Below, one piece after another: positions 1 to 64,000 of a DNA stretch of 64,000 bases. A program made the position numbers and the translations under genes. Origin of the DNA: Candidatus Poseidoniaceae archaeon (GTDB lineage: Archaea > Thermoplasmatota > Poseidoniia > Poseidoniales > Poseidoniaceae); assembly GCA_949372645.1 (NCBI GenBank), contig CASIAP010000011.1, forward strand, positions 62,001-126,000, given 5' to 3'. Every line of letters begins with the position of its first letter. Positions within the stretch are counted from its first letter, which is position 1. The notes beneath the pieces were generated by a model that saw only the letters and a list, made by a program, of their open reading frames with translations, was not told where the DNA came from and did not search any database.

Positions 1-224
1 TCCTGCATTCCTCTGGACCAATGGGGATTTTAGTGACCTTATTTATTCTTGGTGTGGCTTCATTATGCCTCATTATGGACTTTAATTTCATTGAATCTGG
101 AATTCAAAACCGAACACCTAAAGTTGGTGAATGGTGGGGAGCCTTTGGACTCCTTGTGACGGTTATTTGGATCTATATCGAGATGCTGCGACTCCTTTCA
201 AAAGTTCGTAGTAATTTGGACTAA
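1..224 (+). CDS. Bax inhibitor-1/YccA-like membrane protein, C-terminal part
   Basis: The frame is open from the left edge to a TAA at 222-224, so the gene starts outside the window. The visible residues form two hydrophobic helices separated by the stretch IMDFNFIESG and the WWGAFGLLVT segment. This matches the last two helices of the Bax inhibitor-1/YccA-like integral membrane family, where a D-F-x-x-I-E-x-G motif precedes a W-Y-x-A-F-G-L helix. The role of these bacterial and archaeal homologues is poorly defined. The family call rests on these motifs alone. The next gene starts 10 bp downstream, so the two may be co-transcribed. Confidence 0.8.
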   Translation, partial: LHSSGPMGILVTLFILGVASLCLIMDFNFIESGIQNRTPKVGEWWGAFGLLVTVIWIYIEMLRLLSKVRSNLD

Positions 225-234
225 TGAAGGTGAA

Positions 235-1194
235 ATGATGCGAAGCATCCCAGTCGTCGATTTTTCAGAGTATACAAGTGGCGAACATCTACGCCAACAA
301 GCGTTCATTCAAGCAGTGGGTGATTCACTCAAGGATATTGGATTCTTTGCATTGAAGAACCATGGGATTCCATTGGAAGCCATCGAACAAGCCTATCAAC
401 AAGGTGATGTCTTTTTTGCGCTTCGTGAATCGACTAAAAAGACCTATCTTCAACCCAAGATTGCTCATCAACGTGGGTATACTGCTTTTGGAATTGAGCA
501 TGCTAAGAACAATCCTGCACCGGATTTGAAAGAGTTTTGGCAAAGTGGACGGAGCCATCCAACGACTGGTGAACTACCGACCTATGTAGCAAATGTATGG
601 CCCGACCATGATGTGCCTGGATTCAAACCGGTCATTGATGGACTATTCACACGTATGGAAGCACTGTCACAAAGCCTCTTGCATTCATGCAGCCTGTATC
701 TTGGAAAACCAAAGAATTGGCTCAGCTCAATGGCAGCAGACGGAAATACCATCATGAGAATCATTCACTACCCTCCACTTGGTGACGAAGTACCTCAAGG
801 AGCGGTTCGTTCAGCTGCGCATGAAGATATCAATTTCATCACCTTACTGGTCACGGCAACAGCCGATGGACTGGAAGTCAAGGATCATGATGGGAGTTGG
901 ATACAAGTTGAAGGCGATGCAAGTCACATCATTGTCGACTCTGGAGACATGCTACAGAATCTCACCAATGGCCTGTTCAAATCCACAACACATCGTGTTG
1001 TCAATCCGAGTAATTCCAATGCTCGTCGGTTTTCGATGCCAATGTTTGTCCATCCACGTAACGATATTGACTTAACTCCACGAGAAGAATTCATCCAACT
1101 CACTGGTGGAACGTCCTTGTTTCAATCCATCACTGCAGGTCAATATCTTCATCAGCGTTTGGTCGAAATCGGTCTTGCTAAAGACGAGGTGTGA
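235..1194 (+). CDS. 2-oxoglutarate/Fe(II)-dependent oxygenase, isopenicillin N synthase-like
   Basis: A 319-residue protein with the layout of the isopenicillin N synthase/2OG-Fe(II) dioxygenase superfamily: an N-terminal segment beginning IPVVDFSEY and a C-terminal double-stranded beta helix. The iron triad is visible as H196-E-D198 and H253. R265-x-S267 fits the site that binds the 2-oxoglutarate carboxylate. Members hydroxylate, desaturate or cyclise small molecules; the substrate cannot be read from sequence. The ATG at 235 or 238 follows an AAGGTGA ribosome binding site. It lies 4 bp before the thymidine phosphorylase gene, probably in one operon, which hints at nucleoside or base metabolism without proving it. 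Confidence 0.85.
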   Translation: MMRSIPVVDFSEYTSGEHLRQQAFIQAVGDSLKDIGFFALKNHGIPLEAIEQAYQQGDVFFALRESTKKTYLQPKIAHQRGYTAFGIEHAKNNPAPDLKEFWQSGRSHPTTGELPTYVANVWPDHDVPGFKPVIDGLFTRMEALSQSLLHSCSLYLGKPKNWLSSMAADGNTIMRIIHYPPLGDEVPQGAVRSAAHEDINFITLLVTATADGLEVKDHDGSWIQVEGDASHIIVDSGDMLQNLTNGLFKSTTHRVVNPSNSNARRFSMPMFVHPRNDIDLTPREEFIQLTGGTSLFQSITAGQYLHQRLVEIGLAKDEV

Positions 1195-1198
1195 GCAA

Positions 1199-2521
1199 AT
1201 GAGTGATGACCTCATTCAACGGTTATGTGCCTCGATTCAAAAGAATGAATCGATGATGATGGCTGATTTATCACTCTTCATTGAAGGGGTAGCTCAACGT
1301 CAGATTGCAGTTGAGAATATTGAAAAATGGCTTCGCAGTGTACATGCACATGGGATTTCAGTCGATGAAACCACAGCACTAACACGTGGCATGATGAATT
1401 CAGGTGCTGTATTGGAGTGGCAAGGTCCAAAAAATGTAGCTGATAAACACAGTACTGGAGGAGTTGGAGACAAGATGTCCTTGATTCTCGCACCAGCACT
1501 TGCAGCTTGTGGTCTTCGAATACCGATGTTAGCGGGTAGAGGACTGGGCCACACCGGTGGTACGATTGACAAACTTGAATCAATTCCTGGCTTCAATTGT
1601 GACCTCACCCCAAAACAAATGCAAGATGCTGTGCAAAAAGTAGGGTGTTGTATCGCAGCACAAAATGATGCCATTGCACCTGCAGATGGGTTACTCTATG
1701 CAATACGTGATGTCACAAATACCGTTGACAGTATACCGCTCATTACCGCTTCCATCGTATCGAAAAAGGCAGCAGAAGGATTGAATGCTCTGGTACTTGA
1801 TGTGAAATGTGGCAAGGCAGCCTTCATGAAAACCGAGCAGGATGCTCTCGCTTTAGCCGAATCAATGGTCGGTGCAGCCAAAGGATTGGGAATCAAGACT
1901 GTAGCGCAAATTACCGACATGAATGAGCCAATTGGTTCACACATTGGCAACGCTCTAGAGATTCTTGGTAGCGTCTATGTGCTTCAAGGAAAGGGTTCCA
2001 AAGATACTCGAGGACTTGTAGAACTTCAAGGAGGGCAACTACTCTCACTCACTGGAATTGCTTCATCCCTTGAACAAGGAATCCAGATGGTTTCAGAGGT
2101 TCTTGAGAACGGGGAAGCATTGCGATTCTTTGTCGAGATGTGTGTGCAACAAGGAACAGATCGAAAGGTTGCTGAACAACTTGCAAACGAACCGACGCAT
2201 GTTCTCCCTAAGTCAAAGCACGTGTCTTCGGTTGTAGCCACCGAATCGGGATTCGTTCAATCGATTGACGCAATGGCCTTGGCTGAAGTGGCAAGGGAAC
2301 TTGGTGCTGGTCGCTTTTCGATGAGTGATTCAATCAATCATGGAATTGGCTATGTTCTTGAGACTTCAAAAAATCAGCATGTTTCGAAGGGTCAGTCTTG
2401 GGTTTTGGTTCATCATGACATCCCACTTAGCCCTCAACATCTCACTCAAATCAGTGATGCCTTAGAAATTGGAATCAGAGCAACACCTGAGTTTCGGCGA
2501 CTCATCCGCATTGTCACCTAG
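1199..2521 (+). CDS. deoA: Thymidine/pyrimidine-nucleoside phosphorylase
   Basis: A 440-residue protein of the bacterial thymidine/pyrimidine nucleoside phosphorylase family, which splits thymidine or uridine with phosphate into base and (deoxy)ribose 1-phosphate. The phosphate-binding signature KHSTGGVGDK lies at residues 83-92, followed by GRGLGHTGGT and the conserved K-L-E-S-I-P-G-F. Length matches Bacillus Pdp (about 433) and is clearly shorter than archaeal AMP phosphorylases (about 500), which carry an extra N-terminal domain. The ATG at 1199 is preceded by GAGGTG and lies 4 bp after the oxygenase stop; an upstream in-frame ATG at 1106 would overlap that gene by about 90 bp. A bacterial-type enzyme in an archaeal genome suggests transfer. 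Confidence 0.93.
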   Translation: MSDDLIQRLCASIQKNESMMMADLSLFIEGVAQRQIAVENIEKWLRSVHAHGISVDETTALTRGMMNSGAVLEWQGPKNVADKHSTGGVGDKMSLILAPALAACGLRIPMLAGRGLGHTGGTIDKLESIPGFNCDLTPKQMQDAVQKVGCCIAAQNDAIAPADGLLYAIRDVTNTVDSIPLITASIVSKKAAEGLNALVLDVKCGKAAFMKTEQDALALAESMVGAAKGLGIKTVAQITDMNEPIGSHIGNALEILGSVYVLQGKGSKDTRGLVELQGGQLLSLTGIASSLEQGIQMVSEVLENGEALRFFVEMCVQQGTDRKVAEQLANEPTHVLPKSKHVSSVVATESGFVQSIDAMALAEVARELGAGRFSMSDSINHGIGYVLETSKNQHVSKGQSWVLVHHDIPLSPQHLTQISDALEIGIRATPEFRRLIRIVT

Positions 2522-2568
2522 TCGGCTTGATAGAAGCCGTCATAAAGGGGGGGCTATTCGCCCAAGTT

Positions 2569-2641
2569 GCCGATTTAGCTTAGCTGGTGGAGCGTGGGAC
2601 TGTTAATCCCAAGGTCGAGGGTTCGAACCCCTCAATCGGCG
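2569..2641 (+). tRNA. tRNA-Asn (GUU anticodon)
   Basis: A full cloverleaf can be folded. Acceptor strands are 2569-2575 and 2634-2640, and the discriminator base is G2641. The D stem is 2578-2581/2590-2593. The anticodon stem is 2595-2599/2607-2611 with loop CTGTTAA, giving anticodon GTT at 2602-2604. The T arm contains GGTTCGAACC. No 3' CCA is encoded and no intron is seen. A T-run follows within 6 bases. Confidence 0.97.
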
Positions 2642-2646
2642 TCTAC

Positions 2647-2653
2647 TTTTTTT
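2647..2653 (+). terminator. Oligo-T terminator after tRNA-Asn
   Basis: A run of seven T lies 5 bases after the tRNA-Asn discriminator. Archaeal RNA polymerase stops at T-runs on the coding strand, so this probably ends the tRNA transcript. The following sequence to 2810 is AT-rich with no gene that I can support. Confidence 0.6.
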
Positions 2654-2810
2654 CCATCAAAAAACACTCAAAAATCATGATGTTCTCTTGGATTGAAAAT
2701 CCTTGAAATTATCGTAGTAAAACTGAATATCTTACTTATCATACATAACCTCTTCATTTCTTCAAGGTTAATCATCCACCCAAACCGAATGAACTACCGG
2801 ATGAGTAGTA

Positions 2811-2972
2811 TCACAACGGTCGCTTGAAGTGTGCAAAATCGGATGTTACCGAGACTAATTCCCAGCCTCTAGCACCCAACTCATTCCAATTACCTTTGAT
2901 TCTGAGTTCTAAGGTCAGATATTCCCATGCTTGCCTAATGTTTATGACCCTCGTATTGACGTTTTCACTCAT
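2811..2972 (-). CDS. Small DUF4177-like protein
   Basis: A 53-residue protein starting at the ATG at 2972. A longer frame reaches 3038, but its extra N-terminus looks non-coding. The core W-E-Y-L-T-L-E-L followed by N-E-L-G-A-R-G-W-E-L-V-S-V is the hallmark of the DUF4177 family: small beta-alpha-beta proteins of unknown function in which a conserved LGxxGWELV turn packs the single helix. It lies alone between tRNA-Asn and a small membrane protein on the same strand. Function unknown. Confidence 0.6.
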   Translation of the reverse strand: MSENVNTRVINIRQAWEYLTLELRIKGNWNELGARGWELVSVTSDFAHFKRPL

Positions 2973-3073
2973 GAATCTATAGGAGAAGTGACGGTTTAAG
3001 TGCGTTTGGAGTCGGGTTGAAAACAAATATTTTGACAAGTTTTGAGTAAAAATATGCAGTTGTTTTCATATAT

Positions 3074-3274
3074 TTACTCGACTTCATCCCAAACTGAAAC
3101 TTCGGAAGTGTCAACTTCTACTTTTTTTTGTTTAGCATCTTGTCGAAGACGAGCAAGTATTTGGTATGCAGGCATGTCCGTTGGAATGTTTCTAAAATAT
3201 TCGATGATTGTAGGTAAGGTGAAGAAAGAGAACATCAGCATGAAACCTATCCACCAGTATACTTCGACGTCCAT
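3074..3274 (-). CDS. Small single-pass membrane protein, hypothetical
   Basis: A 66-residue frame with an N-terminal hydrophobic segment of about 20 residues (from VYWWIGFMLM) and a charged C-terminal tail rich in Lys, Gln and Glu, as expected for a small single-pass membrane protein with a cytoplasmic tail. I do not recognise a family. The opposite strand carries an overlapping frame that looks like its antisense. It is on the same strand as the DUF4177-like gene downstream. Called from composition and topology only. Confidence 0.5.
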   Translation of the reverse strand: MDVEVYWWIGFMLMFSFFTLPTIIEYFRNIPTDMPAYQILARLRQDAKQKKVEVDTSEVSVWDEVE

Positions 3275-3360
3275 ATCTCATTGGTGTTCTTCTTCCTTCT
3301 TGGTCTTTGGGACTTAGCAAGAACATCCAACGGTTCAGCATCTTGAATATTGTATGGATG

Positions 3361-3379
3361 CCGGGTCAAGTGTTATACT
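3361..3379 (+). promoter_or_regulatory. Archaeal promoter, conserved BRE/TATA motif
   Basis: CCGGGTCAAG is followed by TGTTATACT. The TTATA begins at 3373, 28 nt before the ATG at 3401, so the transcript should be nearly leaderless. The same motif with the same spacing recurs at 17611-17630 and 20208-20227, which supports it as a real promoter. Confidence 0.7.
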
Positions 3380-3400
3380 TTCTTGGACCCTACTACTCGC

Positions 3401-3664
3401 ATGAGCAGGGAACGAACACTGGCGATTGGCATTACTTTGTCTCTTCTTGGTTTCATCATATGGATCATCAATGCAAATGCAACGGGTCCAGAAGCATATG
3501 AAGAAATGTATTGGGCCTTTGCTGGTAGTTTAACTGCTCTAACTGGAATTGTAACCATCATCGTTTCGTTGTCCTGGCATCGTAAAATTGAGGATTTCGA
3601 CTCAAATGAAACTGTAAAGACAATATCGATCCCTGCACCAGTTCTTTTCAATGAGGATGCTTAA
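3401..3664 (+). CDS. Two-helix membrane protein, hypothetical
   Basis: An 87-residue protein from the ATG at 3401, chosen because a conserved promoter motif places its TATA box 28 nt upstream; in-frame codons before it overlap that promoter. Two hydrophobic helices are visible (about residues 7-25 and 37-57), joined by a short acidic loop, followed by a charged tail that starts WHRKIEDFDSNE. No family is recognised. It shares its promoter type with zinc-ribbon membrane genes at 17.6 and 20.2 kb but has no zinc ribbon itself. Its stop overlaps the leader region of the large surface protein downstream. Confidence 0.55.
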   Translation: MSRERTLAIGITLSLLGFIIWIINANATGPEAYEEMYWAFAGSLTALTGIVTIIVSLSWHRKIEDFDSNETVKTISIPAPVLFNEDA

Positions 3665-3743
3665 CATCATTATTCCCTTTAATATTGTAAGGACTCCTCA
3701 ATATACGCTCTGGGGCAATATTATAATTCTCGTTCTCTTGACT

Positions 3744-5987
3744 ATGTTCATGTCAGGTAAAAAAATATCTGTATTCCTCACAGGATTGCTAGTTTTGTCC
3801 GTTCTTTTGACTGCACCAGCCCAGGCAAATTCCACTGACGAAACAGAAGCCAGGTCGTCACCACCCCAAGTGACTTTGATGTCACTTAACGATACAGAAA
3901 TTGGAAGTAGCATGACAAACTCAGAATTCGTGCAAGGGGCTACAGTTGAACTTAAGTGGCGATTTGAAAACTTTGAAAACAATTCCAACCTGACGCTGAA
4001 GTGGGGTGTGCAAGACAGTATTGACAGTATTTCTTTCGTCAATTACACTGCTGAATACAGTGAAAACTTATCACTTATGAACACAACCAATTATACACTT
4101 GAGTGGACGCTTACAATTCCAACAGATTCTTGCGTGGTCAACATCATCTATTCACTCGCTCCATCTTTCAATTTCTCTCAAAACGATGAATATGAAGATT
4201 ACGAAGAAATTGAAGTTTTAATCTGTGATTGGGTTATCGCTCTGGAAACAAACCAATCCTCGATAAGGTACACTGCTGAATCAATATTGGAACTCAATGC
4301 GCAAGGGCTTGAATTGAACGTTCAGGAAAGATTCGGGGCATGGTCGCTCACATACCTCGATTACGAATCAGGCAACCGCGATGGTGTATTGAACCAATCA
4401 GAATTTGATGCGTTTTGGAAAGGCGAGACGATTAGCGAAGATTGTCTTCAGGGGGATGCTGAAATCGGCTCCTCGTGGTCAATGAACGGGGAAGATGTCG
4501 AACTCAGTCAATCGTATTGTGAATTAACGTTCGATGATACAGGAGTACAATTTTCGCACTTCTACCTCTTTAACGGCACATGGGAGGCTGATCTAAATGG
4601 TGAATTTGAACTTGGGATCTATTCTGGAAAGTTTTATGAAAATTGTACGTATTACACCAACTTATCCGATGGACAAATTGATTTATGGCGGTGTGTGACT
4701 GATGAGCCTCAAACAGTGTATTATCATGACGGGGATTGGCTTTCTGCTGATGATTGGCCACTTTGCGTTCAAGAGAACGAATCTACGAAATGGAATTGTC
4801 GCGGGTATAATTCTTCAAGTGGATACGCTGATGTTTTGACAGAATTCGACAATTGCACGCTTCTCGAGCTCGAGAATTATAGAGAATTTGAGTGCATGTC
4901 AGATGGAGTGTACTTCACGGATAATTATTACCAACCCGACTGCGAATTACTCGAAGACGGAATGTATTATTGTGATAATACATCTAGAGATGGAAAAAAT
5001 GATGAAACTTGGAATTCCCAGTATGGAGAATGGGCGTGGGATGATGAAAAAAGCCGGTGGCAAGAAGTCGACGATCCTGACTCGTGGTGGTATTATTGCG
5101 AATTGATTGTTTACAATGAGACCGTTCCGGACAACACCCAGCATAAGTGCACAGATGCTTTTGGTCAAAATGCATCTTTTGCAAATACGACCGGAAACAC
5201 CCATTACACTGACGGTACCTCTCCGTTCAATTCAGACATTATTAAAGTTCGATACGGCGTTATTGGCAGCGATGACTTTGATTTAGTCAGCGGAAAGTTT
5301 TTCCAAAAGGACGGTATTCGCCTGATGATGTCCGTATCTTCTGGAGCGGCCTATGTCGATATACCCTACAATTGGGATACAATTGATTATGGAACATTTG
5401 TTTGGAAGGTATCAATCGATGATAGCACTGACAATAACACTGACAATAACACTGACAATAACACTGACAATAACACTGACAATAACACTGACAATAACAC
5501 TGACAATAACACAGGTGAAAACAGACTTCCCGTTTGCACAGTCTTTACCGTGACAGAAGGAACCGAACCCGGTTCTTTAGCAGCGTCAGATATTTCGGAA
5601 AAAATCCAGAACCTTACTTCTCTGGATGCACCACTCAATGGAACTGCCACCGTGCCGTTGCTACCAGGGGATTTCGAGTTCATGATTGACTGTACCGATC
5701 CCGATGCAGACGATCTTGTCATCTCAATCAGTGATGGAACAGTTACCGTCACAGCTGAAGCAATGGACGGCCATTTCTATGGAGGCATAGGATTCAGTAT
5801 AGAGGATGACACCTCATTCACACACAACATAACCGTTTCATGGACTGATGGAACCGCTTCAGGGGAGTTGAAGATAACCTTCACCACAGAACCGTCCACG
5901 GACACGACAACTGAACTTCCAGGATTCACAGGAATTCTCGGAACGATTGCCCTGCTTGGTGCAGTATTTCTTCGTCGTGATGAATGA
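3744..5987 (+). CDS. Secreted surface glycoprotein with PGF-CTERM-like anchor
   Basis: About 747 residues. The N-terminus is a signal peptide (KKISVFLTG... ending A-Q-A before N-S-T). The body is acidic, rich in Asn, Thr, Cys, Trp and Tyr, and carries many N-x-T/S sequons. A run of seven TDNN units at 5427-5510 forms a flexible stalk with an NNT sequon in each unit. The C-terminus has the motif P-G-F, then a hydrophobic helix, then RRDE, matching the PGF-CTERM signal that archaeosortase A processes. The protein is therefore probably a glycosylated, lipid-anchored cell-surface protein. The start at 3744 (or 3750) is chosen because a TATA-like ATTATAATT lies about 25 nt upstream; a frame open from 3651 would add a non-signal leader. 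The ligand is unknown. Confidence 0.8.
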   Translation: MFMSGKKISVFLTGLLVLSVLLTAPAQANSTDETEARSSPPQVTLMSLNDTEIGSSMTNSEFVQGATVELKWRFENFENNSNLTLKWGVQDSIDSISFVNYTAEYSENLSLMNTTNYTLEWTLTIPTDSCVVNIIYSLAPSFNFSQNDEYEDYEEIEVLICDWVIALETNQSSIRYTAESILELNAQGLELNVQERFGAWSLTYLDYESGNRDGVLNQSEFDAFWKGETISEDCLQGDAEIGSSWSMNGEDVELSQSYCELTFDDTGVQFSHFYLFNGTWEADLNGEFELGIYSGKFYENCTYYTNLSDGQIDLWRCVTDEPQTVYYHDGDWLSADDWPLCVQENESTKWNCRGYNSSSGYADVLTEFDNCTLLELENYREFECMSDGVYFTDNYYQPDCELLEDGMYYCDNTSRDGKNDETWNSQYGEWAWDDEKSRWQEVDDPDSWWYYCELIVYNETVPDNTQHKCTDAFGQNASFANTTGNTHYTDGTSPFNSDIIKVRYGVIGSDDFDLVSGKFFQKDGIRLMMSVSSGAAYVDIPYNWDTIDYGTFVWKVSIDDSTDNNTDNNTDNNTDNNTDNNTDNNTDNNTGENRLPVCTVFTVTEGTEPGSLAASDISEKIQNLTSLDAPLNGTATVPLLPGDFEFMIDCTDPDADDLVISISDGTVTVTAEAMDGHFYGGIGFSIEDDTSFTHNITVSWTDGTASGELKITFTTEPSTDTTTELPGFTGILGTIALLGAVFLRRDE
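5427..5510 (+). repeat. 12-bp tandem repeat, seven copies (TDNN units)
   Basis: Seven perfect head-to-tail copies of ACTGACAATAAC, encoding (TDNN)7 in frame inside the surface protein gene. The perfect identity suggests recent slippage expansion. A change in copy number would alter stalk length without breaking the frame. Confidence 0.97.
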
Positions 5988-6068
5988 ACGTAGAACTGAC
6001 AAGTGGAAAGGGTGTAGACATCCTGTGACGAAAAATTCACACCGTCTCTCGTGGTGATACAGACAATT

Positions 6069-6105
6069 GACATATCATTTCTATGAAATCGTCGGTTTTT
6101 TACCC
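6069..6105 (+). repeat. Partial copy A of the dispersed 3'-flank repeat
   Basis: GACATATCATTTCTATGAAATC matches, apart from single changes, the first part of the repeat copy at 16427-16550. It is followed by GGT-T-run-ACC in place of the usual GGGTT/AACCC hairpin. It lies about 80 nt after the surface protein stop, in the same orientation. The T-run (about 6093-6099) could also terminate transcription. The stretch 5988-6118 otherwise holds no gene. Confidence 0.6.
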
Positions 6106-6118
6106 AAAATTATTCAAA

Positions 6119-6502
6119 TTATTGGTCTATTTTTTTTACCAACAAACCAATGAGGACCCCAATAACTCCGATTGCGAGTGTAGCTAAGAGTACATATCCT
6201 GCAGCCATAGCTATCCAAATGGAAAAAAGAATCATCAGTCCTCCATCGGTTAAGATTACAATAATTCCCGAAATGATTGCCACCGCTAACAGTGCCCCGC
6301 TGATATAACAGCCCCACTTTACAATGATTCCCAGTAGTAATTTGCCCGTCATGCCTGGCGTTTGGAAGGTTTCTACTTCACCATCTTCATCATCATTATC
6401 CCATGAGAATTCGTCTTCACAGTGAGGGCATTTAAACAATCCGAAATCATCATCATCTAATTCAATATCTTCATCACAATGAGGACATTCAATCTCGACC
6501 AT
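6119..6502 (-). CDS. Zinc-ribbon membrane protein (MVEIECPHC family)
   Basis: A 127-residue protein from the ATG at 6502. It opens with a zinc ribbon formed by two C-P-H-C knuckles (MVEIECPHC ... LFKCPHC) around an acidic EDIELDDDD loop. An acidic linker and two long hydrophobic helices follow, and the chain ends in a lysine-rich tail. The first two codons of a longer frame (6508) are not needed. A TTATT element lies 29 nt upstream of 6502, the same spacing as in its paralogues at 17651 and 20248. Related N-termini also occur at 15843-16077 (truncated) and 17596 (remnant). Such ribbons bind Zn and often act as protein or nucleic-acid contact modules; no function is known. Confidence 0.75.
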   Translation of the reverse strand: MVEIECPHCDEDIELDDDDFGLFKCPHCEDEFSWDNDDEDGEVETFQTPGMTGKLLLGIIVKWGCYISGALLAVAIISGIIVILTDGGLMILFSIWIAMAAGYVLLATLAIGVIGVLIGLLVKKIDQ

Positions 6503-6586
6503 GTTCACTTCTACTCATTGCTGAGGAATAAGGTTTGGGCCGTTTCTAAGTTCAAAGTAAATCTTTCAGGATGATTTTCGATCTCA

Positions 6587-6633
6587 TGGGTTTTGATCTT
6601 AAACCCTTACGACTTCATGAAAACGATATGTTG
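6587..6633 (-). repeat. Partial copy B of the dispersed 3'-flank repeat
   Basis: Read on the minus strand, CAACATATCGTTTTCATGAAGTCG is followed by an inverted repeat GGGTTT...AAACCC. This matches the 5' half of the repeat copies at 16427-16550 and 21088-21214. It begins about 20 nt after the stop codon of the HxlR-type regulator, in sense orientation. Confidence 0.6.
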
Positions 6634-6654
6634 CTCACTGTATTCTGTTAAGAT

Positions 6655-7008
6655 TCAAAGTGATTTGTCTGCTCGATTGAGCACCCATTCAAACATCGAT
6701 TTAAGACTGGGATGAAGTGATATCGCATCTTTGGTAAGCGTATATTCGACTGTAGCCGGGACGGTTGCATAAGCAGTACGTGTGACCAACCCATTGGTTT
6801 CAAGTTCGCCCAATCGTCTTGCAACAGTTGTTGAAGAAGAGTCAACCCTCTTTTTTATTTCAGAAAAACGCATTGGCGTAGGATCACAATTCATAATGTA
6901 GAGAATACTGAGCATCTTTGATTTTGAAAGTAAAACCAGTAAATCATCAACATGGCTTCGGGCCGATTCGCACATTGATTCAATGCGCAGTGATTGTACT
7001 TGAGACAT
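6655..7008 (-). CDS. HxlR-family winged-helix transcriptional regulator
   Basis: A 117-residue protein from the ATG at 7008 (six fewer residues than the longest frame). The winged helix runs from the KSKMLSILYIM helix through RFSEIKKRV, the recognition helix SSTTVARRLGELE and the wing GLVTRTAYATVPATVEYTLT. The R-F-S-E-I motif and the V-x-Y-x-L-T wing are typical of HxlR/DUF24 regulators, which often respond to redox or electrophile stress. It is transcribed divergently from an NADPH:quinone-reductase-like gene across about 108 bp, so it probably controls that gene and itself. Only one Cys, near the N-terminus, could act as a redox switch. Confidence 0.85.
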   Translation of the reverse strand: MSQVQSLRIESMCESARSHVDDLLVLLSKSKMLSILYIMNCDPTPMRFSEIKKRVDSSSTTVARRLGELETNGLVTRTAYATVPATVEYTLTKDAISLHPSLKSMFEWVLNRADKSL

Positions 7009-7115
7009 AGAGATCCTAAGTATCATTTTGGTATTAAGGCACAGGTTACAACATTGTTACAAAAGAACACTTCTGCCACTTTTTGGTTTATGTACGGGAG
7101 TACTTAGCCGGGGTC

Positions 7116-8219
7116 ATGATGGCACATCCAAACGGCAAAACAATGAACAGCATCGGTTTCACGAAATACGGCAAACCCGCCCAATTGAAGAAAATGGAAG
7201 TGCCTTATCCACATGGATTTGATGCATCTAAAAATGTAGTCATCAAGGTTCACGCATCTTCGGTTAATCCAGTGGATAAAATACTGCTGTCAGGAGATTT
7301 GAAACTTGTTTTCCCTGTTGCTGAATTCCCTCATGTCATTTCTTATGATGTTGCAGGAGTTGTGGAAAAAGCCGATAGCAAAGGAGTGTTTTCGGTAGGA
7401 CAGCCTGTATTTGCTCGCGTATGGAGTGATGTAGATGATGACAAGAAGACACCGTGGTTTAGAGGTACAATGGCTGAATTTTGTGTTGCACGTACATCTG
7501 ATGTTGTCACTAAGCCAGACAATATCAGTTTCGAGGAAGCCGCATCTATCCCACTCGCAGGAATGACTGCATTCCAGGTACTGAAAGAATCTGGGCTGAA
7601 AGAAGGAGACTCTGTCTTCATCTCCGGAGGGGCTGGTGGAGTTGGCACAATGGCCATTCAATTGGCAAAGCATGTATTCAAAGCAGGACTTGTAGTTACA
7701 ACTGCATCAAAAGGCGAAAAGATGGATTTGTGTAAGAGCCTTGGTGCAGATGAAGTCCTCGATTACAAATCAGAAAGCTTTGTCACAGCATATGGTAACG
7801 ATGACAGTACGAAATTCGATGTTTGTTTTGATACAACTGCAGAAGGTCTTGAGATGGTCAAAATCATCAAAGAAGGGGGACGAATTGTTTCTATTGCAGG
7901 AACGCCTACTTTAGATGAAATTAGGAGAATCGGAGGAACTGCTTGGATCCTCAAACTCTTCTTGAAGCGGAAGGTAAAGCGGAAGGAGTACAAAGCTGCT
8001 CAATCTATCAACGCTAACTGGACCTACCTTTTCCTTTCACCAAGTCATGAGGATCTCTCAACGCTTGCAAATCATCTCGAAAGCGGTGTGATTAAGCCTG
8101 TGCTCGACGGTGTTTGGGACTTCCATTCAGAAGATTCCGAAGATGGCTGGCAGGGGGCGTTCAATCGCTCTTTTTCGGGTCGAGCAAAGGGCAAATGTGT
8201 GGTAAAAATTACATCATAA
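7116..8219 (+). CDS. Zinc-independent MDR oxidoreductase (quinone reductase-like)
   Basis: About 367 residues of the medium-chain dehydrogenase/reductase superfamily, close to NADPH:quinone reductases and reticulon-4-interacting-protein-1-like enzymes. The GroES-like domain shows VHASSVNPVDK. The Rossmann fold carries SGGAGGVGTMAIQLAK, then SLGADEVLDY, as in zeta-crystallin-type enzymes that reduce quinones or enones with NADPH. The structural and catalytic zinc ligands of alcohol dehydrogenases are absent. Starts are possible at 7116, 7119 or 7143; 7116 sits about 30 nt after a TTTATGTA element. The divergent HxlR regulator suggests induction by a redox-active or electrophilic compound. Confidence 0.88.
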   Translation: MMAHPNGKTMNSIGFTKYGKPAQLKKMEVPYPHGFDASKNVVIKVHASSVNPVDKILLSGDLKLVFPVAEFPHVISYDVAGVVEKADSKGVFSVGQPVFARVWSDVDDDKKTPWFRGTMAEFCVARTSDVVTKPDNISFEEAASIPLAGMTAFQVLKESGLKEGDSVFISGGAGGVGTMAIQLAKHVFKAGLVVTTASKGEKMDLCKSLGADEVLDYKSESFVTAYGNDDSTKFDVCFDTTAEGLEMVKIIKEGGRIVSIAGTPTLDEIRRIGGTAWILKLFLKRKVKRKEYKAAQSINANWTYLFLSPSHEDLSTLANHLESGVIKPVLDGVWDFHSEDSEDGWQGAFNRSFSGRAKGKCVVKITS

Positions 8220-8421
8220 GCATTCTCTGAACAGATTGTAATGCCCTCTCCATCCCACGCGTCAGGTCCCTTTCTTGAGTGGAGCGTCAGTATCGCCCAC
8301 TGAATCCCCTTGTTTCGGAAAAAAATGCAAAGGGGGTTCCGATAAACACTTGCAACTTATCCAAAGCGATTTGTTTAAGATTCAGACAAATACATTATTA
8401 TTATCTGACTTATACCATGCA

Positions 8422-8742
8422 AATATGCAGTTCACAGTAGTATTTGATATGAAATATAATCTTGGGGATGGAAGTTTTAGCATTAGATATCACCCTGCAC
8501 CCTATTGGTTGCACGGCGATAAAGGGATACAAAATAGTAAACTTTCATCAGGACCAACTTATACAAGAGGCTCTCTTAAGCCATTATTAATACATGCAGA
8601 ATTAAACAATGAGACATTAGATTCTAGAAAAGTGATAGTAATTATCCAGAAAGCAGGATATGGGGGTTCAGAATGTTTAAACAATTTAATTCAAGATTTG
8701 AGAGCAGAAAACTTTGATCCTATTACAATCGGAATGGACTGA
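8422..8742 (+). CDS. Hypothetical protein, AT-rich orphan
   Basis: About 106 residues from the ATG at 8422; the frame stays open upstream to a TTG at 8275. It is visibly more AT-rich than its neighbours (TTA, ATA and AAA codons are common). No motif is recognised: the chain is a mix of strands and one helix with a SLKPLLIHAEL segment. AT-rich TATA-like sequence (about 8393-8406) fits a leaderless start at 8422. The composition suggests recent acquisition. It could be a cassette gene of the repeat-rich region. Confidence 0.4.
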   Translation, partial: NMQFTVVFDMKYNLGDGSFSIRYHPAPYWLHGDKGIQNSKLSSGPTYTRGSLKPLLIHAELNNETLDSRKVIVIIQKAGYGGSECLNNLIQDLRAENFDPITIGMD

Positions 8743-8763
8743 TTTAGTGAACAACACTTACAA

Positions 8764-8795
8764 CACCCTCGCGTGAGACGCTTGTCGTAAGGGTG
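8764..8795 (+). terminator. Hairpin CACCCT/AGGGTG after the orphan gene
   Basis: CACCCT (8764-8769) pairs with AGGGTG (8790-8795). The loop contains a smaller GCGT/ACGC stem. It lies about 20 nt after the stop at 8742. Similar ACCC/GGGT hairpins occur in other spacers of this region. It may be a terminator or 3'-end RNA structure. Confidence 0.4.
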
Positions 8796-8881
8796 AACAG
8801 AGGGTAATTGCAAAAAATATGACTTTTTTAAGGTTTAAATTTTATCCATTAGGTTTTTAAAAATAATAGATTAGTAATCTC

Positions 8882-9019
8882 ATGCGCGTTATGCTTGCTA
8901 ACTTTGTTGCCTTAATGTTAATGTTACTTTTGGTTGCTCAAACCCCTCAAGACATTATGGAAGAGTACAATGGGTGTTCAGCCCCCCAGTACAGAAGTTA
9001 CCGTTGTGGTCCTATGTGA
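8882..9019 (+). CDS. Possible 45-residue secreted peptide overlapping the repeat
   Basis: An ATG at 8882 opens 45 codons ending in TGA at 9017-9019. Residues 1-20 (beginning MRVMLANFV and ending VAQ) look like a signal peptide. The mature part of about 25 residues begins TPQDIMEEYNGCS and ends RCGPM, with two cysteines. AT-rich TATA-like sequence (about 8858-8869) is correctly spaced for a leaderless start. The second half is encoded by repeat copy C, which at other sites is not consistently coding, so the peptide may be a chance frame. This is the main content of the 394-bp spacer 8743-9136. Confidence 0.35.
   Translation: MRVMLANFVALMLMLLLVAQTPQDIMEEYNGCSAPQYRSYRCGPM
8938..8995 (+). repeat. 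Copy C of the dispersed 3'-flank repeat
   Basis: The first 44 bp (8938-8981) are identical to the reverse complement of 16472-16515, and the match continues with small changes through the CCCCAGTACA stretch. The 5' part seen in copies D and F (CATATCATTTCCATGAAATC) is missing here. It lies downstream of the orphan gene ending at 8742, in sense orientation. Confidence 0.85.
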
Positions 9020-9136
9020 CTACAAGGGCCCCCGTTGTATACACAGAATCGTCCATCCCTGTGAAAATCGACTTTAATTCTCAAATCAATTAAATTTGGA
9101 TGGCATACTAATAAGTAATTCCATGGTGGAGAAATC

Positions 9137-12100
9137 ATGAAGCGAATTACGAAGACACTTTTACTCAGTTTCCTGATGATTGTTCTCGGACTCTCAGCAG
9201 CCACCAGTGGCATGAATGAGGTTGCTGAAAGCTCGCAGTTACCTGAGTTAGGAGAAGCAAGTAACGTCATTCTGCCCGCATCTCAACTCAATGAACCTGG
9301 TTTTCAAGAAGGATCGATTTTCACCGATACCACCCTCTCTTCGGGAGGTTCCTGCCAAAATGCAATCGCAATGTCAGGAATATTCTCATGTCACAATAGC
9401 GTAACTTCACACACCTGCGCCATCCTTGACAACGGTTCCGTCTCATGTTGGGGATGGGGCTCTTCTGGCCAATTGGGCTACGGTGGAAATTTTAACAAAA
9501 ATACACCTACTCTCACCAGTGACTTAGGAATAGGTCGTACGGCTGTAGCGATCGCTTCGGGAGATGGACATACCTGCGTCATTCTTGACAACGGTGACGT
9601 CTCATGCTGGGGTTGGGGTTTTTACGGACAATTGGGTAATGGCGGAACTTCCAACAAAAACTCACCGACACCCACCAGCAGTCTTGGGACGGGTCGTACG
9701 GCTATAGCCCTCTCTTCGGGAGACTTTCACACCTGTGCCATTCTTGACAACGGTGACGTCTCATGTTGGGGACGGGGTTTTTACGGACAATTGGGTAATG
9801 GGGGGACTTCCAACAAAAACTCACCGACACCCACCAGCAGTCTTGGGGCGGGTCGTACGGCTGTCGCTCTCTCTTCGGGAAATGAATATACCTGTGCCAT
9901 TCTTGACAACGGTGAAGTCTCTTGTTGGGGAGAAGGTTATTACGGACAATTGGGTAACGGAGTAACTACGGAAACTACACCAACGCTCACAAGCAGTCTA
10001 GGGACGGGTCGCACGGCTGTAGCGATCGCTTCGGGAGGTGCACATACCTGCGTCATTCTTGACAGCGGTGAAGTCTCTTGTTGGGGATTAGGCACTTTCG
10101 GACAACTAGGCAATGGTGCGACATCCAACAAAACAACACCAACGCTCACAAGCAGCCTAGGAACGGGTCGCACGGCAGTAGCGATATCTTCGGGAGGTGC
10201 ACATACCTGCGTCATTCTTGACAACGGTGACGTCTCTTGTTGGGGATTCGGTACTAACGGACGACTAGGTAATGGTGGAACATCCGACAAAACAACTCCA
10301 ACGCTCACAAGCAGCCTAGGAACGGGTCGCACGGCAGTAGCGGTCTCTTCGGGAGGTGCACATACCTGCGTCATTCTTGACAACGGTGAAGTCTCTTGTT
10401 GGGGATACGGTAATGCCGGACAATTGGGTGATGGGGGAACCTCCGACAATACAACGCCAACGCTCACGAGCAGTCTTGGCACAGGCCGAACCACTGCCCT
10501 TTCTGAACGAGACTTTAACGGGAATGGTGTATTGAATATACTCGAACAAAAAATCTTGGATGTAACGGGTAAAAGCATTGCTGGCGGTGCTAGCTTACAG
10601 TGCGTCATCCTTGACAATGGTAAAGTCTCTTGTTGGGGGTGGGGCGTTTACGGACAAGTGGGTAATGGGGGAACCTCCTCCAAATCCTCACCTACTCTCA
10701 CCAGTAGTTTGGGTTCAGGTCGAACTGCGATTGCTGTTTCTACTGGATACGCCCATGCATGTGCCATTCTTGACAACGGTTTGGTTTCATGTTGGGGACA
10801 GGGGAACTCTGGCCAACTGGGTAACGGGGGAACCTCCTCCAAATCCTCACCTACCCTCACTAGTAGCTTGGGTTCAGGTCGCACAGCAATTGCGATTAGC
10901 TCAGGTTATCAGCACACCTGCGCCCTTCTAGACAACGGTGCCGTCTCATGCTGGGGAGAAGGAAGTGATGGACGATTGGGCAACGGGAATGAACAGGATT
11001 CTCTCAATCCGTGGCCGGTTAGCAGCTTTGGAACTGGCCGAACAGCGGTTGCAATAAGCGTTGGCAGTTTTCACAGCTGTGCTCTCCTTGACAATGGCGA
11101 CGTCTCATGTTGGGGTAAGGGGAGCGATGGCCAGTTAGGTAATGGAGGAACTTCCATGAAAACCTTACCAACACTCACCAGCAGCTTCGGAACAGGCCGT
11201 ACACCCGTTGCCATCTCTTCTAGCAGTTATTACAACTGCGTCATCCTCGACAATGAAGCTGTATCTTGCTGGGGTCAACTGAGTTATGCGCTACCTCAAA
11301 GAAATTCACCAACATCTCCTGGCAGCTTCGGAACAGGCCTCACAGCAAAGGCAATCGCTGTGGGTTCTGAACATGCCTGTGCAATCTTAGATAACGGATT
11401 AGTGTCCTGCTGGGGAGAAAATAGCCATGCTCAATTGGGCAATGGAGGTACATCGCGCAAAAGCACTCCCACCTCAACTAGCAGTCTAGGTACAGGTCGC
11501 ACAGCAATTGCGATTAGCACAGGTTATCAGCACACCTGCGCCGTCCTTGACGATGGTAATGTTTCATGTTGGGGACGGTCAAATTCTGGACAATTGGGTA
11601 ACGGAGGGACATCCACGAAATCCACACCAACGCTCACCAACAGCCTTGGAGTGGGTCGTACCCCATTGTTCATTGATGCTGATGCAGACGGAGATGGGGC
11701 TTTTGACCACACGGAAGCATTTCCAGGAAATCCAATCCGATCCATTGCCTGTAATGCAGGACAATACGGCCGATACGTTTGCGTGGATGCAATGTTGGGC
11801 AAGTATGTGCCCTCATCAGGCTCGATGTATGCTAATGATGCAAGTGCAGGGTACTATGTGGATCAAACTGGTCAATCCACTCAATCGGCTGCAGATGCAG
11901 GATACTATGTTGATTCCACTTTGGGAGTAGGACAAACATCTCAAACTGCTTGCTTAGCAGGAACCTACAATCCAAACACTGGTTCTACGAGTCCTTCTGC
12001 TTGTGGAGATGCTGATGCAGGATACTATGTTGATTCCACTTTGGGAGTAGGACAAACATCTCAAACTGCTTGCTTAGCAGGAACCTACAATCCAAACACT

Positions 12101-14875
12101 GGTTCTACGAGTTCTTCTGCTTGTGGAGATGCTGATGCAGGATACTATGTTGATTACAACTTGGGATCAGCACAAACATCTCAAACTGCTTGCTTAGCAG
12201 GAACCTACAATCCAAACACTGGTTCTACGAGTCCTTCTGCTTGTGGAGATGCTGATGCAGGATATTATGTTCCAACACCAGGACAATCCAGCCAAACTGC
12301 TTGCTTAGCAGGAACCTACAATCCAAACACTGGTTCTTCGAGTTCTTCTGCTTGTGGAGATGCTGATGCAGGATATTATGTTCCAACACCAGGACAATCC
12401 AGCCAAACTGCTTGCTTAGCAGGAACCTACAATCCAAACACTGGTTCTTCGAGTTCTTCTGCTTGTGGAGATGCTGATGCAGGATATTATGTTCCAACAC
12501 CGGGACAATCCAGCCAAACTGCTTGCTTAGCAGGAACCTACAATCCAAACACTGGTTCTTCGAGTTCTTCTGCTTGTGGAGATGCTGATGCAGGATATTA
12601 TGTTCCAACACCGGGACAATCCAGCCAAACTGCTTGCTTAGCAGGAACCTACAATCCAAACACTGGTTCTATTCGCTCAGTGGACTGCCTTGAATCCATT
12701 GTCGGATATTATGTTCCAACATCGGGTCAATCCAGTCAAACAGCATGTGCAGCAGGAACCTATCAAGCCGCAACTGCTCAGAGTTCTTGTGATGATGCTG
12801 ATCTGGGCTACTACGTTCCAGCAACAGGTCAATCAACTCAAACAGAATGTGTAATTGGAACGTATCAAACATTAGCAGGACAGAGTTCCTGTGATGAGGC
12901 AGATGCTGGATACTATGTTGATCAAATAGGTCAATCCAGTCAATCAGCATGTGCAGCAGGAACCTATCAAGAAGATACTGGGCAAGATGGTTGCGACGAT
13001 GCAGAGCCAGGTTTTTACGTCGATCAAACTGGTCAAACTGACCAAACTCGCTGTGAAGTTGGAACCTATCAAGCCTCAACTGCTCAGAGTTCTTGTGATG
13101 ATGCAGATGCTGGATACTACGTTGACCGAACTGGTCAAACTGACCAACTTGAATGTGATTATGGAATGTATCAAGTAGACACTGGACAAGATGACTGTGA
13201 TGATGCAGATGCTGGATACTACGTAGACCAGATGGGTCAATCCTCTCAAACACAATGTCCAACTGGATACACGACAATTACAATACGCAGCACCTCAGGT
13301 AACCAATGCCTTTCTGACTATGATGGAGATACAATTGTCGATGCGCTGGACAGCGACACTGATGGAGATGGAGTCCTGGACTTAATGGACCAATGTCTAA
13401 CTTCAGACTTCCATTTGAGTGCTGATAACGACAGCGATGGTTGCGATGATGCAGACGAAGATACAGATGACGACAACGACGGAATACTCGATGTCAATGA
13501 TCAGCTTCCACTTGACCCTACAGAAAATGAAGATACTGATGGTGATGGAACAGGTGACAATGTTGATACAGATGACGATGACGATTCAGTCCTCGATGTA
13601 GATGATGCCTTCCCTCTTGATTCAACAGAATCTGTCGATACGGATGATGATGGAACTGGTGATAATGAAGACACTGATGATGACAACGATCAAGTTCTCG
13701 ACGCTGATGATGCTTTCCCACTTGATTCAACAGAATCAGTCGATACCGATGATGATGGAACTGGTGATAATGCTGATACAGATGACGATGACGATTCAGT
13801 CCTCGATGTAGATGATGCCTTCCCTCTTGATTCAACAGAATCTGTCGATACGGATGATGATGGAACTGGTGATAATGAAGATACTGATGATGACAACGAT
13901 CAAGTTCTCGACGCTGATGATGCTTTCCCACTTGATTCAACAGAATCAGTCGATACCGATGATGATGGAACCGGAGATAATACAGATATGGATGACGATG
14001 GTGATGGTGTGTATGATCTTCTCGACGCTTTCCCACTTGATTCAACTGAATCTGTTGATACCGATAATGATGAAACCGGAGACAGTGCTGATACAGATGA
14101 CGATGACGATTCAGTGCTCGATGCAGATGATGCCTTCCCACTTGATTCAACAGAATCCGTAGATACTGACAATGATGGAACTGGAGATAATGCTGATACC
14201 GATGATGATGGTGATGGCGTCTCTGATACCAACGATGCTTTCCCACTAGATTCAGCTGAATCTGTTGATACAGATGATGACGGAACGGGCGATAATGCTG
14301 ATACCGATGATGATAATGATTCAGTTGTTGATGCAGATGATGCATTCCCACTTGATTCAACAGAATCCGTTGATACCGATAACGATGGAACTGGCGATAA
14401 TACTGATGCCGACGATGATGGTGATCGTGTCCCTGATGCAGAGGATGCATTTTCACTTGATGCCACAGAATCAATCGACACTGATGGAGACGGAACTGGT
14501 GACAATACCGATCTCGATGACGACGGTGACAATGTTGCAGACATCGACGATGATTTACCATTCGATGCCACAGAATCAGTTGATACTGATCACGATGGAA
14601 TTGGCAATAATGCAGATACTGATGATGATGGTGATGGAGTTTCAGATTCAAGCGATGATTTCCCTGAAGATTCAACGGAATGGGAAGATGCCAATGGTGA
14701 TGGACGTGGTGACAACAACGATCCTCTGAGCAGTTTCGAAAATGCTCAGCAAGAACCGGCTCTTCCAATATTAGGATTTGGAGTAGTAATCGCCTTCATG
14801 GTGATGTTGTATCGTGCTCAGCCCCCTTTGAAGCAAGAAAAAAAATCTTTCGTTGATATTTCTGAAGAAGAGTGA
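9137..14875 (+). CDS. Giant surface protein: RCC1 repeats, Cys-rich repeats, TSP3-like Ca-binding repeats
   Basis: A 1912-residue protein. Residues 1 to about 24 form a signal peptide. Residues about 88-840 contain 14 RCC1-type repeats, each with C-x-I-L-D-N-G-x-V-S-C-W-G and GQLGNG, expected to form one or two seven-bladed propellers. One spacer between repeats 7 and 8 holds a short NGNGVLNILE stretch. Residues about 868-1388 hold 14 GYYV...C...GTY units resembling GCC2/GCC3 or ephrin-receptor-like Cys repeats. Residues about 1393-1861 hold 12 Asp-rich units of 35 residues (DTDDDGTGDN ... AFPLDSTESVD) like thrombospondin type 3 Ca-binding repeats. A final hydrophobic helix (about 1874-1895) and an acidic-basic tail anchor the chain. 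The ATG follows GGTGGAG. The likely role is a calcium-stiffened extracellular adhesin or binding stalk. No enzyme domain is seen. Confidence 0.88.
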   Translation: MKRITKTLLLSFLMIVLGLSAATSGMNEVAESSQLPELGEASNVILPASQLNEPGFQEGSIFTDTTLSSGGSCQNAIAMSGIFSCHNSVTSHTCAILDNGSVSCWGWGSSGQLGYGGNFNKNTPTLTSDLGIGRTAVAIASGDGHTCVILDNGDVSCWGWGFYGQLGNGGTSNKNSPTPTSSLGTGRTAIALSSGDFHTCAILDNGDVSCWGRGFYGQLGNGGTSNKNSPTPTSSLGAGRTAVALSSGNEYTCAILDNGEVSCWGEGYYGQLGNGVTTETTPTLTSSLGTGRTAVAIASGGAHTCVILDSGEVSCWGLGTFGQLGNGATSNKTTPTLTSSLGTGRTAVAISSGGAHTCVILDNGDVSCWGFGTNGRLGNGGTSDKTTPTLTSSLGTGRTAVAVSSGGAHTCVILDNGEVSCWGYGNAGQLGDGGTSDNTTPTLTSSLGTGRTTALSERDFNGNGVLNILEQKILDVTGKSIAGGASLQCVILDNGKVSCWGWGVYGQVGNGGTSSKSSPTLTSSLGSGRTAIAVSTGYAHACAILDNGLVSCWGQGNSGQLGNGGTSSKSSPTLTSSLGSGRTAIAISSGYQHTCALLDNGAVSCWGEGSDGRLGNGNEQDSLNPWPVSSFGTGRTAVAISVGSFHSCALLDNGDVSCWGKGSDGQLGNGGTSMKTLPTLTSSFGTGRTPVAISSSSYYNCVILDNEAVSCWGQLSYALPQRNSPTSPGSFGTGLTAKAIAVGSEHACAILDNGLVSCWGENSHAQLGNGGTSRKSTPTSTSSLGTGRTAIAISTGYQHTCAVLDDGNVSCWGRSNSGQLGNGGTSTKSTPTLTNSLGVGRTPLFIDADADGDGAFDHTEAFPGNPIRSIACNAGQYGRYVCVDAMLGKYVPSSGSMYANDASAGYYVDQTGQSTQSAADAGYYVDSTLGVGQTSQTACLAGTYNPNTGSTSPSACGDADAGYYVDSTLGVGQTSQTACLAGTYNPNTGSTSSSACGDADAGYYVDYNLGSAQTSQTACLAGTYNPNTGSTSPSACGDADAGYYVPTPGQSSQTACLAGTYNPNTGSSSSSACGDADAGYYVPTPGQSSQTACLAGTYNPNTGSSSSSACGDADAGYYVPTPGQSSQTACLAGTYNPNTGSSSSSACGDADAGYYVPTPGQSSQTACLAGTYNPNTGSIRSVDCLESIVGYYVPTSGQSSQTACAAGTYQAATAQSSCDDADLGYYVPATGQSTQTECVIGTYQTLAGQSSCDEADAGYYVDQIGQSSQSACAAGTYQEDTGQDGCDDAEPGFYVDQTGQTDQTRCEVGTYQASTAQSSCDDADAGYYVDRTGQTDQLECDYGMYQVDTGQDDCDDADAGYYVDQMGQSSQTQCPTGYTTITIRSTSGNQCLSDYDGDTIVDALDSDTDGDGVLDLMDQCLTSDFHLSADNDSDGCDDADEDTDDDNDGILDVNDQLPLDPTENEDTDGDGTGDNVDTDDDDDSVLDVDDAFPLDSTESVDTDDDGTGDNEDTDDDNDQVLDADDAFPLDSTESVDTDDDGTGDNADTDDDDDSVLDVDDAFPLDSTESVDTDDDGTGDNEDTDDDNDQVLDADDAFPLDSTESVDTDDDGTGDNTDMDDDGDGVYDLLDAFPLDSTESVDTDNDETGDSADTDDDDDSVLDADDAFPLDSTESVDTDNDGTGDNADTDDDGDGVSDTNDAFPLDSAESVDTDDDGTGDNADTDDDNDSVVDADDAFPLDSTESVDTDNDGTGDNTDADDDGDRVPDAEDAFSLDATESIDTDGDGTGDNTDLDDDGDNVADIDDDLPFDATESVDTDHDGIGNNADTDDDGDGVSDSSDDFPEDSTEWEDANGDGRGDNNDPLSSFENAQQEPALPILGFGVVIAFMVMLYRAQPPLKQEKKSFVDISEEE
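12001..12660 (+). repeat. Tandem 120-bp and 111-bp coding repeats
   Basis: Units beginning TTGTGGAGATGC start at 12001, 12121 and 12241 (120-bp period), then repeat with a 111-bp period from 12241 to about 12660. Units differ by only a few bases. They encode the GYYV...ACLAGTYNPNTGS Cys-rich modules of the giant surface protein. Near-identity at DNA level indicates recent duplication or gene conversion. Confidence 0.93.
13564..13972 (+). repeat. 210-bp tandem duplication in the Asp-rich repeats
   Basis: The block 13564-13762 recurs at 13774-13972 with about one visible mismatch. Each block covers two 105-bp TSP3-like units. It lies in a longer array of 105-bp units running from about 13480 to 14720. 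Confidence 0.9.
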
Positions 14876-14912
14876 TTCTTAGATAGAGATAGGTTTCTAC
14901 TTGTTGTTAACG

Positions 14913-14933
14913 AGGGTAATTCCATAATACCCT
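14913..14933 (+). terminator. Hairpin AGGGTA/TACCCT after the giant gene
   Basis: AGGGTA at 14913-14918 pairs perfectly with TACCCT at 14928-14933 across a 9-nt loop, 38 nt after the stop at 14875. There is no strong T-run. It is of the same ACCC/GGGT type as other spacer hairpins in the region. It may act as a 3'-end structure. Confidence 0.4.
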
Positions 14934-15051
14934 TGTAAACAGATTTGGGATATGGATGGGTTCTCTAAGGGCCATATTGATGCGTACCGATACGACATAC
15001 ACTTCACTCGTGAGTATACGTGGGCTCCATTGAACGATTCCACTCTTCGTT

Positions 15052-15576
15052 TTATTCTTCCTCACTATGAGGTTTTTTTCTATGAATAAGTAAACCAATG
15101 AGGATACCTATTTCCGAAATTTTTGTGGTAATGCCAAGGTAATCTTCCAATATAGCGTGAATATCGTGGTTTGAAACGAAATAAGCGAAGAACATGATGA
15201 TCGATAATGCTGCGAGAGAAATTCTCGCTAATTTCATTCTTGAATCGCTAAAGGTGAAGAGTACTGGCGTAGAAATTATACTCAACACTCCACATCCGCC
15301 AAGAAGTAGAATTCCATCATTTAAGCCAAGAAGAACGTGCACAAAGCCCGTGTAGAGTGCAAACGAAAAGGTGTAAGCCGAAAACACAGTCATCTTTTGT
15401 GCATACTTTGTCGCCGTAAGTAAAAATCCAATCAAAGAAAGCGTAAGTGCGATGAACAAAATTTCAAGATTGCTAAAACGTGCTGAACTTTCTTCATCAC
15501 CGTGTGCCGAAGCAATGGTGGCAAACAAAATAATCACCGTTATAGTAAACAGATAACTGAATCTTTGAGTCCTCAT
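15052..15576 (-). CDS. Multi-pass membrane protein with signal peptide, hypothetical
   Basis: About 174 residues from the ATG at 15576; a frame to 15606 adds ten poorly hydrophobic residues. A signal-like N-terminal helix ends A-S-A before HGDEESS. About five further hydrophobic helices follow, and the tail is H-R-K-K-P-H-S-E-E-E. A small H-G-D-E patch just after the leader could bind metal, but this is a guess. No family is recognised. It ends convergent with the giant surface gene (176-bp spacer). The spacer 15577-15842 upstream holds no gene that I can support. Confidence 0.65.
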   Translation of the reverse strand: MRTQRFSYLFTITVIILFATIASAHGDEESSARFSNLEILFIALTLSLIGFLLTATKYAQKMTVFSAYTFSFALYTGFVHVLLGLNDGILLLGGCGVLSIISTPVLFTFSDSRMKLARISLAALSIIMFFAYFVSNHDIHAILEDYLGITTKISEIGILIGLLIHRKKPHSEEE

Positions 15577-15842
15577 GCGAATCCTCCCAGCATCCTTTAC
15601 AACCATGAATGATGGTCTTTCCTATTTGAAGGGATGCACATTCACCTCTTCGTAAGTACCTCCGCAAAACTCTCTTCTGTACTCTTGTTACTTCCAACTT
15701 ATCTGAAATTGTGCTCTCTTGAATCCCTTCAATGTTAATAATTCTGATTCAAAGCATCACCCAATCGATTCGGATATACCCTTGCGAATTATCTATATTC
15801 GATTATTCTATTCTCAAACCTGTTTCAACCCGCACTCTCTTT

Positions 15843-16077
15843 TTAGGAGTAGGCTTGCCAATCTGAGTTAAGCACAAACCACATAAAGAATATCATCGAT
15901 AAGAGTAGGACAAAACCGACGATTCCGATTCCAATTTTTACCCCGCTAATCACTGGAGGATTGGTTGTGTACTCGTTTGAAACATCTTCATCATCTTCCC
16001 AGGTGAATTCCTCATCACAATGTGGGCAATCAAATAATCCAAAAGCATCATCCTCTAATTCAACATCTTCATCACAA
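15843..16077 (-). pseudogene. Zinc-ribbon membrane protein, 5' end lost
   Basis: The frame encodes the second half of the MVEIECPHC family: CDEDVELEDD, LFDCPHCDEEFTWEDDED, a linker and one hydrophobic helix. It closely parallels the intact gene at 6119-6502. Identity to that gene ends at position 16077, exactly at the second Cys of the first knuckle. Beyond this the frame stays open to 16142 but only reads antisense through the neighbouring coiled-coil gene. The start codon, promoter and first Cys of the ribbon are therefore gone. It is probably a dead remnant, although three of the four Zn ligands remain. Confidence 0.7.
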
Positions 16078-16341
16078 ATGGCAGCAATGCAACAAGAATT
16101 AGAGAGTTTGCAACAAAGAGTTTCGGATTCAGAGTATGTCAAATCTCAACTCGTACAAGAGATTGATGACATGAAGAAAAAGGGTGATTCAGAACTTAGT
16201 ATGCAAGATTCAGTTATTGCAGGAGATGCATTGGTAGGTTCAACTAAGATCGAAAGTCAAACAATCAATAACGATCCTCAAGCAATTGCTAGAGCAGCGA
16301 TTGAGGCGTATCGAATGGCTAAGGAAGAACAACTTGACTAA
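16078..16341 (+). CDS. Coiled-coil protein with DSVIAGD motif, probably 5'-truncated
   Basis: 87 residues from an ATG that sits on the recombination junction at 16077/16078. Residues 3-40 form a coiled coil (QQELESLQQRV... VQEIDDMKKK). This is followed by DSVIAGDALVG, STKIESQTI and a C-terminal helix AIARAAIEAYRM. The D-S-V-x-x-G motif also occurs in the N-terminus of the thioredoxin-CcdA protein at 40003-41673. I expect the full gene once had an upstream domain, possibly a zinc ribbon, that was lost. The neighbouring reverse frame is the equally truncated zinc-ribbon gene, so the two fragments meet head to head without a promoter between them. It may be a pseudogene. Confidence 0.5.
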   Translation: MAAMQQELESLQQRVSDSEYVKSQLVQEIDDMKKKGDSELSMQDSVIAGDALVGSTKIESQTINNDPQAIARAAIEAYRMAKEEQLD

Positions 16342-16426
16342 TGCATTCAGTGTATTGAATAATTAAATATGGATAGTTCGAATGGGTCTATCCGAATACC
16401 TATTGAAACGGATTTCGAATTTCAAA

Positions 16427-16550
16427 GGGCTTTCAGTGCGTCCTTCGATAGGCTAGGGAGTGTACTGGGGACTGAACACCCATTGTACTCTTCCATAATG
16501 TCTTGAGGGGTTTGAAAGAACCCTTGCGATTTCATGGAAATGATATGTCG
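16427..16550 (-). repeat. Copy D (full length) of the dispersed 3'-flank repeat
   Basis: Read on the minus strand, it starts directly after the stop codon of the lipoprotein gene at 16551. It contains CGACATATCATTTCC, a GGGTT/AACCC hairpin, the 44-bp core shared with copy C, then CCCCAGTACACTCCC and GACGCACTGAAAGCCC. Copy F at 21088-21214 aligns over the whole length. A 37-codon frame is open here, but it is not kept in copy F. Repeat boundaries are approximate. Confidence 0.85.
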
Positions 16551-17417
16551 CTACTGTTGATTTTGTTCATTGAGAACAGAGTCTGCAATGACTCGAATGT
16601 CTGTGTCCCACTGAGTAAATTCCGGCATATCCAAAGGTTCGAAACCATGGACTGCATGAAGCCAAATGAGGGTTCCTGTGTCGATTGTCAATTGCCCTGC
16701 ATGACCTTTAGCGTCTGTGAAAATTGAAGTTGGCTTAGGTCCGCTTAATTTCTCAATGTCACCTTCCAATTCACCTGCTTCAAACATCTCGCGTAATTCA
16801 TAGGCAATTGCTCCATGATGGAAAGTGAAGATATCAGCATCAGGATAGTCGGAACTCAAGTTTGTTCCAAGGCTAGCCCATGATCTATATGCTTCATCTG
16901 AGCCATCTCTAAATTCGCTTGCGTTATCATAATCTTCTGGATAATCTTTCCAGGGCAGGGCTAAACCGATTCTAGTGTTCGCATTCCGGTCTAGTGCATA
17001 TTCAGTGAAATTCCAAATTGCTTCATCCGACTGAGCGCCTGATTCAATAAATTCTATACTACAACAAATCATGATTAGAACATCAATTTCTCCTGTATCA
17101 AGGAACTCTTTGATACGCTCGCTGTCCGCTTCATCAGCCCACAGAGCATCTGGAGCCCCGTTCGGCCCTCCACTAAATTGAGCGTAAGCGGCGTGGTTAG
17201 ACATTCCGGATGTATGTGCATAATCTTCAAGCAATTTTGCAAATTGTCTACCGAAACTATGGCCAATATAGAGAACATTGTAATCTTCCGAGTCCACATC
17301 CTCTGGTGGACGATCAATCATGTCAAGTTCTCCATCACCTTTCCCATTACGCAAACAACCCGATAAAGAGACTGTAAACATCAAAACAACAAGAAAAAGT
17401 GCAACCTTTTTGTTCAT
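16551..17417 (-). CDS. Secreted lipoprotein, SGNH-hydrolase/DUF4886-like
   Basis: A 288-residue protein from the ATG at 17417. The leader ends in the lipobox S-L-S-G-C with the modified Cys at residue 21. The mature part opens with YNVLYIGHSFGRQF, which resembles the GxS block of SGNH/DUF4886 proteins (usually I-G-N-S-F). The Ser of GHSF would be the nucleophile. Later blocks include MICCSIEFIESG and a C-terminal DAKGHAGQLT that could supply the catalytic His. The substrate is unknown; esterase activity on sugars or lipids is typical of the fold. Its 5' flank holds hairpins and a broken zinc-ribbon start, and its 3' end abuts repeat copy D. Confidence 0.7.
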   Translation of the reverse strand: MNKKVALFLVVLMFTVSLSGCLRNGKGDGELDMIDRPPEDVDSEDYNVLYIGHSFGRQFAKLLEDYAHTSGMSNHAAYAQFSGGPNGAPDALWADEADSERIKEFLDTGEIDVLIMICCSIEFIESGAQSDEAIWNFTEYALDRNANTRIGLALPWKDYPEDYDNASEFRDGSDEAYRSWASLGTNLSSDYPDADIFTFHHGAIAYELREMFEAGELEGDIEKLSGPKPTSIFTDAKGHAGQLTIDTGTLIWLHAVHGFEPLDMPEFTQWDTDIRVIADSVLNEQNQQ

Positions 17418-17477
17418 GATTCTTCTAAGTAATCGTTCGTATATGGAACTTCTGTGACAGTGGTGTAACCCTTCAGA

Positions 17478-17509
17478 TACCCTCTGTACAGGCATATCAT
17501 GAGAGGGTA
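17478..17509. repeat. Perfect 8-bp inverted repeat TACCCTCT/AGAGGGTA
   Basis: TACCCTCT at 17478-17485 pairs with AGAGGGTA at 17502-17509. It lies between the divergent lipoprotein and zinc-ribbon genes. It is followed at 17525-17540 by CTCACGCGTGGGTAT, which resembles the tail of repeat copy E. It could be an operator or a leftover of the repeat family. Confidence 0.5.
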
Positions 17510-17550
17510 CGGAAGCGACATACATCTCACGCGTGGGTATTTGAAGGGTA

Positions 17551-17610
17551 TTGCCGGCTCAATAGTTATACCATTAGGGCATACAGAACTCGGTATGGTT
17601 GAAGTGGATA
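17551..17610 (+). pseudogene. Remnant of a zinc-ribbon gene: promoter plus first codons
   Basis: GCCGGCTCAATAGTTATACC is a near copy of the conserved promoter. Its TTATA starts at 17566, about 30 nt before ATGGTTGAAGTGGA at 17596, which reads M-V-E-V-D, like the M-V-E-V-E start of the intact zinc-ribbon gene at 17651. The match then stops and the next promoter begins. The frame ends after 12 codons. This looks like a zinc-ribbon gene deleted down to its promoter and first five codons, in tandem with an intact one. Confidence 0.5.
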
Positions 17611-17630
17611 CCGGGTCAAGATTTATACTC
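17611..17630 (+). promoter_or_regulatory. Archaeal promoter, conserved BRE/TATA motif
   Basis: ACCGGGTCAAGATTTATACT is present. TTATA begins at 17624, 27 nt before the ATG at 17651, predicting a leaderless mRNA. It has the same motif and spacing as at 3361 and 20208. Confidence 0.75.
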
Positions 17631-17650
17631 TAATTGCTGTATTTTTGAAT

Positions 17651-18352
17651 ATGGTAGAGGTGGAATGTCCATTTTGCACTGAAACCATTGACCTTGGTAG
17701 TGATTCGACTGGGGCATATGAATGCCCTTATTGTAATCAAGAATTTGAATACGAGTCTAGTAATTTCTGGGAAGAGCAACTCGATAAGAAGTCTGGTCGG
17801 GAAATCGGAAAATCACCGGGAGAACGAGACGATAACAAGCAAGCAACTCTTCAGATTAAGGAAAGTCCCTCCATATTGGGTCTTGTATTTATGTGGGGTT
17901 TCACCATTTTATGGTGTACTGGTTCTCTTTTCGTAACGGTGATCATTGGTTCCCTGGTAATGTCTGACTTAGATACGAATGATTGGACGCCGGTAGATGG
18001 AGTTGTGACAAATAGTTCGGTCTCATCTCGTCAGTCAGAAGGTTCAATGGTATATTGTCTAAATGTTGAGTATGAATACACAATTGATGGAACGACTTAC
18101 CAGGGAGATAAGGTCAGTTACAGTTCTGATGCCTCCTGTGATTCATTGTCAAAAAATTCCGATGAAGATTATCCAGAAGGTAAAGAAATCACAGTATATG
18201 TCAATCCAAGCAACCATCGTGAGGCCGTACTCGAGACTGGATTATCGGGTGTAGATTTTTTCACTTTCTGTATCTGTTTATTCCCATTAGTTGGATTAGT
18301 TCTGCTCTATTACTCTGTAAGTCAAACTTTTAGTAAATCTAACAATCAGTGA
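17651..18352 (+). CDS. Zinc-ribbon membrane protein with DUF3592-like domain
   Basis: A 233-residue protein. The start at 17651 is set by the promoter spacing and by the family N-terminus MVEVECPFC; a TTG two codons earlier is not needed. A zinc ribbon of two C-P-x-C knuckles (residues 6-9 and about 25-28) is followed by a charged linker and a hydrophobic helix. An extracytoplasmic DUF3592-like beta domain then runs from WTPVDGVVTNSSV through VEYEYTIDGTTY to VYVNPSNHREAVL, and a second helix closes the chain. DUF3592 domains are of unknown function and often sit in membrane proteins. It is a paralogue of the N-terminus at 6119 and 20248 with a different C-terminal half. Confidence 0.75.
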   Translation: MVEVECPFCTETIDLGSDSTGAYECPYCNQEFEYESSNFWEEQLDKKSGREIGKSPGERDDNKQATLQIKESPSILGLVFMWGFTILWCTGSLFVTVIIGSLVMSDLDTNDWTPVDGVVTNSSVSSRQSEGSMVYCLNVEYEYTIDGTTYQGDKVSYSSDASCDSLSKNSDEDYPEGKEITVYVNPSNHREAVLETGLSGVDFFTFCICLFPLVGLVLLYYSVSQTFSKSNNQ

Positions 18353-18364
18353 GAAATCATCTTA

Positions 18365-18556
18365 TCAACTCCTTGCGACTTGTTGCGTAGCCGGATGAAA
18401 TGTCTCTTTTTTTACCTCGAGAAGAATACCGACGGTAGCCTCGGCCTGACCCACTGCAAGCCCATAATACCGGGTTTCAAAATACAGTGCACCTTCGGAT
18501 GAACCCATCGTATCTATCCGAAAGCCATTAGTTAATGCAACGAACTGGTTATTCAA
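18365..18556 (-). pseudogene. Possible gene remnant in the 366-bp spacer
   Basis: A 63-codon frame (GFRIDTMGSSEGALYF ... ETFHPATQQVA) has protein-like composition. It has only a TTG start, an in-frame TGA just upstream and no promoter. It may be the 3' end of a decayed gene; I do not recognise the family. The rest of 18353-18718 has an ACTCACTTGTGAGT palindrome near 18570 and the promoter region of the next gene. Confidence 0.25.
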
Positions 18557-18718
18557 CAGACCCTTGGAAACTCACTTGTGAGTTGAATGGGCTTTGAGCA
18601 TGAACGCTTGCAGTCAAGCATTACGATGGTATATCGATTGTAATCTAACCAAACACATCATATAGTAAAGTCATCAAAATGAAACTATTGGTGTTTGTTT
18701 GAAGGGAGGATTACAACT

Positions 18719-20104
18719 ATGAGGGATGCTGAAAAGGAACCCAGTTCCGAACCACTTGAGAAATATCGGCCATGGACAAGAAACCAACTTGGAGAATTGG
18801 TGAATAAACACCCAGAATTCTCAGAGGTATTGGAAGATGTACAAATGGCGTCGCGGGTATTTCCATTTCGTCTTTCAACCCATGTGATTGACAATCTGAT
18901 CAAATGGGATAATCTCAGGGAGGACCCCTTCTTTCACTTGCTCATTCCGACCTTAGATATGCTTGAAGAGGGCCATCGTGAAGCTTTACAAGAGGTGTGT
19001 CTCAGCGGCGATGAGGCAAGAATCACCTCTGTAGTCAATACCATTCGGGCTGATTTGAATCCTCATCCAGCGGATCAGATGACCTTGAACACACCAGATG
19101 AGGGGGACAACCTCAATGGTGTTCAGCACAAGTATCCAGAGATTGTTCTGTTGTTTCCATCTGCCGGTCAGACCTGTCATTCCTATTGCACCTACTGTTT
19201 CCGCTGGGCGCAATTCATCGGTGATTCAGATTTGAAATTCGCACAGAAGGAGGCGGGGTATTTCTTCTCTTATCTACAGGAACATGAAGAGGTAACAGAT
19301 GTACTTGTCACGGGTGGAGACCCGATGGTGATGCGAACGAAGATGCTTCAAAAATACTTGGAGCCGTTCTGTGATGCGGAATTTTTGCCCCATATCAATA
19401 CCATCAGGTTTGGAAGCAAAGCCTTGACATTCTGGCCGAAACGCTTCACTGAAGGTGAAGATTCGGATAATTTACTGGCCTTGTTCCGCCGCCTAATCGC
19501 TGGCGGAAGGCATGTTGCATTCATGGCACATATCGGGCATCCTAGAGAATTGGAACCCCCCTTATTCAAGAAGGCAGTGGAACGGATACAAAGTACCGGC
19601 GCTGTGATTCGCTCTCAGGCCCCCCTCATCGCTGGATTCAATGATTCGGCTGACCTTTGGCTACAAAAGTGGAAACGAGAAGTCAACTTAGGAATCATTC
19701 CTTATTACATGTTCATCGCAAGAGATACTGGTGCACAAAATTACTTCAAAGTATCACTTTCAGATTCATTTAAAATTTATCAAGAAGCGGTGTCCAAGAT
19801 CACCGGCCTCGCAAGAACTGTTCGTGGACCCTCGATGTCCTGTAGCCCTGGTAAAGTTGCTATCGATGGAATCTCAGAGATTGATGGAGTCAAAGCCTTC
19901 GTGTTGAGGTTTATTCAATGCAGGAATCCAGAGTTAGTAGGGCGTCCATTCTTCGCCAAGTTCGATAAACATGCAGCATGGTTTGATGAACTTGAGCCAA
20001 TTGATGGGCAAGTATTACCTTGGGATTCAAACGGGCGATTGAAGTTGCCATCACCTCTCTTGCGCGATGAGTCGCTTCCATTAATCCACCATCAAACCCT
20101 CTAG
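18719..20104 (+). CDS. Radical SAM protein, lysine 2,3-aminomutase family
   Basis: A 461-residue protein. The ATG at 18719 follows a strong GGGAGG site; a TTG at 18695 lies upstream of it. The family is shown by N-terminal helices (LGELVNKHPEF), then Y-P-E-I-V-L-L and the radical SAM motif TCHSYCTYCF (C-x3-C-x2-C). VTGGDPMVM follows as the SAM-binding GGDP motif, and later IPYYMF. In lysine 2,3-aminomutase the PLP lysine lies in a PGGGGK loop; here the matching place reads SCSPGKVAIDG, so a Lys is present but the glycine loop is shortened. The reaction may be amino-group migration on lysine or another amino acid, for example to make a beta-amino-acid osmolyte, but the substrate is open. No acetyltransferase partner (AblB) is visible. 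Confidence 0.82.
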   Translation: MRDAEKEPSSEPLEKYRPWTRNQLGELVNKHPEFSEVLEDVQMASRVFPFRLSTHVIDNLIKWDNLREDPFFHLLIPTLDMLEEGHREALQEVCLSGDEARITSVVNTIRADLNPHPADQMTLNTPDEGDNLNGVQHKYPEIVLLFPSAGQTCHSYCTYCFRWAQFIGDSDLKFAQKEAGYFFSYLQEHEEVTDVLVTGGDPMVMRTKMLQKYLEPFCDAEFLPHINTIRFGSKALTFWPKRFTEGEDSDNLLALFRRLIAGGRHVAFMAHIGHPRELEPPLFKKAVERIQSTGAVIRSQAPLIAGFNDSADLWLQKWKREVNLGIIPYYMFIARDTGAQNYFKVSLSDSFKIYQEAVSKITGLARTVRGPSMSCSPGKVAIDGISEIDGVKAFVLRFIQCRNPELVGRPFFAKFDKHAAWFDELEPIDGQVLPWDSNGRLKLPSPLLRDESLPLIHHQTL

Positions 20105-20124
20105 TTTTCTTTGTCTTTGATTCG

Positions 20125-20196
20125 ATGGGTGTTCAGTCCCTCAGTAAACTGCCTACCCACGCTACTGGCGTCTCATGCAAGGGTGTCGCGTGGGTA
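20125..20196 (+). repeat. Copy E (3' part) of the dispersed repeat with 9-bp hairpin
   Basis: ATGGGTGTTCAGTCCCTCAG followed by TAAACTGCCTA matches the distal half of copies D and F. TACCCACGC (20154-20162) pairs perfectly with GCGTGGGTA (20188-20196). It starts 20 nt after the stop of the aminomutase-like gene, in sense orientation, and directly precedes the promoter at 20208. Confidence 0.7.
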
Positions 20197-20207
20197 TTGA
20201 GTGAGTG

Positions 20208-20227
20208 CCGGGTCAAGAGTTATATTC
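20208..20227 (+). promoter_or_regulatory. Archaeal promoter, conserved BRE/TATA motif
   Basis: CCGGGTCAAGAGTTATATTC is present. TTATA starts at 20220, 28 nt before the ATG at 20248. It decides the start of the following gene. Confidence 0.75.
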
Positions 20228-20247
20228 GCGGATTTTCGAGTTCCATC

Positions 20248-21060
20248 ATGGCAATAGTGGAGTGTCCTTCTTGTAACCAAGATTTCGACTTAAGTGATAT
20301 CGAACTAAGTGTACGTAAAAGAGAAACTTATGAATGCCCATATTGCCATAAAGAATTTAGTAATTGGAAATTACTTAGTTTATCTGGAGCTGTTCGACGT
20401 AAAGAGCAAGAGATAGAGCGCCAACGGTTCCAGGCTTCACGCACTGTCCAAAAGTCAAAGGCTTTTCTCAAGTCCCTTGAAAATCGGGATGTTGAGAAAA
20501 AGTTCGAATTTCCTCTACTCGTTGGGAATTTTAAGGCTCGGAGGAGACGACTTGATGCTCTTGGAACATTTGGAATAATAATTATTGTAATTTTTTTCTT
20601 TCTTAGTCGAGGTGTTGAAATATACATTGTACTCCTTCTCTTAGTTGTAATCCCTCTCTTAGTTATCCCAATTAAGGTACTCTATAACGAATTAAAGCGG
20701 TTAAAGTATAGTAAGGAATTCGCAGAAAACACACTCAACCCAGAATATCTCAGAGGGACCGGTTTGGAGATACGCTCAAATTTAAGTGCGGTATTGATTA
20801 CTAAACGGAGAATTCCCCGATATGTATTTGAAAAGAAAGATATCACAAAAATTGTTTTCCATGAAGAAACTTGGATGCATCGGATTGGAAAGGCCGCTAT
20901 TTACGAATTATATGTTCACTTACATGGAGTTCATGCTTTGACTATCTATGGTTTCAATAAAGGGGACTCAGAAGAAATTGTGAGTAAATTAATATCTCTT
21001 TATGATATTGAGTTTCAATATAATGAAGTTCATCATCTTCCTGAACAAAGTGGCAATTGA
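20248..21060 (+). CDS. Zinc-ribbon membrane protein with coiled coil, paralogue
   Basis: A 270-residue protein. The start at 20248 is chosen because the conserved promoter puts its TATA box 28 nt upstream; an in-frame ATG at 20125 lies within repeat copy E. The N-terminus MAIVECPSC plus YECPYCHKEF forms the zinc ribbon. A basic coiled-coil-like stretch (KEQEIERQRFQ) follows, then two hydrophobic helices (about residues 107-145) forming a hairpin. A C-terminal beta-rich domain with LITKRRIPRYVFEKKDITKIVFHE resembles bacterial PH-like domains. The role is unknown; perhaps it senses or organises something at the membrane. Repeat copy F follows 27 nt after the stop. Confidence 0.65.
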   Translation: MAIVECPSCNQDFDLSDIELSVRKRETYECPYCHKEFSNWKLLSLSGAVRRKEQEIERQRFQASRTVQKSKAFLKSLENRDVEKKFEFPLLVGNFKARRRRLDALGTFGIIIIVIFFFLSRGVEIYIVLLLLVVIPLLVIPIKVLYNELKRLKYSKEFAENTLNPEYLRGTGLEIRSNLSAVLITKRRIPRYVFEKKDITKIVFHEETWMHRIGKAAIYELYVHLHGVHALTIYGFNKGDSEEIVSKLISLYDIEFQYNEVHHLPEQSGN

Positions 21061-21087
21061 GTTTAAGTGATGCCTAATATGGATAGC

Positions 21088-21214
21088 CGACAAATCATTC
21101 CCATGAAATCACGAGGGTTTGCCAACCCCCCCCTCAAGACATTATGGAGGAATACAATGGGTGTTCAGTCGGCCAGTACACTGCCTAGCGTATGAAAAGA
21201 CCCACGCAAAGCCC
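21088..21214 (+). repeat. Copy F (full length) of the dispersed 3'-flank repeat
   Basis: It aligns with copy D over its whole length: CGACAAATCATTCCCATGAA, a GGGTT/AACCC hairpin, CTCAAGACATTATGGAGG, CAATGGGTGTTCAG, CCAGTACACTGCC and GACCCACGCAAAGCCC. It lies 27 nt after the zinc-ribbon gene stop, in sense orientation. The coding frames seen in copies C and D are not preserved here. Confidence 0.85.
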
Positions 21215-21256
21215 ACCAAACTGCAATATTCAGTTGGAAGGGGTTTGCGACATTCT

Positions 21257-21730
21257 TCAAGGATCTTGATTCGGACGTAATGAATCTCTTACTCTGTCAA
21301 TTACTAATTCTTGAGTTTTATCAAGAATTGCATCCTTTGCCAAGATCATCGCCAATTGTTGAACATTAGCAGAATTATTTGCCGCCATCACAATTTTTCC
21401 AGTGAATAAAGAAACTTTGAATCCTAATTTGGCCATACGATCACTGTATTTCCATTTACTCTCATCTGGTTGGCGAGGGTATGCTTTTCTTGCTGCAAAG
21501 AGAAAGGTTTTGCCTCCCGTTTTCATCGTAATGTAACCGCCCTTTGTAGCAATTTTTCCGGTTTTGTATGTCACTTTAGTAGTAACTTTACCTGCACCGT
21601 ATGTACCCTTTGCAGCAACCTTTGCAGTTTTCCCAGCAACCTTTGCAGTCCCCTTTACTGTCGCACCTCCAATACGGGCTAAACCTCTTGAAACAGATCG
21701 GAATAATCCTCTTTTTTCCTCATCTCCCAC
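21257..21730 (-). CDS. Basic Lys/Gly/Thr-rich repeat protein, hypothetical
   Basis: A 157-residue protein. Residues about 20-75 are a low-complexity array of short KVAGKT/KVTTKV/KTGKIATKG units with Lys, Gly, Thr and Ala. A more ordered part with ARKAYPRQPDESKWKYSDRM and helices to the C-terminus follows. It has no signal peptide. The basic array may bind nucleic acid, polyphosphate or membrane. A smaller Lys/Ala-rich protein occurs at 46546-46749. Family not recognised. Confidence 0.65.
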   Translation of the reverse strand: MGDEEKRGLFRSVSRGLARIGGATVKGTAKVAGKTAKVAAKGTYGAGKVTTKVTYKTGKIATKGGYITMKTGGKTFLFAARKAYPRQPDESKWKYSDRMAKLGFKVSLFTGKIVMAANNSANVQQLAMILAKDAILDKTQELVIDRVRDSLRPNQDP

Positions 21731-21890
21731 ATTTCTTGGTGTGCCTCTAACCGCTTAGAGTTGCCCCCTTATGGCAAGAACAATACAACAAAGGATTCAC
21801 TTGCATTTCCAAAGCATTGGTAGAACTAAGGATGATGAAAAATGAAATCTAAGAGTAGAATTCAAGCCAACTAAGACTTAGAAAAACTCA

Positions 21891-22841
21891 TTATTCCCAT
21901 TCAATAGTGCCAGGAGGTTTGTGTGTGATGTCGTAGACAACACGGTTTGCTGCACCTTTGACGGTATTGGTAATGCGAGTGCTGATCTTCTGAAGAATAG
22001 CATGAGGGATTTCGGAGTAACGGGCTGACATTCCATCAATGGACTGTACTGCACGAACGACAATTGTCTCACCGTAAGCACGCACGTCACCATGAACGCC
22101 GACACTACGAACAGGAAGTAAAGCAGCAAAGTATTGCCATGGAATCTCCATCTTGCCTTCTGCGGCAGCCAATTCAAATTCTTCTTCGACAATTGCACAG
22201 GCTTCTCTGACAACGGCAACACGTTCTGGAGTGAGGTCACCAAGAGTACGAACTGCAAGTCCAGGCCCTGGGAAGGGTTGACGTTCAGCAACATTGATTT
22301 TGAGCGTTCGAGCGAGTTCACGAACTTCATCCTTGTAGAGGTCACGCAACGGTTCAACGACGACAAGCGTCATGTCTTCAGGGAGTCCACCGACATTGTG
22401 ATGAGACTTGATGGTATCACGAACACCGCCGCCAGATTCAATCCAGTCCGGTGCAATGGTTCCTTGAACCAAGTATTTAGCACCGCACTTTTTTTGTTCA
22501 TCTTCAAAAATACGAATGAATAATTCACCGATAACCTTACGCTTTTGCTCAGGTTCAGTAACGCCTTTGAGTGCTTCAAAATAACGGTCTGCAGCTTTGA
22601 CTGTCACTAAGTTCTTGATACCTTGAGCTGCCAAGAGTGCTTCGATCTCTTCAGTTTCACCCTTGCGCATAAAACCCGTATCGACATAGACACAGTGGAG
22701 CTTGTCGCCGACTGCTTGGTTGGCAATTACGGCTGCTACTGTCGAATCAACACCGCCTGAACAAGCGATAATAGCAATGTCATCAATAGTTGATTTGAGT
22801 GTCTCGATTGATTCTTGAATGAATTCATCCGAATCAAACAT
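21891..22841 (-). CDS. guaAb: GMP synthase subunit B (ATP pyrophosphatase)
   Basis: A 316-residue protein that aminates XMP to GMP with ATP, using ammonia from a separate glutaminase subunit. This two-subunit form is the archaeal arrangement; the glutaminase subunit is not in this window. The PP-loop SGGVDS lies at residues 28-33, followed by YVDTGFMRKGE. The C-terminal dimerisation part has PFPGPGLAVR and ends KPPGTIEWE as usual. The ATG at 22841 lies one base after the purE stop, so the two are co-transcribed. Longer in-frame starts overlap purE and are not needed. Confidence 0.95.
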   Translation of the reverse strand: MFDSDEFIQESIETLKSTIDDIAIIACSGGVDSTVAAVIANQAVGDKLHCVYVDTGFMRKGETEEIEALLAAQGIKNLVTVKAADRYFEALKGVTEPEQKRKVIGELFIRIFEDEQKKCGAKYLVQGTIAPDWIESGGGVRDTIKSHHNVGGLPEDMTLVVVEPLRDLYKDEVRELARTLKINVAERQPFPGPGLAVRTLGDLTPERVAVVREACAIVEEEFELAAAEGKMEIPWQYFAALLPVRSVGVHGDVRAYGETIVVRAVQSIDGMSARYSEIPHAILQKISTRITNTVKGAANRVVYDITHKPPGTIEWE

Positions 22842-22842
22842 A

Positions 22843-23322
22843 TCACAGACCACCATTGACTTCACGGTCTTGGGCCTTTACTCGTTCAATTTGGTCGAGT
22901 TTGTTTTGATGCAATGCAGCCTCATAGAGAGGATTTTTGAGGGCGAGGATTTGTGTAGCGAGGTAACCAGCATTATCCCCACGATCGACACCGACCGTCG
23001 CAGCAGGAACGCCTGGAGGAAGTTGGACAATCGAAAGAAGTGAATCGAAGGGGACTTTACCACCGCAAGGAACACCGATTACCGGCTTGGTTGTGAGTGC
23101 TGCCACTGCACCTGGTAGAGCAGCCGCTAAACCAGCCATAGCGACAAAGATCTGGCAACCATCGGCTTCGGCTTGTTGAACAATATCCTCAACGAATTTC
23201 GGGGAACGGTGAGCGCTAGCAACTCGTAATTGATAACTGACGTTAAAGTGGTCAAGAATTTTAGTACACTTTTCAGCGACAGGCATATCGGAAGAAGAAC
23301 CCAGTAGAATGGTGACATCCAT
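22843..23322 (-). CDS. purE: N5-carboxyaminoimidazole ribonucleotide mutase
   Basis: A 159-residue class PurE protein that moves the carboxyl group of N5-CAIR to CAIR in purine synthesis. The N-terminal GSSSDMP binds the phosphate, and SAHRSP at residues 36-41 carries the catalytic His. MAGLAAALPG and PVIGVPC follow as in the family. The ATG at 23322 gives the usual MDVTILLGS start; a longer frame adds ten unlikely residues. It lies directly upstream of guaAb, making a purine operon. purK is not seen here. Confidence 0.95.
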   Translation of the reverse strand: MDVTILLGSSSDMPVAEKCTKILDHFNVSYQLRVASAHRSPKFVEDIVQQAEADGCQIFVAMAGLAAALPGAVAALTTKPVIGVPCGGKVPFDSLLSIVQLPPGVPAATVGVDRGDNAGYLATQILALKNPLYEAALHQNKLDQIERVKAQDREVNGGL

Positions 23323-23390
23323 GTGACTATGCCGGCGCGGGTGGTTCATCAAGATGTCTCTTCACAATAGAGGAAATTCCGATGAGAATC

Positions 23391-24065
23391 TCACTCTTCT
23401 TGGGATGAATCTTCAAGCTTAAATTCCGGCCAATCGATTCCAAAGTTGAGGTTTTTGAACTCCTCCCGTGATTGGCATCCTAATAAATCAAATCTTAAAA
23501 AAACGGAATCATCTTCGACAGCCCCGTAAAGTTGGACGAATTGATTCCCACTGAATCGTTTGATTGCCATACAGGTTTGTGAGAAACGAGTCGTTTTGAT
23601 ATCCCAATCACTCAACGCATCAACAGGCAACTTCTCCTTCACGTCCCAATCCATTTCAAACACATAACCAGCGTCTTTGAAGAGGAAATCGAGTGCCTTA
23701 ACAAGAAGATAAACCGATGCAGAAGAATACAGTAATCCAAAGAGTACTGAAACAGTTCCTTGAGTCACTAATGCCCACACCATGACGCCGAAACAAATCG
23801 AAACGAGGGCTACACCGATCTTCGAAGCATTCAGTGTTCCGACACGGCTGGAAACTCCGGCAAGTCCTCCAATAAGCATCAGAAACATGCTGGCTGCACC
23901 TAGCCAGGGAATGAACTCACCTGAGACACCAGTGTACCACATAATCCAGCAAAAAGCCAGGGGGAGAAAACCCCAAGCCATTGGAAAAAGAGCCTTCGAT
24001 GCTCTGTTTTCAATCTGAACGGGACGCCAACCAAACTTGCGCATCTTCCGGACATCCATGGACAT
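23391..24065 (-). CDS. Four-helix membrane protein, hypothetical
   Basis: A 224-residue protein with about four hydrophobic helices between residues 28 and 130, then a soluble C-terminal domain of about 90 residues. That domain has strands such as VQLYGAVEDDSVFLRF and an acidic tail. A GTATATAG element about 22 nt upstream supports a leaderless start at 24065 or 24059. It lies between gcvPB and purE on the same strand. The C-terminal domain could be PH-like, but I see no firm family match. Confidence 0.65.
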   Translation of the reverse strand: MSMDVRKMRKFGWRPVQIENRASKALFPMAWGFLPLAFCWIMWYTGVSGEFIPWLGAASMFLMLIGGLAGVSSRVGTLNASKIGVALVSICFGVMVWALVTQGTVSVLFGLLYSSASVYLLVKALDFLFKDAGYVFEMDWDVKEKLPVDALSDWDIKTTRFSQTCMAIKRFSGNQFVQLYGAVEDDSVFLRFDLLGCQSREEFKNLNFGIDWPEFKLEDSSQEE

Positions 24066-24094
24066 GCCACAGATTGGCGCTATATACGCATTTC

Positions 24095-25594
24095 TTATTC
24101 ATCATCGTAAGGATGACGAAGACAGAGATTGCGGGCAGCATAGACTTCATCAACACGACGAACGGGTGTTGTGATCGGTGCTGCATGAAGCGTTTCTGCA
24201 TCAACTTGCAGAACTTCAGCAAAGTGGGTTGCGAAATCATCCAAGGTTTCTTTGCTTTCCGTTTCAGTCGGTTCAACCATCATGCATTCTGGAACAACCA
24301 ATGGGAAGTAAACGGTTGGTGCCATGTATCCTTTGTCGAGCAGTCCCTTGGCAACATCCATGGCAGAAATGCCATGCATCTCCAAAGCAGGTGCTAAAGA
24401 GAGCGTAAACTCGTGCTTGGCAACGACAGCATCTGCACCATCACGAACCATTGAATCAACACCGGCTGCTTTGGTAGCCTTGTGAATGGCATGACGAAGA
24501 TAATTGGCATTGAGCACAGCGTGCTCTGACATGGTCTTCAAGCCACGACCATAGCGTCGATAATAAGCCCAGCATCGAATAATTGCACCTGCATTGCCGT
24601 GCCATTGCTGTACCTTACCGATGGTATGCGTTGGTTGATACCAGCCATACCACATGTTGTCGATAGCCGTGTTTGATTCTTCACCAACGGGTGCACGTTG
24701 CTCGACCAGTGGGCCTGGTAAGAAATCTGCAAGATGAGATTTGACACCGATTGGACCGGAACCTGGACCGCCACCACCGTGTGGTTGACTGAAGGTTTTG
24801 TGCAAATTGAAGTGAACTGCATCGAATCCCATAAGGCCAGGTGAAGTAATGCCCAAAATCGCATTGAAATTCGCTCCATCGTAATACATTTGACCGCCGA
24901 CGCCATGTACAATTGCGGATGCTTCAACAATGTCGGGTTCAAACAAACCGAGGGTGTTCGGATTGGTAATCATCATCACTGCAGTGGTCTCATCTGCTAC
25001 AGCCCGGAGTGCTTCGAGGTCAATTCGACCATCGGCCTTACTTGGTATTTCAACGATCTCAAAGCCACACATAGCGGCACTTGCAGGATTCGTACCGTGT
25101 GCAGAATCAGGTACAATCACTTTGGTCCGTTGTGTATCTCCACGAAGTCGGAAATATTCTTGAATGCATCGAACGGCAGTAAACTCACCTTGAGCTCCTG
25201 CAACGGGTTGTAAGGTGACTTGATCCATTCCAGAACAGATTTCAAGCATGTACTGCATTTCGTAGAAAATCGCTAACAGACCTTGAATCTGATGTTCTGG
25301 TTGGTGTGGATGAATATCTGCAATCCCTGGTATTTGTGCAATTACCTCATTGACACGCGGGTTATGTTTCATTGTGCATGAACCAAGTGGATAGAATCCT
25401 GTGTCAATTCCAAAGTTTCTTTTCGAAAGCCAGGTGTAGTGCCGAACCATTTCCGGCTCAGATAATCGGGGCCACCGAGGAAGTGCTTTTCGAGCTAAAC
25501 TTTCAGGTAATGCAATCGAAGATTCTGGAAGAACTGGAGCAGGTTGAGAATATCCTTGGCCTTCCGCTCCATTAAACTCAAACAAATGACTCAT
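24095..25594 (-). CDS. gcvPB: Glycine dehydrogenase (decarboxylating) subunit 2
   Basis: A 499-residue C-terminal half of the P protein of the glycine cleavage system. It decarboxylates glycine with PLP and passes the aminomethyl group to lipoyl-GcvH. The PLP lysine is K266 in HFNLHKTFSQPHGGGGPG, and the conserved FYPLGSCTMKHNPR lies near residue 70. The split P protein is usual in archaea and many bacteria. The ATG at 25594 overlaps the gcvPA stop as ATGA, so translation is coupled. GcvH is not in the window. Confidence 0.96.
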   Translation of the reverse strand: MSHLFEFNGAEGQGYSQPAPVLPESSIALPESLARKALPRWPRLSEPEMVRHYTWLSKRNFGIDTGFYPLGSCTMKHNPRVNEVIAQIPGIADIHPHQPEHQIQGLLAIFYEMQYMLEICSGMDQVTLQPVAGAQGEFTAVRCIQEYFRLRGDTQRTKVIVPDSAHGTNPASAAMCGFEIVEIPSKADGRIDLEALRAVADETTAVMMITNPNTLGLFEPDIVEASAIVHGVGGQMYYDGANFNAILGITSPGLMGFDAVHFNLHKTFSQPHGGGGPGSGPIGVKSHLADFLPGPLVEQRAPVGEESNTAIDNMWYGWYQPTHTIGKVQQWHGNAGAIIRCWAYYRRYGRGLKTMSEHAVLNANYLRHAIHKATKAAGVDSMVRDGADAVVAKHEFTLSLAPALEMHGISAMDVAKGLLDKGYMAPTVYFPLVVPECMMVEPTETESKETLDDFATHFAEVLQVDAETLHAAPITTPVRRVDEVYAARNLCLRHPYDDE

Positions 25595-26979
25595 GCGTCC
25601 ACCCCCTGTGAGGAAGCCCAAACAGCAAGATGTGTCACCAATAATTCAATTTGGTTCGCATTGGTTTGGTCGGTGAAAGTGGCAAGAATCCAATTCGTTC
25701 GTTCAGGGTACCATGCAGATAAATCGAACCCTCCAATGATACCAAGTGTCTCGAGGTAGGCTAAACAATCTTTACCGGAACCGGGAAGTTCAATCACAAA
25801 TTCGTTGAAGTGGTGACTCTTGTCATGTGGTAAAGTAATACTTGAGATTTCACTCAACTTTTGTTTTGCTAAAATACAAGCAGTCATGTTACGCACGGCA
25901 AGTGTATGCAGTCCTTCAGGACCGAGTAAAGACATGTGCATGGCTCCCATCAATGCAATCAGTGTTTCATTCGTACAGATATTTGATGTGGCACGATGAC
26001 GACGAATATGTTGCTCTCGAGTTGATAAAGTCAAACAATAAGCAACTTTCTCATCTACATCAATACTGCGACCTACAATGCGACCAGGCATCAATCGCAG
26101 ATAGGCTTTGGAGCACGCGAAGATTCCATAGATTGGACCGCCACCAGTAATAGGGCTTCCAAGAGGTTGCCCTTCACCAACGACAATATCAGCGCCATAA
26201 TGACCAGGCGCTTCTATCAGACCAAGAGACACGGGTTGAACCGCCACAATGAGTGCTGTATGTTCACCGATGATTTCTTTGAGTTGGGAAAGTCCTCCAT
26301 CGAGGATTCCAAGAGGATTTGGCTGTTCAACATAGACGCCACAAGAGCCTGCAGCTTCTGCCACGCCAGCAAGGTCAAGGGTTCCATCAGGATGATGGCG
26401 GAGGAGTTTAATGTTAATCTCAGCACCTTGGCAGTAATTGTACATCACAGAAAGTCGATCGGGTGGCGTTAATTCCGAGACATAGACTGTATCTTTTTGA
26501 GTTGCTTTCCGATTATGAACTCGAACACAGCAGGTCAATGCTTCAGCAGCTGCAGTCGAGCCATCATACAAGGAAAGGTTCGCAACTGGAAGTCCAACAA
26601 GTTCTGAAATGAGTGTCTGAAACTCCCACATTGCCTGAAGCATGCCTTGACTTACTTCGGGCTGGTATGGCGTATATGCTGTGAGGAACTCTCCACGTGT
26701 CACTAATTGGAATACAGAAGCCGGTACATAATTTCGATATAATCCAGCTCCCAAAAATGAGACGCGTTCACCAAGGGCGACATTGGCCCCCAGCAATCGG
26801 CGCGCATCAGCGATGATTTCTTCCTCGGATTGCGGTGGAGGCAATGAGAGCTCCTCAGTCATCCGAACTTCAGCCGGAATATCTGCGAATAAGTCCTCGA
26901 TTGAAGACATACCCATTGCTGAAAGCATTTCGGCCTCGCGGCCCAAGTTCGGTAATTGGTCGACCATATCATCACTCAC
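25591..26979 (-). CDS. gcvPA: Glycine dehydrogenase (decarboxylating) subunit 1
   Basis: A 462-residue N-terminal half of the split P protein, partner of gcvPB, with which it overlaps by 4 bp. FLGAGLYRNYVPA, TAYTPYQPEVSQG and LYDGSTAAAEA are the family hallmarks. It forms an alpha2beta2 enzyme with subunit 2, in the cytoplasm. Transcription appears to start from the roughly 110-bp divergent spacer shared with the glycosyltransferase gene at 27092. Confidence 0.96.
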   Translation of the reverse strand: MSDDMVDQLPNLGREAEMLSAMGMSSIEDLFADIPAEVRMTEELSLPPPQSEEEIIADARRLLGANVALGERVSFLGAGLYRNYVPASVFQLVTRGEFLTAYTPYQPEVSQGMLQAMWEFQTLISELVGLPVANLSLYDGSTAAAEALTCCVRVHNRKATQKDTVYVSELTPPDRLSVMYNYCQGAEINIKLLRHHPDGTLDLAGVAEAAGSCGVYVEQPNPLGILDGGLSQLKEIIGEHTALIVAVQPVSLGLIEAPGHYGADIVVGEGQPLGSPITGGGPIYGIFACSKAYLRLMPGRIVGRSIDVDEKVAYCLTLSTREQHIRRHRATSNICTNETLIALMGAMHMSLLGPEGLHTLAVRNMTACILAKQKLSEISSITLPHDKSHHFNEFVIELPGSGKDCLAYLETLGIIGGFDLSAWYPERTNWILATFTDQTNANQIELLVTHLAVWASSQGVDA

Positions 26980-27091
26980 GCACCGGGGGTGCGGCTTAAA
27001 CCAAACGCGAGACGCCCTTAATTATCGCTCTTCAACCGTATCACTTATGAAAGGCCGAATACCTCATGTTCTACCTCGATTTGGAGTGGAT

Positions 27092-28231
27092 ATGGCGCGT
27101 ATTGCAATGGTCGTTACCAATGCTTGTTCGCCCGACCCGAGAGTTCTACGGCATGCGTCTTGGCTTGTCCAAGAAGGTCACGATGTCACCGTCCATGCGT
27201 ATGACCGTCAAGAGCAACATCCTATGAGCGAATCTCATGGTGGCGTACGAATCATGCGTTACCATCTTGGAAAGAGTCCCTATGGAGGGATGTTGAAAAC
27301 CGCTTTGGGTATTCGCACATTCAGTCAAAATGTTTCCCGGGGGTTAGCAACGAATCAACCTCAGCTCGTGTATTGCCATGATGCTGACACGCTCGGCATA
27401 GGCTGTCATTTGAAAGCGAAATACAACATTCCTATGGTTTTTGATATGCATGATTTACACCACTCTTGGATACGTATGCCCGCACCTAAGTCTCGACTAA
27501 GGGGTATTCTCAGTCGAGTCATGGAGAGACGAATGCTGCGTCGTTTGAAGCATGTCGATTGTATCCTCACCTCGAGTGGAAAGATATCTGAACAAAGTAT
27601 CTACCCTGGATTCCGAGAATACTTGCTCGAACATGGGTACGAATCCACAGTGGTGGAAAACCGACCAGAATCGGGAACATTGGGTGAACGAACACCGGAT
27701 GCGCATTGGTGTGTTGGCTATTTGGGGAGAGTTCGAGAAGTCGAATCATTTCAATTTCTTCTTGATGCTGTTCTTTCGATGGAAACAAAACAACGGCCTT
27801 CAATCCGAATAGCTGGGGATGGAGTGGCATTTGATTTGGTCTCACAACTGCTTCTGACTGCCAAGAAGAATCATGAGTTGGATGTGAAGATCACTGGAAG
27901 TTTTGATTCAGATGAATTCTCTACAATGATACTGGAAATCGATGTCATGTATGCTCTGTATTCACCAAACCGAGGTAATATTCTGCAAGGTGCACTCCCG
28001 GTGAAGATGTTCGATGCTGCTGCCCATGGAGTCCCTAGTGTAGTCAATGCCAAATGTTTGATGGGAGAAGTTGCAGAAAGTGAAGAAATCGGTCAAACTG
28101 TCGAATGGTTAGACCATAATCAACTCGCAGCGAGCCTCATCCAGTTACGTGATTCAAGGGTTCAATTAAACACGACTTCCGAACGAGAAAGAAAGTACTT
28201 CCTCGAAGCTGTGAACCGATTGTTGATTTAA
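27092..28231 (+). CDS. Glycosyltransferase family 4-like protein
   Basis: About 379 residues of a GT-B-fold glycosyltransferase. The N-terminus RIAMVVTNACSPDPRVLR is the classic first strand of GT4 enzymes. Also visible are VYCHDADTLG, VFDMHDLHHSW and the donor-binding half with YLGRVREVE and IAGDG. The E-x7-E motif is weakly kept around PVKMFDAAAHGVPSVV. It transfers a sugar to a lipid, protein or glycan; donor and acceptor are unknown. ATG 27092 follows GGAG; an in-frame ATG at 27047 is possible. It lies between the gcvP genes and gcvT but on the opposite strand, so it is probably unrelated to glycine metabolism. Confidence 0.85.
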   Translation: MARIAMVVTNACSPDPRVLRHASWLVQEGHDVTVHAYDRQEQHPMSESHGGVRIMRYHLGKSPYGGMLKTALGIRTFSQNVSRGLATNQPQLVYCHDADTLGIGCHLKAKYNIPMVFDMHDLHHSWIRMPAPKSRLRGILSRVMERRMLRRLKHVDCILTSSGKISEQSIYPGFREYLLEHGYESTVVENRPESGTLGERTPDAHWCVGYLGRVREVESFQFLLDAVLSMETKQRPSIRIAGDGVAFDLVSQLLLTAKKNHELDVKITGSFDSDEFSTMILEIDVMYALYSPNRGNILQGALPVKMFDAAAHGVPSVVNAKCLMGEVAESEEIGQTVEWLDHNQLAASLIQLRDSRVQLNTTSERERKYFLEAVNRLLI

Positions 28232-29350
28232 TCAGATGAAAGGTGGTCGGACAACAACTGCCTTGACTGATTTCCGAGGGCTTGCGATAATCAGAACTTC
28301 ATCACCTTCAGAGACTGAATGCAAATATCCAATTCCAATACCTACGTTATCAAGACTTGGAGCAGGAGCACCAGAAGTCAATCGACCAACCGACGTGCCA
28401 TCCAATGCAGTCACTTCTTTTCCTGGTCTTGGCAAAGGACCTTTTTCGAGGTATCGAATACCCCACCAGCGTGCATCATTGTCATCATGCCCAATTACAC
28501 GATGCTTTCCGATGAATTCATGTTCAAGGTCGAGCCCAAAGGGTACGTTTGTCTCCCAAGAGTCTCGACATAAGAAGGATGCAGAATCATCTTCAGCTAA
28601 AGGTGGCCAACAAAAATCGACACCAGAAAGCAAGAAACCTTTCTCGAGTCGAAGCGTATCACGGGCTCCAAGACCAATCGGTATTGAGCCTGCCTGAATG
28701 AGTGTTCTCCATAGCAACGGAGCTTGCGTATTCGGTACGAATATCTCATATCCTGCTTCTCCGGTATATCCGGTACCTTGAATCCAACCTTCAATCCCAA
28801 GGCTATTCTCACCGATACGTTGCCACTTGAAGCGTGCAACATGGTTTGAGTCACCAAGAACAGAAGTAAGAATGGATTTGGCATTCGGACCTTGAAGTGC
28901 CATTATGGACGTATCGTCTGAAAGATCTTCAAGGACAATCGAACCATCTTCTGGCAAATGAGTCGTGAACCAATCCCACATGACTCCAATCATGGATGCA
29001 TTCGGCACGCCAAGAATCTCTTCATCGGAAACAACTGCAAAAATCATGTCATCAATGAGTTGACCGTCATGGTCGAGAAAGTGAGTATATGCACAACGAG
29101 GAGCTTGAACTGCAGTCACTTTTTGTGTTGCAAGTGATTCCATCCATTGTTTCACATGTGTTCCAGAAAACCGGAACGAACCCATATGAGATACATCAAA
29201 AAGACCAGCGTTCGAGCGAGTTGCAAGATGTTCAGTTTTGATGTTTGAATACCAAATCGGCAATTCAAACCCATGAAAATCGACGATGTTCCCTTCAAGA
29301 GCAACATGCTCATCATACAACGAAGTTCGAACTGGTACACCATCGCTCAT
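28232..29350 (-). CDS. gcvT: Aminomethyltransferase (glycine cleavage T protein)
   Basis: A 372-residue T protein that moves the methylene group from aminomethyl-lipoyl-GcvH to tetrahydrofolate, releasing ammonia. Family blocks include LFDVSHMGSF, ALQGPNAKSIL, GYTGEAGYEIFVP, LGARDTLRLEKGF and VGRLTSGAPAPSL near the end. Length is standard. It ends tail to tail with the glycosyltransferase with no gap. With gcvPA/gcvPB nearby, three of the four components are in the window. Confidence 0.95.
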   Translation of the reverse strand: MSDGVPVRTSLYDEHVALEGNIVDFHGFELPIWYSNIKTEHLATRSNAGLFDVSHMGSFRFSGTHVKQWMESLATQKVTAVQAPRCAYTHFLDHDGQLIDDMIFAVVSDEEILGVPNASMIGVMWDWFTTHLPEDGSIVLEDLSDDTSIMALQGPNAKSILTSVLGDSNHVARFKWQRIGENSLGIEGWIQGTGYTGEAGYEIFVPNTQAPLLWRTLIQAGSIPIGLGARDTLRLEKGFLLSGVDFCWPPLAEDDSASFLCRDSWETNVPFGLDLEHEFIGKHRVIGHDDNDARWWGIRYLEKGPLPRPGKEVTALDGTSVGRLTSGAPAPSLDNVGIGIGYLHSVSEGDEVLIIASPRKSVKAVVVRPPFI

Positions 29351-29407
29351 AGCATTGGGATGTCAACCCGCCCCTTAAACTCAAGCAATATCCAACATGC
29401 TTGCTGT

Positions 29408-31057
29408 CTAATTTTGGCAATGTGCAAAGGAGTCATTGAGAAGAAGCGCCTCGTGATGAATGAGCAATGGAAGTACATCGACACCATCCGACCATTGCCC
29501 CATATTGGTGAGCAGAGGAGAATTAATCAAATGTTCATAAGCCCAAGATTCAGTGAATACATCACCTCGGCTTCTCGCCACGACCCAGTCTGCTTGCGCA
29601 TCTATTCGGCGATATACACCCCAGTCAGCCAGTGTATCATGAACTGAATCTGTTGGAAGGTAATGCGACCCCACTAGTCGAGGGAAACCATACAAGTCAC
29701 TTTGCAATTCAATAAAGAGAACATGCTCTTGCGGAAGCATAGAAAACATAGCCTGGTGATGAACGCTGTAACAAACATCAACTGACATATCGTCAATACC
29801 TTGTGCAATATGAATCATGGTAGAATCAGGAAGACGCGACATATTGGGTTGTAATTCAGGATGGCTTGGACGAGTCCATGGCGATTCAAAATCGAGGAAG
29901 AGTGTCTCATTGCCCCATTGCCTCTCCATGGATTCATACAAGCTCAAGAACACATAAGCTCCTCCCAAACTGTGACCTCCAAGCCAAAGGTGCGAGGGAT
30001 CGATGGTATGTTCTCCGAGAACTGCATCAATTTCAGCCGAGCGGTTTTCGAGGAGGGCAATGCGTTCAAGTTCATCAAAAGCCGCTTCGAATGCTTGCGC
30101 CCGGTACAGATGATGAGGCCAGTTTGATGCTCCATATTCATCGATGGCATCAAAACCATCTGGGATTTCTGGATTAATATCTGAAGGATACTGAATGAAA
30201 GCAACAGCCATACCCTTCGCGGAGAGATGAGCGATCCAATCAGTATATTCTTCATAGGTTGGATAACCCCATCCATGCGTTAAAATAGCCAACGGGATGG
30301 TTTGAATTTGAGAATCTTCAGGTAATAAAGGAAGCGTCAGATACACTGAGAATTCAATGTCTTCTTCCTCAACACCTCGCATGTTTTCAACTTCTTGTGG
30401 AACTGGATAGGGGTGGATGGAAAGCGATGTATCAAACGGCCCGGGATCAGCACCATAACCGATAAGGGGCGCCGGTGGTGGAGAAGGGGCCATTCCAATC
30501 ATTGCAGGTATACCTGGCATAACCAACCACGCGGCAAAGAAAACCCCTGCAATGTGTAAGGTGTGCCCTGCAATACGTATTGGCTTTGCATCTTTCGGGA
30601 CATGAGGAAACCCTCCGACCATCAGTAGCATCGAAAGCAGAAGAAAACCATACAATGTCGGCAGAAGAAGGAATGCTCCTCGCAAATAGAACAGATCGAG
30701 TGCAAAAAACAGCACAATAAATCCAACAAGGAAACCAATCAGAAAGACTCCAATTCCATTAGCCCAACGGGGATTCAAACGGCCTTTTAGTTGTCGCTGA
30801 AGAACCAAGAAAGTAAGGAAAAGAAGCACACTCATCATGAGGGTGAACGTAAAGATACCTTCTCGTAAGGACATGGTCCATTGTAATGTCCGATAAGCGT
30901 ACGGCCAAATTGAATCACTGACATCTTTACCAGAAAGGGAACGCAACAGGGGTTCCAAAACTGAAAGTATCATACCGGAAACAAAAACAAGCGGGAAGAA
31001 TACATCCTTCGAGTACACTCGTTTCCAAAGAGGGGCCGTTGTTACATCTCCCTCCAT
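29408..31057 (-). CDS. Membrane-anchored alpha/beta hydrolase
   Basis: A 549-residue protein. The first roughly 190 residues carry about six hydrophobic helices. A large soluble alpha/beta-hydrolase domain follows, with LTHGWGYPTYEEY as oxyanion block and GGHSLGGAY as nucleophile elbow (Ser in GHSLG). A late GSHYLPTDSVHD could provide the catalytic His. It resembles chlorophyllase/PAF-acetylhydrolase-like lipases and is probably exposed outside the membrane. Ester or lipid substrate unknown. An AT-rich spacer separates it from the PLP decarboxylase upstream on the same strand. Confidence 0.78.
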   Translation of the reverse strand: MEGDVTTAPLWKRVYSKDVFFPLVFVSGMILSVLEPLLRSLSGKDVSDSIWPYAYRTLQWTMSLREGIFTFTLMMSVLLFLTFLVLQRQLKGRLNPRWANGIGVFLIGFLVGFIVLFFALDLFYLRGAFLLLPTLYGFLLLSMLLMVGGFPHVPKDAKPIRIAGHTLHIAGVFFAAWLVMPGIPAMIGMAPSPPPAPLIGYGADPGPFDTSLSIHPYPVPQEVENMRGVEEEDIEFSVYLTLPLLPEDSQIQTIPLAILTHGWGYPTYEEYTDWIAHLSAKGMAVAFIQYPSDINPEIPDGFDAIDEYGASNWPHHLYRAQAFEAAFDELERIALLENRSAEIDAVLGEHTIDPSHLWLGGHSLGGAYVFLSLYESMERQWGNETLFLDFESPWTRPSHPELQPNMSRLPDSTMIHIAQGIDDMSVDVCYSVHHQAMFSMLPQEHVLFIELQSDLYGFPRLVGSHYLPTDSVHDTLADWGVYRRIDAQADWVVARSRGDVFTESWAYEHLINSPLLTNMGQWSDGVDVLPLLIHHEALLLNDSFAHCQN

Positions 31058-31110
31058 GGAATAAGTTCACCCCTCGTAGTTCAAAAAAGGTCGTTTTTTT
31101 CTTTATTTTT

Positions 31111-32553
31111 TTATGCTGAAGAAGCACCATGTTCACTGGGCAATCCTCGGATAACATCATTGTAGAGTAGCGTGAGTTCATTCAGTAACTCATCCAATGA
31201 ATGTTCACTGATTTTAGGGTTTGAAATCACGGCACGGAAGATGACATCATCGCCGATGTTTGAACGACTCACCATGTAATTGCCATTTTGCATCATCCTT
31301 CGACGTATTTCAGAGTTGAGCTCATTGAGATCACCATCGTAATCTTCCGGTGAGAAACGGAAACAAACATTTGTCCACATGCGTGACGACATCAACTGTA
31401 AATCGTCATGTGCGAGAACTTGAGACTCTAAATGCCCTGCAAGATCCATATACCGATCAACCATCGAAGCCCAACCAGCATCACCACATTCTCTCCAAGC
31501 CAGCCAAAGTTTGAGAGCATCGTTACGACGACCGCATTGCAGTGAATATCGCCCAGCATCAATGTTACGAGATTCTTCATGGAACAAATAGTGGGCTACG
31601 TTCCCGTGCGCACATACTCGAGCCAAAATTTCAGGCTGCTTCACCAAAAAGGCACTGCAAATCAGTGGCAAACCCATCATTTTATGAGCGTCCCAGCAAA
31701 CGCTGTCAGCAGATTCGACTCCATCGAGAAGCGCGCCGTGTTTCGAAGAAAACAATGCTGAACCACCCCATGCTGCATCGACGTGATGCCAAATCCCTTC
31801 CTTGAGGGCAATATCACTGATTTCTTTAATCGGGTCAAATGACCCACGAACGGTTGTTCCTGCGGTCGAAATGACGCAAAAGGGTACACCACCTTCACGT
31901 CGAGTGCGTTGAATCTCCTCTTCCAATGCAGATGGATGCATACATCCATCTTCATCACAGGCGACTTTGATGATGTTCTGATGGCCGATTCCGATGACAT
32001 TCGCTGACATAAGAACCGAATAATGAGATTCACTGGAGACATAAGCAACCATGGTACGGCCATCAAATCCAGTTTGTGTTGAAGTAGGAACCATCACCTG
32101 GCGGGCACATAACATCCCGAGCATGTTTCCATTTGAACCGCCTGTCGTCAAGGTTCCTGCTCCACCTGAGAAACCGACCATCTCACCCATTCGAATCAGT
32201 AAAGTTTGTTCGATGAGTGTTGCTAATGGAGCTAATTCATAGGTATACATCGAAGTATTTGTCAAAGTGGCAATGATTTCTCCTGCGAGTCCTGCAGTAT
32301 TGATCCCACCCCAGAGAGGATTCATAAATTCGGGTCGATTCGTTTTGACACAGGAACGCAGGTAGGTATCGATGTCATCGAGCACTGCGTTCATGCCATT
32401 ACCTTCAATCGGCAATTTGAGGTCGGTTATTTTCGAAAGAGAGGTATGTGGGAGAGGATCAGCTACTTTGCCAGGTTCATCTCCAGCACGGAGATACTTC
32501 ACAATGCGATTGGAAATTTCTTCGATGAATACCTCTAACTCCATGTGACTCAA
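31111..32553 (-). CDS. PLP-dependent group II decarboxylase
   Basis: A 480-residue fold-type I enzyme of the glutamate/aromatic/diaminobutyrate decarboxylase family. The early block NPLWGGINTAGLAGE contacts the substrate, GGSNGNMLGM binds the PLP phosphate, and HVDAAWGGSALFS includes the Asp that binds the pyridine N. SVCWDAHKMMGLP contains the PLP lysine. It removes the alpha-carboxyl group of an amino acid; cysteine sulfinate, glutamate, aspartate and diaminobutyrate are the main options and cannot be separated by eye. The start may be at 32553 or 32544. It is a single gene. Confidence 0.85.
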   Translation of the reverse strand: MSHMELEVFIEEISNRIVKYLRAGDEPGKVADPLPHTSLSKITDLKLPIEGNGMNAVLDDIDTYLRSCVKTNRPEFMNPLWGGINTAGLAGEIIATLTNTSMYTYELAPLATLIEQTLLIRMGEMVGFSGGAGTLTTGGSNGNMLGMLCARQVMVPTSTQTGFDGRTMVAYVSSESHYSVLMSANVIGIGHQNIIKVACDEDGCMHPSALEEEIQRTRREGGVPFCVISTAGTTVRGSFDPIKEISDIALKEGIWHHVDAAWGGSALFSSKHGALLDGVESADSVCWDAHKMMGLPLICSAFLVKQPEILARVCAHGNVAHYLFHEESRNIDAGRYSLQCGRRNDALKLWLAWRECGDAGWASMVDRYMDLAGHLESQVLAHDDLQLMSSRMWTNVCFRFSPEDYDGDLNELNSEIRRRMMQNGNYMVSRSNIGDDVIFRAVISNPKISEHSLDELLNELTLLYNDVIRGLPSEHGASSA

Positions 32554-32911
32554 TTACAGTGGGAGTGGGGGAGGTTCTTAGTATTCGTGAATCATATCGC
32601 TTGCATCTTGATTTGACTGATAGGATGGAATCAATAAAATAAGTATAAGAATTGTATTGAATAGGAATATATGCACATTCAATAAAAAGATTACTGAGCT
32701 TTAATTTATCCGTAAAAACCTCGAAAAAAGACCAATTATTCATTACTTACTCCACGGTAATGCGATCATAATGGAAACAGGCTCTGAAAAGAAATCAAAC
32801 TCACAAATTCGATGCTTAATCTTCACCGATGGTCGGGATTTGAGTCCGAAAGCCATGCATCATGCATACTTCATGAGTAACATTGAATAGTATTTTGCTT
32901 GAGCTGCAGAT
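32554..32911. other. 358-bp spacer upstream of the thiamine locus
   Basis: It is mostly AT-rich. It holds a 39-codon frame (32771-32890, METGSEKKSNSQ... ending SNIE), a paired palindrome ATGCATCATGCAT around 32855-32867, and a TATA-like AATAGTATTTT about 24 nt before the regulator start. The conserved TPP riboswitch blocks are not visible. The palindrome could be an operator for the ThiR-like regulator, but this is a guess. Confidence 0.35.
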
Positions 32912-33772
32912 ATGCTTGGAGAAGTAGGAGACAAATGGCTCAGCCGGTTACACCAAAATGTTGCGAAGGATTTGCGCACCAAAGGTTGGTCCCAAACAGA
33001 GATTGCAGAAGTATTGGGCTCGACTCAGAGCACGATATCTCGCCAGATGCAAAAACCCCCAACATCGCTTGGGGCAAGTGCAGATGAAGCTACAATCGAT
33101 GGATGGGGGCATGAATTATCTCTGGCCTTGAATGCTATGGGGCCAGAATCACGTGTCGTTCGACAACGACTTGTTATCGAATTTCAATTCACTGGCAACA
33201 ATACTATTCGCTATGATAAAACCTTGACTGGATTGGATTTAGAAGAAGGACAAGAACAACGAGCACTGCTACGTCGATTGGAATGGGCAGCAGGGAGATT
33301 GGATGTACGACGTATAGAGCATTCCATCCCCGCAGTAGGCCTCAACATTGCATCGTGCAGCAGTGGAGCTACTTCCACTGAAGAAGTTGCAGCTTTCCCT
33401 GGCCGTATTACGCTGGTTGATGGGGCATTGCGCCACCATGAAACACCAAGTTTTGGATCATCAAAACATCTTGCGTCAGTCTTACTCGCAATTCATGCCC
33501 TTGATACCAGTAAGGTATCAATTCTCAACATCCGCCCTCCGTTGGGAGCTAATGGAGTTGACACAGAACGAGTTGAGCAAGCTTGCCAACAACTTGGTTA
33601 CAATTTTTCACTCGCACCAAAGGGAGCAGTCGACACTCAAGATTCGCGTATTGATGTAGTACTCGATCAAGGAGATTTTGGATGGGAACCGACACTCTAC
33701 ATCTTGGCCCATAACCCACTTGACCTGATCGATCGAACACATCAGGTGCTTTCTGTACTTCGGGGCGATTGA
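32912..33772 (+). CDS. thiR: HTH regulator with ThiN-like domain (ThiR-type)
   Basis: A 286-residue protein. Residues about 10-50 form an HTH (LRTKGWSQTEIAEVLG, STQSTISRQM). The C-terminal part from about residue 150 resembles the ThiN domain (thiamine-phosphate-binding), with FGSSKHLASVLL, SILNIRPPLG and a final D-x-G-D-F-G-W-E-P-T-L-Y-I-L block. HTH-ThiN fusions act in archaea as the thiamine repressor ThiR, using thiamine phosphate as ligand. The stop is directly followed by the ATG of thiB, so it is co-transcribed with the thiamine ABC transporter, which supports the call. A TATA-like element about 24 nt upstream fits a leaderless start. Confidence 0.8.
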   Translation: MLGEVGDKWLSRLHQNVAKDLRTKGWSQTEIAEVLGSTQSTISRQMQKPPTSLGASADEATIDGWGHELSLALNAMGPESRVVRQRLVIEFQFTGNNTIRYDKTLTGLDLEEGQEQRALLRRLEWAAGRLDVRRIEHSIPAVGLNIASCSSGATSTEEVAAFPGRITLVDGALRHHETPSFGSSKHLASVLLAIHALDTSKVSILNIRPPLGANGVDTERVEQACQQLGYNFSLAPKGAVDTQDSRIDVVLDQGDFGWEPTLYILAHNPLDLIDRTHQVLSVLRGD

Positions 33773-34918
33773 ATGAATTCCAAACTGAAAGCGGGTGTAC
33801 TGTTTACTCTCCTTATTTCCTTTTCCTTGAGCGGTTGTTTATCGGAAGAAGCTCTGGGGTCACTCGAATCTGAAAACTCCTGTTTGGCAGAAATTCAGGT
33901 TCGAGAAAGTGATGGAACATTGAAGATTTTAACCTATGATATTGCTGGTTTTTCTGATGAACTCATCGCTCAATTTACCGATGAGACGGGTGTTTCAGTT
34001 GAATTTATTCGCACCGATGATGCTGGAGGAATTTTGGACCAAATGATGCTTACAAAATCTGCACCGCTTGCTGATTTGATGATTGGATTGGATAACACCT
34101 ATCTTCCAACTGCAATTCAAAACTGCCTTTTGATGGAACATTCTGTATCCAATGAGTCTTTTACCACCTCCTCGATGGAATTCTATGATGGTCCACTTGC
34201 ACTTCCATTCGATGAGGGTGATGTTTGTCTCAACTACGATGAGGATGCCTTGGCTGCTGCAAATATGTCAGTTCCAACAAGCCTCTGGAATCTCACAGAA
34301 GCGGAATGGAACGGTAAGATGACTTTCCCCTCGCCAATGACTTCTTCACCCGGTCGAGCATTTTTGGCTGCGACTGTCGACTACTTTGGCAACTCACCGG
34401 GTAACGAAAGTGGAAACATGTCGAGTTGGTGGAATGCCGTTGCCCAAAATGGAGCAATTTTTACGTCCGGATGGACTGAATCGTACGTGACATACTATAC
34501 CGGTGGCTATGGTGAATACATGGAGGGCCACATCGGTGGAGCCTACCTTACCGTATCGTATTGCCATTCACCCGGAGTCGAAGCGTATTTTTCAGAAAAT
34601 TATACCCATTCCTCTTCCTTGGTACTTCCACGTGCTTCATTCCATCAGGTAGAGTACACCGGGATTATCAACGGTGCTGCAGAGGTCAATGCAGCAAACC
34701 AATTCATTGAATTCATAACATCAATAGAAGTCAACGCCAATATGCCTGACTACAATTCCATGTATTCGGTCCGAAATGATACAGACTTACCTGAAACGAA
34801 TGGTTACCGATACCATGCTGATCAAGCATTCGTGAGTACGGCTATTACCCAAGACCTTATTGAGCAAAATATGGATGATTGGCTGCTATCTTGGCGGAAT
34901 GCAGTTCAAATTGACTGA
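33773..34918 (+). CDS. thiB: Thiamine ABC transporter, substrate-binding lipoprotein
   Basis: A 381-residue protein with leader and lipobox S-L-S-G-C (Cys 22). The mature protein is a type-II periplasmic-binding fold. LKILTYDIAGFS, followed by F-T-D-E-T-G-V-S-V-E-F, and LADLMIGLDNTYL match TbpA/ThiB. The LPFDEGDVCLNYD segment parallels the VPFDYGY block at the thiamine site. It captures thiamine or its phosphates outside the membrane and hands them to ThiP. The start codon directly follows the stop of the regulator. Confidence 0.82.
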   Translation: MNSKLKAGVLFTLLISFSLSGCLSEEALGSLESENSCLAEIQVRESDGTLKILTYDIAGFSDELIAQFTDETGVSVEFIRTDDAGGILDQMMLTKSAPLADLMIGLDNTYLPTAIQNCLLMEHSVSNESFTTSSMEFYDGPLALPFDEGDVCLNYDEDALAAANMSVPTSLWNLTEAEWNGKMTFPSPMTSSPGRAFLAATVDYFGNSPGNESGNMSSWWNAVAQNGAIFTSGWTESYVTYYTGGYGEYMEGHIGGAYLTVSYCHSPGVEAYFSENYTHSSSLVLPRASFHQVEYTGIINGAAEVNAANQFIEFITSIEVNANMPDYNSMYSVRNDTDLPETNGYRYHADQAFVSTAITQDLIEQNMDDWLLSWRNAVQID

Positions 34919-34920
34919 GG

Positions 34921-36711
34921 ATGATTCTCGTGGCCAATGCTACGGTGAAACAGAGGTTGAAACCCATTCATGGTCAAGCTCATAAATCGTTTCGAGCCCT
35001 CATTGTCGTTATTTTCCTTATCGGAACAATGCTACCTTTTGTCTATGCTTTCATACGACTTAAGATGGTCACCGGTTGGACTTTTTGGCAAGCCCTGAGT
35101 GGATTTGATACCGTCTATGGCGGTAGCGAAGCACTACGATTCACACTCCTTGAAGCGTTTGCATCTTCATTGCTAACAGTTCTTATCGGACTGCCGATTG
35201 CGTGGTTCTTAAGCCGATACCAATGGAAGCGAATCCGAATATTACGGGCTTTTCTAGCGGTTCCATTTGTCACACCTGCAATTGTAGCTGCCATGGGGTT
35301 TCTCAGCCTCATTCGGCAAGACGGTTTACTCACGAAAATGGGCATAGACCTACGCCTGGAAGAGGGTGTAATCGGATGGTTTGCAGAAGCATCAGGTTGG
35401 CAACATCCTGGCCATTTCATAGCACTCATCATTGCACATGCCTGGTTTAATTTGTCACTTATGATTCGATTTGTCGAACCAACCTTATCTTCACTCGACC
35501 CGGCTTGGGAAGAACAATTATCGATGTTACCAGGAGGGAAATCAAGAATTTCACGTTTGAAAAATCTATGGATTCCGGTAATTGGTCCTGCAGTACTGTG
35601 TGCAGCATCGCTAAGCTTCTTATTTTCATTCACCTCTTTTGCGTTAGTGAAATGGTTAGCGCCTACCAACCATTCACTTGAGTCACTTATGGCAGAAGCT
35701 GGTTCTTCCGCAGGTATTGTTGGGTATCGAATTGATTCAAGCGAATTGATTTATTCGGTTGCTCTACTGCAATTCCTCATTTTACTCTTCACGTTGTGGA
35801 TCACTGCAATGTTACAAAAGCGCTATTCAGAGCGACTCTCTCTGTTGAGTGAACAAGGTGTTCGGAAGCACCATGGTCCACCCACAATACTCGCTAAGTT
35901 GGTTATTCTTCTCGGTATATTATTCACCGTTCTACCTTTTGTCTCAGTATTTATCTCCTCATTTCAAGTCCGTAAAATCTCCGATGGTTCTGCCAAATAT
36001 GATTGGACCCTGGATGGGTGGTCAAATGCATGGAGTGGAGATTTGTCCACAATGGGAGTTGGTGAAGCGATGTCAAACTCCATCATCTATGCCTTATGTA
36101 CCCTTGTCGTAGCGTTACCTCTCGGATGGGTTTTAGCCTCAACGATCTTCAAACTCGAACAATCGGGATGGTCAAAGTCTTCAAAGATATTGGATTTAGC
36201 ATGTATGTTACCATTGGCGATTTCGGCTTTGATGGTGGGCCTGGGTGTGTTACTCGGTGGACTAAGATGGTATCCCGAGATGTTTAGTTGGTTCCTTCTT
36301 CCGGTTTATCCTCATGTTCTTCTCACCATTCCGTTTGTTGTGCGAGTGATGTTACCAGCTTACCATTCACTGGATCCAGCATATGCTGAGCAATGTAAAA
36401 TGTTGAACCTTTCACCACTACGATCGTGGTACCATGGTTCATTGATGTTCTTACGAGGACCGGCTGTTGTAGCGGGATCACTCACATTAGCTTTCTCTCT
36501 TGGTGAATTTGGAGCTTCATGGTTGTTAGTACGTTCGGGTACTTGGGACACACTCTCGATTGTCGTCGACCAGTTAATGAGTCGCCCAAATTTCGACCCT
36601 CTAATACATCCGACTGCTATGGCTGCTGCAACGATGTTAATGGTGCTCACATTCATTTTGTTCCTGCTTGCAGAACGTTTCAGGGCACCTGACCAGAGGA
36701 GTGGTTTTTGA
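34921..36711 (+). CDS. thiP: Thiamine ABC transporter permease
   Basis: A 596-residue protein made of two fused MetI/BPD permease halves, as in ThiP, with about 12 hydrophobic helices. Each half has an EAA-like loop: LDPAWEEQLSMLPGG in the first and LDPAYAEQCKMLNL in the second, the docking sites for ThiQ. It starts 2 bp after thiB and its TGA overlaps the ATG of thiQ. Length slightly exceeds enterobacterial ThiP (about 536). Confidence 0.88.
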   Translation: MILVANATVKQRLKPIHGQAHKSFRALIVVIFLIGTMLPFVYAFIRLKMVTGWTFWQALSGFDTVYGGSEALRFTLLEAFASSLLTVLIGLPIAWFLSRYQWKRIRILRAFLAVPFVTPAIVAAMGFLSLIRQDGLLTKMGIDLRLEEGVIGWFAEASGWQHPGHFIALIIAHAWFNLSLMIRFVEPTLSSLDPAWEEQLSMLPGGKSRISRLKNLWIPVIGPAVLCAASLSFLFSFTSFALVKWLAPTNHSLESLMAEAGSSAGIVGYRIDSSELIYSVALLQFLILLFTLWITAMLQKRYSERLSLLSEQGVRKHHGPPTILAKLVILLGILFTVLPFVSVFISSFQVRKISDGSAKYDWTLDGWSNAWSGDLSTMGVGEAMSNSIIYALCTLVVALPLGWVLASTIFKLEQSGWSKSSKILDLACMLPLAISALMVGLGVLLGGLRWYPEMFSWFLLPVYPHVLLTIPFVVRVMLPAYHSLDPAYAEQCKMLNLSPLRSWYHGSLMFLRGPAVVAGSLTLAFSLGEFGASWLLVRSGTWDTLSIVVDQLMSRPNFDPLIHPTAMAAATMLMVLTFILFLLAERFRAPDQRSGF

Positions 36712-37355
36712 TGAAAGATCCAGTGACAACACTACGTTTGAAAAATATTGCCAAGACCTTCAACTCTCAACTCATTTTTAAAAATTTGAATATCGAGGTT
36801 CATGAAAATGAAATCGTCGCTCTTCTTGGGCCAAGTGGATGTGGAAAATCTACGCTTTTGCGTATGATTGCTGGCTTGGAGTCGGTTGATGAAGGGATGA
36901 TTAAATTTTCAAAATCAACAGAAGCAGATGTTGGTTATGTATTTCAGAAACCGATTCTCTATCCCCATCTAGATGTTGCGGGGAATGTTGCTCTCGGAAT
37001 TGGAGAAAGAATCACGAAGAGTGAACGGAAAGAAAGGATTGCCAATGAATTATGCCTTGTCGGACTTGAAGGATTTTCTTCTCGGAAAATTGAATCACTT
37101 TCAGGTGGTGAGGCACAACGCGTGACGGTCGTGAGAGCCTTACTCAATCAACCAGCACTCTTGTTGCTTGATGAGCCCTTTTCAGCACTGGACATTCCAA
37201 CACGCCGTAAGATTGCCCAAGACACAAGAGCTGTTCTCAAATCGAAAAAAACTTCTGCAATACATGTTACACATGACCCCCAAGAAGCAGAAATTATTGC
37301 GGATCGAGTCCTAAAATGGGATGAAATCACCTCTTTTGGAACGGAAGAAGAGTAA
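36711..37355 (+). CDS. thiQ: Thiamine ABC transporter ATPase
   Basis: A 214-residue ABC ATPase. Walker A is GPSGCGKST, the Q-loop FQKPILYPHL, the signature LSGGEAQRV, Walker B LLLLDEPFSALD and the H-loop HVTHD. It is short, without the C-terminal regulatory domain of MalK-type ATPases, as in ThiQ. The ATG at 36711 overlaps the thiP stop; a TTG one codon earlier is not needed. It powers thiamine uptake with ThiB and ThiP. Confidence 0.88.
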   Translation: MKDPVTTLRLKNIAKTFNSQLIFKNLNIEVHENEIVALLGPSGCGKSTLLRMIAGLESVDEGMIKFSKSTEADVGYVFQKPILYPHLDVAGNVALGIGERITKSERKERIANELCLVGLEGFSSRKIESLSGGEAQRVTVVRALLNQPALLLLDEPFSALDIPTRRKIAQDTRAVLKSKKTSAIHVTHDPQEAEIIADRVLKWDEITSFGTEEE

Positions 37356-37420
37356 ATTAAGATGGCTACAATCCAAGGATACCATAATAAGTGGCCCCGT
37401 ATCAATTCCTTTTGGTCAAC

Positions 37421-37960
37421 ATGGTAGGTACCCCACTCGATGTGCTCCCGTATGTGCGGGGAATCCAAATGGTTCTCTCTGGATATGAAGGGTACACAAA
37501 AGGTAAACGACGTAATGCAGATCTCGCGATTCGTGAGGAAATTAAGCGGTGCGGCACACGTGCTCGAAACCATATAATGAATATCCATGACAGTAGTTTT
37601 CGAGAAAAGAAAATTGTTGTAGCAAAAGCAGCAAAGGCATGTTGCAATACCATAGATCTATTAATTGAAGACATTGATAAATCACCAACTGGTATGACAC
37701 ATGCTTTCTTTTCTGGACAACGTTCTGCATCGGTGTCTGTCCTTAAAAAACTCATCAAACACGACCATGATGTAATTGAAATGATGACCAAAGCGGTCAA
37801 TATATCGAACAGTGTCGAACATGCATTTTCTTCGGACCAGTCCGACAATGAAGTCAAGTCTTTGATTCGAAAGTGTGAACAGATGATTACCAGTTCCCGT
37901 GGCTATTACAGTGCAAGATCAACTGTTCTTGATGGACTGCGACAGAAAAAGAAGGTGTGA
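37421..37960 (+). CDS. Helical hypothetical protein, partner of the SPFH-like gene
   Basis: About 179 residues from the ATG at 37421, with a CATAATAAG element about 30 nt upstream. It is almost all alpha-helical and basic, with no signal or membrane helix. Segments such as KAAKACCNTIDLLIEDI and LIRKCEQMITSSRGYY suggest a helical bundle. No family is recognised. The stop lies 2 bp before the ATG of the next gene, so the two probably work together, perhaps as a membrane-associated or cytoskeleton-like pair. That is inference from position only. Confidence 0.6.
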   Translation: MVGTPLDVLPYVRGIQMVLSGYEGYTKGKRRNADLAIREEIKRCGTRARNHIMNIHDSSFREKKIVVAKAAKACCNTIDLLIEDIDKSPTGMTHAFFSGQRSASVSVLKKLIKHDHDVIEMMTKAVNISNSVEHAFSSDQSDNEVKSLIRKCEQMITSSRGYYSARSTVLDGLRQKKKV

Positions 37961-37962
37961 AT

Positions 37963-39174
37963 ATGACGACGAATTTTAAGTGGCGAAGCAACCCAAACAT
38001 CGTAGCTCGACTTGTGGATGGAAATGACATTAAAACTTGGAAATCACAGCAAGTTGTCTTGAAGCCAAATGAAGCTTGCGCCTTTATAATCGATGGCAGA
38101 ATTGGCGACATCGTATCTGAAAAAGTAGTCGGTAACATCGGAGGAGGCCTCGGACGTCATATTGCAGATATGATGGGTGCAACAGCAACTGACCGGCGAA
38201 TGCTGTTCGCTATGACAGGACCGATCGATTTGTGGGTCCCGTTTTCAACAAATCTCGCAAATGGTTCAGGAGCTACCGGACACATGAATCTCCGCATCCA
38301 ATTACGTAAAGAGGACATTCCTAAATTACTCAATCTTTTTGCAAACCGTGCACCACTTCTCGATCGAGAAGGGTTGATTTCTTTCTTTGGCCATGAAGTT
38401 ACGACACGATGCATTGTCCCGGCGCTGGCAAAATGTACAAGCATTGAAGAATTACGTAGTTCAGAGTTCCAAGAGCATTTGGAAATGCACACCGAGGTTG
38501 AAATGCGACAGACGCTATCGACTCTTGGTTTCACTTTCTTACGTGCTTTTATTTCGACCAGTAAAACTGACCAAGAGAAGCTTGCTCGACTCAAAGCAGA
38601 TTTTGACTTTGCAACAAAAACGGAAGGAGCAAATGCCGATGCTTTGATGGAACGTATCGCAATTCGTGAAGCTGCAACACTGCGCCGCATTGAATGTGAA
38701 GTAAATGTAGAACGTGCAAAGAAACGAGGAGAAGTCACTATACAAGCAGAAAGTGAACTTCTCGAACTTCGTAAGCAGGAATCGGTCTGGGAAGCAGAAC
38801 TCAAGCGAGACCAAGGACGTTCTGACCTTCGTATGAAAGAATCATCTCATAAAACATCTCAAGCTATGGACTTGTTTGACCAAGTCCAGAATCGAAAGCG
38901 AGACCGTATTCAACAAAGTCAAGAACACCAAGATCAGAGAATGGATAAGCAAAATGATATTCAGACAAAAATGATGGAAATGGCAGCACAACAAGGTGCA
39001 TTGACTCCTGAAGTGATGCAAGAGTTCTTGCGTCAGCAAACTGCTCAAAAAGCAATTGATGGGACCGATTCAGTCAGTCAGGCAACACCACCAGTTGGTT
39101 CTGTCTGCCAACAGTGTCAAGCTGCCATGATGCCAGGTTGGAAAGCCTGCCCTCATTGCGGCTGGTCGCAATGA
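37963..39174 (+). CDS. SPFH-like protein with coiled coil and C-terminal zinc ribbon
   Basis: A 403-residue protein. Residues 1 to about 190 resemble SPFH/virion-core-like (YdjI-type) proteins: WRSNPNIVARL, VVLKPNEACAFIIDGRIGD and LWVPFSTNLANG. Residues about 195-330 are long charged coiled coil (RLKADFDFATKTEG ... RIECEVNVERAKK). The C-terminus has a double-knuckle zinc ribbon C-Q-Q-C ... C-P-H-C-G-W. Proteins of this kind often scaffold membrane patches or stress responses. The ATG at 37963 follows GAAGGTG; an in-frame GTG two codons before overlaps the upstream stop. Confidence 0.72.
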   Translation: MTTNFKWRSNPNIVARLVDGNDIKTWKSQQVVLKPNEACAFIIDGRIGDIVSEKVVGNIGGGLGRHIADMMGATATDRRMLFAMTGPIDLWVPFSTNLANGSGATGHMNLRIQLRKEDIPKLLNLFANRAPLLDREGLISFFGHEVTTRCIVPALAKCTSIEELRSSEFQEHLEMHTEVEMRQTLSTLGFTFLRAFISTSKTDQEKLARLKADFDFATKTEGANADALMERIAIREAATLRRIECEVNVERAKKRGEVTIQAESELLELRKQESVWEAELKRDQGRSDLRMKESSHKTSQAMDLFDQVQNRKRDRIQQSQEHQDQRMDKQNDIQTKMMEMAAQQGALTPEVMQEFLRQQTAQKAIDGTDSVSQATPPVGSVCQQCQAAMMPGWKACPHCGWSQ

Positions 39175-39247
39175 TTACGCCTCAGAAAAGCCATGAGAAC
39201 TTCTGAGCCAGCACAAGTATTACACCTCCAACAGATTTGGTGAAATC

Positions 39248-40006
39248 ATGTTCCTACAATGGGGTTCCAAACCTTGGAGAATTTGGCGTTCGCATTGGAA
39301 CAATCGGCAAATGTTTCGTAACAGACGCCTCACCTTTGCTATTTTGACTGCCATGGGATTGTTTGCTGCAATCCCATATACGCTGATTAATCGATTTGCA
39401 TCAATACGGGATTGGGCTGCTTTTGACCCCACACTCCAACTCGACATCGAGATTCCATTCATCGCATGGATGGTTTTACCTTATCTTACACTGTATTTGT
39501 ATTACCCAGCAGCTGCCTGGCTCGGTAGTAAAAATGAAATAATGTGGCGACAAAATATAGTGTTTCATCAAATGATGCTGCTGACATGCTGGGGAGTGAA
39601 TCTAATATTCATCCTGTTGCCTGTAGAAATAGATTTGCGCCATCTTATCCACGGCATTGAAGGTACTTCATGGGAACCGATATTCGCAGCTATGCACACC
39701 GTGGACACCCCTTGGAATTCTTGGCCTTCGCTTCATATCGTTCAAAGCATGCAAGTGGTATTGGTGCTCAGGTATTGGTATCCACCAAGAACCACGCGTC
39801 TCAAAACAGCACACGCCTTACTTCTCATTATGTGGATCTCGCTCGTCATATCGACCATGACCATCAAACAACACTATGTTTGGGATGTTGCAACTGCAAT
39901 GTTAGTGGCTGGGCTCGGATGGAGATATTGGATGAAACCATGTCTTGAACGCTTGAAGACAGAAGAATTCATCGACCAATTCGATGCTCGAATGGCACTC
40001 GATTAA
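39248..40006 (+). CDS. PAP2-family membrane phosphatase
   Basis: A 252-residue protein with about six hydrophobic helices. The phosphatase signature is visible as WPSLHIVQ (middle motif with its His) and IKQHYVWDVATA (last motif, catalytic His and Asp). It probably removes phosphate from a lipid phosphate or a similar substrate at the outer membrane face. The first motif (K-x6-R-P) is not clearly kept, as is common in inositolphosphotransferase-like members. The ATG follows GGTG. It overlaps the convergent CcdA-like gene by 4 bp. Confidence 0.78.
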   Translation: MFLQWGSKPWRIWRSHWNNRQMFRNRRLTFAILTAMGLFAAIPYTLINRFASIRDWAAFDPTLQLDIEIPFIAWMVLPYLTLYLYYPAAAWLGSKNEIMWRQNIVFHQMMLLTCWGVNLIFILLPVEIDLRHLIHGIEGTSWEPIFAAMHTVDTPWNSWPSLHIVQSMQVVLVLRYWYPPRTTRLKTAHALLLIMWISLVISTMTIKQHYVWDVATAMLVAGLGWRYWMKPCLERLKTEEFIDQFDARMALD

Positions 40007-41673
40007 CCGAAAACCTGACTGACCAAATCAGGGCGTGTTAGGTAGAGAGTGAGGCATATTCCTGCCATGATCATCATCCAAGATCCAACCAGTTTAATCA
40101 TGCCTGTCGCACGCTTGAGGAAATTAATCATGACTTGTCGTCCCAAGCCCACCATGGTTGTAACAATGACCATCAGAATCAATAAACCAACCATCAAACC
40201 ACTTATTCCAATTCCAGTTGCCGAAGGTCCAAGTGTACTGAGGTAGAGGACGAAAGGAAGAACTGCAGCGGCGGTACAATCAATGGATGCAGCGGCATAA
40301 CCAATGCCATAGAGATACATGTTTCGGCGTGGGGTAAACGTTTCATCTTCTTCCGTTGTACTGTACTTACGAACAAGTTTATCGACAAATCCCATCAGAT
40401 GCGAAGTGATTCCGATGAGCATCATCGAACCTAAAACAATCAACAACAAAGCGATGAAAATAGCAATGAAATGTACTGCGCCCGACTTAGCAAAAGCTTC
40501 GCCCATAATCATAGCAACAATGCCAATCAAGGCAAAGAATGTCCACATGCCAAGTCCTGAGAGTATTCCAATGACCAATGAATTCGGCATTTTCTTTTTC
40601 AGTTGCCCTGAATCGATGAGTTCGTCTTCTCGGGCACTCAGTGAAAGATAGTACGAGATGAAACCCGGCAATACTGGGAAAGCACATGGTGAGAAGTAGA
40701 CCAAAATAGATAACACCAGTCCAAGAATGAATATTGCAGCATAAGATGTACTCGGCTCCTCCCATGCAAGACGTGACGAGATGAGTTCAGAGGATTCTTG
40801 TTCGGAAAGGGTGGCCGACAATACTTTTTCCATTTGACCATCAAAACCTGCCCAACGGTCGGTTGGATTACCTGTGGATTGTTTCTCAATGATGTAACCT
40901 TCTTCGTCAATAATCAAAACAACAGGAATTTGCCCCGTACCGCCTGTCGTGAACAAACGGACAGGATCGGTGGTCGAACCATCTTCCAAAACTGCCCCTG
41001 TAGTGGAACCAAGCCCAGTGGGATAATACGGAACATGATAAGGGTCCGCTGATTGATTCAGATATGGAATGTCTTCGCTATACCAGGCACCATAAGCAAA
41101 TATTTTCAGTGATTTACCCGAAGCATTTGCCATGGCTTGCCAATCATCCATATTCTCTTCAATGTGTTCTTGCACAACATGGCAATTTCCGCAGTCACGC
41201 GCCATGAGATCAAGAATTATGATACTTCCACGGTGTTCAGAAAGAGAGATCCACCCGGTAGAATTAGCCAGCGGTTGTTCAATGTCACTGCGGTTCAACG
41301 ATTCAAATACAATATTTGGAATTGGTGCAGGTTCTGCGTCAGAAGCAAATATGTCATCCATACTGTCAAACATTGAGAGTGCAGCAAAGGAAATAGTCAC
41401 AAACATCAGTGCAGCAATGCCGAAAGCTTTCCAAGTTTCAGCTTGTTTGAAAACACCAAAATCAGCCTGCCCCCATAGACCTTTGAATGCAGAAAAGACC
41501 CGGTTCCGAGGAATTTTTGGTTGAGGAGAACTTTGAGGAGGCAAATCTTGCTGCTGAGGTGCATGGTAATGATTGTGAATCACAGGTCCGGTATGCAAAT
41601 TACCGCCAACAACACTGTCATTGAGATTGGTGGACAAATCAATATTGATTGCATCTTCACCATCCAGTCCCAT
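40003..41673 (-). CDS. Thioredoxin-like/CcdA fusion, thiol-disulfide transporter
   Basis: About 556 residues from the ATG at 41673. The N-terminus has NDSVVGGNLHTGPVIHNHYH, then one hydrophobic helix. An extracytoplasmic thioredoxin-like domain follows with MARDCGNCHVV (C-x-x-C). The last roughly 240 residues form a CcdA/DsbD-type six-helix domain, starting at the helix with FSPCAFPVLPGFISYYL. CcdA moves electrons from cytoplasmic thioredoxin across the membrane, and here the acceptor domain is fused to it. It may support cytochrome c maturation or repair of secreted disulfides. The many Cys-rich secreted proteins in the window would be natural clients. Confidence 0.82.
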   Translation of the reverse strand: MGLDGEDAINIDLSTNLNDSVVGGNLHTGPVIHNHYHAPQQQDLPPQSSPQPKIPRNRVFSAFKGLWGQADFGVFKQAETWKAFGIAALMFVTISFAALSMFDSMDDIFASDAEPAPIPNIVFESLNRSDIEQPLANSTGWISLSEHRGSIIILDLMARDCGNCHVVQEHIEENMDDWQAMANASGKSLKIFAYGAWYSEDIPYLNQSADPYHVPYYPTGLGSTTGAVLEDGSTTDPVRLFTTGGTGQIPVVLIIDEEGYIIEKQSTGNPTDRWAGFDGQMEKVLSATLSEQESSELISSRLAWEEPSTSYAAIFILGLVLSILVYFSPCAFPVLPGFISYYLSLSAREDELIDSGQLKKKMPNSLVIGILSGLGMWTFFALIGIVAMIMGEAFAKSGAVHFIAIFIALLLIVLGSMMLIGITSHLMGFVDKLVRKYSTTEEDETFTPRRNMYLYGIGYAAASIDCTAAAVLPFVLYLSTLGPSATGIGISGLMVGLLILMVIVTTMVGLGRQVMINFLKRATGMIKLVGSWMMIMAGICLTLYLTRPDLVSQVFG

Positions 41674-41907
41674 GCTTCTACCAAGACCGCACACCATTTG
41701 AACATAATGGGTGGGATACTTGTAATTCGTAAAACAATAATGACCATTTATTCTTATGGAAAGAATGTAAACTCACAGAACTAATGTGAGTCATGGGTTT
41801 GGAATTATATGGGCAATGGGCTGAAATCATCGGTTTGATTACGATACTGGTGCAGCGATTTATTCTTGGTTTTAAATTAAAGAAATAAAGGCAAGTCGCA
41901 TGAGAAG

Positions 41908-41980
41908 TGGGCTCGGAGAGATTTGAACTCTCGATCTTCGCCATGTGAAGGCGACATCATAACCCCTAGACCACGAGCCC
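41908..41980 (-). tRNA. tRNA-Val (CAC anticodon)
   Basis: On the minus strand, acceptor strands GGGCTCG (41974-41980) and CGAGCCC (41909-41915) pair perfectly; the discriminator is A at 41908. The anticodon stem TCGCC/GGCGA encloses loop TTCACAT, anticodon CAC. The T loop is GTTCAAATC. No CCA is encoded and no intron is seen. The 210-bp spacer to 41698 otherwise holds nothing I can support. Confidence 0.96.
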
Positions 41981-42036
41981 TAAGGTAAACCGTCGTAAAG
42001 CCGGCGTGATATAAGACTCCCCGTCGAACATCTACG

Positions 42037-43122
42037 TTAACGGTGAGCGTTGAGATGAACCATACCAACTTCAAGTCGGTCATGGGTTGGGTGGACTTCG
42101 ATGAGGTGGACTGGAACATTGACCACATCCGCTAATTCTTCAGCTAACGAAAGTGGCAATTCAATGCGCTGATATTCAGCATTATACCGAATCCATCCTT
42201 CTGCAACTCCGAGTTCTTCCATCAATTCAGCGACGTCTTCAGATGCATCCTCGAGTTGAGTAGGTATGGAGCCAAACAGAATCGTATCGTCGTCACTTAA
42301 TATTTCATAAGGTCGTAAATTCGCTTGACCCCTTCGTCGGAAACGAGCTCGGAGTTGTCCTGCATCCTTGTAGTGCGATGAACAGAACTTCAGATGGAAA
42401 TTCATGTCTTGGGCTGCATCTTTCAATCGCAGAGCCAATTCAGCAGAACCTTCAGCTGCTGCGGTAATACCACCGCTCAGATTAAATCCACGGACATCCA
42501 TATTTTCTTGATTTCCAACCGTAATTTCGAGTTCATTGAGATTAAGGAATTCTACTGGAGAATCATGTAAAGTATCGAGCAAGGCGAACAGTTGTTCCTC
42601 TTTGTCCGGTTCACACGGTAACTCAATTCCTACGTGGATGCCTGCATCAGCACAGGCTTGTATCACTGGAAGATATTTCGTCAAGGTCCCATCCAAAAGG
42701 TGGAAACGAATCTCGTCTAATCCTGCTGCTCCAAAATCGGCTGCACGGTCGACTTGGAAAGGTATGGAAGTGTAGAGGTGGATGTGATGCTCTTTTCCAA
42801 AAGCGGCTTTCAGTTGGTGAACGGCTTCCAGTGATTTTTCCATGTCAAGCATTGGGTCTCCACCGGTAATCCCAGTACCTGTAGCACGCATAGCATGGCC
42901 TTCTTCAATCACATCAGCCCAAGAAGAGCATCGGCGTTCGTTGGCAAACATGTCGGGTGATTCTCGTCGATTGTCCGAGAGAGGGCAATAATCACAGCCC
43001 CAATGGCATTTACCTGTGACAAATAAAACCAGTTTACTACCTCGTTGACACTGAATGCATCCTTCAGCCTCACCGTCTTCTGCAGGGAGGATTTCGGTCG
43101 CCATTGGCAAAGACACAGTCAT
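42037..43122 (-). CDS. Radical SAM protein, PFL-activase-like (COG2108 type)
   Basis: About 361 residues from the ATG at 43122. An N-terminal C-I-Q-C pair precedes KLVLFVTGKCHWGCDYCPLS, whose C-x3-C-x2-C binds the [4Fe-4S] cluster; GITGGDPML binds SAM. The C-terminal roughly 100 residues look like a small strand-rich domain with PLSLAEELADV. The pattern fits an archaeal family annotated as related to pyruvate formate-lyase activating enzyme, without known substrate. It lies downstream of pdxT on the same strand with a 56-bp gap. Confidence 0.8.
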   Translation of the reverse strand: MTVSLPMATEILPAEDGEAEGCIQCQRGSKLVLFVTGKCHWGCDYCPLSDNRRESPDMFANERRCSSWADVIEEGHAMRATGTGITGGDPMLDMEKSLEAVHQLKAAFGKEHHIHLYTSIPFQVDRAADFGAAGLDEIRFHLLDGTLTKYLPVIQACADAGIHVGIELPCEPDKEEQLFALLDTLHDSPVEFLNLNELEITVGNQENMDVRGFNLSGGITAAAEGSAELALRLKDAAQDMNFHLKFCSSHYKDAGQLRARFRRRGQANLRPYEILSDDDTILFGSIPTQLEDASEDVAELMEELGVAEGWIRYNAEYQRIELPLSLAEELADVVNVPVHLIEVHPTHDRLEVGMVHLNAHR

Positions 43123-43178
43123 TGAACTCAAACACTCCTGTCGCCTTTGGGGTTTCAACCTCTCGTATGGTCCCATCC

Positions 43179-43865
43179 TTATTGGGATGCATTTGCCTGA
43201 TGAATGAGCCACCGATGAAAACGGTAATCGCCGGTGAGTTCAGGGTGAAAAGTCAATGCCAATCGCGACCCGTCAAGAACACCTACAATCTCTTCCCCTA
43301 AAGTGGCCACGGGTACGCATTCGATACTTGTTTGATCAAACCGAGGAGCCCGAATAAAGACGCCGTGGAATGTGGAGTTGGTATTGAGTGAAGCAGTATC
43401 ACCGACTGGAAGCGGTTGATGGTTGAATTGGTCACGTTTGGCAACCTTTGCTGAAATGCGACCTCCAGACGGAGTCTCAAGAGAAACTTCAACTTCTGCT
43501 TCAAAAGATTCTCGTTGCCGGCCCCAAGCATTACGCGAAATACCAGCACGAAGAAATGGAGATTGTGCTTCACCAGGATTGGCCAGAAGAATTGCTCCGG
43601 CACAGGTTCCAAGTACGGGACGTTGAGGGAATTGCTTCATCCATGAAAATAAAGCAGTGAGAAGAGATTCACTTTGACTGGCTTTGCGCATTGCGGTTGA
43701 TTCTCCACCTGGTAGAACAAGACAATCGAGATGCTCCCCCACTTCGAGTGCACTTCTTAACTCAATTATTTCGAGATCGAGATGAAGTTGTATCGATGCT
43801 GCACGCAGTGCCTCGGCATGCTCATGCCGGGCACCTTGTAGCATTGCAAGTCCGACACGCACCAT
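43179..43865 (-). CDS. pdxT: Pyridoxal 5'-phosphate synthase glutaminase subunit
   Basis: About 228 residues. The start MVRVGLAMLQG at 43865 matches the usual PdxT N-terminus (V-L-A-L-Q-G); longer frames to 43946 or 44105 run towards or into the divergent gene. LVLPGGESTAM, catalytic GTCAGAILLA and the C-terminal FHPELTGD give the Cys-His-Glu triad. PdxT makes ammonia from glutamine for PdxS in PLP synthesis. pdxS is not in the window. PLP is needed by several neighbours (gcvP, decarboxylase, aminotransferase, sufS). Confidence 0.88.
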   Translation of the reverse strand: MVRVGLAMLQGARHEHAEALRAASIQLHLDLEIIELRSALEVGEHLDCLVLPGGESTAMRKASQSESLLTALFSWMKQFPQRPVLGTCAGAILLANPGEAQSPFLRAGISRNAWGRQRESFEAEVEVSLETPSGGRISAKVAKRDQFNHQPLPVGDTASLNTNSTFHGVFIRAPRFDQTSIECVPVATLGEEIVGVLDGSRLALTFHPELTGDYRFHRWLIHQANASQ

Positions 43866-43979
43866 GGATGACGGTAGGAGCACTTCCCTAAGAGTTCGAC
43901 GATAAAGAGGTAGGAACGTTCGGATGGAACGAGGAATTCTATCCATGGAGTTGAAGAACCTCCATGTGTTGCCACAACC

Positions 43980-45164
43980 ATGGACATCAGTCAAGACTGT
44001 TTCCTCGTCCCAGGTCCTGTTCGAATGGGTCAAAACTGTCTCAATGCACTGTCGAATCCAGTGATAACCGCACGTGGTCCTGAGTTTCGGGATGTCATGG
44101 CCCAACTCAACTCAGGGCTACGAAATGCCTTCAATTTAGCACCCTCTGAACCAGTTCGTGGAGTTCAATCTTGGTCTGGGGATGATGATTACAAAGTCGT
44201 CGTTGTGTCCGGAAGTGGAACTGCAGCCATGGAAATGGTCATCGCCAATCGATTTCGTTCCAATGATTTAGTGCTGGTCCCAACCAATGGCAAATTTGGG
44301 GAAAGGGTTGCAGAAATGTGTCAACGTTTTTGCAATGTTAAACATCTCAAGTATGAATGGGGACGTGCTTTTGACTTGTATGAACTTGAACAACAACTTG
44401 AACGAGGTTGCTATGAGGCTGTTTTGATTTGTCACAATGAAACCAGTACGGGAATCACCCAAGATGCTACTGCCATTGCAGAAATGTGTGTTCGGCACAA
44501 TACTTCGTTTATTCTCGATGGAATTACATCGGTTGGGGGTATGCCTGTGCACCCGACTGAATGGAATGCTGAAGCAGTGGTTGTTGGAGCGCAGAAGTGC
44601 ACTGCTGGGCCATCGGGTATTGCTGCAATCGCAATAAATTCAAACTTCATTGAGCGTGTCCATGCGATTCGAGACCAAGGAGATTCAAATCCAAATTACT
44701 ACCTTGATTTGGTATCTGCTCTGAAAAAAGGTGGAGATGACCAAACACCCTGGACTCCAGCAATTAATCTGGCCATGGGGTGGGCTGCTGCTCTGGACGT
44801 ACTCAAGAATGAGTCAAACAAGGTTCGTTGGGACCGATGTGAAACAATGGCGAATGGAGTTCGAAACCTCTTCTTAGATCTTGGCTTTGAATTACTTGCA
44901 GACGCAGAACAGCGTAGCAGTACAGTTACTTCAATACTTTACCCTGAAGGCATCGATGATACATGGAGAGCTCGTCTCAAAGAAGACTTCAACACACAAG
45001 TGATTGGAGCACAAGACCATCTCAAGGGAAAAATGTTCCGAGTCGGTTCAATGGGAGAAACACCAATCAGCGAAATAGTCGAAGGCTGTAAGCGCATGAT
45101 TGAGTGCTTCACTCAATTTGGAATGGTACTTCCCAAAGTTGATGTTGAATCGTATTTTGAATGA
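43980..45164 (+). CDS. Class V aminotransferase (serine/alanine-glyoxylate type)
   Basis: A 394-residue fold-type I PLP enzyme close to the serine-pyruvate/alanine-glyoxylate aminotransferase group. The start LVPGPVRM is the hallmark N-terminus. VVSGSGTAAMEM binds PLP phosphate, and VVVGAQKCTAGPSG holds the PLP lysine K206. It likely moves the amino group between serine or alanine and a keto acid (pyruvate, glyoxylate or 3-phosphohydroxypyruvate). The ATG lies 115 bp from the divergent pdxT start. nadM follows after 9 bp. Confidence 0.85.
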   Translation: MDISQDCFLVPGPVRMGQNCLNALSNPVITARGPEFRDVMAQLNSGLRNAFNLAPSEPVRGVQSWSGDDDYKVVVVSGSGTAAMEMVIANRFRSNDLVLVPTNGKFGERVAEMCQRFCNVKHLKYEWGRAFDLYELEQQLERGCYEAVLICHNETSTGITQDATAIAEMCVRHNTSFILDGITSVGGMPVHPTEWNAEAVVVGAQKCTAGPSGIAAIAINSNFIERVHAIRDQGDSNPNYYLDLVSALKKGGDDQTPWTPAINLAMGWAAALDVLKNESNKVRWDRCETMANGVRNLFLDLGFELLADAEQRSSTVTSILYPEGIDDTWRARLKEDFNTQVIGAQDHLKGKMFRVGSMGETPISEIVEGCKRMIECFTQFGMVLPKVDVESYFE

Positions 45165-45173
45165 GGCTAGATT

Positions 45174-45725
45174 ATGGCGAAGTACATAGTTTTAGGGCGT
45201 TTCCAACCCTTTCACATGGGCCATGAATATTTGGTAAGGTCTGCATTGGAACATGTTGAAGACGGCGACCAACTTGTCATTGCAATCGGTTCGAAACAGG
45301 CGGGATGGGAGCCGGATAACCCATGGACTGCGGAAGAACGACAAGACATGATTCAAGTCTGGGCAACGCAGGCTGATGCCGAGATTGAGATTGTAGCAAT
45401 TGAAGACATCAACGACCCACCAAATTGGGTAACACATGCTGAAAAAATTCACGGTAATGGAATTCTGATTACCACAGACCAAACAACAGCAGAACTCTAT
45501 CGTGAGGCAGGGTTTGAAGTGCGTATTCCTGAAATGAATCAGCGTGAACAATTTGAAGGATGGCGTGTCCGTCAGACGGCAAAGATGCTCTCAACTGTGT
45601 ATGATGATGAAGCAGTGCGAGAAGTGCTCAAGGAAAGCATTCCGTCACCAGTGATTGAATGGTTAATTGACAAAGATGGTTTATTCCGACTTTCGACTTT
45701 TGAAACTGGAGTCCATGCAGGGTAA
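45174..45725 (+). CDS. nadM: Archaeal nicotinamide-nucleotide adenylyltransferase
   Basis: A 183-residue protein that adenylates NMN (and NaMN) to make NAD. The nucleotidyltransferase motif GRFQPFHMGH at residues 8-17 contains H-x-x-H, and IGSKQAGWEPDNPWTAEER is specific for the archaeal NadM type. The C-terminal part with VYDDEAVREVL is standard. It lies 9 bp after the aminotransferase gene, probably in the same transcript. Confidence 0.93.
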   Translation: MAKYIVLGRFQPFHMGHEYLVRSALEHVEDGDQLVIAIGSKQAGWEPDNPWTAEERQDMIQVWATQADAEIEIVAIEDINDPPNWVTHAEKIHGNGILITTDQTTAELYREAGFEVRIPEMNQREQFEGWRVRQTAKMLSTVYDDEAVREVLKESIPSPVIEWLIDKDGLFRLSTFETGVHAG

Positions 45726-45814
45726 TTATATTCGCTCATATAAGTCTCAAATAAACTGATTGAATCTAAATGGATTAAAAAAATTTACTGAATGATGTTC
45801 AAGGTGATGTAATT

Positions 45815-46504
45815 ATGGGGGATAATATATATCAATTTGAGTATGCTGGAGTCACATTAAAATTCAATTACATCAAAAAAGATCACATCTCTATGAGTTG
45901 GAAAAAGGGGGAGTTTTATGAACAAAAATTGCTCGAAAAAATTAAATCTCTGGGGCTAAATGGTGTCTATGTTGATGTAGGGGGTCATCATGGTAATCAC
46001 AGCATCTATTTTGATAAGTTTTGTAATTCGGAAAAAGTAGTATGCATTGAAGGTAATCCATTTAATTTTGAGTACCTCAAGAAAAACACTATTTTAAACG
46101 ATTGTAAAAATATATTGCATAGTGAGATAGTTAGTGAGAAACAAGGGGATGTGCTCACAATGGTATATGACCTACAGAATACTGGCAGCAGCATGGTAGT
46201 TACTGAACAGAATAAATCTAATTCAGGAAAGGACATGAAAAGTGTGACAAACACAACCAATACTTTGGACAATATACTCGGAAATGAGGACAACATTAGT
46301 CTTATCAAAATAGACATAGAGAATTACGAATACAATGCTTTGTCAGGTGCACAATATATTATTGATAAACACCATCCTGTGATTGTAATAGAATTACATC
46401 CTGATAATATTTATTATGATGAAATTCGAAGTTTTTTCGATAAGAATAATTATACTACAGATAACGTAAGCTATGCATTCAGTCCAACCTTCATATACAT
46501 GTAA
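45815..46504 (+). CDS. FkbM-family methyltransferase, AT-rich
   Basis: A 229-residue SAM-dependent methyltransferase. The SAM-binding block is VYVDVGGHHGNHSIYF followed by VVCIEGNPFNFEYLKKN. Later come LIKIDIENYEYNALSG and VIVIELHP, all typical of FkbM O-methyltransferases that modify sugars, glycans or natural products. The gene is plainly more AT-rich than its neighbours (AAA, TTA, ATA and AAT codons dominate), and the flanks 45726-45814 and 46505-46545 share this. That suggests recent horizontal gain. The ATG follows AAGGTGATG. Confidence 0.85.
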   Translation: MGDNIYQFEYAGVTLKFNYIKKDHISMSWKKGEFYEQKLLEKIKSLGLNGVYVDVGGHHGNHSIYFDKFCNSEKVVCIEGNPFNFEYLKKNTILNDCKNILHSEIVSEKQGDVLTMVYDLQNTGSSMVVTEQNKSNSGKDMKSVTNTTNTLDNILGNEDNISLIKIDIENYEYNALSGAQYIIDKHHPVIVIELHPDNIYYDEIRSFFDKNNYTTDNVSYAFSPTFIYM

Positions 46505-46545
46505 GATTTGATATTAGTTCTAAAATGTAAAATATTTCTATCGAC

Positions 46546-46749
46546 TTACTTTTTTCTCTCCAATTTTTGTACAGCTTTGGCTTTGATTCCACTTGTCACG
46601 GCCGAAAATTTATCCTTAGCGGCTTTTTTAACTGGCTTGGTGACTTCATCAAGAACATGACGCTTAGCAGATTGTGCAGCTGACTTTGTTACCTTCTTAG
46701 CTGCTTTACCTGCAGCACCGGCTGCCTTACCTGCAAGTTTCTTGACCAT
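46546..46749 (-). CDS. Small Lys/Ala-rich basic protein, H1-like
   Basis: About 67 residues from the ATG at 46749 (a longer frame overlaps grpE). It is composed mainly of Lys, Ala, Gly and Thr (KAAGAAGKAAKKVTK, PVKKAAKDKF), like the tail of linker histones or bacterial HU/AlgP tails. It could bind DNA or RNA as a helix without a fixed fold. It lies 39 bp after grpE on the same strand. The larger basic protein at 21257-21730 has a related composition but no clear homology. Confidence 0.6.
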   Translation of the reverse strand: MVKKLAGKAAGAAGKAAKKVTKSAAQSAKRHVLDEVTKPVKKAAKDKFSAVTSGIKAKAVQKLERKK

Positions 46750-46787
46750 GAACAACTGAAAGCCTCGCCACACAAGAATCTTGTGGC

Positions 46788-47366
46788 TCATTCATCCGAT
46801 GCCACAACAACACGTGCAGCCAAAAGAATTCGTTGTTTGTACATGTAACCTGCTTCAAGAACATCGACAACACATCCTGCAGCAAAGGTTTCTGAAGCAG
46901 GAATTGTAGTGATTGCCTCCATCTTCGCCGGATCGAACGGTTGATCTTTCGCTTCAATAGGAGTAACTCCATCCGCAGACAGTTCATGCCACATCTTGTT
47001 TCTCAAGAGGCGGAGACCTTGAGCCACCGCCGAAGAATCATCCTTATCGAGATTGTTGAGTGCACGGTCAACATCACCTAATACAGTCAGCATGCGTCGT
47101 GCAAGTCCCATCCCACTGTATTGGACAAGGTCTGCTTTTTCGGCCATAAGTCGCTTTCGTACATTCTGAATTTCAGCATCTTTGTAGGCAATCTCTTTCT
47201 CTGCTTTTTCAGCACGGGCAAGAGCTTCTTCCAACGGGTCGAGGACTTCAACTTCTATGGAATCCGCCAAGTCGATTGTATCGGCTCCTTCTTCGATAAT
47301 TGGGATTGAATCATCGCTTTCGATGATGTTTTCTTCAGGTTCTTCCGAAGGCAATTCGTCACTCAT
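46788..47366 (-). CDS. grpE: GrpE nucleotide exchange factor
   Basis: A 192-residue co-chaperone that releases ADP from DnaK. The acidic N-terminus (SEEPEENIIESDD) is followed by the long dimerisation helix (EEALARAEKAEKEIAYKDAEIQ split by charged residues) and V-R-K-R-L. The C-terminal beta domain has PFDPAKMEAI and VVDVLEAGYMYKQRILLAARVVV, the family signature. The start is at 47366 or one codon earlier. dnaK/dnaJ are not in this window. GrpE in archaea is a bacterial import. Confidence 0.92.
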   Translation of the reverse strand: MSDELPSEEPEENIIESDDSIPIIEEGADTIDLADSIEVEVLDPLEEALARAEKAEKEIAYKDAEIQNVRKRLMAEKADLVQYSGMGLARRMLTVLGDVDRALNNLDKDDSSAVAQGLRLLRNKMWHELSADGVTPIEAKDQPFDPAKMEAITTIPASETFAAGCVVDVLEAGYMYKQRILLAARVVVASDE

Positions 47367-47402
47367 CATGTAAGGCGTTACGGAAGTGGTCTTTGAACCC
47401 CT

Positions 47403-48158
47403 CTACTCATCGAGAAGGTACTGCCTGAGATTCCACTGGCCATGTCCCCATTGGGCTGCCTTGAGATGTTCTCTTCCCAAGACCCCGACAAGTGTCGAGG
47501 AAGTTTCGCAAAGCGTAATCGTGTAGACGAAGGCACGAGTCGCTCGATCATGCGCCTCATAGGTTGGAACAATTTTCGCATCCTCACTTTCATCAAGGGT
47601 TTCACCGAGTTCTTTTCGACGATTCATCCAATCCAAACAGACGAGTTCTGCAAATTCCTCCTCAGGAATACCTTTGAGTCGATTTGTGAGTTCATGCCAG
47701 GTGGATTCAGAATACAAATCTTCACTGTCCGCAATGGTTCGTTCCAATGCAACATCGAGGTAGAGGAAGGCACGGCCTTCCCAAACTTCCCAAGCACCGG
47801 GGCTAGCCCATTGCATGAGATGAAGCAAACCTTGTGGACCGTCGTTTATTGTCCGTAAGACCTCTAAAACCGTGCCCGAACCCTCATGCTCAACTGAATC
47901 CATCCAATCGAGGATTTCTGCTTCACAATCGATATCAAAGGTACGCTTTAATCGTCCATCAAAAGGAGGTCTTTGGTCGCGAAATTGGCCCTTTTCCATT
48001 CCTTGGTAGAGTTCAGTCCAAGAGCGTTCGAGAAGCATATCCAAACTTGGCGTATCGACAAGCAAGAGAACCAATTCTATGCCCATAGTTGAATCCAAAA
48101 GGTGGTGTGGTTTGATGTCATCGGCATCGTGCTGAAGAAATGAAAGCAGTGAATCCAC
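47403..48158 (-). CDS. Conserved-looking hypothetical protein upstream of grpE
   Basis: A 251-residue acidic, mostly helical soluble protein, with many Trp residues (ILDWMDSVEHEG, LHLMQWASPGAWEVWEGR). No signal peptide, membrane helix or known motif is seen. The frame has good coding character and ends 36 bp before grpE, suggesting co-transcription and perhaps a link to protein folding. Alternative ATGs inside (for example MGIELV) are possible. Function unknown. Confidence 0.7.
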   Translation of the reverse strand: MDSLLSFLQHDADDIKPHHLLDSTMGIELVLLLVDTPSLDMLLERSWTELYQGMEKGQFRDQRPPFDGRLKRTFDIDCEAEILDWMDSVEHEGSGTVLEVLRTINDGPQGLLHLMQWASPGAWEVWEGRAFLYLDVALERTIADSEDLYSESTWHELTNRLKGIPEEEFAELVCLDWMNRRKELGETLDESEDAKIVPTYEAHDRATRAFVYTITLCETSSTLVGVLGREHLKAAQWGHGQWNLRQYLLDE

Positions 48159-48218
48159 TGATTCAAGAGAAGAGCATTGAAGAAGAACGGTTGGCCCGAG
48201 TCACATGGAGGCTTTGTT

Positions 48219-49334
48219 ATGGCGACAATTAAGGAGCAGATCGATTTGATCCGCGTCGAGATTGATAAGACCCAAAAGAACAAGGCCACAAACGCTCACA
48301 TTGGCAAACTCAAAGCCAAAATTGCACAATTAAAAATCAAGGAAGAAAGAGCGCATGCTCACTCGAAAGCCAGTGGTGGCGGTAAAGGGTTTGAAGTCAA
48401 AAAATCAGGTGATGCAACCGTAGCACTGGTTGGTTTCCCTTCGGTAGGAAAGTCCACATTAATCTCAAAAGTAACCGATGCTCACTCAGAGGTAGCAGGT
48501 TATGCCTTTACTACACTCACATGTATTCCGGGTGTCATGGAACACCGAGGTGCGAAAATTCAGATTCTGGATTTACCCGGTCTTATTAAAGGTGCAGCGG
48601 AAGGAAAGGGTCGTGGACGAGAAATTCTCAATGTGATTCGAAGTGCTGATATGGTGTTGTATATCGTTGACCCCTTCCAAGATGCTCACTTCAATGTCTT
48701 ACATCGTGAATTACACAATGCAGGTCTTCGACTCAATGAAACCAAACCTCCCGTCTTCATCAAGCGCACAGACCGAGGTGGAATCGACGTTCGCACAACC
48801 GTTGAGCAAACCTTCCTCACCGATGAAGAAATGAGTGAAATCATTCGTTCTTTTGGATACACATCAGCCATTGTGACCTTGCGTAATAACACGACTGCAG
48901 AACAAATCGTCGACTGTTTAGCCGAGAACCGTATTTATGAAAAAGCAGTTATTGCAATCAATAAAATCGATATTGCAACAGAGGAAGATTTAGTTCGCTC
49001 ACGAAAGTCCTTACCGGCTGACTGGCCAGTTATGCGAATCTCAGCATTCAAGGATATTGGTCTGGATGAATTGAAAGATTTCATTTATGACAATCTTGGA
49101 TTCATGCGAGTTTTTCTCAAACCTCAAGGCCAAGATGCAGACATGGAAGAGCCACTTATCGTCAAAGACGATACAACAGTTCAACACATCTGTAACAAGT
49201 TGCACAGAGATTTCGTTCGCAAGTTCCGGTATGCCCGAGTGAAGGGTCCAAGTGCGAAATTCGACTGGCAGCGTGTCGGTCTCGACCATCTTCTCCAAGA
49301 TGGCGATTTAATCACGATTGTCGTTCGTCGCTGA
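48219..49334 (+). CDS. DRG/Rbg-family GTPase
   Basis: A 371-residue GTPase of the Obg/DRG family shared by archaea and eukaryotes, thought to act on translation. Residues 1-60 form the basic helical region (KLKAKIAQLKIKEE). The G domain has G1 GFPSVGKST (72-80), G3 DLPGLIKGAAEGKGRGRE and G4 NKID. The C-terminal TGS domain begins around PLIVKDDTTVQHIC. The ATG at 48219 follows a GGAGG site; the longer frame upstream is not needed. It is convergent with the SUF cluster. Confidence 0.93.
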   Translation: MATIKEQIDLIRVEIDKTQKNKATNAHIGKLKAKIAQLKIKEERAHAHSKASGGGKGFEVKKSGDATVALVGFPSVGKSTLISKVTDAHSEVAGYAFTTLTCIPGVMEHRGAKIQILDLPGLIKGAAEGKGRGREILNVIRSADMVLYIVDPFQDAHFNVLHRELHNAGLRLNETKPPVFIKRTDRGGIDVRTTVEQTFLTDEEMSEIIRSFGYTSAIVTLRNNTTAEQIVDCLAENRIYEKAVIAINKIDIATEEDLVRSRKSLPADWPVMRISAFKDIGLDELKDFIYDNLGFMRVFLKPQGQDADMEEPLIVKDDTTVQHICNKLHRDFVRKFRYARVKGPSAKFDWQRVGLDHLLQDGDLITIVVRR

Positions 49335-49335
49335 T

Positions 49336-49653
49336 TCAATCCCAAATACCCATGTCCATACGGGCATCTTCAGTCGCATGGATTTTTGGATCCCATCGAG
49401 GTGTCCAAACAAGATTGATGTGGACACTTTCGAGTCCTTCAGTTTGTAATGCTGCACGGTGAGCTGCTGCCATGATTTCGGGTGCTGCTGGGCAACCAGG
49501 TGAAGTTAATGTCAAATCGATTTCCGCATGAAGTGCGTCGTCCTTTTCTTCGAAGCGAACATCGTAAACAAGTCCTAATTCGACGATGGATAATTCCAAT
49601 TCAGGGTCCTCAACTTCATCTAACTGCGTCATAACATCTTGCTTTTCAACCAT
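49336..49653 (-). CDS. sufT: MIP18/DUF59 Fe-S assembly protein (SufT-like)
   Basis: A 105-residue protein of the DUF59/MIP18 family, with the conserved E-D-P-E-L-E-L-S-I-V-E-L-G-L-V start and TLTSPGCPAAPEI, whose Cys is the likely cluster-handling residue. Members aid Fe-S maturation. It is the last gene of the SUF operon, 9 bp after sufE. Confidence 0.9.
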   Translation of the reverse strand: MVEKQDVMTQLDEVEDPELELSIVELGLVYDVRFEEKDDALHAEIDLTLTSPGCPAAPEIMAAAHRAALQTEGLESVHINLVWTPRWDPKIHATEDARMDMGIWD

Positions 49654-49662
49654 AATAAAACC

Positions 49663-50073
49663 TCATTCAAGTCCTCGAATATCTTTCATCACTTTGTCGA
49701 ACATGTTTCTAAATCCGTTTGAGCGACTGGGTGAAAGTGTGTTGAGAATCCCCATTTCTTCGACAAAGTCTGGAGAGAGAAGTAAAGCCTGAGCCGGGGC
49801 TGTTCCGTTGATGGCAATGCTCAAGATTCCCATGAGACCTTGAACCAATTTTGCATCAGCACCGGCGAGCAAGAGAACTTTGCCGTCATCTAAGTCCACA
49901 AATACATGTGCTTCTGATTGACAGCCCAAAACTCTCGAATCATCATTCCATTGATCGAGCGGATATGGAATCACTTCATCGGCCATATCAAACACCATCT
50001 CAAGGCGCTCCATTTTATCGTCAATTTCCCTAAACTCTTCAATTAATTCAGAGAGTTCTTCAGGATAGGTCAT
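49663..50073 (-). CDS. sufE: SufE sulfur acceptor
   Basis: A 136-residue protein that takes sulfur from SufS and passes it to SufBCD. VLGCQSEAHVFVDL has the acceptor Cys in the usual R-V-x-G-C-Q-S context, and the late PSRSNGFRNMF is also family-typical. The ATG overlaps the sufS stop by 4 bp. SufE partners are more usual in Gram-negative bacteria than in archaea. Confidence 0.92.
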   Translation of the reverse strand: MTYPEELSELIEEFREIDDKMERLEMVFDMADEVIPYPLDQWNDDSRVLGCQSEAHVFVDLDDGKVLLLAGADAKLVQGLMGILSIAINGTAPAQALLLSPDFVEEMGILNTLSPSRSNGFRNMFDKVMKDIRGLE

Positions 50074-51263
50074 CCAAATCTCTCCGTTATTTGTTTCAGT
50101 TGTTCGACAAAGAGTTCTGCTTCCTCCATCGTATTGTACAGGTAAAAGGATGCTCGAACTGTGCCACTCACACCGAGTCGGTTAAGCAAAGGTTGTGCGC
50201 AATGGTGACCGGTTCGGACTGCAAAGCCTCGTGCATCAAACAAATGAGCCAAGTCTTCACTGTGGATTGTTGGATGATTAAAGGAAACAACGGCACTGTC
50301 GTGTTTCTCATGACGCCCATAGACCGCCATGCCGAGGGTTCGCAATTCTGCTGCGACCCAGCGACCGATACCAATCAAGCGTTGATGTTCTTTTTGTAAA
50401 TCGAGTTTTGACATCCAATCCAATGCCGCACACCAGCCAACCGCTTCAGCGATTTTAGGTGTTCCAGCTTCGAATTTATGCTCATTCGTTTGATACGTTG
50501 AGCCCGTGATTGTGACGGTTTCAATCATGTCACCACCACCCATGAATGGTTGCATGGTTTCAAACACATCAGGATGTATTAGAAGTGCGCCAATACCTGT
50601 CGGTCCGCACATTTTGTGAGCAGAGAATGCCATAAAGTCGGCACCAAATTCTTGAAAATCAATTCGCTCATGAGGTACTCCTTGAGCTGCATCAACCAAG
50701 ACGAGGGCACCCTTTGAATGGGCAAGTTCAATGATTTCTTCCATCGGATTACGCACGCCTAAAACATTGGAAGTATGAACGACACAGACAAGTTTTGCAC
50801 CATCTAAAGATGCGGCATAGGCATCCATATCGAGCGTAAAATTTTCCATGACGGGAACATATCGCAACTCGATCTTTCGCTCCTCTGCGAGCATCTGCCA
50901 AGGAACAATATCTGAGTGATGCTCCATTTCGGTTAAGACGATGACATCACCTTCGGAAAGATTTGCTCGACCCCATGAGTGGGCGACCAGATTAATGGCT
51001 TCTGTTGTTCCACTGGTGAGGACTGCACGCTCGGCGTTAAACCAGTCTTTCAACTTCGTCCTGCATGATTCATACCCTTCAGTTGCTTCACCTGCAAGTG
51101 TGTGAACTGCTCGGTGAACATTTGCGTTTGAAGAGGTATAATAATCGTTCATTGCATCCAAAACCACCTGTGGTTTTTGTGTCGTGGCTGCATTGTCGAG
51201 ATAGATTAATGGGAAGCCGTTAACCTCGCGTTTGAGGATCGGAAAATCATCACGTATTGCCAT
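50070..51263 (-). CDS. sufS: Cysteine desulfurase
   Basis: A 397-residue PLP enzyme that frees sulfur from cysteine as a persulfide. LDNAATTQKP at the start, SAHKMCGPTG with the PLP lysine, and RTGHHCAQPL with the reactive Cys place it in the SufS (type II) group. The ATG at 51263 lies 4 bp after the sufD stop; the longer frame to 51290 would overlap sufD. Confidence 0.95.
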   Translation of the reverse strand: MAIRDDFPILKREVNGFPLIYLDNAATTQKPQVVLDAMNDYYTSSNANVHRAVHTLAGEATEGYESCRTKLKDWFNAERAVLTSGTTEAINLVAHSWGRANLSEGDVIVLTEMEHHSDIVPWQMLAEERKIELRYVPVMENFTLDMDAYAASLDGAKLVCVVHTSNVLGVRNPMEEIIELAHSKGALVLVDAAQGVPHERIDFQEFGADFMAFSAHKMCGPTGIGALLIHPDVFETMQPFMGGGDMIETVTITGSTYQTNEHKFEAGTPKIAEAVGWCAALDWMSKLDLQKEHQRLIGIGRWVAAELRTLGMAVYGRHEKHDSAVVSFNHPTIHSEDLAHLFDARGFAVRTGHHCAQPLLNRLGVSGTVRASFYLYNTMEEAELFVEQLKQITERFG

Positions 51264-51267
51264 ACTA

Positions 51268-52308
51268 TCACCTTTTGAGTTCACATTCAAGATGTACAGT
51301 AAGTCGAGTTCGCATTTCCTCTATGAGGTATTTATTGGTAAGATTTGAAAAAGCGTTGAGTAAAAAACCATTGACAATCATTGCTTGTGATTCTTCTGGA
51401 CTCAATCCTCTCGACATCAAATAATGCATTTGGTCTTTGTCAACAGGAGCACTTGCAGCTCCATGTGCAGCCGAAACATCATCAGCGAGAACTTCGAGTT
51501 CAGGTATTGCTTCTGCCCTTGCCTTTTCAGAAAGAAGAAGATTACGGAACACTTGAGATGCATCAGATTTATTGGCACCTTCAGCAATTGTGAGTAAGCC
51601 TGTGCCAATGAAATGGCTGCTTCCAGCGCATGCTGAATTCATCACCAAATCAGAATTGGTGTGACCGTGGATATGATGAACTTCGACATGCTGATCTTCA
51701 TGGCGAGCACCATCAGCATTGATAGTGACGGATTGACGGATTGCTGCACCGGTTCCATTCAGAGTACTCCGAAGATCCGATTTACATCGGAATCCGCCTA
51801 CCGAAAGGGTGGCGTGTTCAAGTTCAGCATCACGTTCAATCAGCCAGTCTTCGCATCGAAGGAATTTGGTATTGGAATCGAGTTCGTTGATAAAACCAAA
51901 GGAGAGTTGAGCATTTGGATGAATCTTGCCGGTAACGTGGAGCCCAACCCATTCGGGTTCACCTGAAATGTGAATGAAAACAACAGCGGAACCTTTGACT
52001 TCGAGATTTAAATGCCCAACTGCCACATGCCCTGATGCTCGAGCATTGATGTGGATTGGTTCCGTTGCTTCATTGATGACCAAACGATTTGATGAGCCTC
52101 CAGCAGCCAGTAAAAAAGCGCGGGCGATATCCTCAACATCACTTTTCGACGGTTGTACTTCCTCAAAAACGTCTTCGCCTTCAAGAGAAAAAATCACTGC
52201 ATCAGCAATTGGTACTTCGGTGGGAACAGTTGGATGAATTCGAGGCCAAGGTGTATAGCGCCACAAATGTTCTGAACGAGGGGGGATAGCCATCTGTTGG
52301 TAGATCAT
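51268..52308 (-). CDS. sufD: SufD scaffold component
   Basis: A 346-residue partner of SufB in the SufBC2D complex that builds Fe-S clusters. The C-terminal half has the right-handed beta-helix pattern and ends with [18 protein letters not shown] and a [11 protein letters not shown] segment, shared with SufB. It starts at 52308, overlapping the sufB stop as ATGA. Confidence 0.92.
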
Positions 52309-53711
52309 CCAATGGAGCCCTCCATTTCCAATTCGAGTAACTTGTTCAATTCCAATGCATATTCCATCGGAAGTTCCCTGGTAAAGGGTTCAAAGAAACC
52401 ATTGACAATCAAGCCCATTGCGGCGTCTTCGGTGAATCCACGGCTCATGAGATAGAACAGTTGGTCACTCGAGACTTTCGAAACACTTGCTTCGTGTTCC
52501 AAGTCAGCAGTCGAATTTCCAATTTCCATAGTAGGGTAGGTATCTGAACGTGAATTCTCGTCAAGAATAAGGGCGTCACAAACGATTTTTGAGCGGCAGC
52601 CCGAGGATTTAGGAGTCACCTGAAGCAATCCTCGGTATGAGGAACGCCCACCTTTCTTTGAGATGGACTTTGAAATGATATTCGAGGTTGTGTTTGAGGC
52701 GAGATGGTGAACTTTAGCACCTGTATCCTGATGTTGCCCTTCTCCAGCATAAGCCACAGAGATCACTTCTGCATGCGCACCTTCGCCTTTGAGGAGTACC
52801 GAGGGGTACTTCATGGTTAACTTGGAGCCAATGTTTCCATCGACCCATTCGATGGTTGCGTTCTTGTGAGCTACAGCACGCTTTGTCACGAGATTGTAGA
52901 CGTTGCTGGACCAATTCTGAACGGTAGAATAACGGATTTTTGCACCTTCCATGGCAATGAGTTCTACCACTGCTGAATGCAAGGAGTCTGTCGAATAACT
53001 CGGAGCAGTGCAGCCTTCCACATAGTGCACTGAACTTCCTTCATCAGCAATAATGAGCGTTCGCTCAAACTGGCCCATGTTCTTGGCATTAATTCGGAAA
53101 TAGGCTTGAACCGGCATTTCAACGCTGATACCTTTCGGGATGTAGAGGAATGAACCTCCGGACCAAACCGCTGTGTTAAGCGCAGAGAATTTATTGTCAC
53201 TGTAAGGAATGACTGTTCCAAAATACTTTTTGATGATTTCAGGGAATTGTTTCAGTCCTGAATCCATGTCCAGGAAGATGACACCCTGCTCTTCCAAATC
53301 TTCTCGGATGGAGTGGTATACTGCTTCCGATTCGTATTGTGCTGTTACGCCACCAAGCCATTTTTGCTCGGCTTCAGGAATTCCAAGTCGGTTGAAGGTG
53401 TTCTTGATGTCATCCGGAACGTCGTCCCAAGACTTTTCAGTTTTATTCGAGGAACGCAGGAAATAAGTAATGCTCTCAAAGTCAATCATGTTCAAGAGAT
53501 CACAATTTCCCCATTCGGGCATGACCCGTTCGACGAAATGACGGTATGCTTTGACGCGGATATCCGTCATCCATTGTGGTTCGTTTTTGAGTTCAGAAAT
53601 ATCTCGAACGACTTGTTCGGAGAGTCCTTGGTCAAAACGAATCGTTGAGTTCTCCGGGTCGTGAAATCCATAGCGATAGTCGCCAATAACGTCTTGTGCT
53701 TCATCAGTCAT
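52305..53711 (-). CDS. sufB: SufB scaffold protein
   Basis: A 468-residue core Fe-S scaffold. [45 protein letters not shown] and [11 protein letters not shown] are strongly conserved SufB blocks. Length is standard (about 470). It lies between sufC (9 bp upstream) and sufD (4-bp overlap). Confidence 0.96.
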
Positions 53712-53720
53712 CTAAACACC

Positions 53721-54473
53721 TCATGCAGTAACATCGAGCCAATCATAGCCACGGTCTTCAAGTTTTAACGCCAATTCTGGCCCACCAGTTTGAACAATTG
53801 CTCCGTTAATCATGGCGTGGACATAATCTGGTTTAACCAAATCAAGGAGGCGCTGATAGTGTGTAATGATCAAACATGCCGAATCGACAGCGACTTCATT
53901 AATTCCTTTTGCAACAATACGTAAAGCATCGATATCCAAACCGGAATCAGTTTCGTCGAGTAGGGCCAGATGAGGTTTTAGCAAAAGCATCTGTAAAATT
54001 TCAAGTCGCTTCTTTTCGCCGCCACTGAATCCATCATTCACATAGCGTGAAAGGAAACTTTTGTCCATGGATAATTGCTCCATAGCCGCAGTCAATTCTT
54101 TGCGGAATGCTCGACCCTTAGGCGCTTCATCACGAACTGAAGTAACTGACTTTTTGAGGAATGTTCCCACTTGAACACCGGGGATGACTGCCGGGTATTG
54201 GAACGAAAGGAACATACCTGCTCGAGCGCGTTCAAAGACAGCAAGTTCTTCCAGAGGTTGACCCTTGTAAAAGATGCTACCCTCTGTGATTACGTAGGCT
54301 GGATGGCCCATAACGACATTCGCTAAAGTAGACTTCCCTGCCCCGTTTCGACCCATGATTACGTGGATTTCACCGCGATGAATCGTGAGATTTACCCCCT
54401 TCAAAATGGCCGTTCCTTCAACGCTAACATGAAGGTTTTCGATTCGCAAGATTTCTTCAGCCACTTCCCTCAC
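53721..54473 (-). CDS. sufC: SufC ATPase
   Basis: A 250-residue ABC-type ATPase of SufBC2D. Walker A is GRNGAGKST, the signature is FSGGEKKRLE and Walker B is LALLDETDSGLD, with the SufC-specific E-T-D-S-G-L-D. The start is a GTG at 54473, or the GTG three codons on at 54464. There is no ATG nearby. It is the first gene of the operon; the 115-bp spacer to the divergent Nfu gene holds both promoters. Confidence 0.95.
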   Translation of the reverse strand: MREVAEEILRIENLHVSVEGTAILKGVNLTIHRGEIHVIMGRNGAGKSTLANVVMGHPAYVITEGSIFYKGQPLEELAVFERARAGMFLSFQYPAVIPGVQVGTFLKKSVTSVRDEAPKGRAFRKELTAAMEQLSMDKSFLSRYVNDGFSGGEKKRLEILQMLLLKPHLALLDETDSGLDIDALRIVAKGINEVAVDSACLIITHYQRLLDLVKPDYVHAMINGAIVQTGGPELALKLEDRGYDWLDVTA

Positions 54474-54588
54474 CCAATTACCCCTCGCGGAACTCCTTTA
54501 TCAAGTGGTGTAATCTTCATCGATACCGGTAACAGCGGATATACCACTCAATAATACAATTGAAGAAGAAGAGGAGTGAGCGAGAGTC

Positions 54589-55047
54589 ATGACCGACGAT
54601 GACCTCGTGGCAAAATATGCGGCCGAAGCAAAGGCTGCAATGTCCGCTGAAGCAAGTCGTCGAGTTGATGAGATGACCGACCCTGTTGAAGAAGAAAGGC
54701 TTCGTTCATCTTCGTTGCTTCCATTCATCGGAACAGGTGATTTTGTTCCTGCTTTACTTTCACGTTTAGGTGATGTTCGAGCTGCACTCGACGGTCACGG
54801 TGGCGGGATTGCAGTCTCAGCATTGGACTGGGGTGAAAGTGAAGCTTCTGAACTTGACCTCGTTTTGGATTTAACCGGTGCTTGCCTCTCATGTGGTGCA
54901 GCTCCTGGGACACTTGAGGGAGTGAAAAATGATTTAGAAGCAGATAATGAAATCTACCGAATTCGGTTTTCTTCAGCTCTGCTCGATACGTTTGATGAGT
55001 TGGGAAGAGAATTCATTCTCGCTCATGGTGCAGTTGAATTTGTTTAA
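54589..55047 (+). CDS. NifU/Nfu C-terminal-domain protein
   Basis: A 152-residue protein. The domain from residue about 60 reads VRAALDGHGGGIAVSALD, then LTGACLSCGAAPGTLEGV, the Nfu fold with its C-x-x-C that carries a transferable Fe-S cluster. An extra acidic helical N-terminus of 55 residues precedes it. It is divergent from sufC, so it fits as the cluster carrier of this SUF locus. The ATG follows GAGGAGTGAG. Confidence 0.88.
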   Translation: MTDDDLVAKYAAEAKAAMSAEASRRVDEMTDPVEEERLRSSSLLPFIGTGDFVPALLSRLGDVRAALDGHGGGIAVSALDWGESEASELDLVLDLTGACLSCGAAPGTLEGVKNDLEADNEIYRIRFSSALLDTFDELGREFILAHGAVEFV

Positions 55048-55053
55048 TCATTT

Positions 55054-57372
55054 ATGTTCGCACGAACGGATGGGTTGAAAGATACGAAGGAAAGGGTCGA
55101 CAGTATGGGAGCATGGACTGATGGCCGTCGAGACGACCCAACTCCATGCCGTGAGGCAGACGAAGGTTTGTTTGAGATTATAGCACGAGATGGGCGGGGG
55201 CGATTGGGACGCTTGCATACCTCACACGGAATTCTCGAAACACCTGCCTTACTGCCCGTGATTAATCCTAACATCAAAACCATTGAACCTCGAGAAATGT
55301 GGGACCGTTATGGAATTGGCGCGCTTATTACGAATTCATATATCATTTGGAAGCACGAAGGACTCAAGGACGTCGCAGTTGCTGAAGGCGTTCATGCACT
55401 CTTGGATTATCCAGGAGTGGTAATGACTGATTCTGGAACTTTCCAAGCCTATATCTACGGAGATGTCGAAGTTGGCGTTGAAGAGATTGTTGAGTTCCAA
55501 CGAAGTATTGGAGTGGATATTGCGACCATGCTCGATGTATTTTCTCGCCCTGACATGACTGAGGCTCAAGTGGCAAAATGTGTTCAAGAAACCATTGAAC
55601 GTGCTCCTGCAAGCATCACAGCATCTGGTACAACAATGCTCAATGGTCCCATTCAAGGTGGATTATTCAAACATCTCCGGACTGAATCGGCCCAAGGCAT
55701 GAGTGAATTCGATTTCGCCATCCACCCCATCGGTGGAATTGTTCCGGTCATGGAACGCCATCTCTACAAAGATTATGCCAAGATTATGTTAGCTTCACTT
55801 CCCCATCTCCCACCAAATCGGCCTGTTCATATGTTTGGTTGTGGCCATCCGATGTTGTTTCCAATGTCGATTGCCTTGGGTGCCGATCTCTTTGATTCGG
55901 CCGCCTATGCACTCTTTGCACGGGATGGGCGTTTGTTGACTCCTTGGGGTACACAAAAAATTGAAACGTTGACTGAATGGCCTGAACGAATGCCTTGTGT
56001 ATCCGCTTGTACGCCAGCAGAAGTTCGTGGATTGAATAAAAAAGAGAAGACTGCACTCTTAGCACGCTATAATCTCGAAGTGACTTTAGCAGAACTCGAT
56101 CGATGTAAGCAGGCGATTAGAGATGGGACTATTTGGCGATTAGCAGAACGACGTAGCCATCAGCATCCTGCTCTGCGCGAGGCGTTTTTGTGGCTCTCTA
56201 CGAGTCCACACAATAAGAAACTTAACTTGCAATTCTTGGAAGAACTTGTTCTCGATGACCGAGATGCTGCTCGAGACCGGGACCAACATGCTGGCACGTG
56301 GGAGCATGCATGGGATTGGATTGTTAAATCTCAAGAATCACCCCGTAAAGGCGGTGAACCCTGGGGCGGTGAAGATACCCATGTTCGACCACACATTAAT
56401 GCAGCAAAGAAGGCATTGAAGGAACATTGGAGACCCCAAAACCGTGGTGGAAAGGGAGCTGATGAAGTACTGATTGCTTACGGCACTTCAGGACCATGGA
56501 GAGAACGTTTAAGCGACCTTATGCCCCGATTAGAACATCACTGCCCCGGACTTGAAGTGATGATTCACACGCCAATCGGCCTACTCCCTTACTCACTCGA
56601 AGATCTCAATCCGTTCACTCATATCGATGGACCCCAATGGCTCTGGCGTCGACGTCCAGATCTTGCTGGGGTTCGAGAGGAACTCGGGCACTATGGCATG
56701 GGGGAACACCGCATAATCCTCGTAGATTTACTTGGTGATGGGATTCAATCTCGAGCTCTTAACGCATTGCGTGATGCAGGCGTCTTGGATGAAAAAACGA
56801 GTGACGAGGTAAGTTCACAGCCTCTCGAAAAGGAGGAACGTGAGAATGCTAAGTTGCGTATTCAGCGCCGTCATGTTGCCGACAAGATGGTCCTTCTGTT
56901 CAATTTGAAGCCAGAGTTCGTCAAAAACCTGTTGAAAGATTCAACCTTCGTCGTCAATCGATTGGGTCGAGTGAAGAACGCCCTACTTTCGAATGGAACA
57001 CATATTGCCAGCCCACGGTTGACCGACGGAGGTCTTTCACTGACCGATGGTGGGGCGATTGAAGTTCATGCTCATCGTGAGAAAACTATGCCGGTTGGGT
57101 TTGAAATGATTGATGATGCAAGTTATCTTTCCAAAGGTCTTGCTTGGGTGGTTGTCAATGATGATGCTGAACCTTTTGTACGTCAAGGGCGGAATGTGTT
57201 TCATGGATTTATTCTTGCCTGTGACTCTTGGGTATCGCCTGGAGATACCTGCCTACTTGTCAACCTAAAGGGTGAATTACTCGGACATGGAATCTCACAA
57301 TGCACCCCTGCTGATATGCAACATTTCCAAAAAGGTGTAGCCGTAAAAACTCGCGGCGGCATAACGTTGTAA
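55054..57372 (+). CDS. tgtA: Archaeosine tRNA-guanine transglycosylase, long form
   Basis: A 772-residue enzyme that swaps guanine-15 of tRNA for preQ0, the first archaeosine step. The N-terminal TIM barrel shows ETPALLPVINPN, ALITNSYIIWK, the nucleophile region MTDSGTFQ (D126) and HPIGGIVPVM. A roughly 100-residue DUF5591-like domain follows (about 470-560, IHTPIGLLPYSLEDLNPF), then a C-terminal PUA domain (NRLGRVKNALLSNGT ... RNVFHGFI). Archaeal enzymes usually have a C-x-C-x2-C and His zinc site; here the region reads MPCVSACTPAEV and YNL instead of HNL, so the zinc site seems lost. A start at 55105 (MGAWTDG) is also possible. It lies 6 bp after the Nfu gene. Confidence 0.88.
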   Translation: MFARTDGLKDTKERVDSMGAWTDGRRDDPTPCREADEGLFEIIARDGRGRLGRLHTSHGILETPALLPVINPNIKTIEPREMWDRYGIGALITNSYIIWKHEGLKDVAVAEGVHALLDYPGVVMTDSGTFQAYIYGDVEVGVEEIVEFQRSIGVDIATMLDVFSRPDMTEAQVAKCVQETIERAPASITASGTTMLNGPIQGGLFKHLRTESAQGMSEFDFAIHPIGGIVPVMERHLYKDYAKIMLASLPHLPPNRPVHMFGCGHPMLFPMSIALGADLFDSAAYALFARDGRLLTPWGTQKIETLTEWPERMPCVSACTPAEVRGLNKKEKTALLARYNLEVTLAELDRCKQAIRDGTIWRLAERRSHQHPALREAFLWLSTSPHNKKLNLQFLEELVLDDRDAARDRDQHAGTWEHAWDWIVKSQESPRKGGEPWGGEDTHVRPHINAAKKALKEHWRPQNRGGKGADEVLIAYGTSGPWRERLSDLMPRLEHHCPGLEVMIHTPIGLLPYSLEDLNPFTHIDGPQWLWRRRPDLAGVREELGHYGMGEHRIILVDLLGDGIQSRALNALRDAGVLDEKTSDEVSSQPLEKEERENAKLRIQRRHVADKMVLLFNLKPEFVKNLLKDSTFVVNRLGRVKNALLSNGTHIASPRLTDGGLSLTDGGAIEVHAHREKTMPVGFEMIDDASYLSKGLAWVVVNDDAEPFVRQGRNVFHGFILACDSWVSPGDTCLLVNLKGELLGHGISQCTPADMQHFQKGVAVKTRGGITL

Positions 57373-57448
57373 AATTCTCTAAAATGCTGACAAACCGTGG
57401 CATACTTCAAAGAGTGTCTCGACTCTCTTGTAACTGAGGGAGTAGATA

Positions 57449-58459
57449 TTGCAAGACGACCTCATCATCAAAACCACAAATTTGACCAAATCATATGGTC
57501 CGCATGTGGCTTTGAATAAACTCAACCTTTCGGTTCCAAAAGGAGCAACTGGATTGCTTGGACCCAATGGCGCAGGGAAATCGACATTCCTCAAAACCAT
57601 CCTTGGTTTAATTCAAACAACAGAAGGTGAAGGCACGGTTCTCGGTCTTGACATTCGCACACAAGGCGATGCAATTCGTTCCCGGATTGGATACATGCCC
57701 GAATATGATTCCTTGAACCCGGACATGGAAGCGATTCACCAGGTCCGATATTCGGGTGAATTACTCGGAATGAACCCTAAAATTGCACTTTCTCGAGCAC
57801 ATGAAACTTTGCAATATGTAGGATTAGGAGAACAACGCTACCGAAATATTGGCACCTACTCCACTGGAATGAAACAAGCGACGAAACTCGCATGTGCCCT
57901 TATTCATGATCCCGAATTGATCATTGCCGATGAACCGTCAAATGGACTTGATATTGCTTCGAGAAATTACATGATCGAAACCCTTACCAGTACTGTCAAA
58001 ACGGGTAACCGCTCAGTACTCATGGCTTCACATTTGATGGATGATGTTGAACGTGTCTGTGAAAATTTCATACTTTTACACAAGGGAAAACTAGCGGCGC
58101 AAGGCCGTATTGAAGATCTGAAAGGCTTTGATCGAGAAATTGAAATCCACGTATGGGGGGGCGCCTCACGATTGGAGGAAATGATGATTTCACACGGTTT
58201 GAAGGTTCGCAGAGAAGGCCGTGTAATGCGTATTCTCCATGAACAAGAAGATACAACTTCGATGATTCTACGTTGTGCTGCTGATGTTGGTGCACAAATT
58301 CGTCGAATGCATGAATATGAGGCATCACTTGAGGATTTGTTCCTCTCGATTATGGAAAACCTGGGGTATGAAGTCAAATCCAGTGAAGACTTATTGGCAT
58401 CCCCTACGCAAGCTCGTAAAGTTGACGCCCCTGAACACATGGGAGGTGGTTCAGCATGA
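57449..58459 (+). CDS. ABC exporter ATPase 1
   Basis: A 336-residue ABC ATPase. Walker A is GPNGAGKST (38-46), the signature YSTGMKQATKLA and Walker B LIIADEPSNGLD. The roughly 110-residue C-terminal extension is like that of two-component exporters and gliding/ABC-2 transporters. The start is a TTG at 57449 with a strong GAGGGAG site 6 nt before it; no ATG fits. It overlaps its permease gene as ATGA. It is the first gene of a six-gene operon. Confidence 0.88.
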   Translation: MQDDLIIKTTNLTKSYGPHVALNKLNLSVPKGATGLLGPNGAGKSTFLKTILGLIQTTEGEGTVLGLDIRTQGDAIRSRIGYMPEYDSLNPDMEAIHQVRYSGELLGMNPKIALSRAHETLQYVGLGEQRYRNIGTYSTGMKQATKLACALIHDPELIIADEPSNGLDIASRNYMIETLTSTVKTGNRSVLMASHLMDDVERVCENFILLHKGKLAAQGRIEDLKGFDREIEIHVWGGASRLEEMMISHGLKVRREGRVMRILHEQEDTTSMILRCAADVGAQIRRMHEYEASLEDLFLSIMENLGYEVKSSEDLLASPTQARKVDAPEHMGGGSA

Positions 58460-59532
58460 GTACTCCTGCGGAATCTCCTCCACTCACCCTTCCAGATACA
58501 TGGAATCCAATCGATGTGCAGAAGCCCGCCGAGCATGATTCGGGAGCTCCAGTTACTGGGAAAGTCAGACTGGAAGCGGCTTGGGGTTCGACTGAAGGTG
58601 ATGAAGACTTTTCGACGTTAAGTGTCTCAACTCCGAAGCCTGAAGGACAGGTATTCCAACAACAATACCAACAATGGAATGGAGAGCTCAATCCGCGATG
58701 GATGAGGAACTGGTCCATCCTTCGCCACCACTTACTCGGAATTTTCAAAAAAGGTCACAGACCTTGGGGTATGCCAATTCGGTTGTATCTTTTAGTTGTC
58801 TTCATTGCATCAATGGGTGATGTAGCGATGACCTTGTTGACAGGATTGATTGGTGACTCAGGGTTCCATTCAGTATGGGGAGTGAGTCGAGATAATCTCT
58901 ATGCCCATGTATTCGGATTCTTCCCACGGAACACCATCATGTATCCGGTTGTTGCTGCCTTGTTAGTGGGAGGAATCATCTCTGAAGACCGACAACATGG
59001 CACTTCAGCACTCTATTTTTCACGTCCAATCACTCGATTTGACTATGTTTCAATGAAATTTATATCTGTTGGTCTTATTCAAGCAATCATCATTTTGGTG
59101 ACATTAGCGCTCTATTATTTGGCTGAAATCGCAACAATGGGCCGAGGTTGGGCTTGGATTATTGACACCTTCCCGATGTTCCTTGCCACATTCTTCAGCG
59201 GTATGTTGTTGATTTTCACATATACCAGTATTGGACTTTCATTATCCAGTGTTTCCAAGGGTAAGTTCTTCCCAGGCATCGCACTGATTTCGATCATACT
59301 CGGCACCAAAGTCTTAGCTTTCATCGCCTCCAATCTTTTTGATCGTGAAATTCTTTACTTGATTTCACCTTATGATTGTTTAGCGCATGTTGGTCAGGCA
59401 ATTATAGGAACTCAGCCAACGTATGACCAGTACTCATGGACATGGTCATTAGCCTCACTCATCGCCATGAACGCAGCTGCATTGTATGTGCTGAGCACTC
59501 GCGTTTCTTCAATGGAGGTGACTCGTGAATGA
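58456..59532 (+). CDS. ABC-2 type permease 1
   Basis: A 358-residue protein with a long soluble N-terminus (about 85 residues) and six or so hydrophobic helices. SEDRQHGTSALYFSRPITRFDYV is the ABC-2/CPBP-type motif found near the second helix of such permeases; it contacts the ATPase. It pairs with ATPase 1 (4-bp overlap). Substrate unknown. Confidence 0.82.
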   Translation: MSTPAESPPLTLPDTWNPIDVQKPAEHDSGAPVTGKVRLEAAWGSTEGDEDFSTLSVSTPKPEGQVFQQQYQQWNGELNPRWMRNWSILRHHLLGIFKKGHRPWGMPIRLYLLVVFIASMGDVAMTLLTGLIGDSGFHSVWGVSRDNLYAHVFGFFPRNTIMYPVVAALLVGGIISEDRQHGTSALYFSRPITRFDYVSMKFISVGLIQAIIILVTLALYYLAEIATMGRGWAWIIDTFPMFLATFFSGMLLIFTYTSIGLSLSSVSKGKFFPGIALISIILGTKVLAFIASNLFDREILYLISPYDCLAHVGQAIIGTQPTYDQYSWTWSLASLIAMNAAALYVLSTRVSSMEVTRE

Positions 59533-60521
59533 TTCCAGATTTTGACCAACAAGGCAAAGTGGATACAAAAGAGTGGGTGCCCGAAGTGGCTGCACCTGCA
59601 GTACTTTTGGAAAATGTATCCAAGAGTTATGGGAGAATATTCGCTTTGTCAAACATTACCTTGGCCTTAAATGGTGGAGTTACAGGGGTCCTCGGCATGA
59701 ATGGAGCAGGTAAATCTACCTTGTTCAATTTACTCATGGGTAAACTCAAAGTGAGTCAAGGTTCGATTAAATTATTTGGCACTGACCCTTGGAAAAACCC
59801 TGCCCCTTATGCACGGGTTGGTTTCGTACCAGAGCATGAAAAGATGTATGATTGGATGACTGGTCACGGTTTTGTGTCTACTTTCGCCCGACTCAATGGA
59901 TTAACGCGTGATGAAGCCAACATTGAGGCAGACCGCGTACTGGAGTTTGTCGGATTAACCGATGTAGCATACAAGAAAATCGGACAGTATTCGAAAGGCA
60001 TGCGACAACGAGCAAAAATCGCACATGCATTGGTAAACGATCCTGAATTGATTATTCTCGACGAACCACTCCAGGGTTGTGACCCACTTGCCAGAACGAC
60101 GATCATGAACGTGATACGGGAATTAGGACGTATGGGCAGAACTGTATTGGTCAGCAGCCATATTTTACAAGAAATTGAGCGGATTACAGAACAAATTGTG
60201 ATTCTACACCAAGGGCGATTACTCGCTTTGGGCAACCTTCATTCGATTCGAGAACGCTTAGATAAAATCCCTCATCGCATTTCGATCCGCGCAGAAAACC
60301 CCAAACAATTAGCAAAGGATGTCATCGATATCGATGAAGTGTTCGGAATCTCGTTCCCCGATGGGGAAAATATCTCGATTCAAACTCATAATCTTGGTGC
60401 AATTCATTCACAACTTCCACGAATCATCGTCGATAATAACCACAAAGTGTCAACCATCGACAATCCTGATGATGACCTCACATCGATCTTGGGCTACCTT
60501 ACTTCCGGGGGGAGTATGTGA
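59529..60521 (+). CDS. ABC exporter ATPase 2
   Basis: A 330-residue ABC ATPase related to ATPase 1 but not a close copy. Walker A is GMNGAGKST, the signature YSKGMRQRAKIA and Walker B LIILDEPLQGCDP, where a Cys replaces the usual Leu of G-L-D. The H-loop is VSSHILQE. The C-terminal extension is present. Its start and stop overlap both neighbours by a few bases. Confidence 0.88.
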   Translation: MIPDFDQQGKVDTKEWVPEVAAPAVLLENVSKSYGRIFALSNITLALNGGVTGVLGMNGAGKSTLFNLLMGKLKVSQGSIKLFGTDPWKNPAPYARVGFVPEHEKMYDWMTGHGFVSTFARLNGLTRDEANIEADRVLEFVGLTDVAYKKIGQYSKGMRQRAKIAHALVNDPELIILDEPLQGCDPLARTTIMNVIRELGRMGRTVLVSSHILQEIERITEQIVILHQGRLLALGNLHSIRERLDKIPHRISIRAENPKQLAKDVIDIDEVFGISFPDGENISIQTHNLGAIHSQLPRIIVDNNHKVSTIDNPDDDLTSILGYLTSGGSM

Positions 60522-61849
60522 TGGAGACAAAGCCAGATTCCATCTATCGAGCTTTTGACCGAAAGGCTTCAGCTATTATCGAATTCACCCTACGGCAATA
60601 TCGAACAAAAACCTCCACATGGGTTGTTCTTGGCGTTGGTTTCGTAGCATTATCCCTGATCTTTTTGATCTATATCGATGTGATGGGTTCTGAATTTGAA
60701 TCGATTGATAACGATGGCGATTCGACTGATTATGATAATGATGGATACCCAAGAGGTCAAGAACTACGTTTAGGAACTGACCCTTGGGATAGCGAATCAC
60801 ACCCGGGATTATTTGATCCTCCTATCGAACCAGACCCGGTTTCGATGTACATTAACGAAGATGGATTCGATTGGGATATTACGACTCAACTTGGTATGCA
60901 AACAACGGGTATGGATGATGATGGGGATTGTTTAGATTCAAATAAAACAGATTCTCAAAAGGACTCGAATAACAATGGAATTCCATGTGATATTATTATC
61001 GAATACTTTGAATCTGATGGCAAGATTTATTCCAATATTTATGCAGACTCAGGTGTTGACGAAGATCCGGATGAAGACGCCTATTCACGTGAAGCAATTC
61101 ACTTGGCATTTGTCCTCTCAATTGGAAAACTAGGCTTTGTTCTCTTGCTGGGCATTTTCTTGCCTCTGTTCTTGGCAACAGGACTCATTCGTGATGAAAT
61201 GACTTCAGGAACAATGCATTTTATGCTCGCCAAACCAATTGCTCGAACAGAAGTATTCCTTTATCGTACTTTGGGGTATCTCGGTATCGTTTGGCCATAC
61301 GTCATTGTTCTTGGAATCCTTGGTGCACTTATTTCAGGATTTGTTGGACCAAGTGATTCTTTCTTTAGATTTGCAGATCTAGGCGTATGGTTGGCAATAA
61401 TTTTTGCCACGATGATGGCTACACTCGTCTATGGAATGCTATTCAATGCCCTCGGAGTCATGTGGAAATACGGAATTATTCTGGCCATACCCTTTGCTGC
61501 TTGGGAACTGGGAATGGCTTTGCTTTCAATGGGAGCCCCCGATGCATTTTTGCTGAGGTTCTCAGTAATTGGATGGGCGCTTATGATTGTTGACTCAGCT
61601 GCAATGTTAGTCTGGCCAAACCTCGATTTGTTTATCCTCATGGGGAACTGGGGTGGCGGAGGGGTTGGAAGTTGGAACTTTGACTCATCCCTCGACGGTG
61701 CTGGCCCACTCGGTTTCTTCTCATCGAAGCCTGGACTCGGCCTTTCAGCATTCTCAGGAACGATTGTAGCAACGCTCGTCTTGTTATTCCAAGCCATTAC
61801 ATTTTGGTTTGTTGGCGGGGCTATATTCAAGGGCAAGGAGATTCAATAA
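60521..61849 (+). CDS. ABC-2 type permease 2 with Ca-binding-like outer loop
   Basis: A 442-residue permease. After the first helix (about residues 33-53) it carries an outer loop of about 130 residues. This loop has Asp-rich stretches (DNDGDSTDYDNDGYPRGQE, LGTDPWDSESHP, DDDGDCLDSN) like thrombospondin type 3/EF-like Ca-binding loops. Six hydrophobic helices follow, with RDEMTSGTMHFMLAKPIAR as the ABC-2 motif. The ATG at 60521 overlaps the stop of ATPase 2. Such a loop is unusual for this family. Confidence 0.82.
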   Translation: METKPDSIYRAFDRKASAIIEFTLRQYRTKTSTWVVLGVGFVALSLIFLIYIDVMGSEFESIDNDGDSTDYDNDGYPRGQELRLGTDPWDSESHPGLFDPPIEPDPVSMYINEDGFDWDITTQLGMQTTGMDDDGDCLDSNKTDSQKDSNNNGIPCDIIIEYFESDGKIYSNIYADSGVDEDPDEDAYSREAIHLAFVLSIGKLGFVLLLGIFLPLFLATGLIRDEMTSGTMHFMLAKPIARTEVFLYRTLGYLGIVWPYVIVLGILGALISGFVGPSDSFFRFADLGVWLAIIFATMMATLVYGMLFNALGVMWKYGIILAIPFAAWELGMALLSMGAPDAFLLRFSVIGWALMIVDSAAMLVWPNLDLFILMGNWGGGGVGSWNFDSSLDGAGPLGFFSSKPGLGLSAFSGTIVATLVLLFQAITFWFVGGAIFKGKEIQ

Positions 61850-63051
61850 TGCCAGATATGTCTGCATTTGCAGGAGACCTTTCCAAACTCTGGACCCTTC
61901 AAGAGCGACCTCCGCTCAACCATCTCACCTGGGACTGGTGGTGGTGGCTGGTTATGCTTGATGACCCAGAAGGACGACCGAGTGGCCGTCAATTGATGGT
62001 GCTCTGGTCGACCAAGGACAATGCTTTGGTCGAGGTGAATGGAGTGCCATGGAGACCTGCTGGACGGCCAGGTTTTGATGATGAGCAGGCAATGGCTTTG
62101 GATGGAATGGTTTGTGCCTGGTGGTTCGATGGAAAGCAAATGCATGAACCTGTAATTCAACAAATCTGTCGCATAATTTCACTCCCAGACACACATCCGA
62201 ATTGGCCTCATAAATCCACTCATACCGGGAAAGGAGGTGGTGCAGTTGTGCCACTCTTAGAAGAGGATCTGTCCATGGGATTGAAAAGTGACTTGAGTTC
62301 TTTTTGGATTCAATTATCGACCGACAAAGAAGCATCGCACCCTATGGTCCCAAAGAAATTCGACCTTCACCTCACCCCTTGGAATTCAGCATTATCCACA
62401 GCTCGTCAAGCCAGTGCGAACTATGCTGCGAATATGGGCTATGATATTCTCAGACTGCACGGAACTCGTGTCCATGGGAAATTGGATGAGCAAGAAGTCA
62501 CAGGTACTGCATATTTTCAGAAAGTTTGTGTCCAAGCACCCTCAGTCCCATGGTATTGGGGCATGCTCCATCTTAACGATGGGTCCTATATCGATTGGTT
62601 TCTCCCTCATGTTTCCTTTACTGTGAGTGCGCGTGATAATCGACCTTGGAAACGTCGAGATTCCGGGCACATCGGACTTTCCCAGGGTGGTTTGTTCCAT
62701 GATCCAATTCATAATCGAACCGAACGTTTTACCAAAGTACTTGTGCAAAAAACCGCATCGGATTTGACCGAGGGTGAACATGGTCAAACTCCAGGTGCTC
62801 CTTTGCCTGTTTTTGAAATTAAAATGTGGAATGGCAGAACAACAATTGAACTACGGGTTCAAGCCATAGAGCGAGCGCATTGGACCTTTAACCAACCAAC
62901 CCGTGGTGGTTTGAAATCCCACCTCACCTACAATGAATATCCTCTTGAGATGAAGTACCTTCGTATTCGGGATGAATTCGGAATACGCAAAGAATCAAAT
63001 TATGAATGGGCAAGGGGAAATGCTGAACATTCATGGGGACTGTTACATTAA
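61849..63051 (+). CDS. AttH/CrtC-like beta-barrel protein, tentative
   Basis: A 400-residue soluble protein with many Trp residues. LTWDWWWWLVMLDDPEG and VPWYWGMLHLNDGSYIDWFLP resemble the two lipocalin-like halves of AttH/carotenoid 1,2-hydratase-type proteins, which bind hydrophobic ligands. The match is by pattern only. It has no signal peptide. The ATG overlaps the permease stop, so it is part of the exporter operon and may supply or modify the exported lipid-like compound. Confidence 0.55.
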   Translation: MPDMSAFAGDLSKLWTLQERPPLNHLTWDWWWWLVMLDDPEGRPSGRQLMVLWSTKDNALVEVNGVPWRPAGRPGFDDEQAMALDGMVCAWWFDGKQMHEPVIQQICRIISLPDTHPNWPHKSTHTGKGGGAVVPLLEEDLSMGLKSDLSSFWIQLSTDKEASHPMVPKKFDLHLTPWNSALSTARQASANYAANMGYDILRLHGTRVHGKLDEQEVTGTAYFQKVCVQAPSVPWYWGMLHLNDGSYIDWFLPHVSFTVSARDNRPWKRRDSGHIGLSQGGLFHDPIHNRTERFTKVLVQKTASDLTEGEHGQTPGAPLPVFEIKMWNGRTTIELRVQAIERAHWTFNQPTRGGLKSHLTYNEYPLEMKYLRIRDEFGIRKESNYEWARGNAEHSWGLLH

Positions 63052-63150
63052 CCGTAGTGCTAATGAGCTCATCTTTGTCACTCATTTGGCAGTCTACCGT
63101 GCAAGGTATTATGTGCGAGGAGTGCTAGACAAGTTGGAGGAGAGATTGCT

Positions 63151-64000
63151 ATGAGCGAAGAATCCGATGCCGCAGAAGAACCTAATTCTGAAGTTCAAAC
63201 AACAAATGAAGGGAAGCAAGTCGCTGATCAAGCACGCTTAGCAAAGAAATTTCGCTTGATAAAAGGAGAAGAAGTCTTATTGACAAAGCGTCCAAGCACC
63301 TTTGCCTTCCTTGGTATGTATCTCCTCGGAATACTGGTCTTAGCCATTCACTTTATTTTCGATAATGCCAGTTCACTCGGTTCTGAAGATTCCAGTGGAT
63401 TTATGAAAATTGTATTGAAGATTATCGAAGTGAGTGGTGGAGAAGAATGGCCATTTGGCTTTGTCTTTGTCATGCTGTTTATCACCTGGATAAATCGTTT
63501 GGTAAATGTTTCAACATCGGGACGCTGGGTCACCATTGGACTGCTCATCATTACGTTGACACCAGTTATCATTCAGTTGGATGACATGATCTTCTGGATT
63601 ACCGATCTGTGGATGGATGAACCCATCGGGAACTGGATTGGACTTGACAGCTATAACTACTTGATATTCGGATTGGGCTTTGTAGGCATTTACATGGCAA
63701 TGACGTTCTATTACCAGCGAAGTTTCAACTATGCAGTCACATCAGACGCAGTCATTTTTGAACACAGTTTCTTGCTTTCACGTTCACACCGCCGAATTCT
63801 GTTCGACCGTATTTCTGAAGTGATCGTTGAACGACCACCGGTAGGAACTCTTCTCGGATTTGCTACAGTGACCATCCTAACCGATTCCGGTGTTGGGATT
63901 GTCGAAGAAAACACAGGCCCTGGAATGTCAGGTGCAATTCCAGGAACTACTGAAAGAGAAGGCGACTCAGCAGCAGAAAAAGCAGGCAAAGGCATCCTTC
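63151..64000 (+). CDS. PH-domain membrane protein (bPH2-like), cut by window end
   Basis: The ATG at 63151 follows GGAGGAG. The visible 283 residues have an acidic N-terminus, four hydrophobic helices, and a domain from YAVTSDAVIFEHSF through RRILFDRISEVIVERP to ATVTILTDSG, which matches bacterial PH domains of the YdbS/bPH2 group. The frame is open at the window edge. It lies 99 bp after the AttH-like gene and probably belongs to the same operon. Confidence 0.75.
   Translation, partial: MSEESDAAEEPNSEVQTTNEGKQVADQARLAKKFRLIKGEEVLLTKRPSTFAFLGMYLLGILVLAIHFIFDNASSLGSEDSSGFMKIVLKIIEVSGGEEWPFGFVFVMLFITWINRLVNVSTSGRWVTIGLLIITLTPVIIQLDDMIFWITDLWMDEPIGNWIGLDSYNYLIFGLGFVGIYMAMTFYYQRSFNYAVTSDAVIFEHSFLLSRSHRRILFDRISEVIVERPPVGTLLGFATVTILTDSGVGIVEENTGPGMSGAIPGTTEREGDSAAEKAGKGIL

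Follow-up and report, generated by a model that had tools for sequence, protein, structure and literature searches.

What is the dispersed repeat that stands between small genes in a genome of the order Poseidoniales (Marine Group II)? In the window, the 64-kb stretch of DNA that was analysed, a sequence-only reading had described a ~125-bp unit placed always in sense orientation behind genes, and had proposed that it was either a 3'-end RNA/terminator element or the recombination site of a cassette-like array. All the copies that it listed, two full (16427–16550 on the minus and 21088–21214 on the plus strand) and four partial (6069, 6587, 8938 and 20125), are present. The repeat is real, but its conserved unit is about 98 bp and ends in ...AGTACACTGCC.TA, the sequence past the TA being that of the neighbour; the block shared between opposite strands also exists (49 nt at 98% identity). 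The partial copies at 6069 and 6587 retain the outer part and that at 20125 the TA-proximal part, while the one at 8938 lies inside an apparent collapsed cassette; the partial copies look like decayed ends. In a profile search of the entire 64 kb, all matches below E 0.6 were confined to positions 6069–21255.

Small mobile gene cassettes lie side by side in these marine archaea, joined at TA, and the repeats form their right-hand ends. A Poseidoniales cassette has the layout TA-[left end]-gene(s)-[right end]-TA, and two families can be distinguished: alpha, with left end I and the ~98-bp core repeat as right end, and beta, with left end IV and right end III. The terminal TA is the start of the next cassette or of host DNA. 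About ten cassettes or remnants occupy the window between 6.1 and 21.3 kb (Table 1). A literature search retrieved no description of such a cassette system.

Table 1. Cassette ends and cargo genes in the window, from left to right.
Feature	Position	Strand	Basis and remarks
Decayed core end, outer part only	6069..6105	+	Alignment; profile match 6069–6095, E 0.02; after gene 3651–5987, left edge of the array
Decayed core end (outer part) of HxlR/alcohol-dehydrogenase cassette	6588..6641	-	Profile, E 7e-5
Alpha-type cassette cargo: HxlR regulator 6655–7026(-), zinc-type alcohol dehydrogenase 7083–8219(+)	6655..8219	.	Pfam PF01638, PF00107
III-type end, degenerate junction (GA for TA)	8282..8349	+	Profile
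I-type end, degenerate junction (CA)	8764..8804	+	Profile
Chimeric ORF, 45 codons, signal-peptide-like start reading on into core end	8881..9018	+	
Partial core end, TA at about 8998–9000, abutting IV end at 8999	8934..8998	+	Profile
IV-type end (beta)	8999..9042	+	Profile, E 0.007 (E 0.0005 for window alone)
Repeat-rich gene, 1912 codons	9137..14875	+	ORF, repeats, ends
III-type end (weak), junction TA 14985–14986	14926..14986	-	Profile, E 0.004
Weak I-type end, far side of TA 14985–14986	14985–15019		Profile, E 0.13
III-type end, meets core at TA 16454–16455	16382..16455	-	Profile
Full core (first full copy), alpha cassette right end	16454..16550	-	Profile, E 4e-32; alignment
Cargo gene, SGNH-like lipoprotein (name by reading)	16551..17420	-	Homologue comparison; no Pfam match of the product at 0.001
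I-I junction, two left ends back to back, centre TA 17508–17509	17468..17548	.	Profile
Cargo gene, zinc-ribbon membrane protein (name by reading)	17645..18352	+	ORF
III-type end	18436..18543	+	Model R1 at G000:C11:80436-80543; window profile, E 4e-6
Cargo gene; product presumably resembles lysine 2,3-aminomutase	18695..20104	+	ORF
Core end shrunk to TA-proximal 33 nt, TA 20154–20155	20123..20155	+	Profile
I-type left end of following alpha cassette	20154..20194	+	Profile
Cargo gene, zinc-ribbon membrane protein (name by reading)	20249..21060	+	Homologue comparison
Full core (second full copy), alpha cassette right end	21088..21187	+	Profile; alignment
III-type end of last recognised cassette	21186..21255	+	Profile

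The matches exceed chance: in 994 kb of fetched loci, profiles of the four ends gave 329 at E 0.5, against none in the same DNA reversed, a count that measures specificity and not density, most loci having been fetched because they bear the repeat. Seeds for the I and IV profiles came mainly from the sequence facing core or III over a junction, rather than from the opposite end of one and the same cassette, and those for IV were selected visually from partner sides showing a GGGG-CCCC step. The core was present in 68 of 145 genomes in a survey that scored at most six candidates per genome, so that copy counts are lower bounds; III was present in 34 of the 39 genomes of the genus. A large share of the genomes are fragmented MAGs.

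The ends are paired. For the pairing count 114 intervals of 100–6000 nt were kept, one longer and 16 shorter ones being dropped (10 I-I and 3 IV-IV of 30–31 nt, discarded as internal to a left end, and 3 others). Both ends could be modelled in 74 cassettes of 0.1–6 kb: 66 fit the two families (37 I-core and 29 III-IV), 8 are mixed and none has ends of the same type. When homologues were grouped (113 intervals of 250–6000 nt, also used for cassette homology), the 55 groups comprised 24 I-core, 26 III-IV, 5 mixed and no same-type pairs, three clusters with more than one pair type being labelled by the commonest. Thirteen loci were left out of the cassette counts as duplicates of other fetched stretches, and a few of those remaining may overlap (e.g. 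L112 and L114); the loci having been chosen chiefly for a core or serine recombinase, the alpha/beta ratio does not reflect that of the population. A TA starts 260 of the 282 modelled ends, partly by construction (two of the 22 exceptions are in the window), and 109 of 126 unmodelled partner sides, where C occupies positions 3, 4 and 5 in 89, 97 and 89 cases, respectively. Adjacent cassettes share one TA, and neighbours in an array occur in either orientation.

The sense orientation noted in the window does not hold beyond it: of the mechanically called genes nearest to 106 right ends, 64 terminate there (60%; 34 of 53 at core and 30 of 53 at III) and the other 42 have their start there. The genome-wide random orientation that the sequence-only reading had named as speaking against it was thus found in part. 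A structured 3'-end RNA or terminator that travels with genes would suit this majority, as well as the several copies that begin at or just after a stop codon, but the mixed gene orientation, the switch of surroundings at TA and the almost complete lack of compensatory pairing in 37 aligned III ends (covariation term -0.11 over 6 pairs) make it extremely unlikely, and we rejected it. The other proposal, a recombination site of a cassette-like array, is borne out, since genes with their ends recur as whole units in unrelated surroundings. A protein-coding reading of the repeat (PQDIMEEYNGCS) was also rejected: a stop interrupts that frame in a number of other copies, and small insertions and deletions distinguish the copies, so that no conserved protein is encoded.

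Eighteen pairs of homologous cassettes, up to 99.5% identical, were found, 13 of them with neither flank homologous, and in the clearest cases homology runs from TA to TA. Three pairs align over their full length (1747/1747 nt at 99.2%, 837/837 at 98.9% and 1116/1116 at 98.3%), the last linking Candidatus Poseidonia alphae with a contig binned as Thalassarchaeaceae. Cassettes of the window also have homologues elsewhere. The HxlR/alcohol-dehydrogenase unit (6588–8246) recurs at 97.2% identity in locus L094, where it has a full core, and from TA to TA the L094 and L208 copies share 99.2% identity. Homologues of the cassette with the SGNH-like lipoprotein gene occur in L012, L072 and L105 at 69–72%, and the unit around 20249–21060 has an 82% homologue in L079 with neither flank homologous. 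Could the repeats be passive, the cassettes moving only by homologous recombination between ~100-bp copies? Many genes are indeed flanked by repeat copies, certain ends resemble core/III hybrids (L124) and L157 holds a III-core cassette. However, L072 and L105 have only TAC in common before the cassette, their left partners differ (core in one and I in the other) and the boundary is sharp; together with the absence of same-type pairs among cassettes of 0.1–6 kb, this renders the explanation very improbable. From the 99 cassette protein families, 83 representatives and 2 further proteins were scanned. A viral origin was considered and rejected: exact core and III patterns had no match in a viral contig collection, and the single SR-A relative there (33%; SR-A is described below) lies on a contig equal in length to an Acinetobacter plasmid match. 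Transfer across domains was likewise set aside, as the copy in a 'Deltaproteobacteria' single-cell contig (L125) has neighbours that look like Marine Group II, and we treat that contig as mislabelled or from a mixed cell.

Rejoining the host flanks of L212 and L209 yields dyads centred on TA, and two genomes (G205 and G194) carry an intact dyad after the same left flank, with different sequence beyond it; joined-flank searches retrieved no contiguous empty site for L212 (18 genomes) or L209 (9 genomes). In the partner sides and rejoined flanks the target is longer, with TACCC on each side of a dyad, and is not any TA. A host dyad of about nnTTGnATGGG.TA.CCCATnCAAnn (GAATCAAAGGGTACCCTTTGATTC) would serve as the insertion site. 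An excess of long dyads at GGTACC (9, versus 0–1 at eight control hexamers) was set aside as evidence, because 8 of the 9 stand in loci retrieved by the dyad-containing query itself. The length of the target also bears on a possible origin as non-autonomous DNA transposons (MITE-like or IS630/Tc1-like) with TA target duplication, which the TA at both ends of clean cassettes might suggest. Such elements have the same terminal inverted repeat at both ends, whereas I and core, like IV and III, are not inverted repeats of each other, and we regard this origin as very unlikely.

A candidate enzyme is found within the cassettes. SR-A is a small serine recombinase of about 262 aa (PF00239, E 3e-31) whose gene adjoins a right end and reads inward in nine cases at eight loci (L158, L172, L173, L207 twice, L208, L209, L212 and L214), the ORF starting 92–431 nt from the TA, just inside a core or III end. 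It is the second gene from the right end in L170, where that end is unmodelled, and in L210; it is without a right end in L213, cut by the contig in L166 and truncated by a core in L157. All 21 serine recombinases examined, which had been selected by the YxRxS motif, retain the DRxxR active-site motif. Those of alpha cassettes cluster together (SH-aLRT 100), with only two distinct sequences. Genes of related clades (L171, L211, L215–L218, L226 and family B) lack recognised neighbouring ends, apart from one III at position 848 of L217. Relatives of SR-A occur in 32 of 318 genomes at E 1e-15, other serine recombinase clades and fragments included. The linkage suggests that SR-A is likely to be the enzyme that moves the cassettes.

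Judging from the sequences, we consider movement of the cassettes by a serine recombinase with a TA crossover the best explanation, and a probable one. SR-A, encoded next to the right end (RE) within autonomous cassettes, would excise the cassette as a circle with the joint RE.TA.LE, LE being the left end, and the circle would insert either at the TA in a host dyad centre or at one that already joins two cassettes. With a palindromic 2-bp crossover, either cassette orientation would be possible, which may be why both occur. Cassettes devoid of SR-A, including those recognised in the window, would depend on movement in trans or else be stranded.

The earlier remark that no integrase is visible extends to the whole window genome as searched (83.7% complete), which has no SR-A relative and no PF00239 match; its one tyrosine recombinase, XerA-like (190.5 bits against the archaeal XerA model, cut-off 220), is encoded on another contig (C9), apart from the cassettes found. 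Could such an enzyme move the cassettes integron-fashion, by site-specific recombination on folded ends? A Phage_integrase match is present in 120 of 140 genomes, most genomes with cassettes lack SR-A, and the ends contain short inverted repeats. However, there is hardly any compensatory pairing in the III ends, the common 2-bp palindromic core and the half-site symmetry suit serine enzymes, and it is SR-A that lies inside cassettes; we therefore hold a tyrosine recombinase to be unlikely, and retain the serine recombinase as the putative agent.

Marine Group II archaea are abundant and uncultured, and their gene gain and exchange are poorly known. We lean towards the view that two parallel sets of serine-recombinase cassettes, with unlike standardised ends, a palindromic TA crossover and no fixed platform, constitute a third route to gene-cassette arrays in Poseidoniales, besides integrons and SCC-like islands. 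In this view the cassettes can enter host dyads or the joints of other cassettes in both orientations, and they exchange genes between two or more families of surface-ocean archaea. Recognisable ends make cassettes, empty dyads and circles countable in existing long-read metagenomes, and SR-A, a very small serine recombinase with a putative palindromic crossover, is directly assayable. The system further suggests another class of enzyme as a source of integron-like arrays.

In integrons the crossover lies at G|TT and attC sites carry a conserved GTT crossover triplet. The present tandem arrays of exchangeable gene cassettes have no attC with a GTT triplet, their junctions switching at TA/TACC, and no IntI-type integrase was found in the window genome, whose lone Phage_integrase protein, the only one compared, scores 103 bits against the integron integrase model (cut-off 265). 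With integron cassettes, CALINs and archaeal integrons, as far as covered in the account consulted (PMC9668308), they share small cassettes with a recombination end, tandem arrays, the frequent lack of a nearby recombinase and exchange between hosts, but they differ in the TA crossover, the two unlike standardised ends per cassette, both orientations within an array, the lack of a recognised fixed platform in the fetched loci and a serine recombinase as the candidate enzyme. Poseidoniales, Thermoplasmatota and Euryarchaeota are not named anywhere in the main text of PMC9668308. The cassette system appears to behave like an integron, but by what would be serine-recombinase logic.

SCC elements, which employ CcrA/B/C, include non-autonomous ones in tandem. 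Like them and serine integrase elements with attP/attB half-sites, as described in the portion of the literature consulted (PMC3783163), the cassettes have inverted half-sites around a central dinucleotide, and SR-A has a related catalytic domain with the active-site residues. The best NCBIfam match of SR-A is CcrB (80.8 bits, cut-off 900), but SR-A is about half the length of that 542-residue model; its catalytic domain is N-terminal, the Recombinase domain is weak in two of three proteins and absent in one, and the long C-terminal recombinase and zinc-ribbon domains of the large enzymes were not found. The cassettes further differ in mostly carrying one to a few genes, in the palindromic TA and in having two end families.

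IS607 elements also combine a small serine recombinase with unlike ends, but SR-A, with its N-terminal catalytic domain, reaches only 24.2 bits against the IS607 model (cut-off 110), and no IS607-type transposase was recognised at that score. An IS200/IS605 reading was rejected, the Y1 HUH transposase being absent from all 140 genomes searched, with 5 of 14 controls positive. BOX, REP and other mosaic extragenic palindromes are short, modular, hairpin-rich intergenic repeats; we know of none that act as paired ends of gene cassettes, and the Y1-type partner transposases of REP are absent here. Charybdis elements, as far as described in the part of the account consulted (PMC12324425), are likewise small mobile DNA found in Marine Group II; they carry methyltransferases and, in the integrated state, a gene for an integrase/recombinase. 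They are, however, circular and virus-like, of about 4.6 kb, with a structural module, several are integrated beside tRNA genes, and that part mentions no paired TA ends.

Two features of the window deserve separate mention. The repeat-rich gene is probably the cargo of a beta cassette, IV(8999)..III(14986). The start of the chimeric ORF just upstream resembles the starts of other genes (e.g. G047:C7:2608), and this ORF may be the remnant of a collapsed alpha cassette.

In alignments of the ~98-bp repeat (the core), conservation extends to ...AGTACACTGCC.TA, beyond which the copies part into a small number of recurring sequences; comparison of loci showed that this is because the next cassette or other DNA begins at that point. 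Profiles of the core and of three further end sequences (I, III and IV), with seeds read mostly from DNA across junctions, gave 329 matches (E 0.5) in 994 kb; the same DNA reversed gave none. III appears collinear with the inverted core, and the two were therefore taken as diverged forms of a right end (RE); the left end (LE) has two forms, I and IV. Alpha cassettes run from I to core, beta cassettes from IV to III. Walking from TA to TA through genes, we obtained 114 intervals, of which none was bounded by two ends of the same type: I was paired with core in 37, III with IV in 29, III with core in four, I with III in three and IV with core in one, at least one end being unmodelled in the other 40. 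Intervals shorter than 100 nt (n = 16) were left out; 13 of these consisted of like ends (I–I or IV–IV) 30–31 nt apart, which reflect an inner dyad in the LEs. Grouping of homologues reduced 113 cassettes to 85 (26 III–IV, 24 I–core, three I–III, one III–core, one IV–core and 30 in which an end was unmodelled; three clusters of mixed pair type are labelled by the commonest type), and same-type pairs were again absent from this set. Adjoining cassettes have one TA in common, and both orientations occur within a single array.

All repeats listed in the sequence-only reading are present in the window, where every end-profile match at E <0.6 falls within 6069–21255. Further copies in the window genome (1.81 Mb in 17 contigs, 83.7% complete) are listed in the table; its membership of Poseidoniales is deduced from its neighbours. 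The accompanying claim, that the repeats always lie 3' of genes in sense orientation, did not hold beyond the window: of the called genes nearest to an RE, 34 of 53 end there for core and 30 of 53 for III. A 45-codon ORF at 8881–9018 of the window consists of the start of a secreted protein fused to the repeat and has the appearance of a scar left by a collapsed cassette.

With one copy as a 116-nt query and up to six candidates scored per genome, the core was detected in 68 of 145 family genomes, representing seven of the 11 genera; full-length matches were mostly 84–95% identical over ~98 nt. III ends are present in 34 of the 39 genomes of the genus, with eight in the window genome. In named genomes, a core-centre pattern had 44 matching stretches; their titles are nearly all Poseidoniales, Poseidonia or Euryarchaeota, with one Thalassarchaeaceae and one contig labelled Deltaproteobacteria, on which the genes around the match look archaeal. 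That contig, L125 (JAOMAZ010000003.1), belongs to a single-cell genome and bears a Poseidoniales cassette; its source cell was probably mixed or mislabelled.

The same cassettes were found in unrelated surroundings. The SGNH-like gene of a Ca. Poseidonia alphae locus (L072, the L096 stretch) recurs on a Thalassarchaeaceae-binned contig (L105), 98.2% identical over 1129 nt; the homology begins where one repeat ends and stops at the end of the following repeat, and the DNA outside is unrelated. The zinc-ribbon gene of L073 follows the same repeat-end-to-repeat-end pattern in L125 (98.9%). Among the 113 cassettes there were 18 homologous pairs (at least 75% of both members), six of them of the SGNH-like cassette. 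Flanks of 300 nt on each side lacked detectable homology in 13 pairs, three had part of one flank in common, and two had a flank too short for comparison. Three pairs matched over their whole length: 1747/1747 nt (99.2%), 837/837 (98.9%) and 1116/1116 (98.3%). The first is the HxlR and alcohol-dehydrogenase cassette of L208 and L094, of which the window copy has a decayed end; the pair of highest identity (L070/L069, 99.5%) has its right flank in common.

In L212, a ~3.3-kb cassette, coding for a serine recombinase as well as a DNA methylase, splits the dyad AATCAGAGGG.TA.CCCTTTGATT, and in L209 two alpha cassettes interrupt GTTGCATGGG.TA.CCCATTCAAC. Searches with the joined flanks of these two loci did not recover an empty site that is contiguous throughout. 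Two relatives of the L212 genome carry its left flank followed by an unbroken dyad, past which the DNA differs. Where the partner side carried no recognised end, its commonest letters were TACCC(T/A)(T/C)(T/G)G, with TA at the start in 109 of 126. Long dyads around GGTACC numbered nine in 1.12 Mb, versus 0–1 for eight other hexamers; eight of the nine lie in loci brought in by the dyad itself, and the figure is therefore an illustration and no test. Unoccupied dyads similar in sequence to GAATCAAAGGG.TA.CCCTTTGATTC recur elsewhere in the genomes of genus g15 (L253, L254, L256, L257, L259, L260), where they may have a role of their own besides that of target.

A symmetrical dinucleotide abolishes orientation. 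With a palindromic TA at the crossover, insertion of a cassette could take place in either orientation, and both are observed. A circle joined as RE.TA.LE, recombining with a site X.TA.Y, would yield X.TA.LE-genes-RE.TA.Y, the structure observed in the arrays. For serine integrases, PMC3783163 describes half-sites of attP and attB together with a central dinucleotide.

Serine recombinases were found in 22 of 140 family genomes, and Y1 transposases in none of 140. The candidate mover of the cassettes is SR-A, a small serine recombinase of ~262 aa with relatives (some of them fragments or from other clades) in 32 of 318 genomes of the order. In nine cases at eight loci its gene lies inside a cassette, adjoining the RE and reading inward, with 92 to 431 nt between ORF start and TA. 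The enzymes of alpha cassettes (three rows, two identical) form one group in a quick tree (SH-aLRT 100). A Resolvase domain is present in SR-A (E 3e-31), and two of the three proteins scanned also show a weak Recombinase domain. Among NCBIfam models the best, CcrB, XisF and CcrC, score far under their cut-offs, and relatives in the PDB are a DNA invertase, TP901-1 integrase and gamma-delta resolvase.

Repeat copies outside the window (contigs C of the window genome) and position of SR-A genes (fetched loci L)
Feature	Location	Observation
Core	C5	two full copies
Core	C2	one nearly full and one partial copy
Repeat	C10	end fragment
SR-A	L158	beside III
SR-A	L172	beside III
SR-A	L173	beside III
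SR-A	L207	beside III (twice); at 5598, short divergent ORF between RE and SR-A
SR-A	L212	beside III
SR-A	L214	beside III
SR-A	L208	beside core
SR-A	L209	beside core
SR-A	L157	gene truncated by core
SR-A	L170	second gene
SR-A	L210	second gene
SR-A	L213	no RE seen
SR-A	L166	cut by contig

The cargo scan covered 85 proteins, representing 83 of the 99 cassette protein families plus two more. Pfam (1e-5) recognised 37 families, and 24 of the 25 listed occur in one member each; among the matches listed are aldo/keto reductase, MFS transporter, MBOAT, DNA methylases, Rce1-like protease, mechanosensitive channel, GST, PLD-like, HxlR and others. Of 67 PADLOC families, the 25 listed are all methylase models. 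No description of these cassettes was recognised in the literature covered, mostly outside subscription journals and including the available parts of PMC9668308, PMC12324425 and PMC3783163.

Tyrosine recombinases are present in 120 of 140 genomes. The copy in the window genome is a XerA-like protein of 365 aa (L140, 1591–2688); in most genomes of the family there is one strong match of this kind. Another small serine recombinase, family B (L159, L160, L161, L174, L176, L223, L225), starts with MADHIATRKSTFTSAS or a close variant, is very similar across genera and often lies near contig ends; the TA ends were not recognised beside it, except for a weak I-type match in L174. Second-family serine recombinases of other clades (L211, L215, L216, L217, L218) have neighbours that we read as type I restriction-modification subunits or GIY-YIG-like proteins, and the one end recognised at these loci is of type III, near position 848 of L217. 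Serine recombinases of another type (L162, L163, L164, L175) lie in regions of virus-like appearance, possibly Charybdis-like elements. From our reading of the translation, L081 (12431–12617) seems to contain, beside the LE of an alpha cassette, the beginning of a different serine recombinase at the end of the contig.
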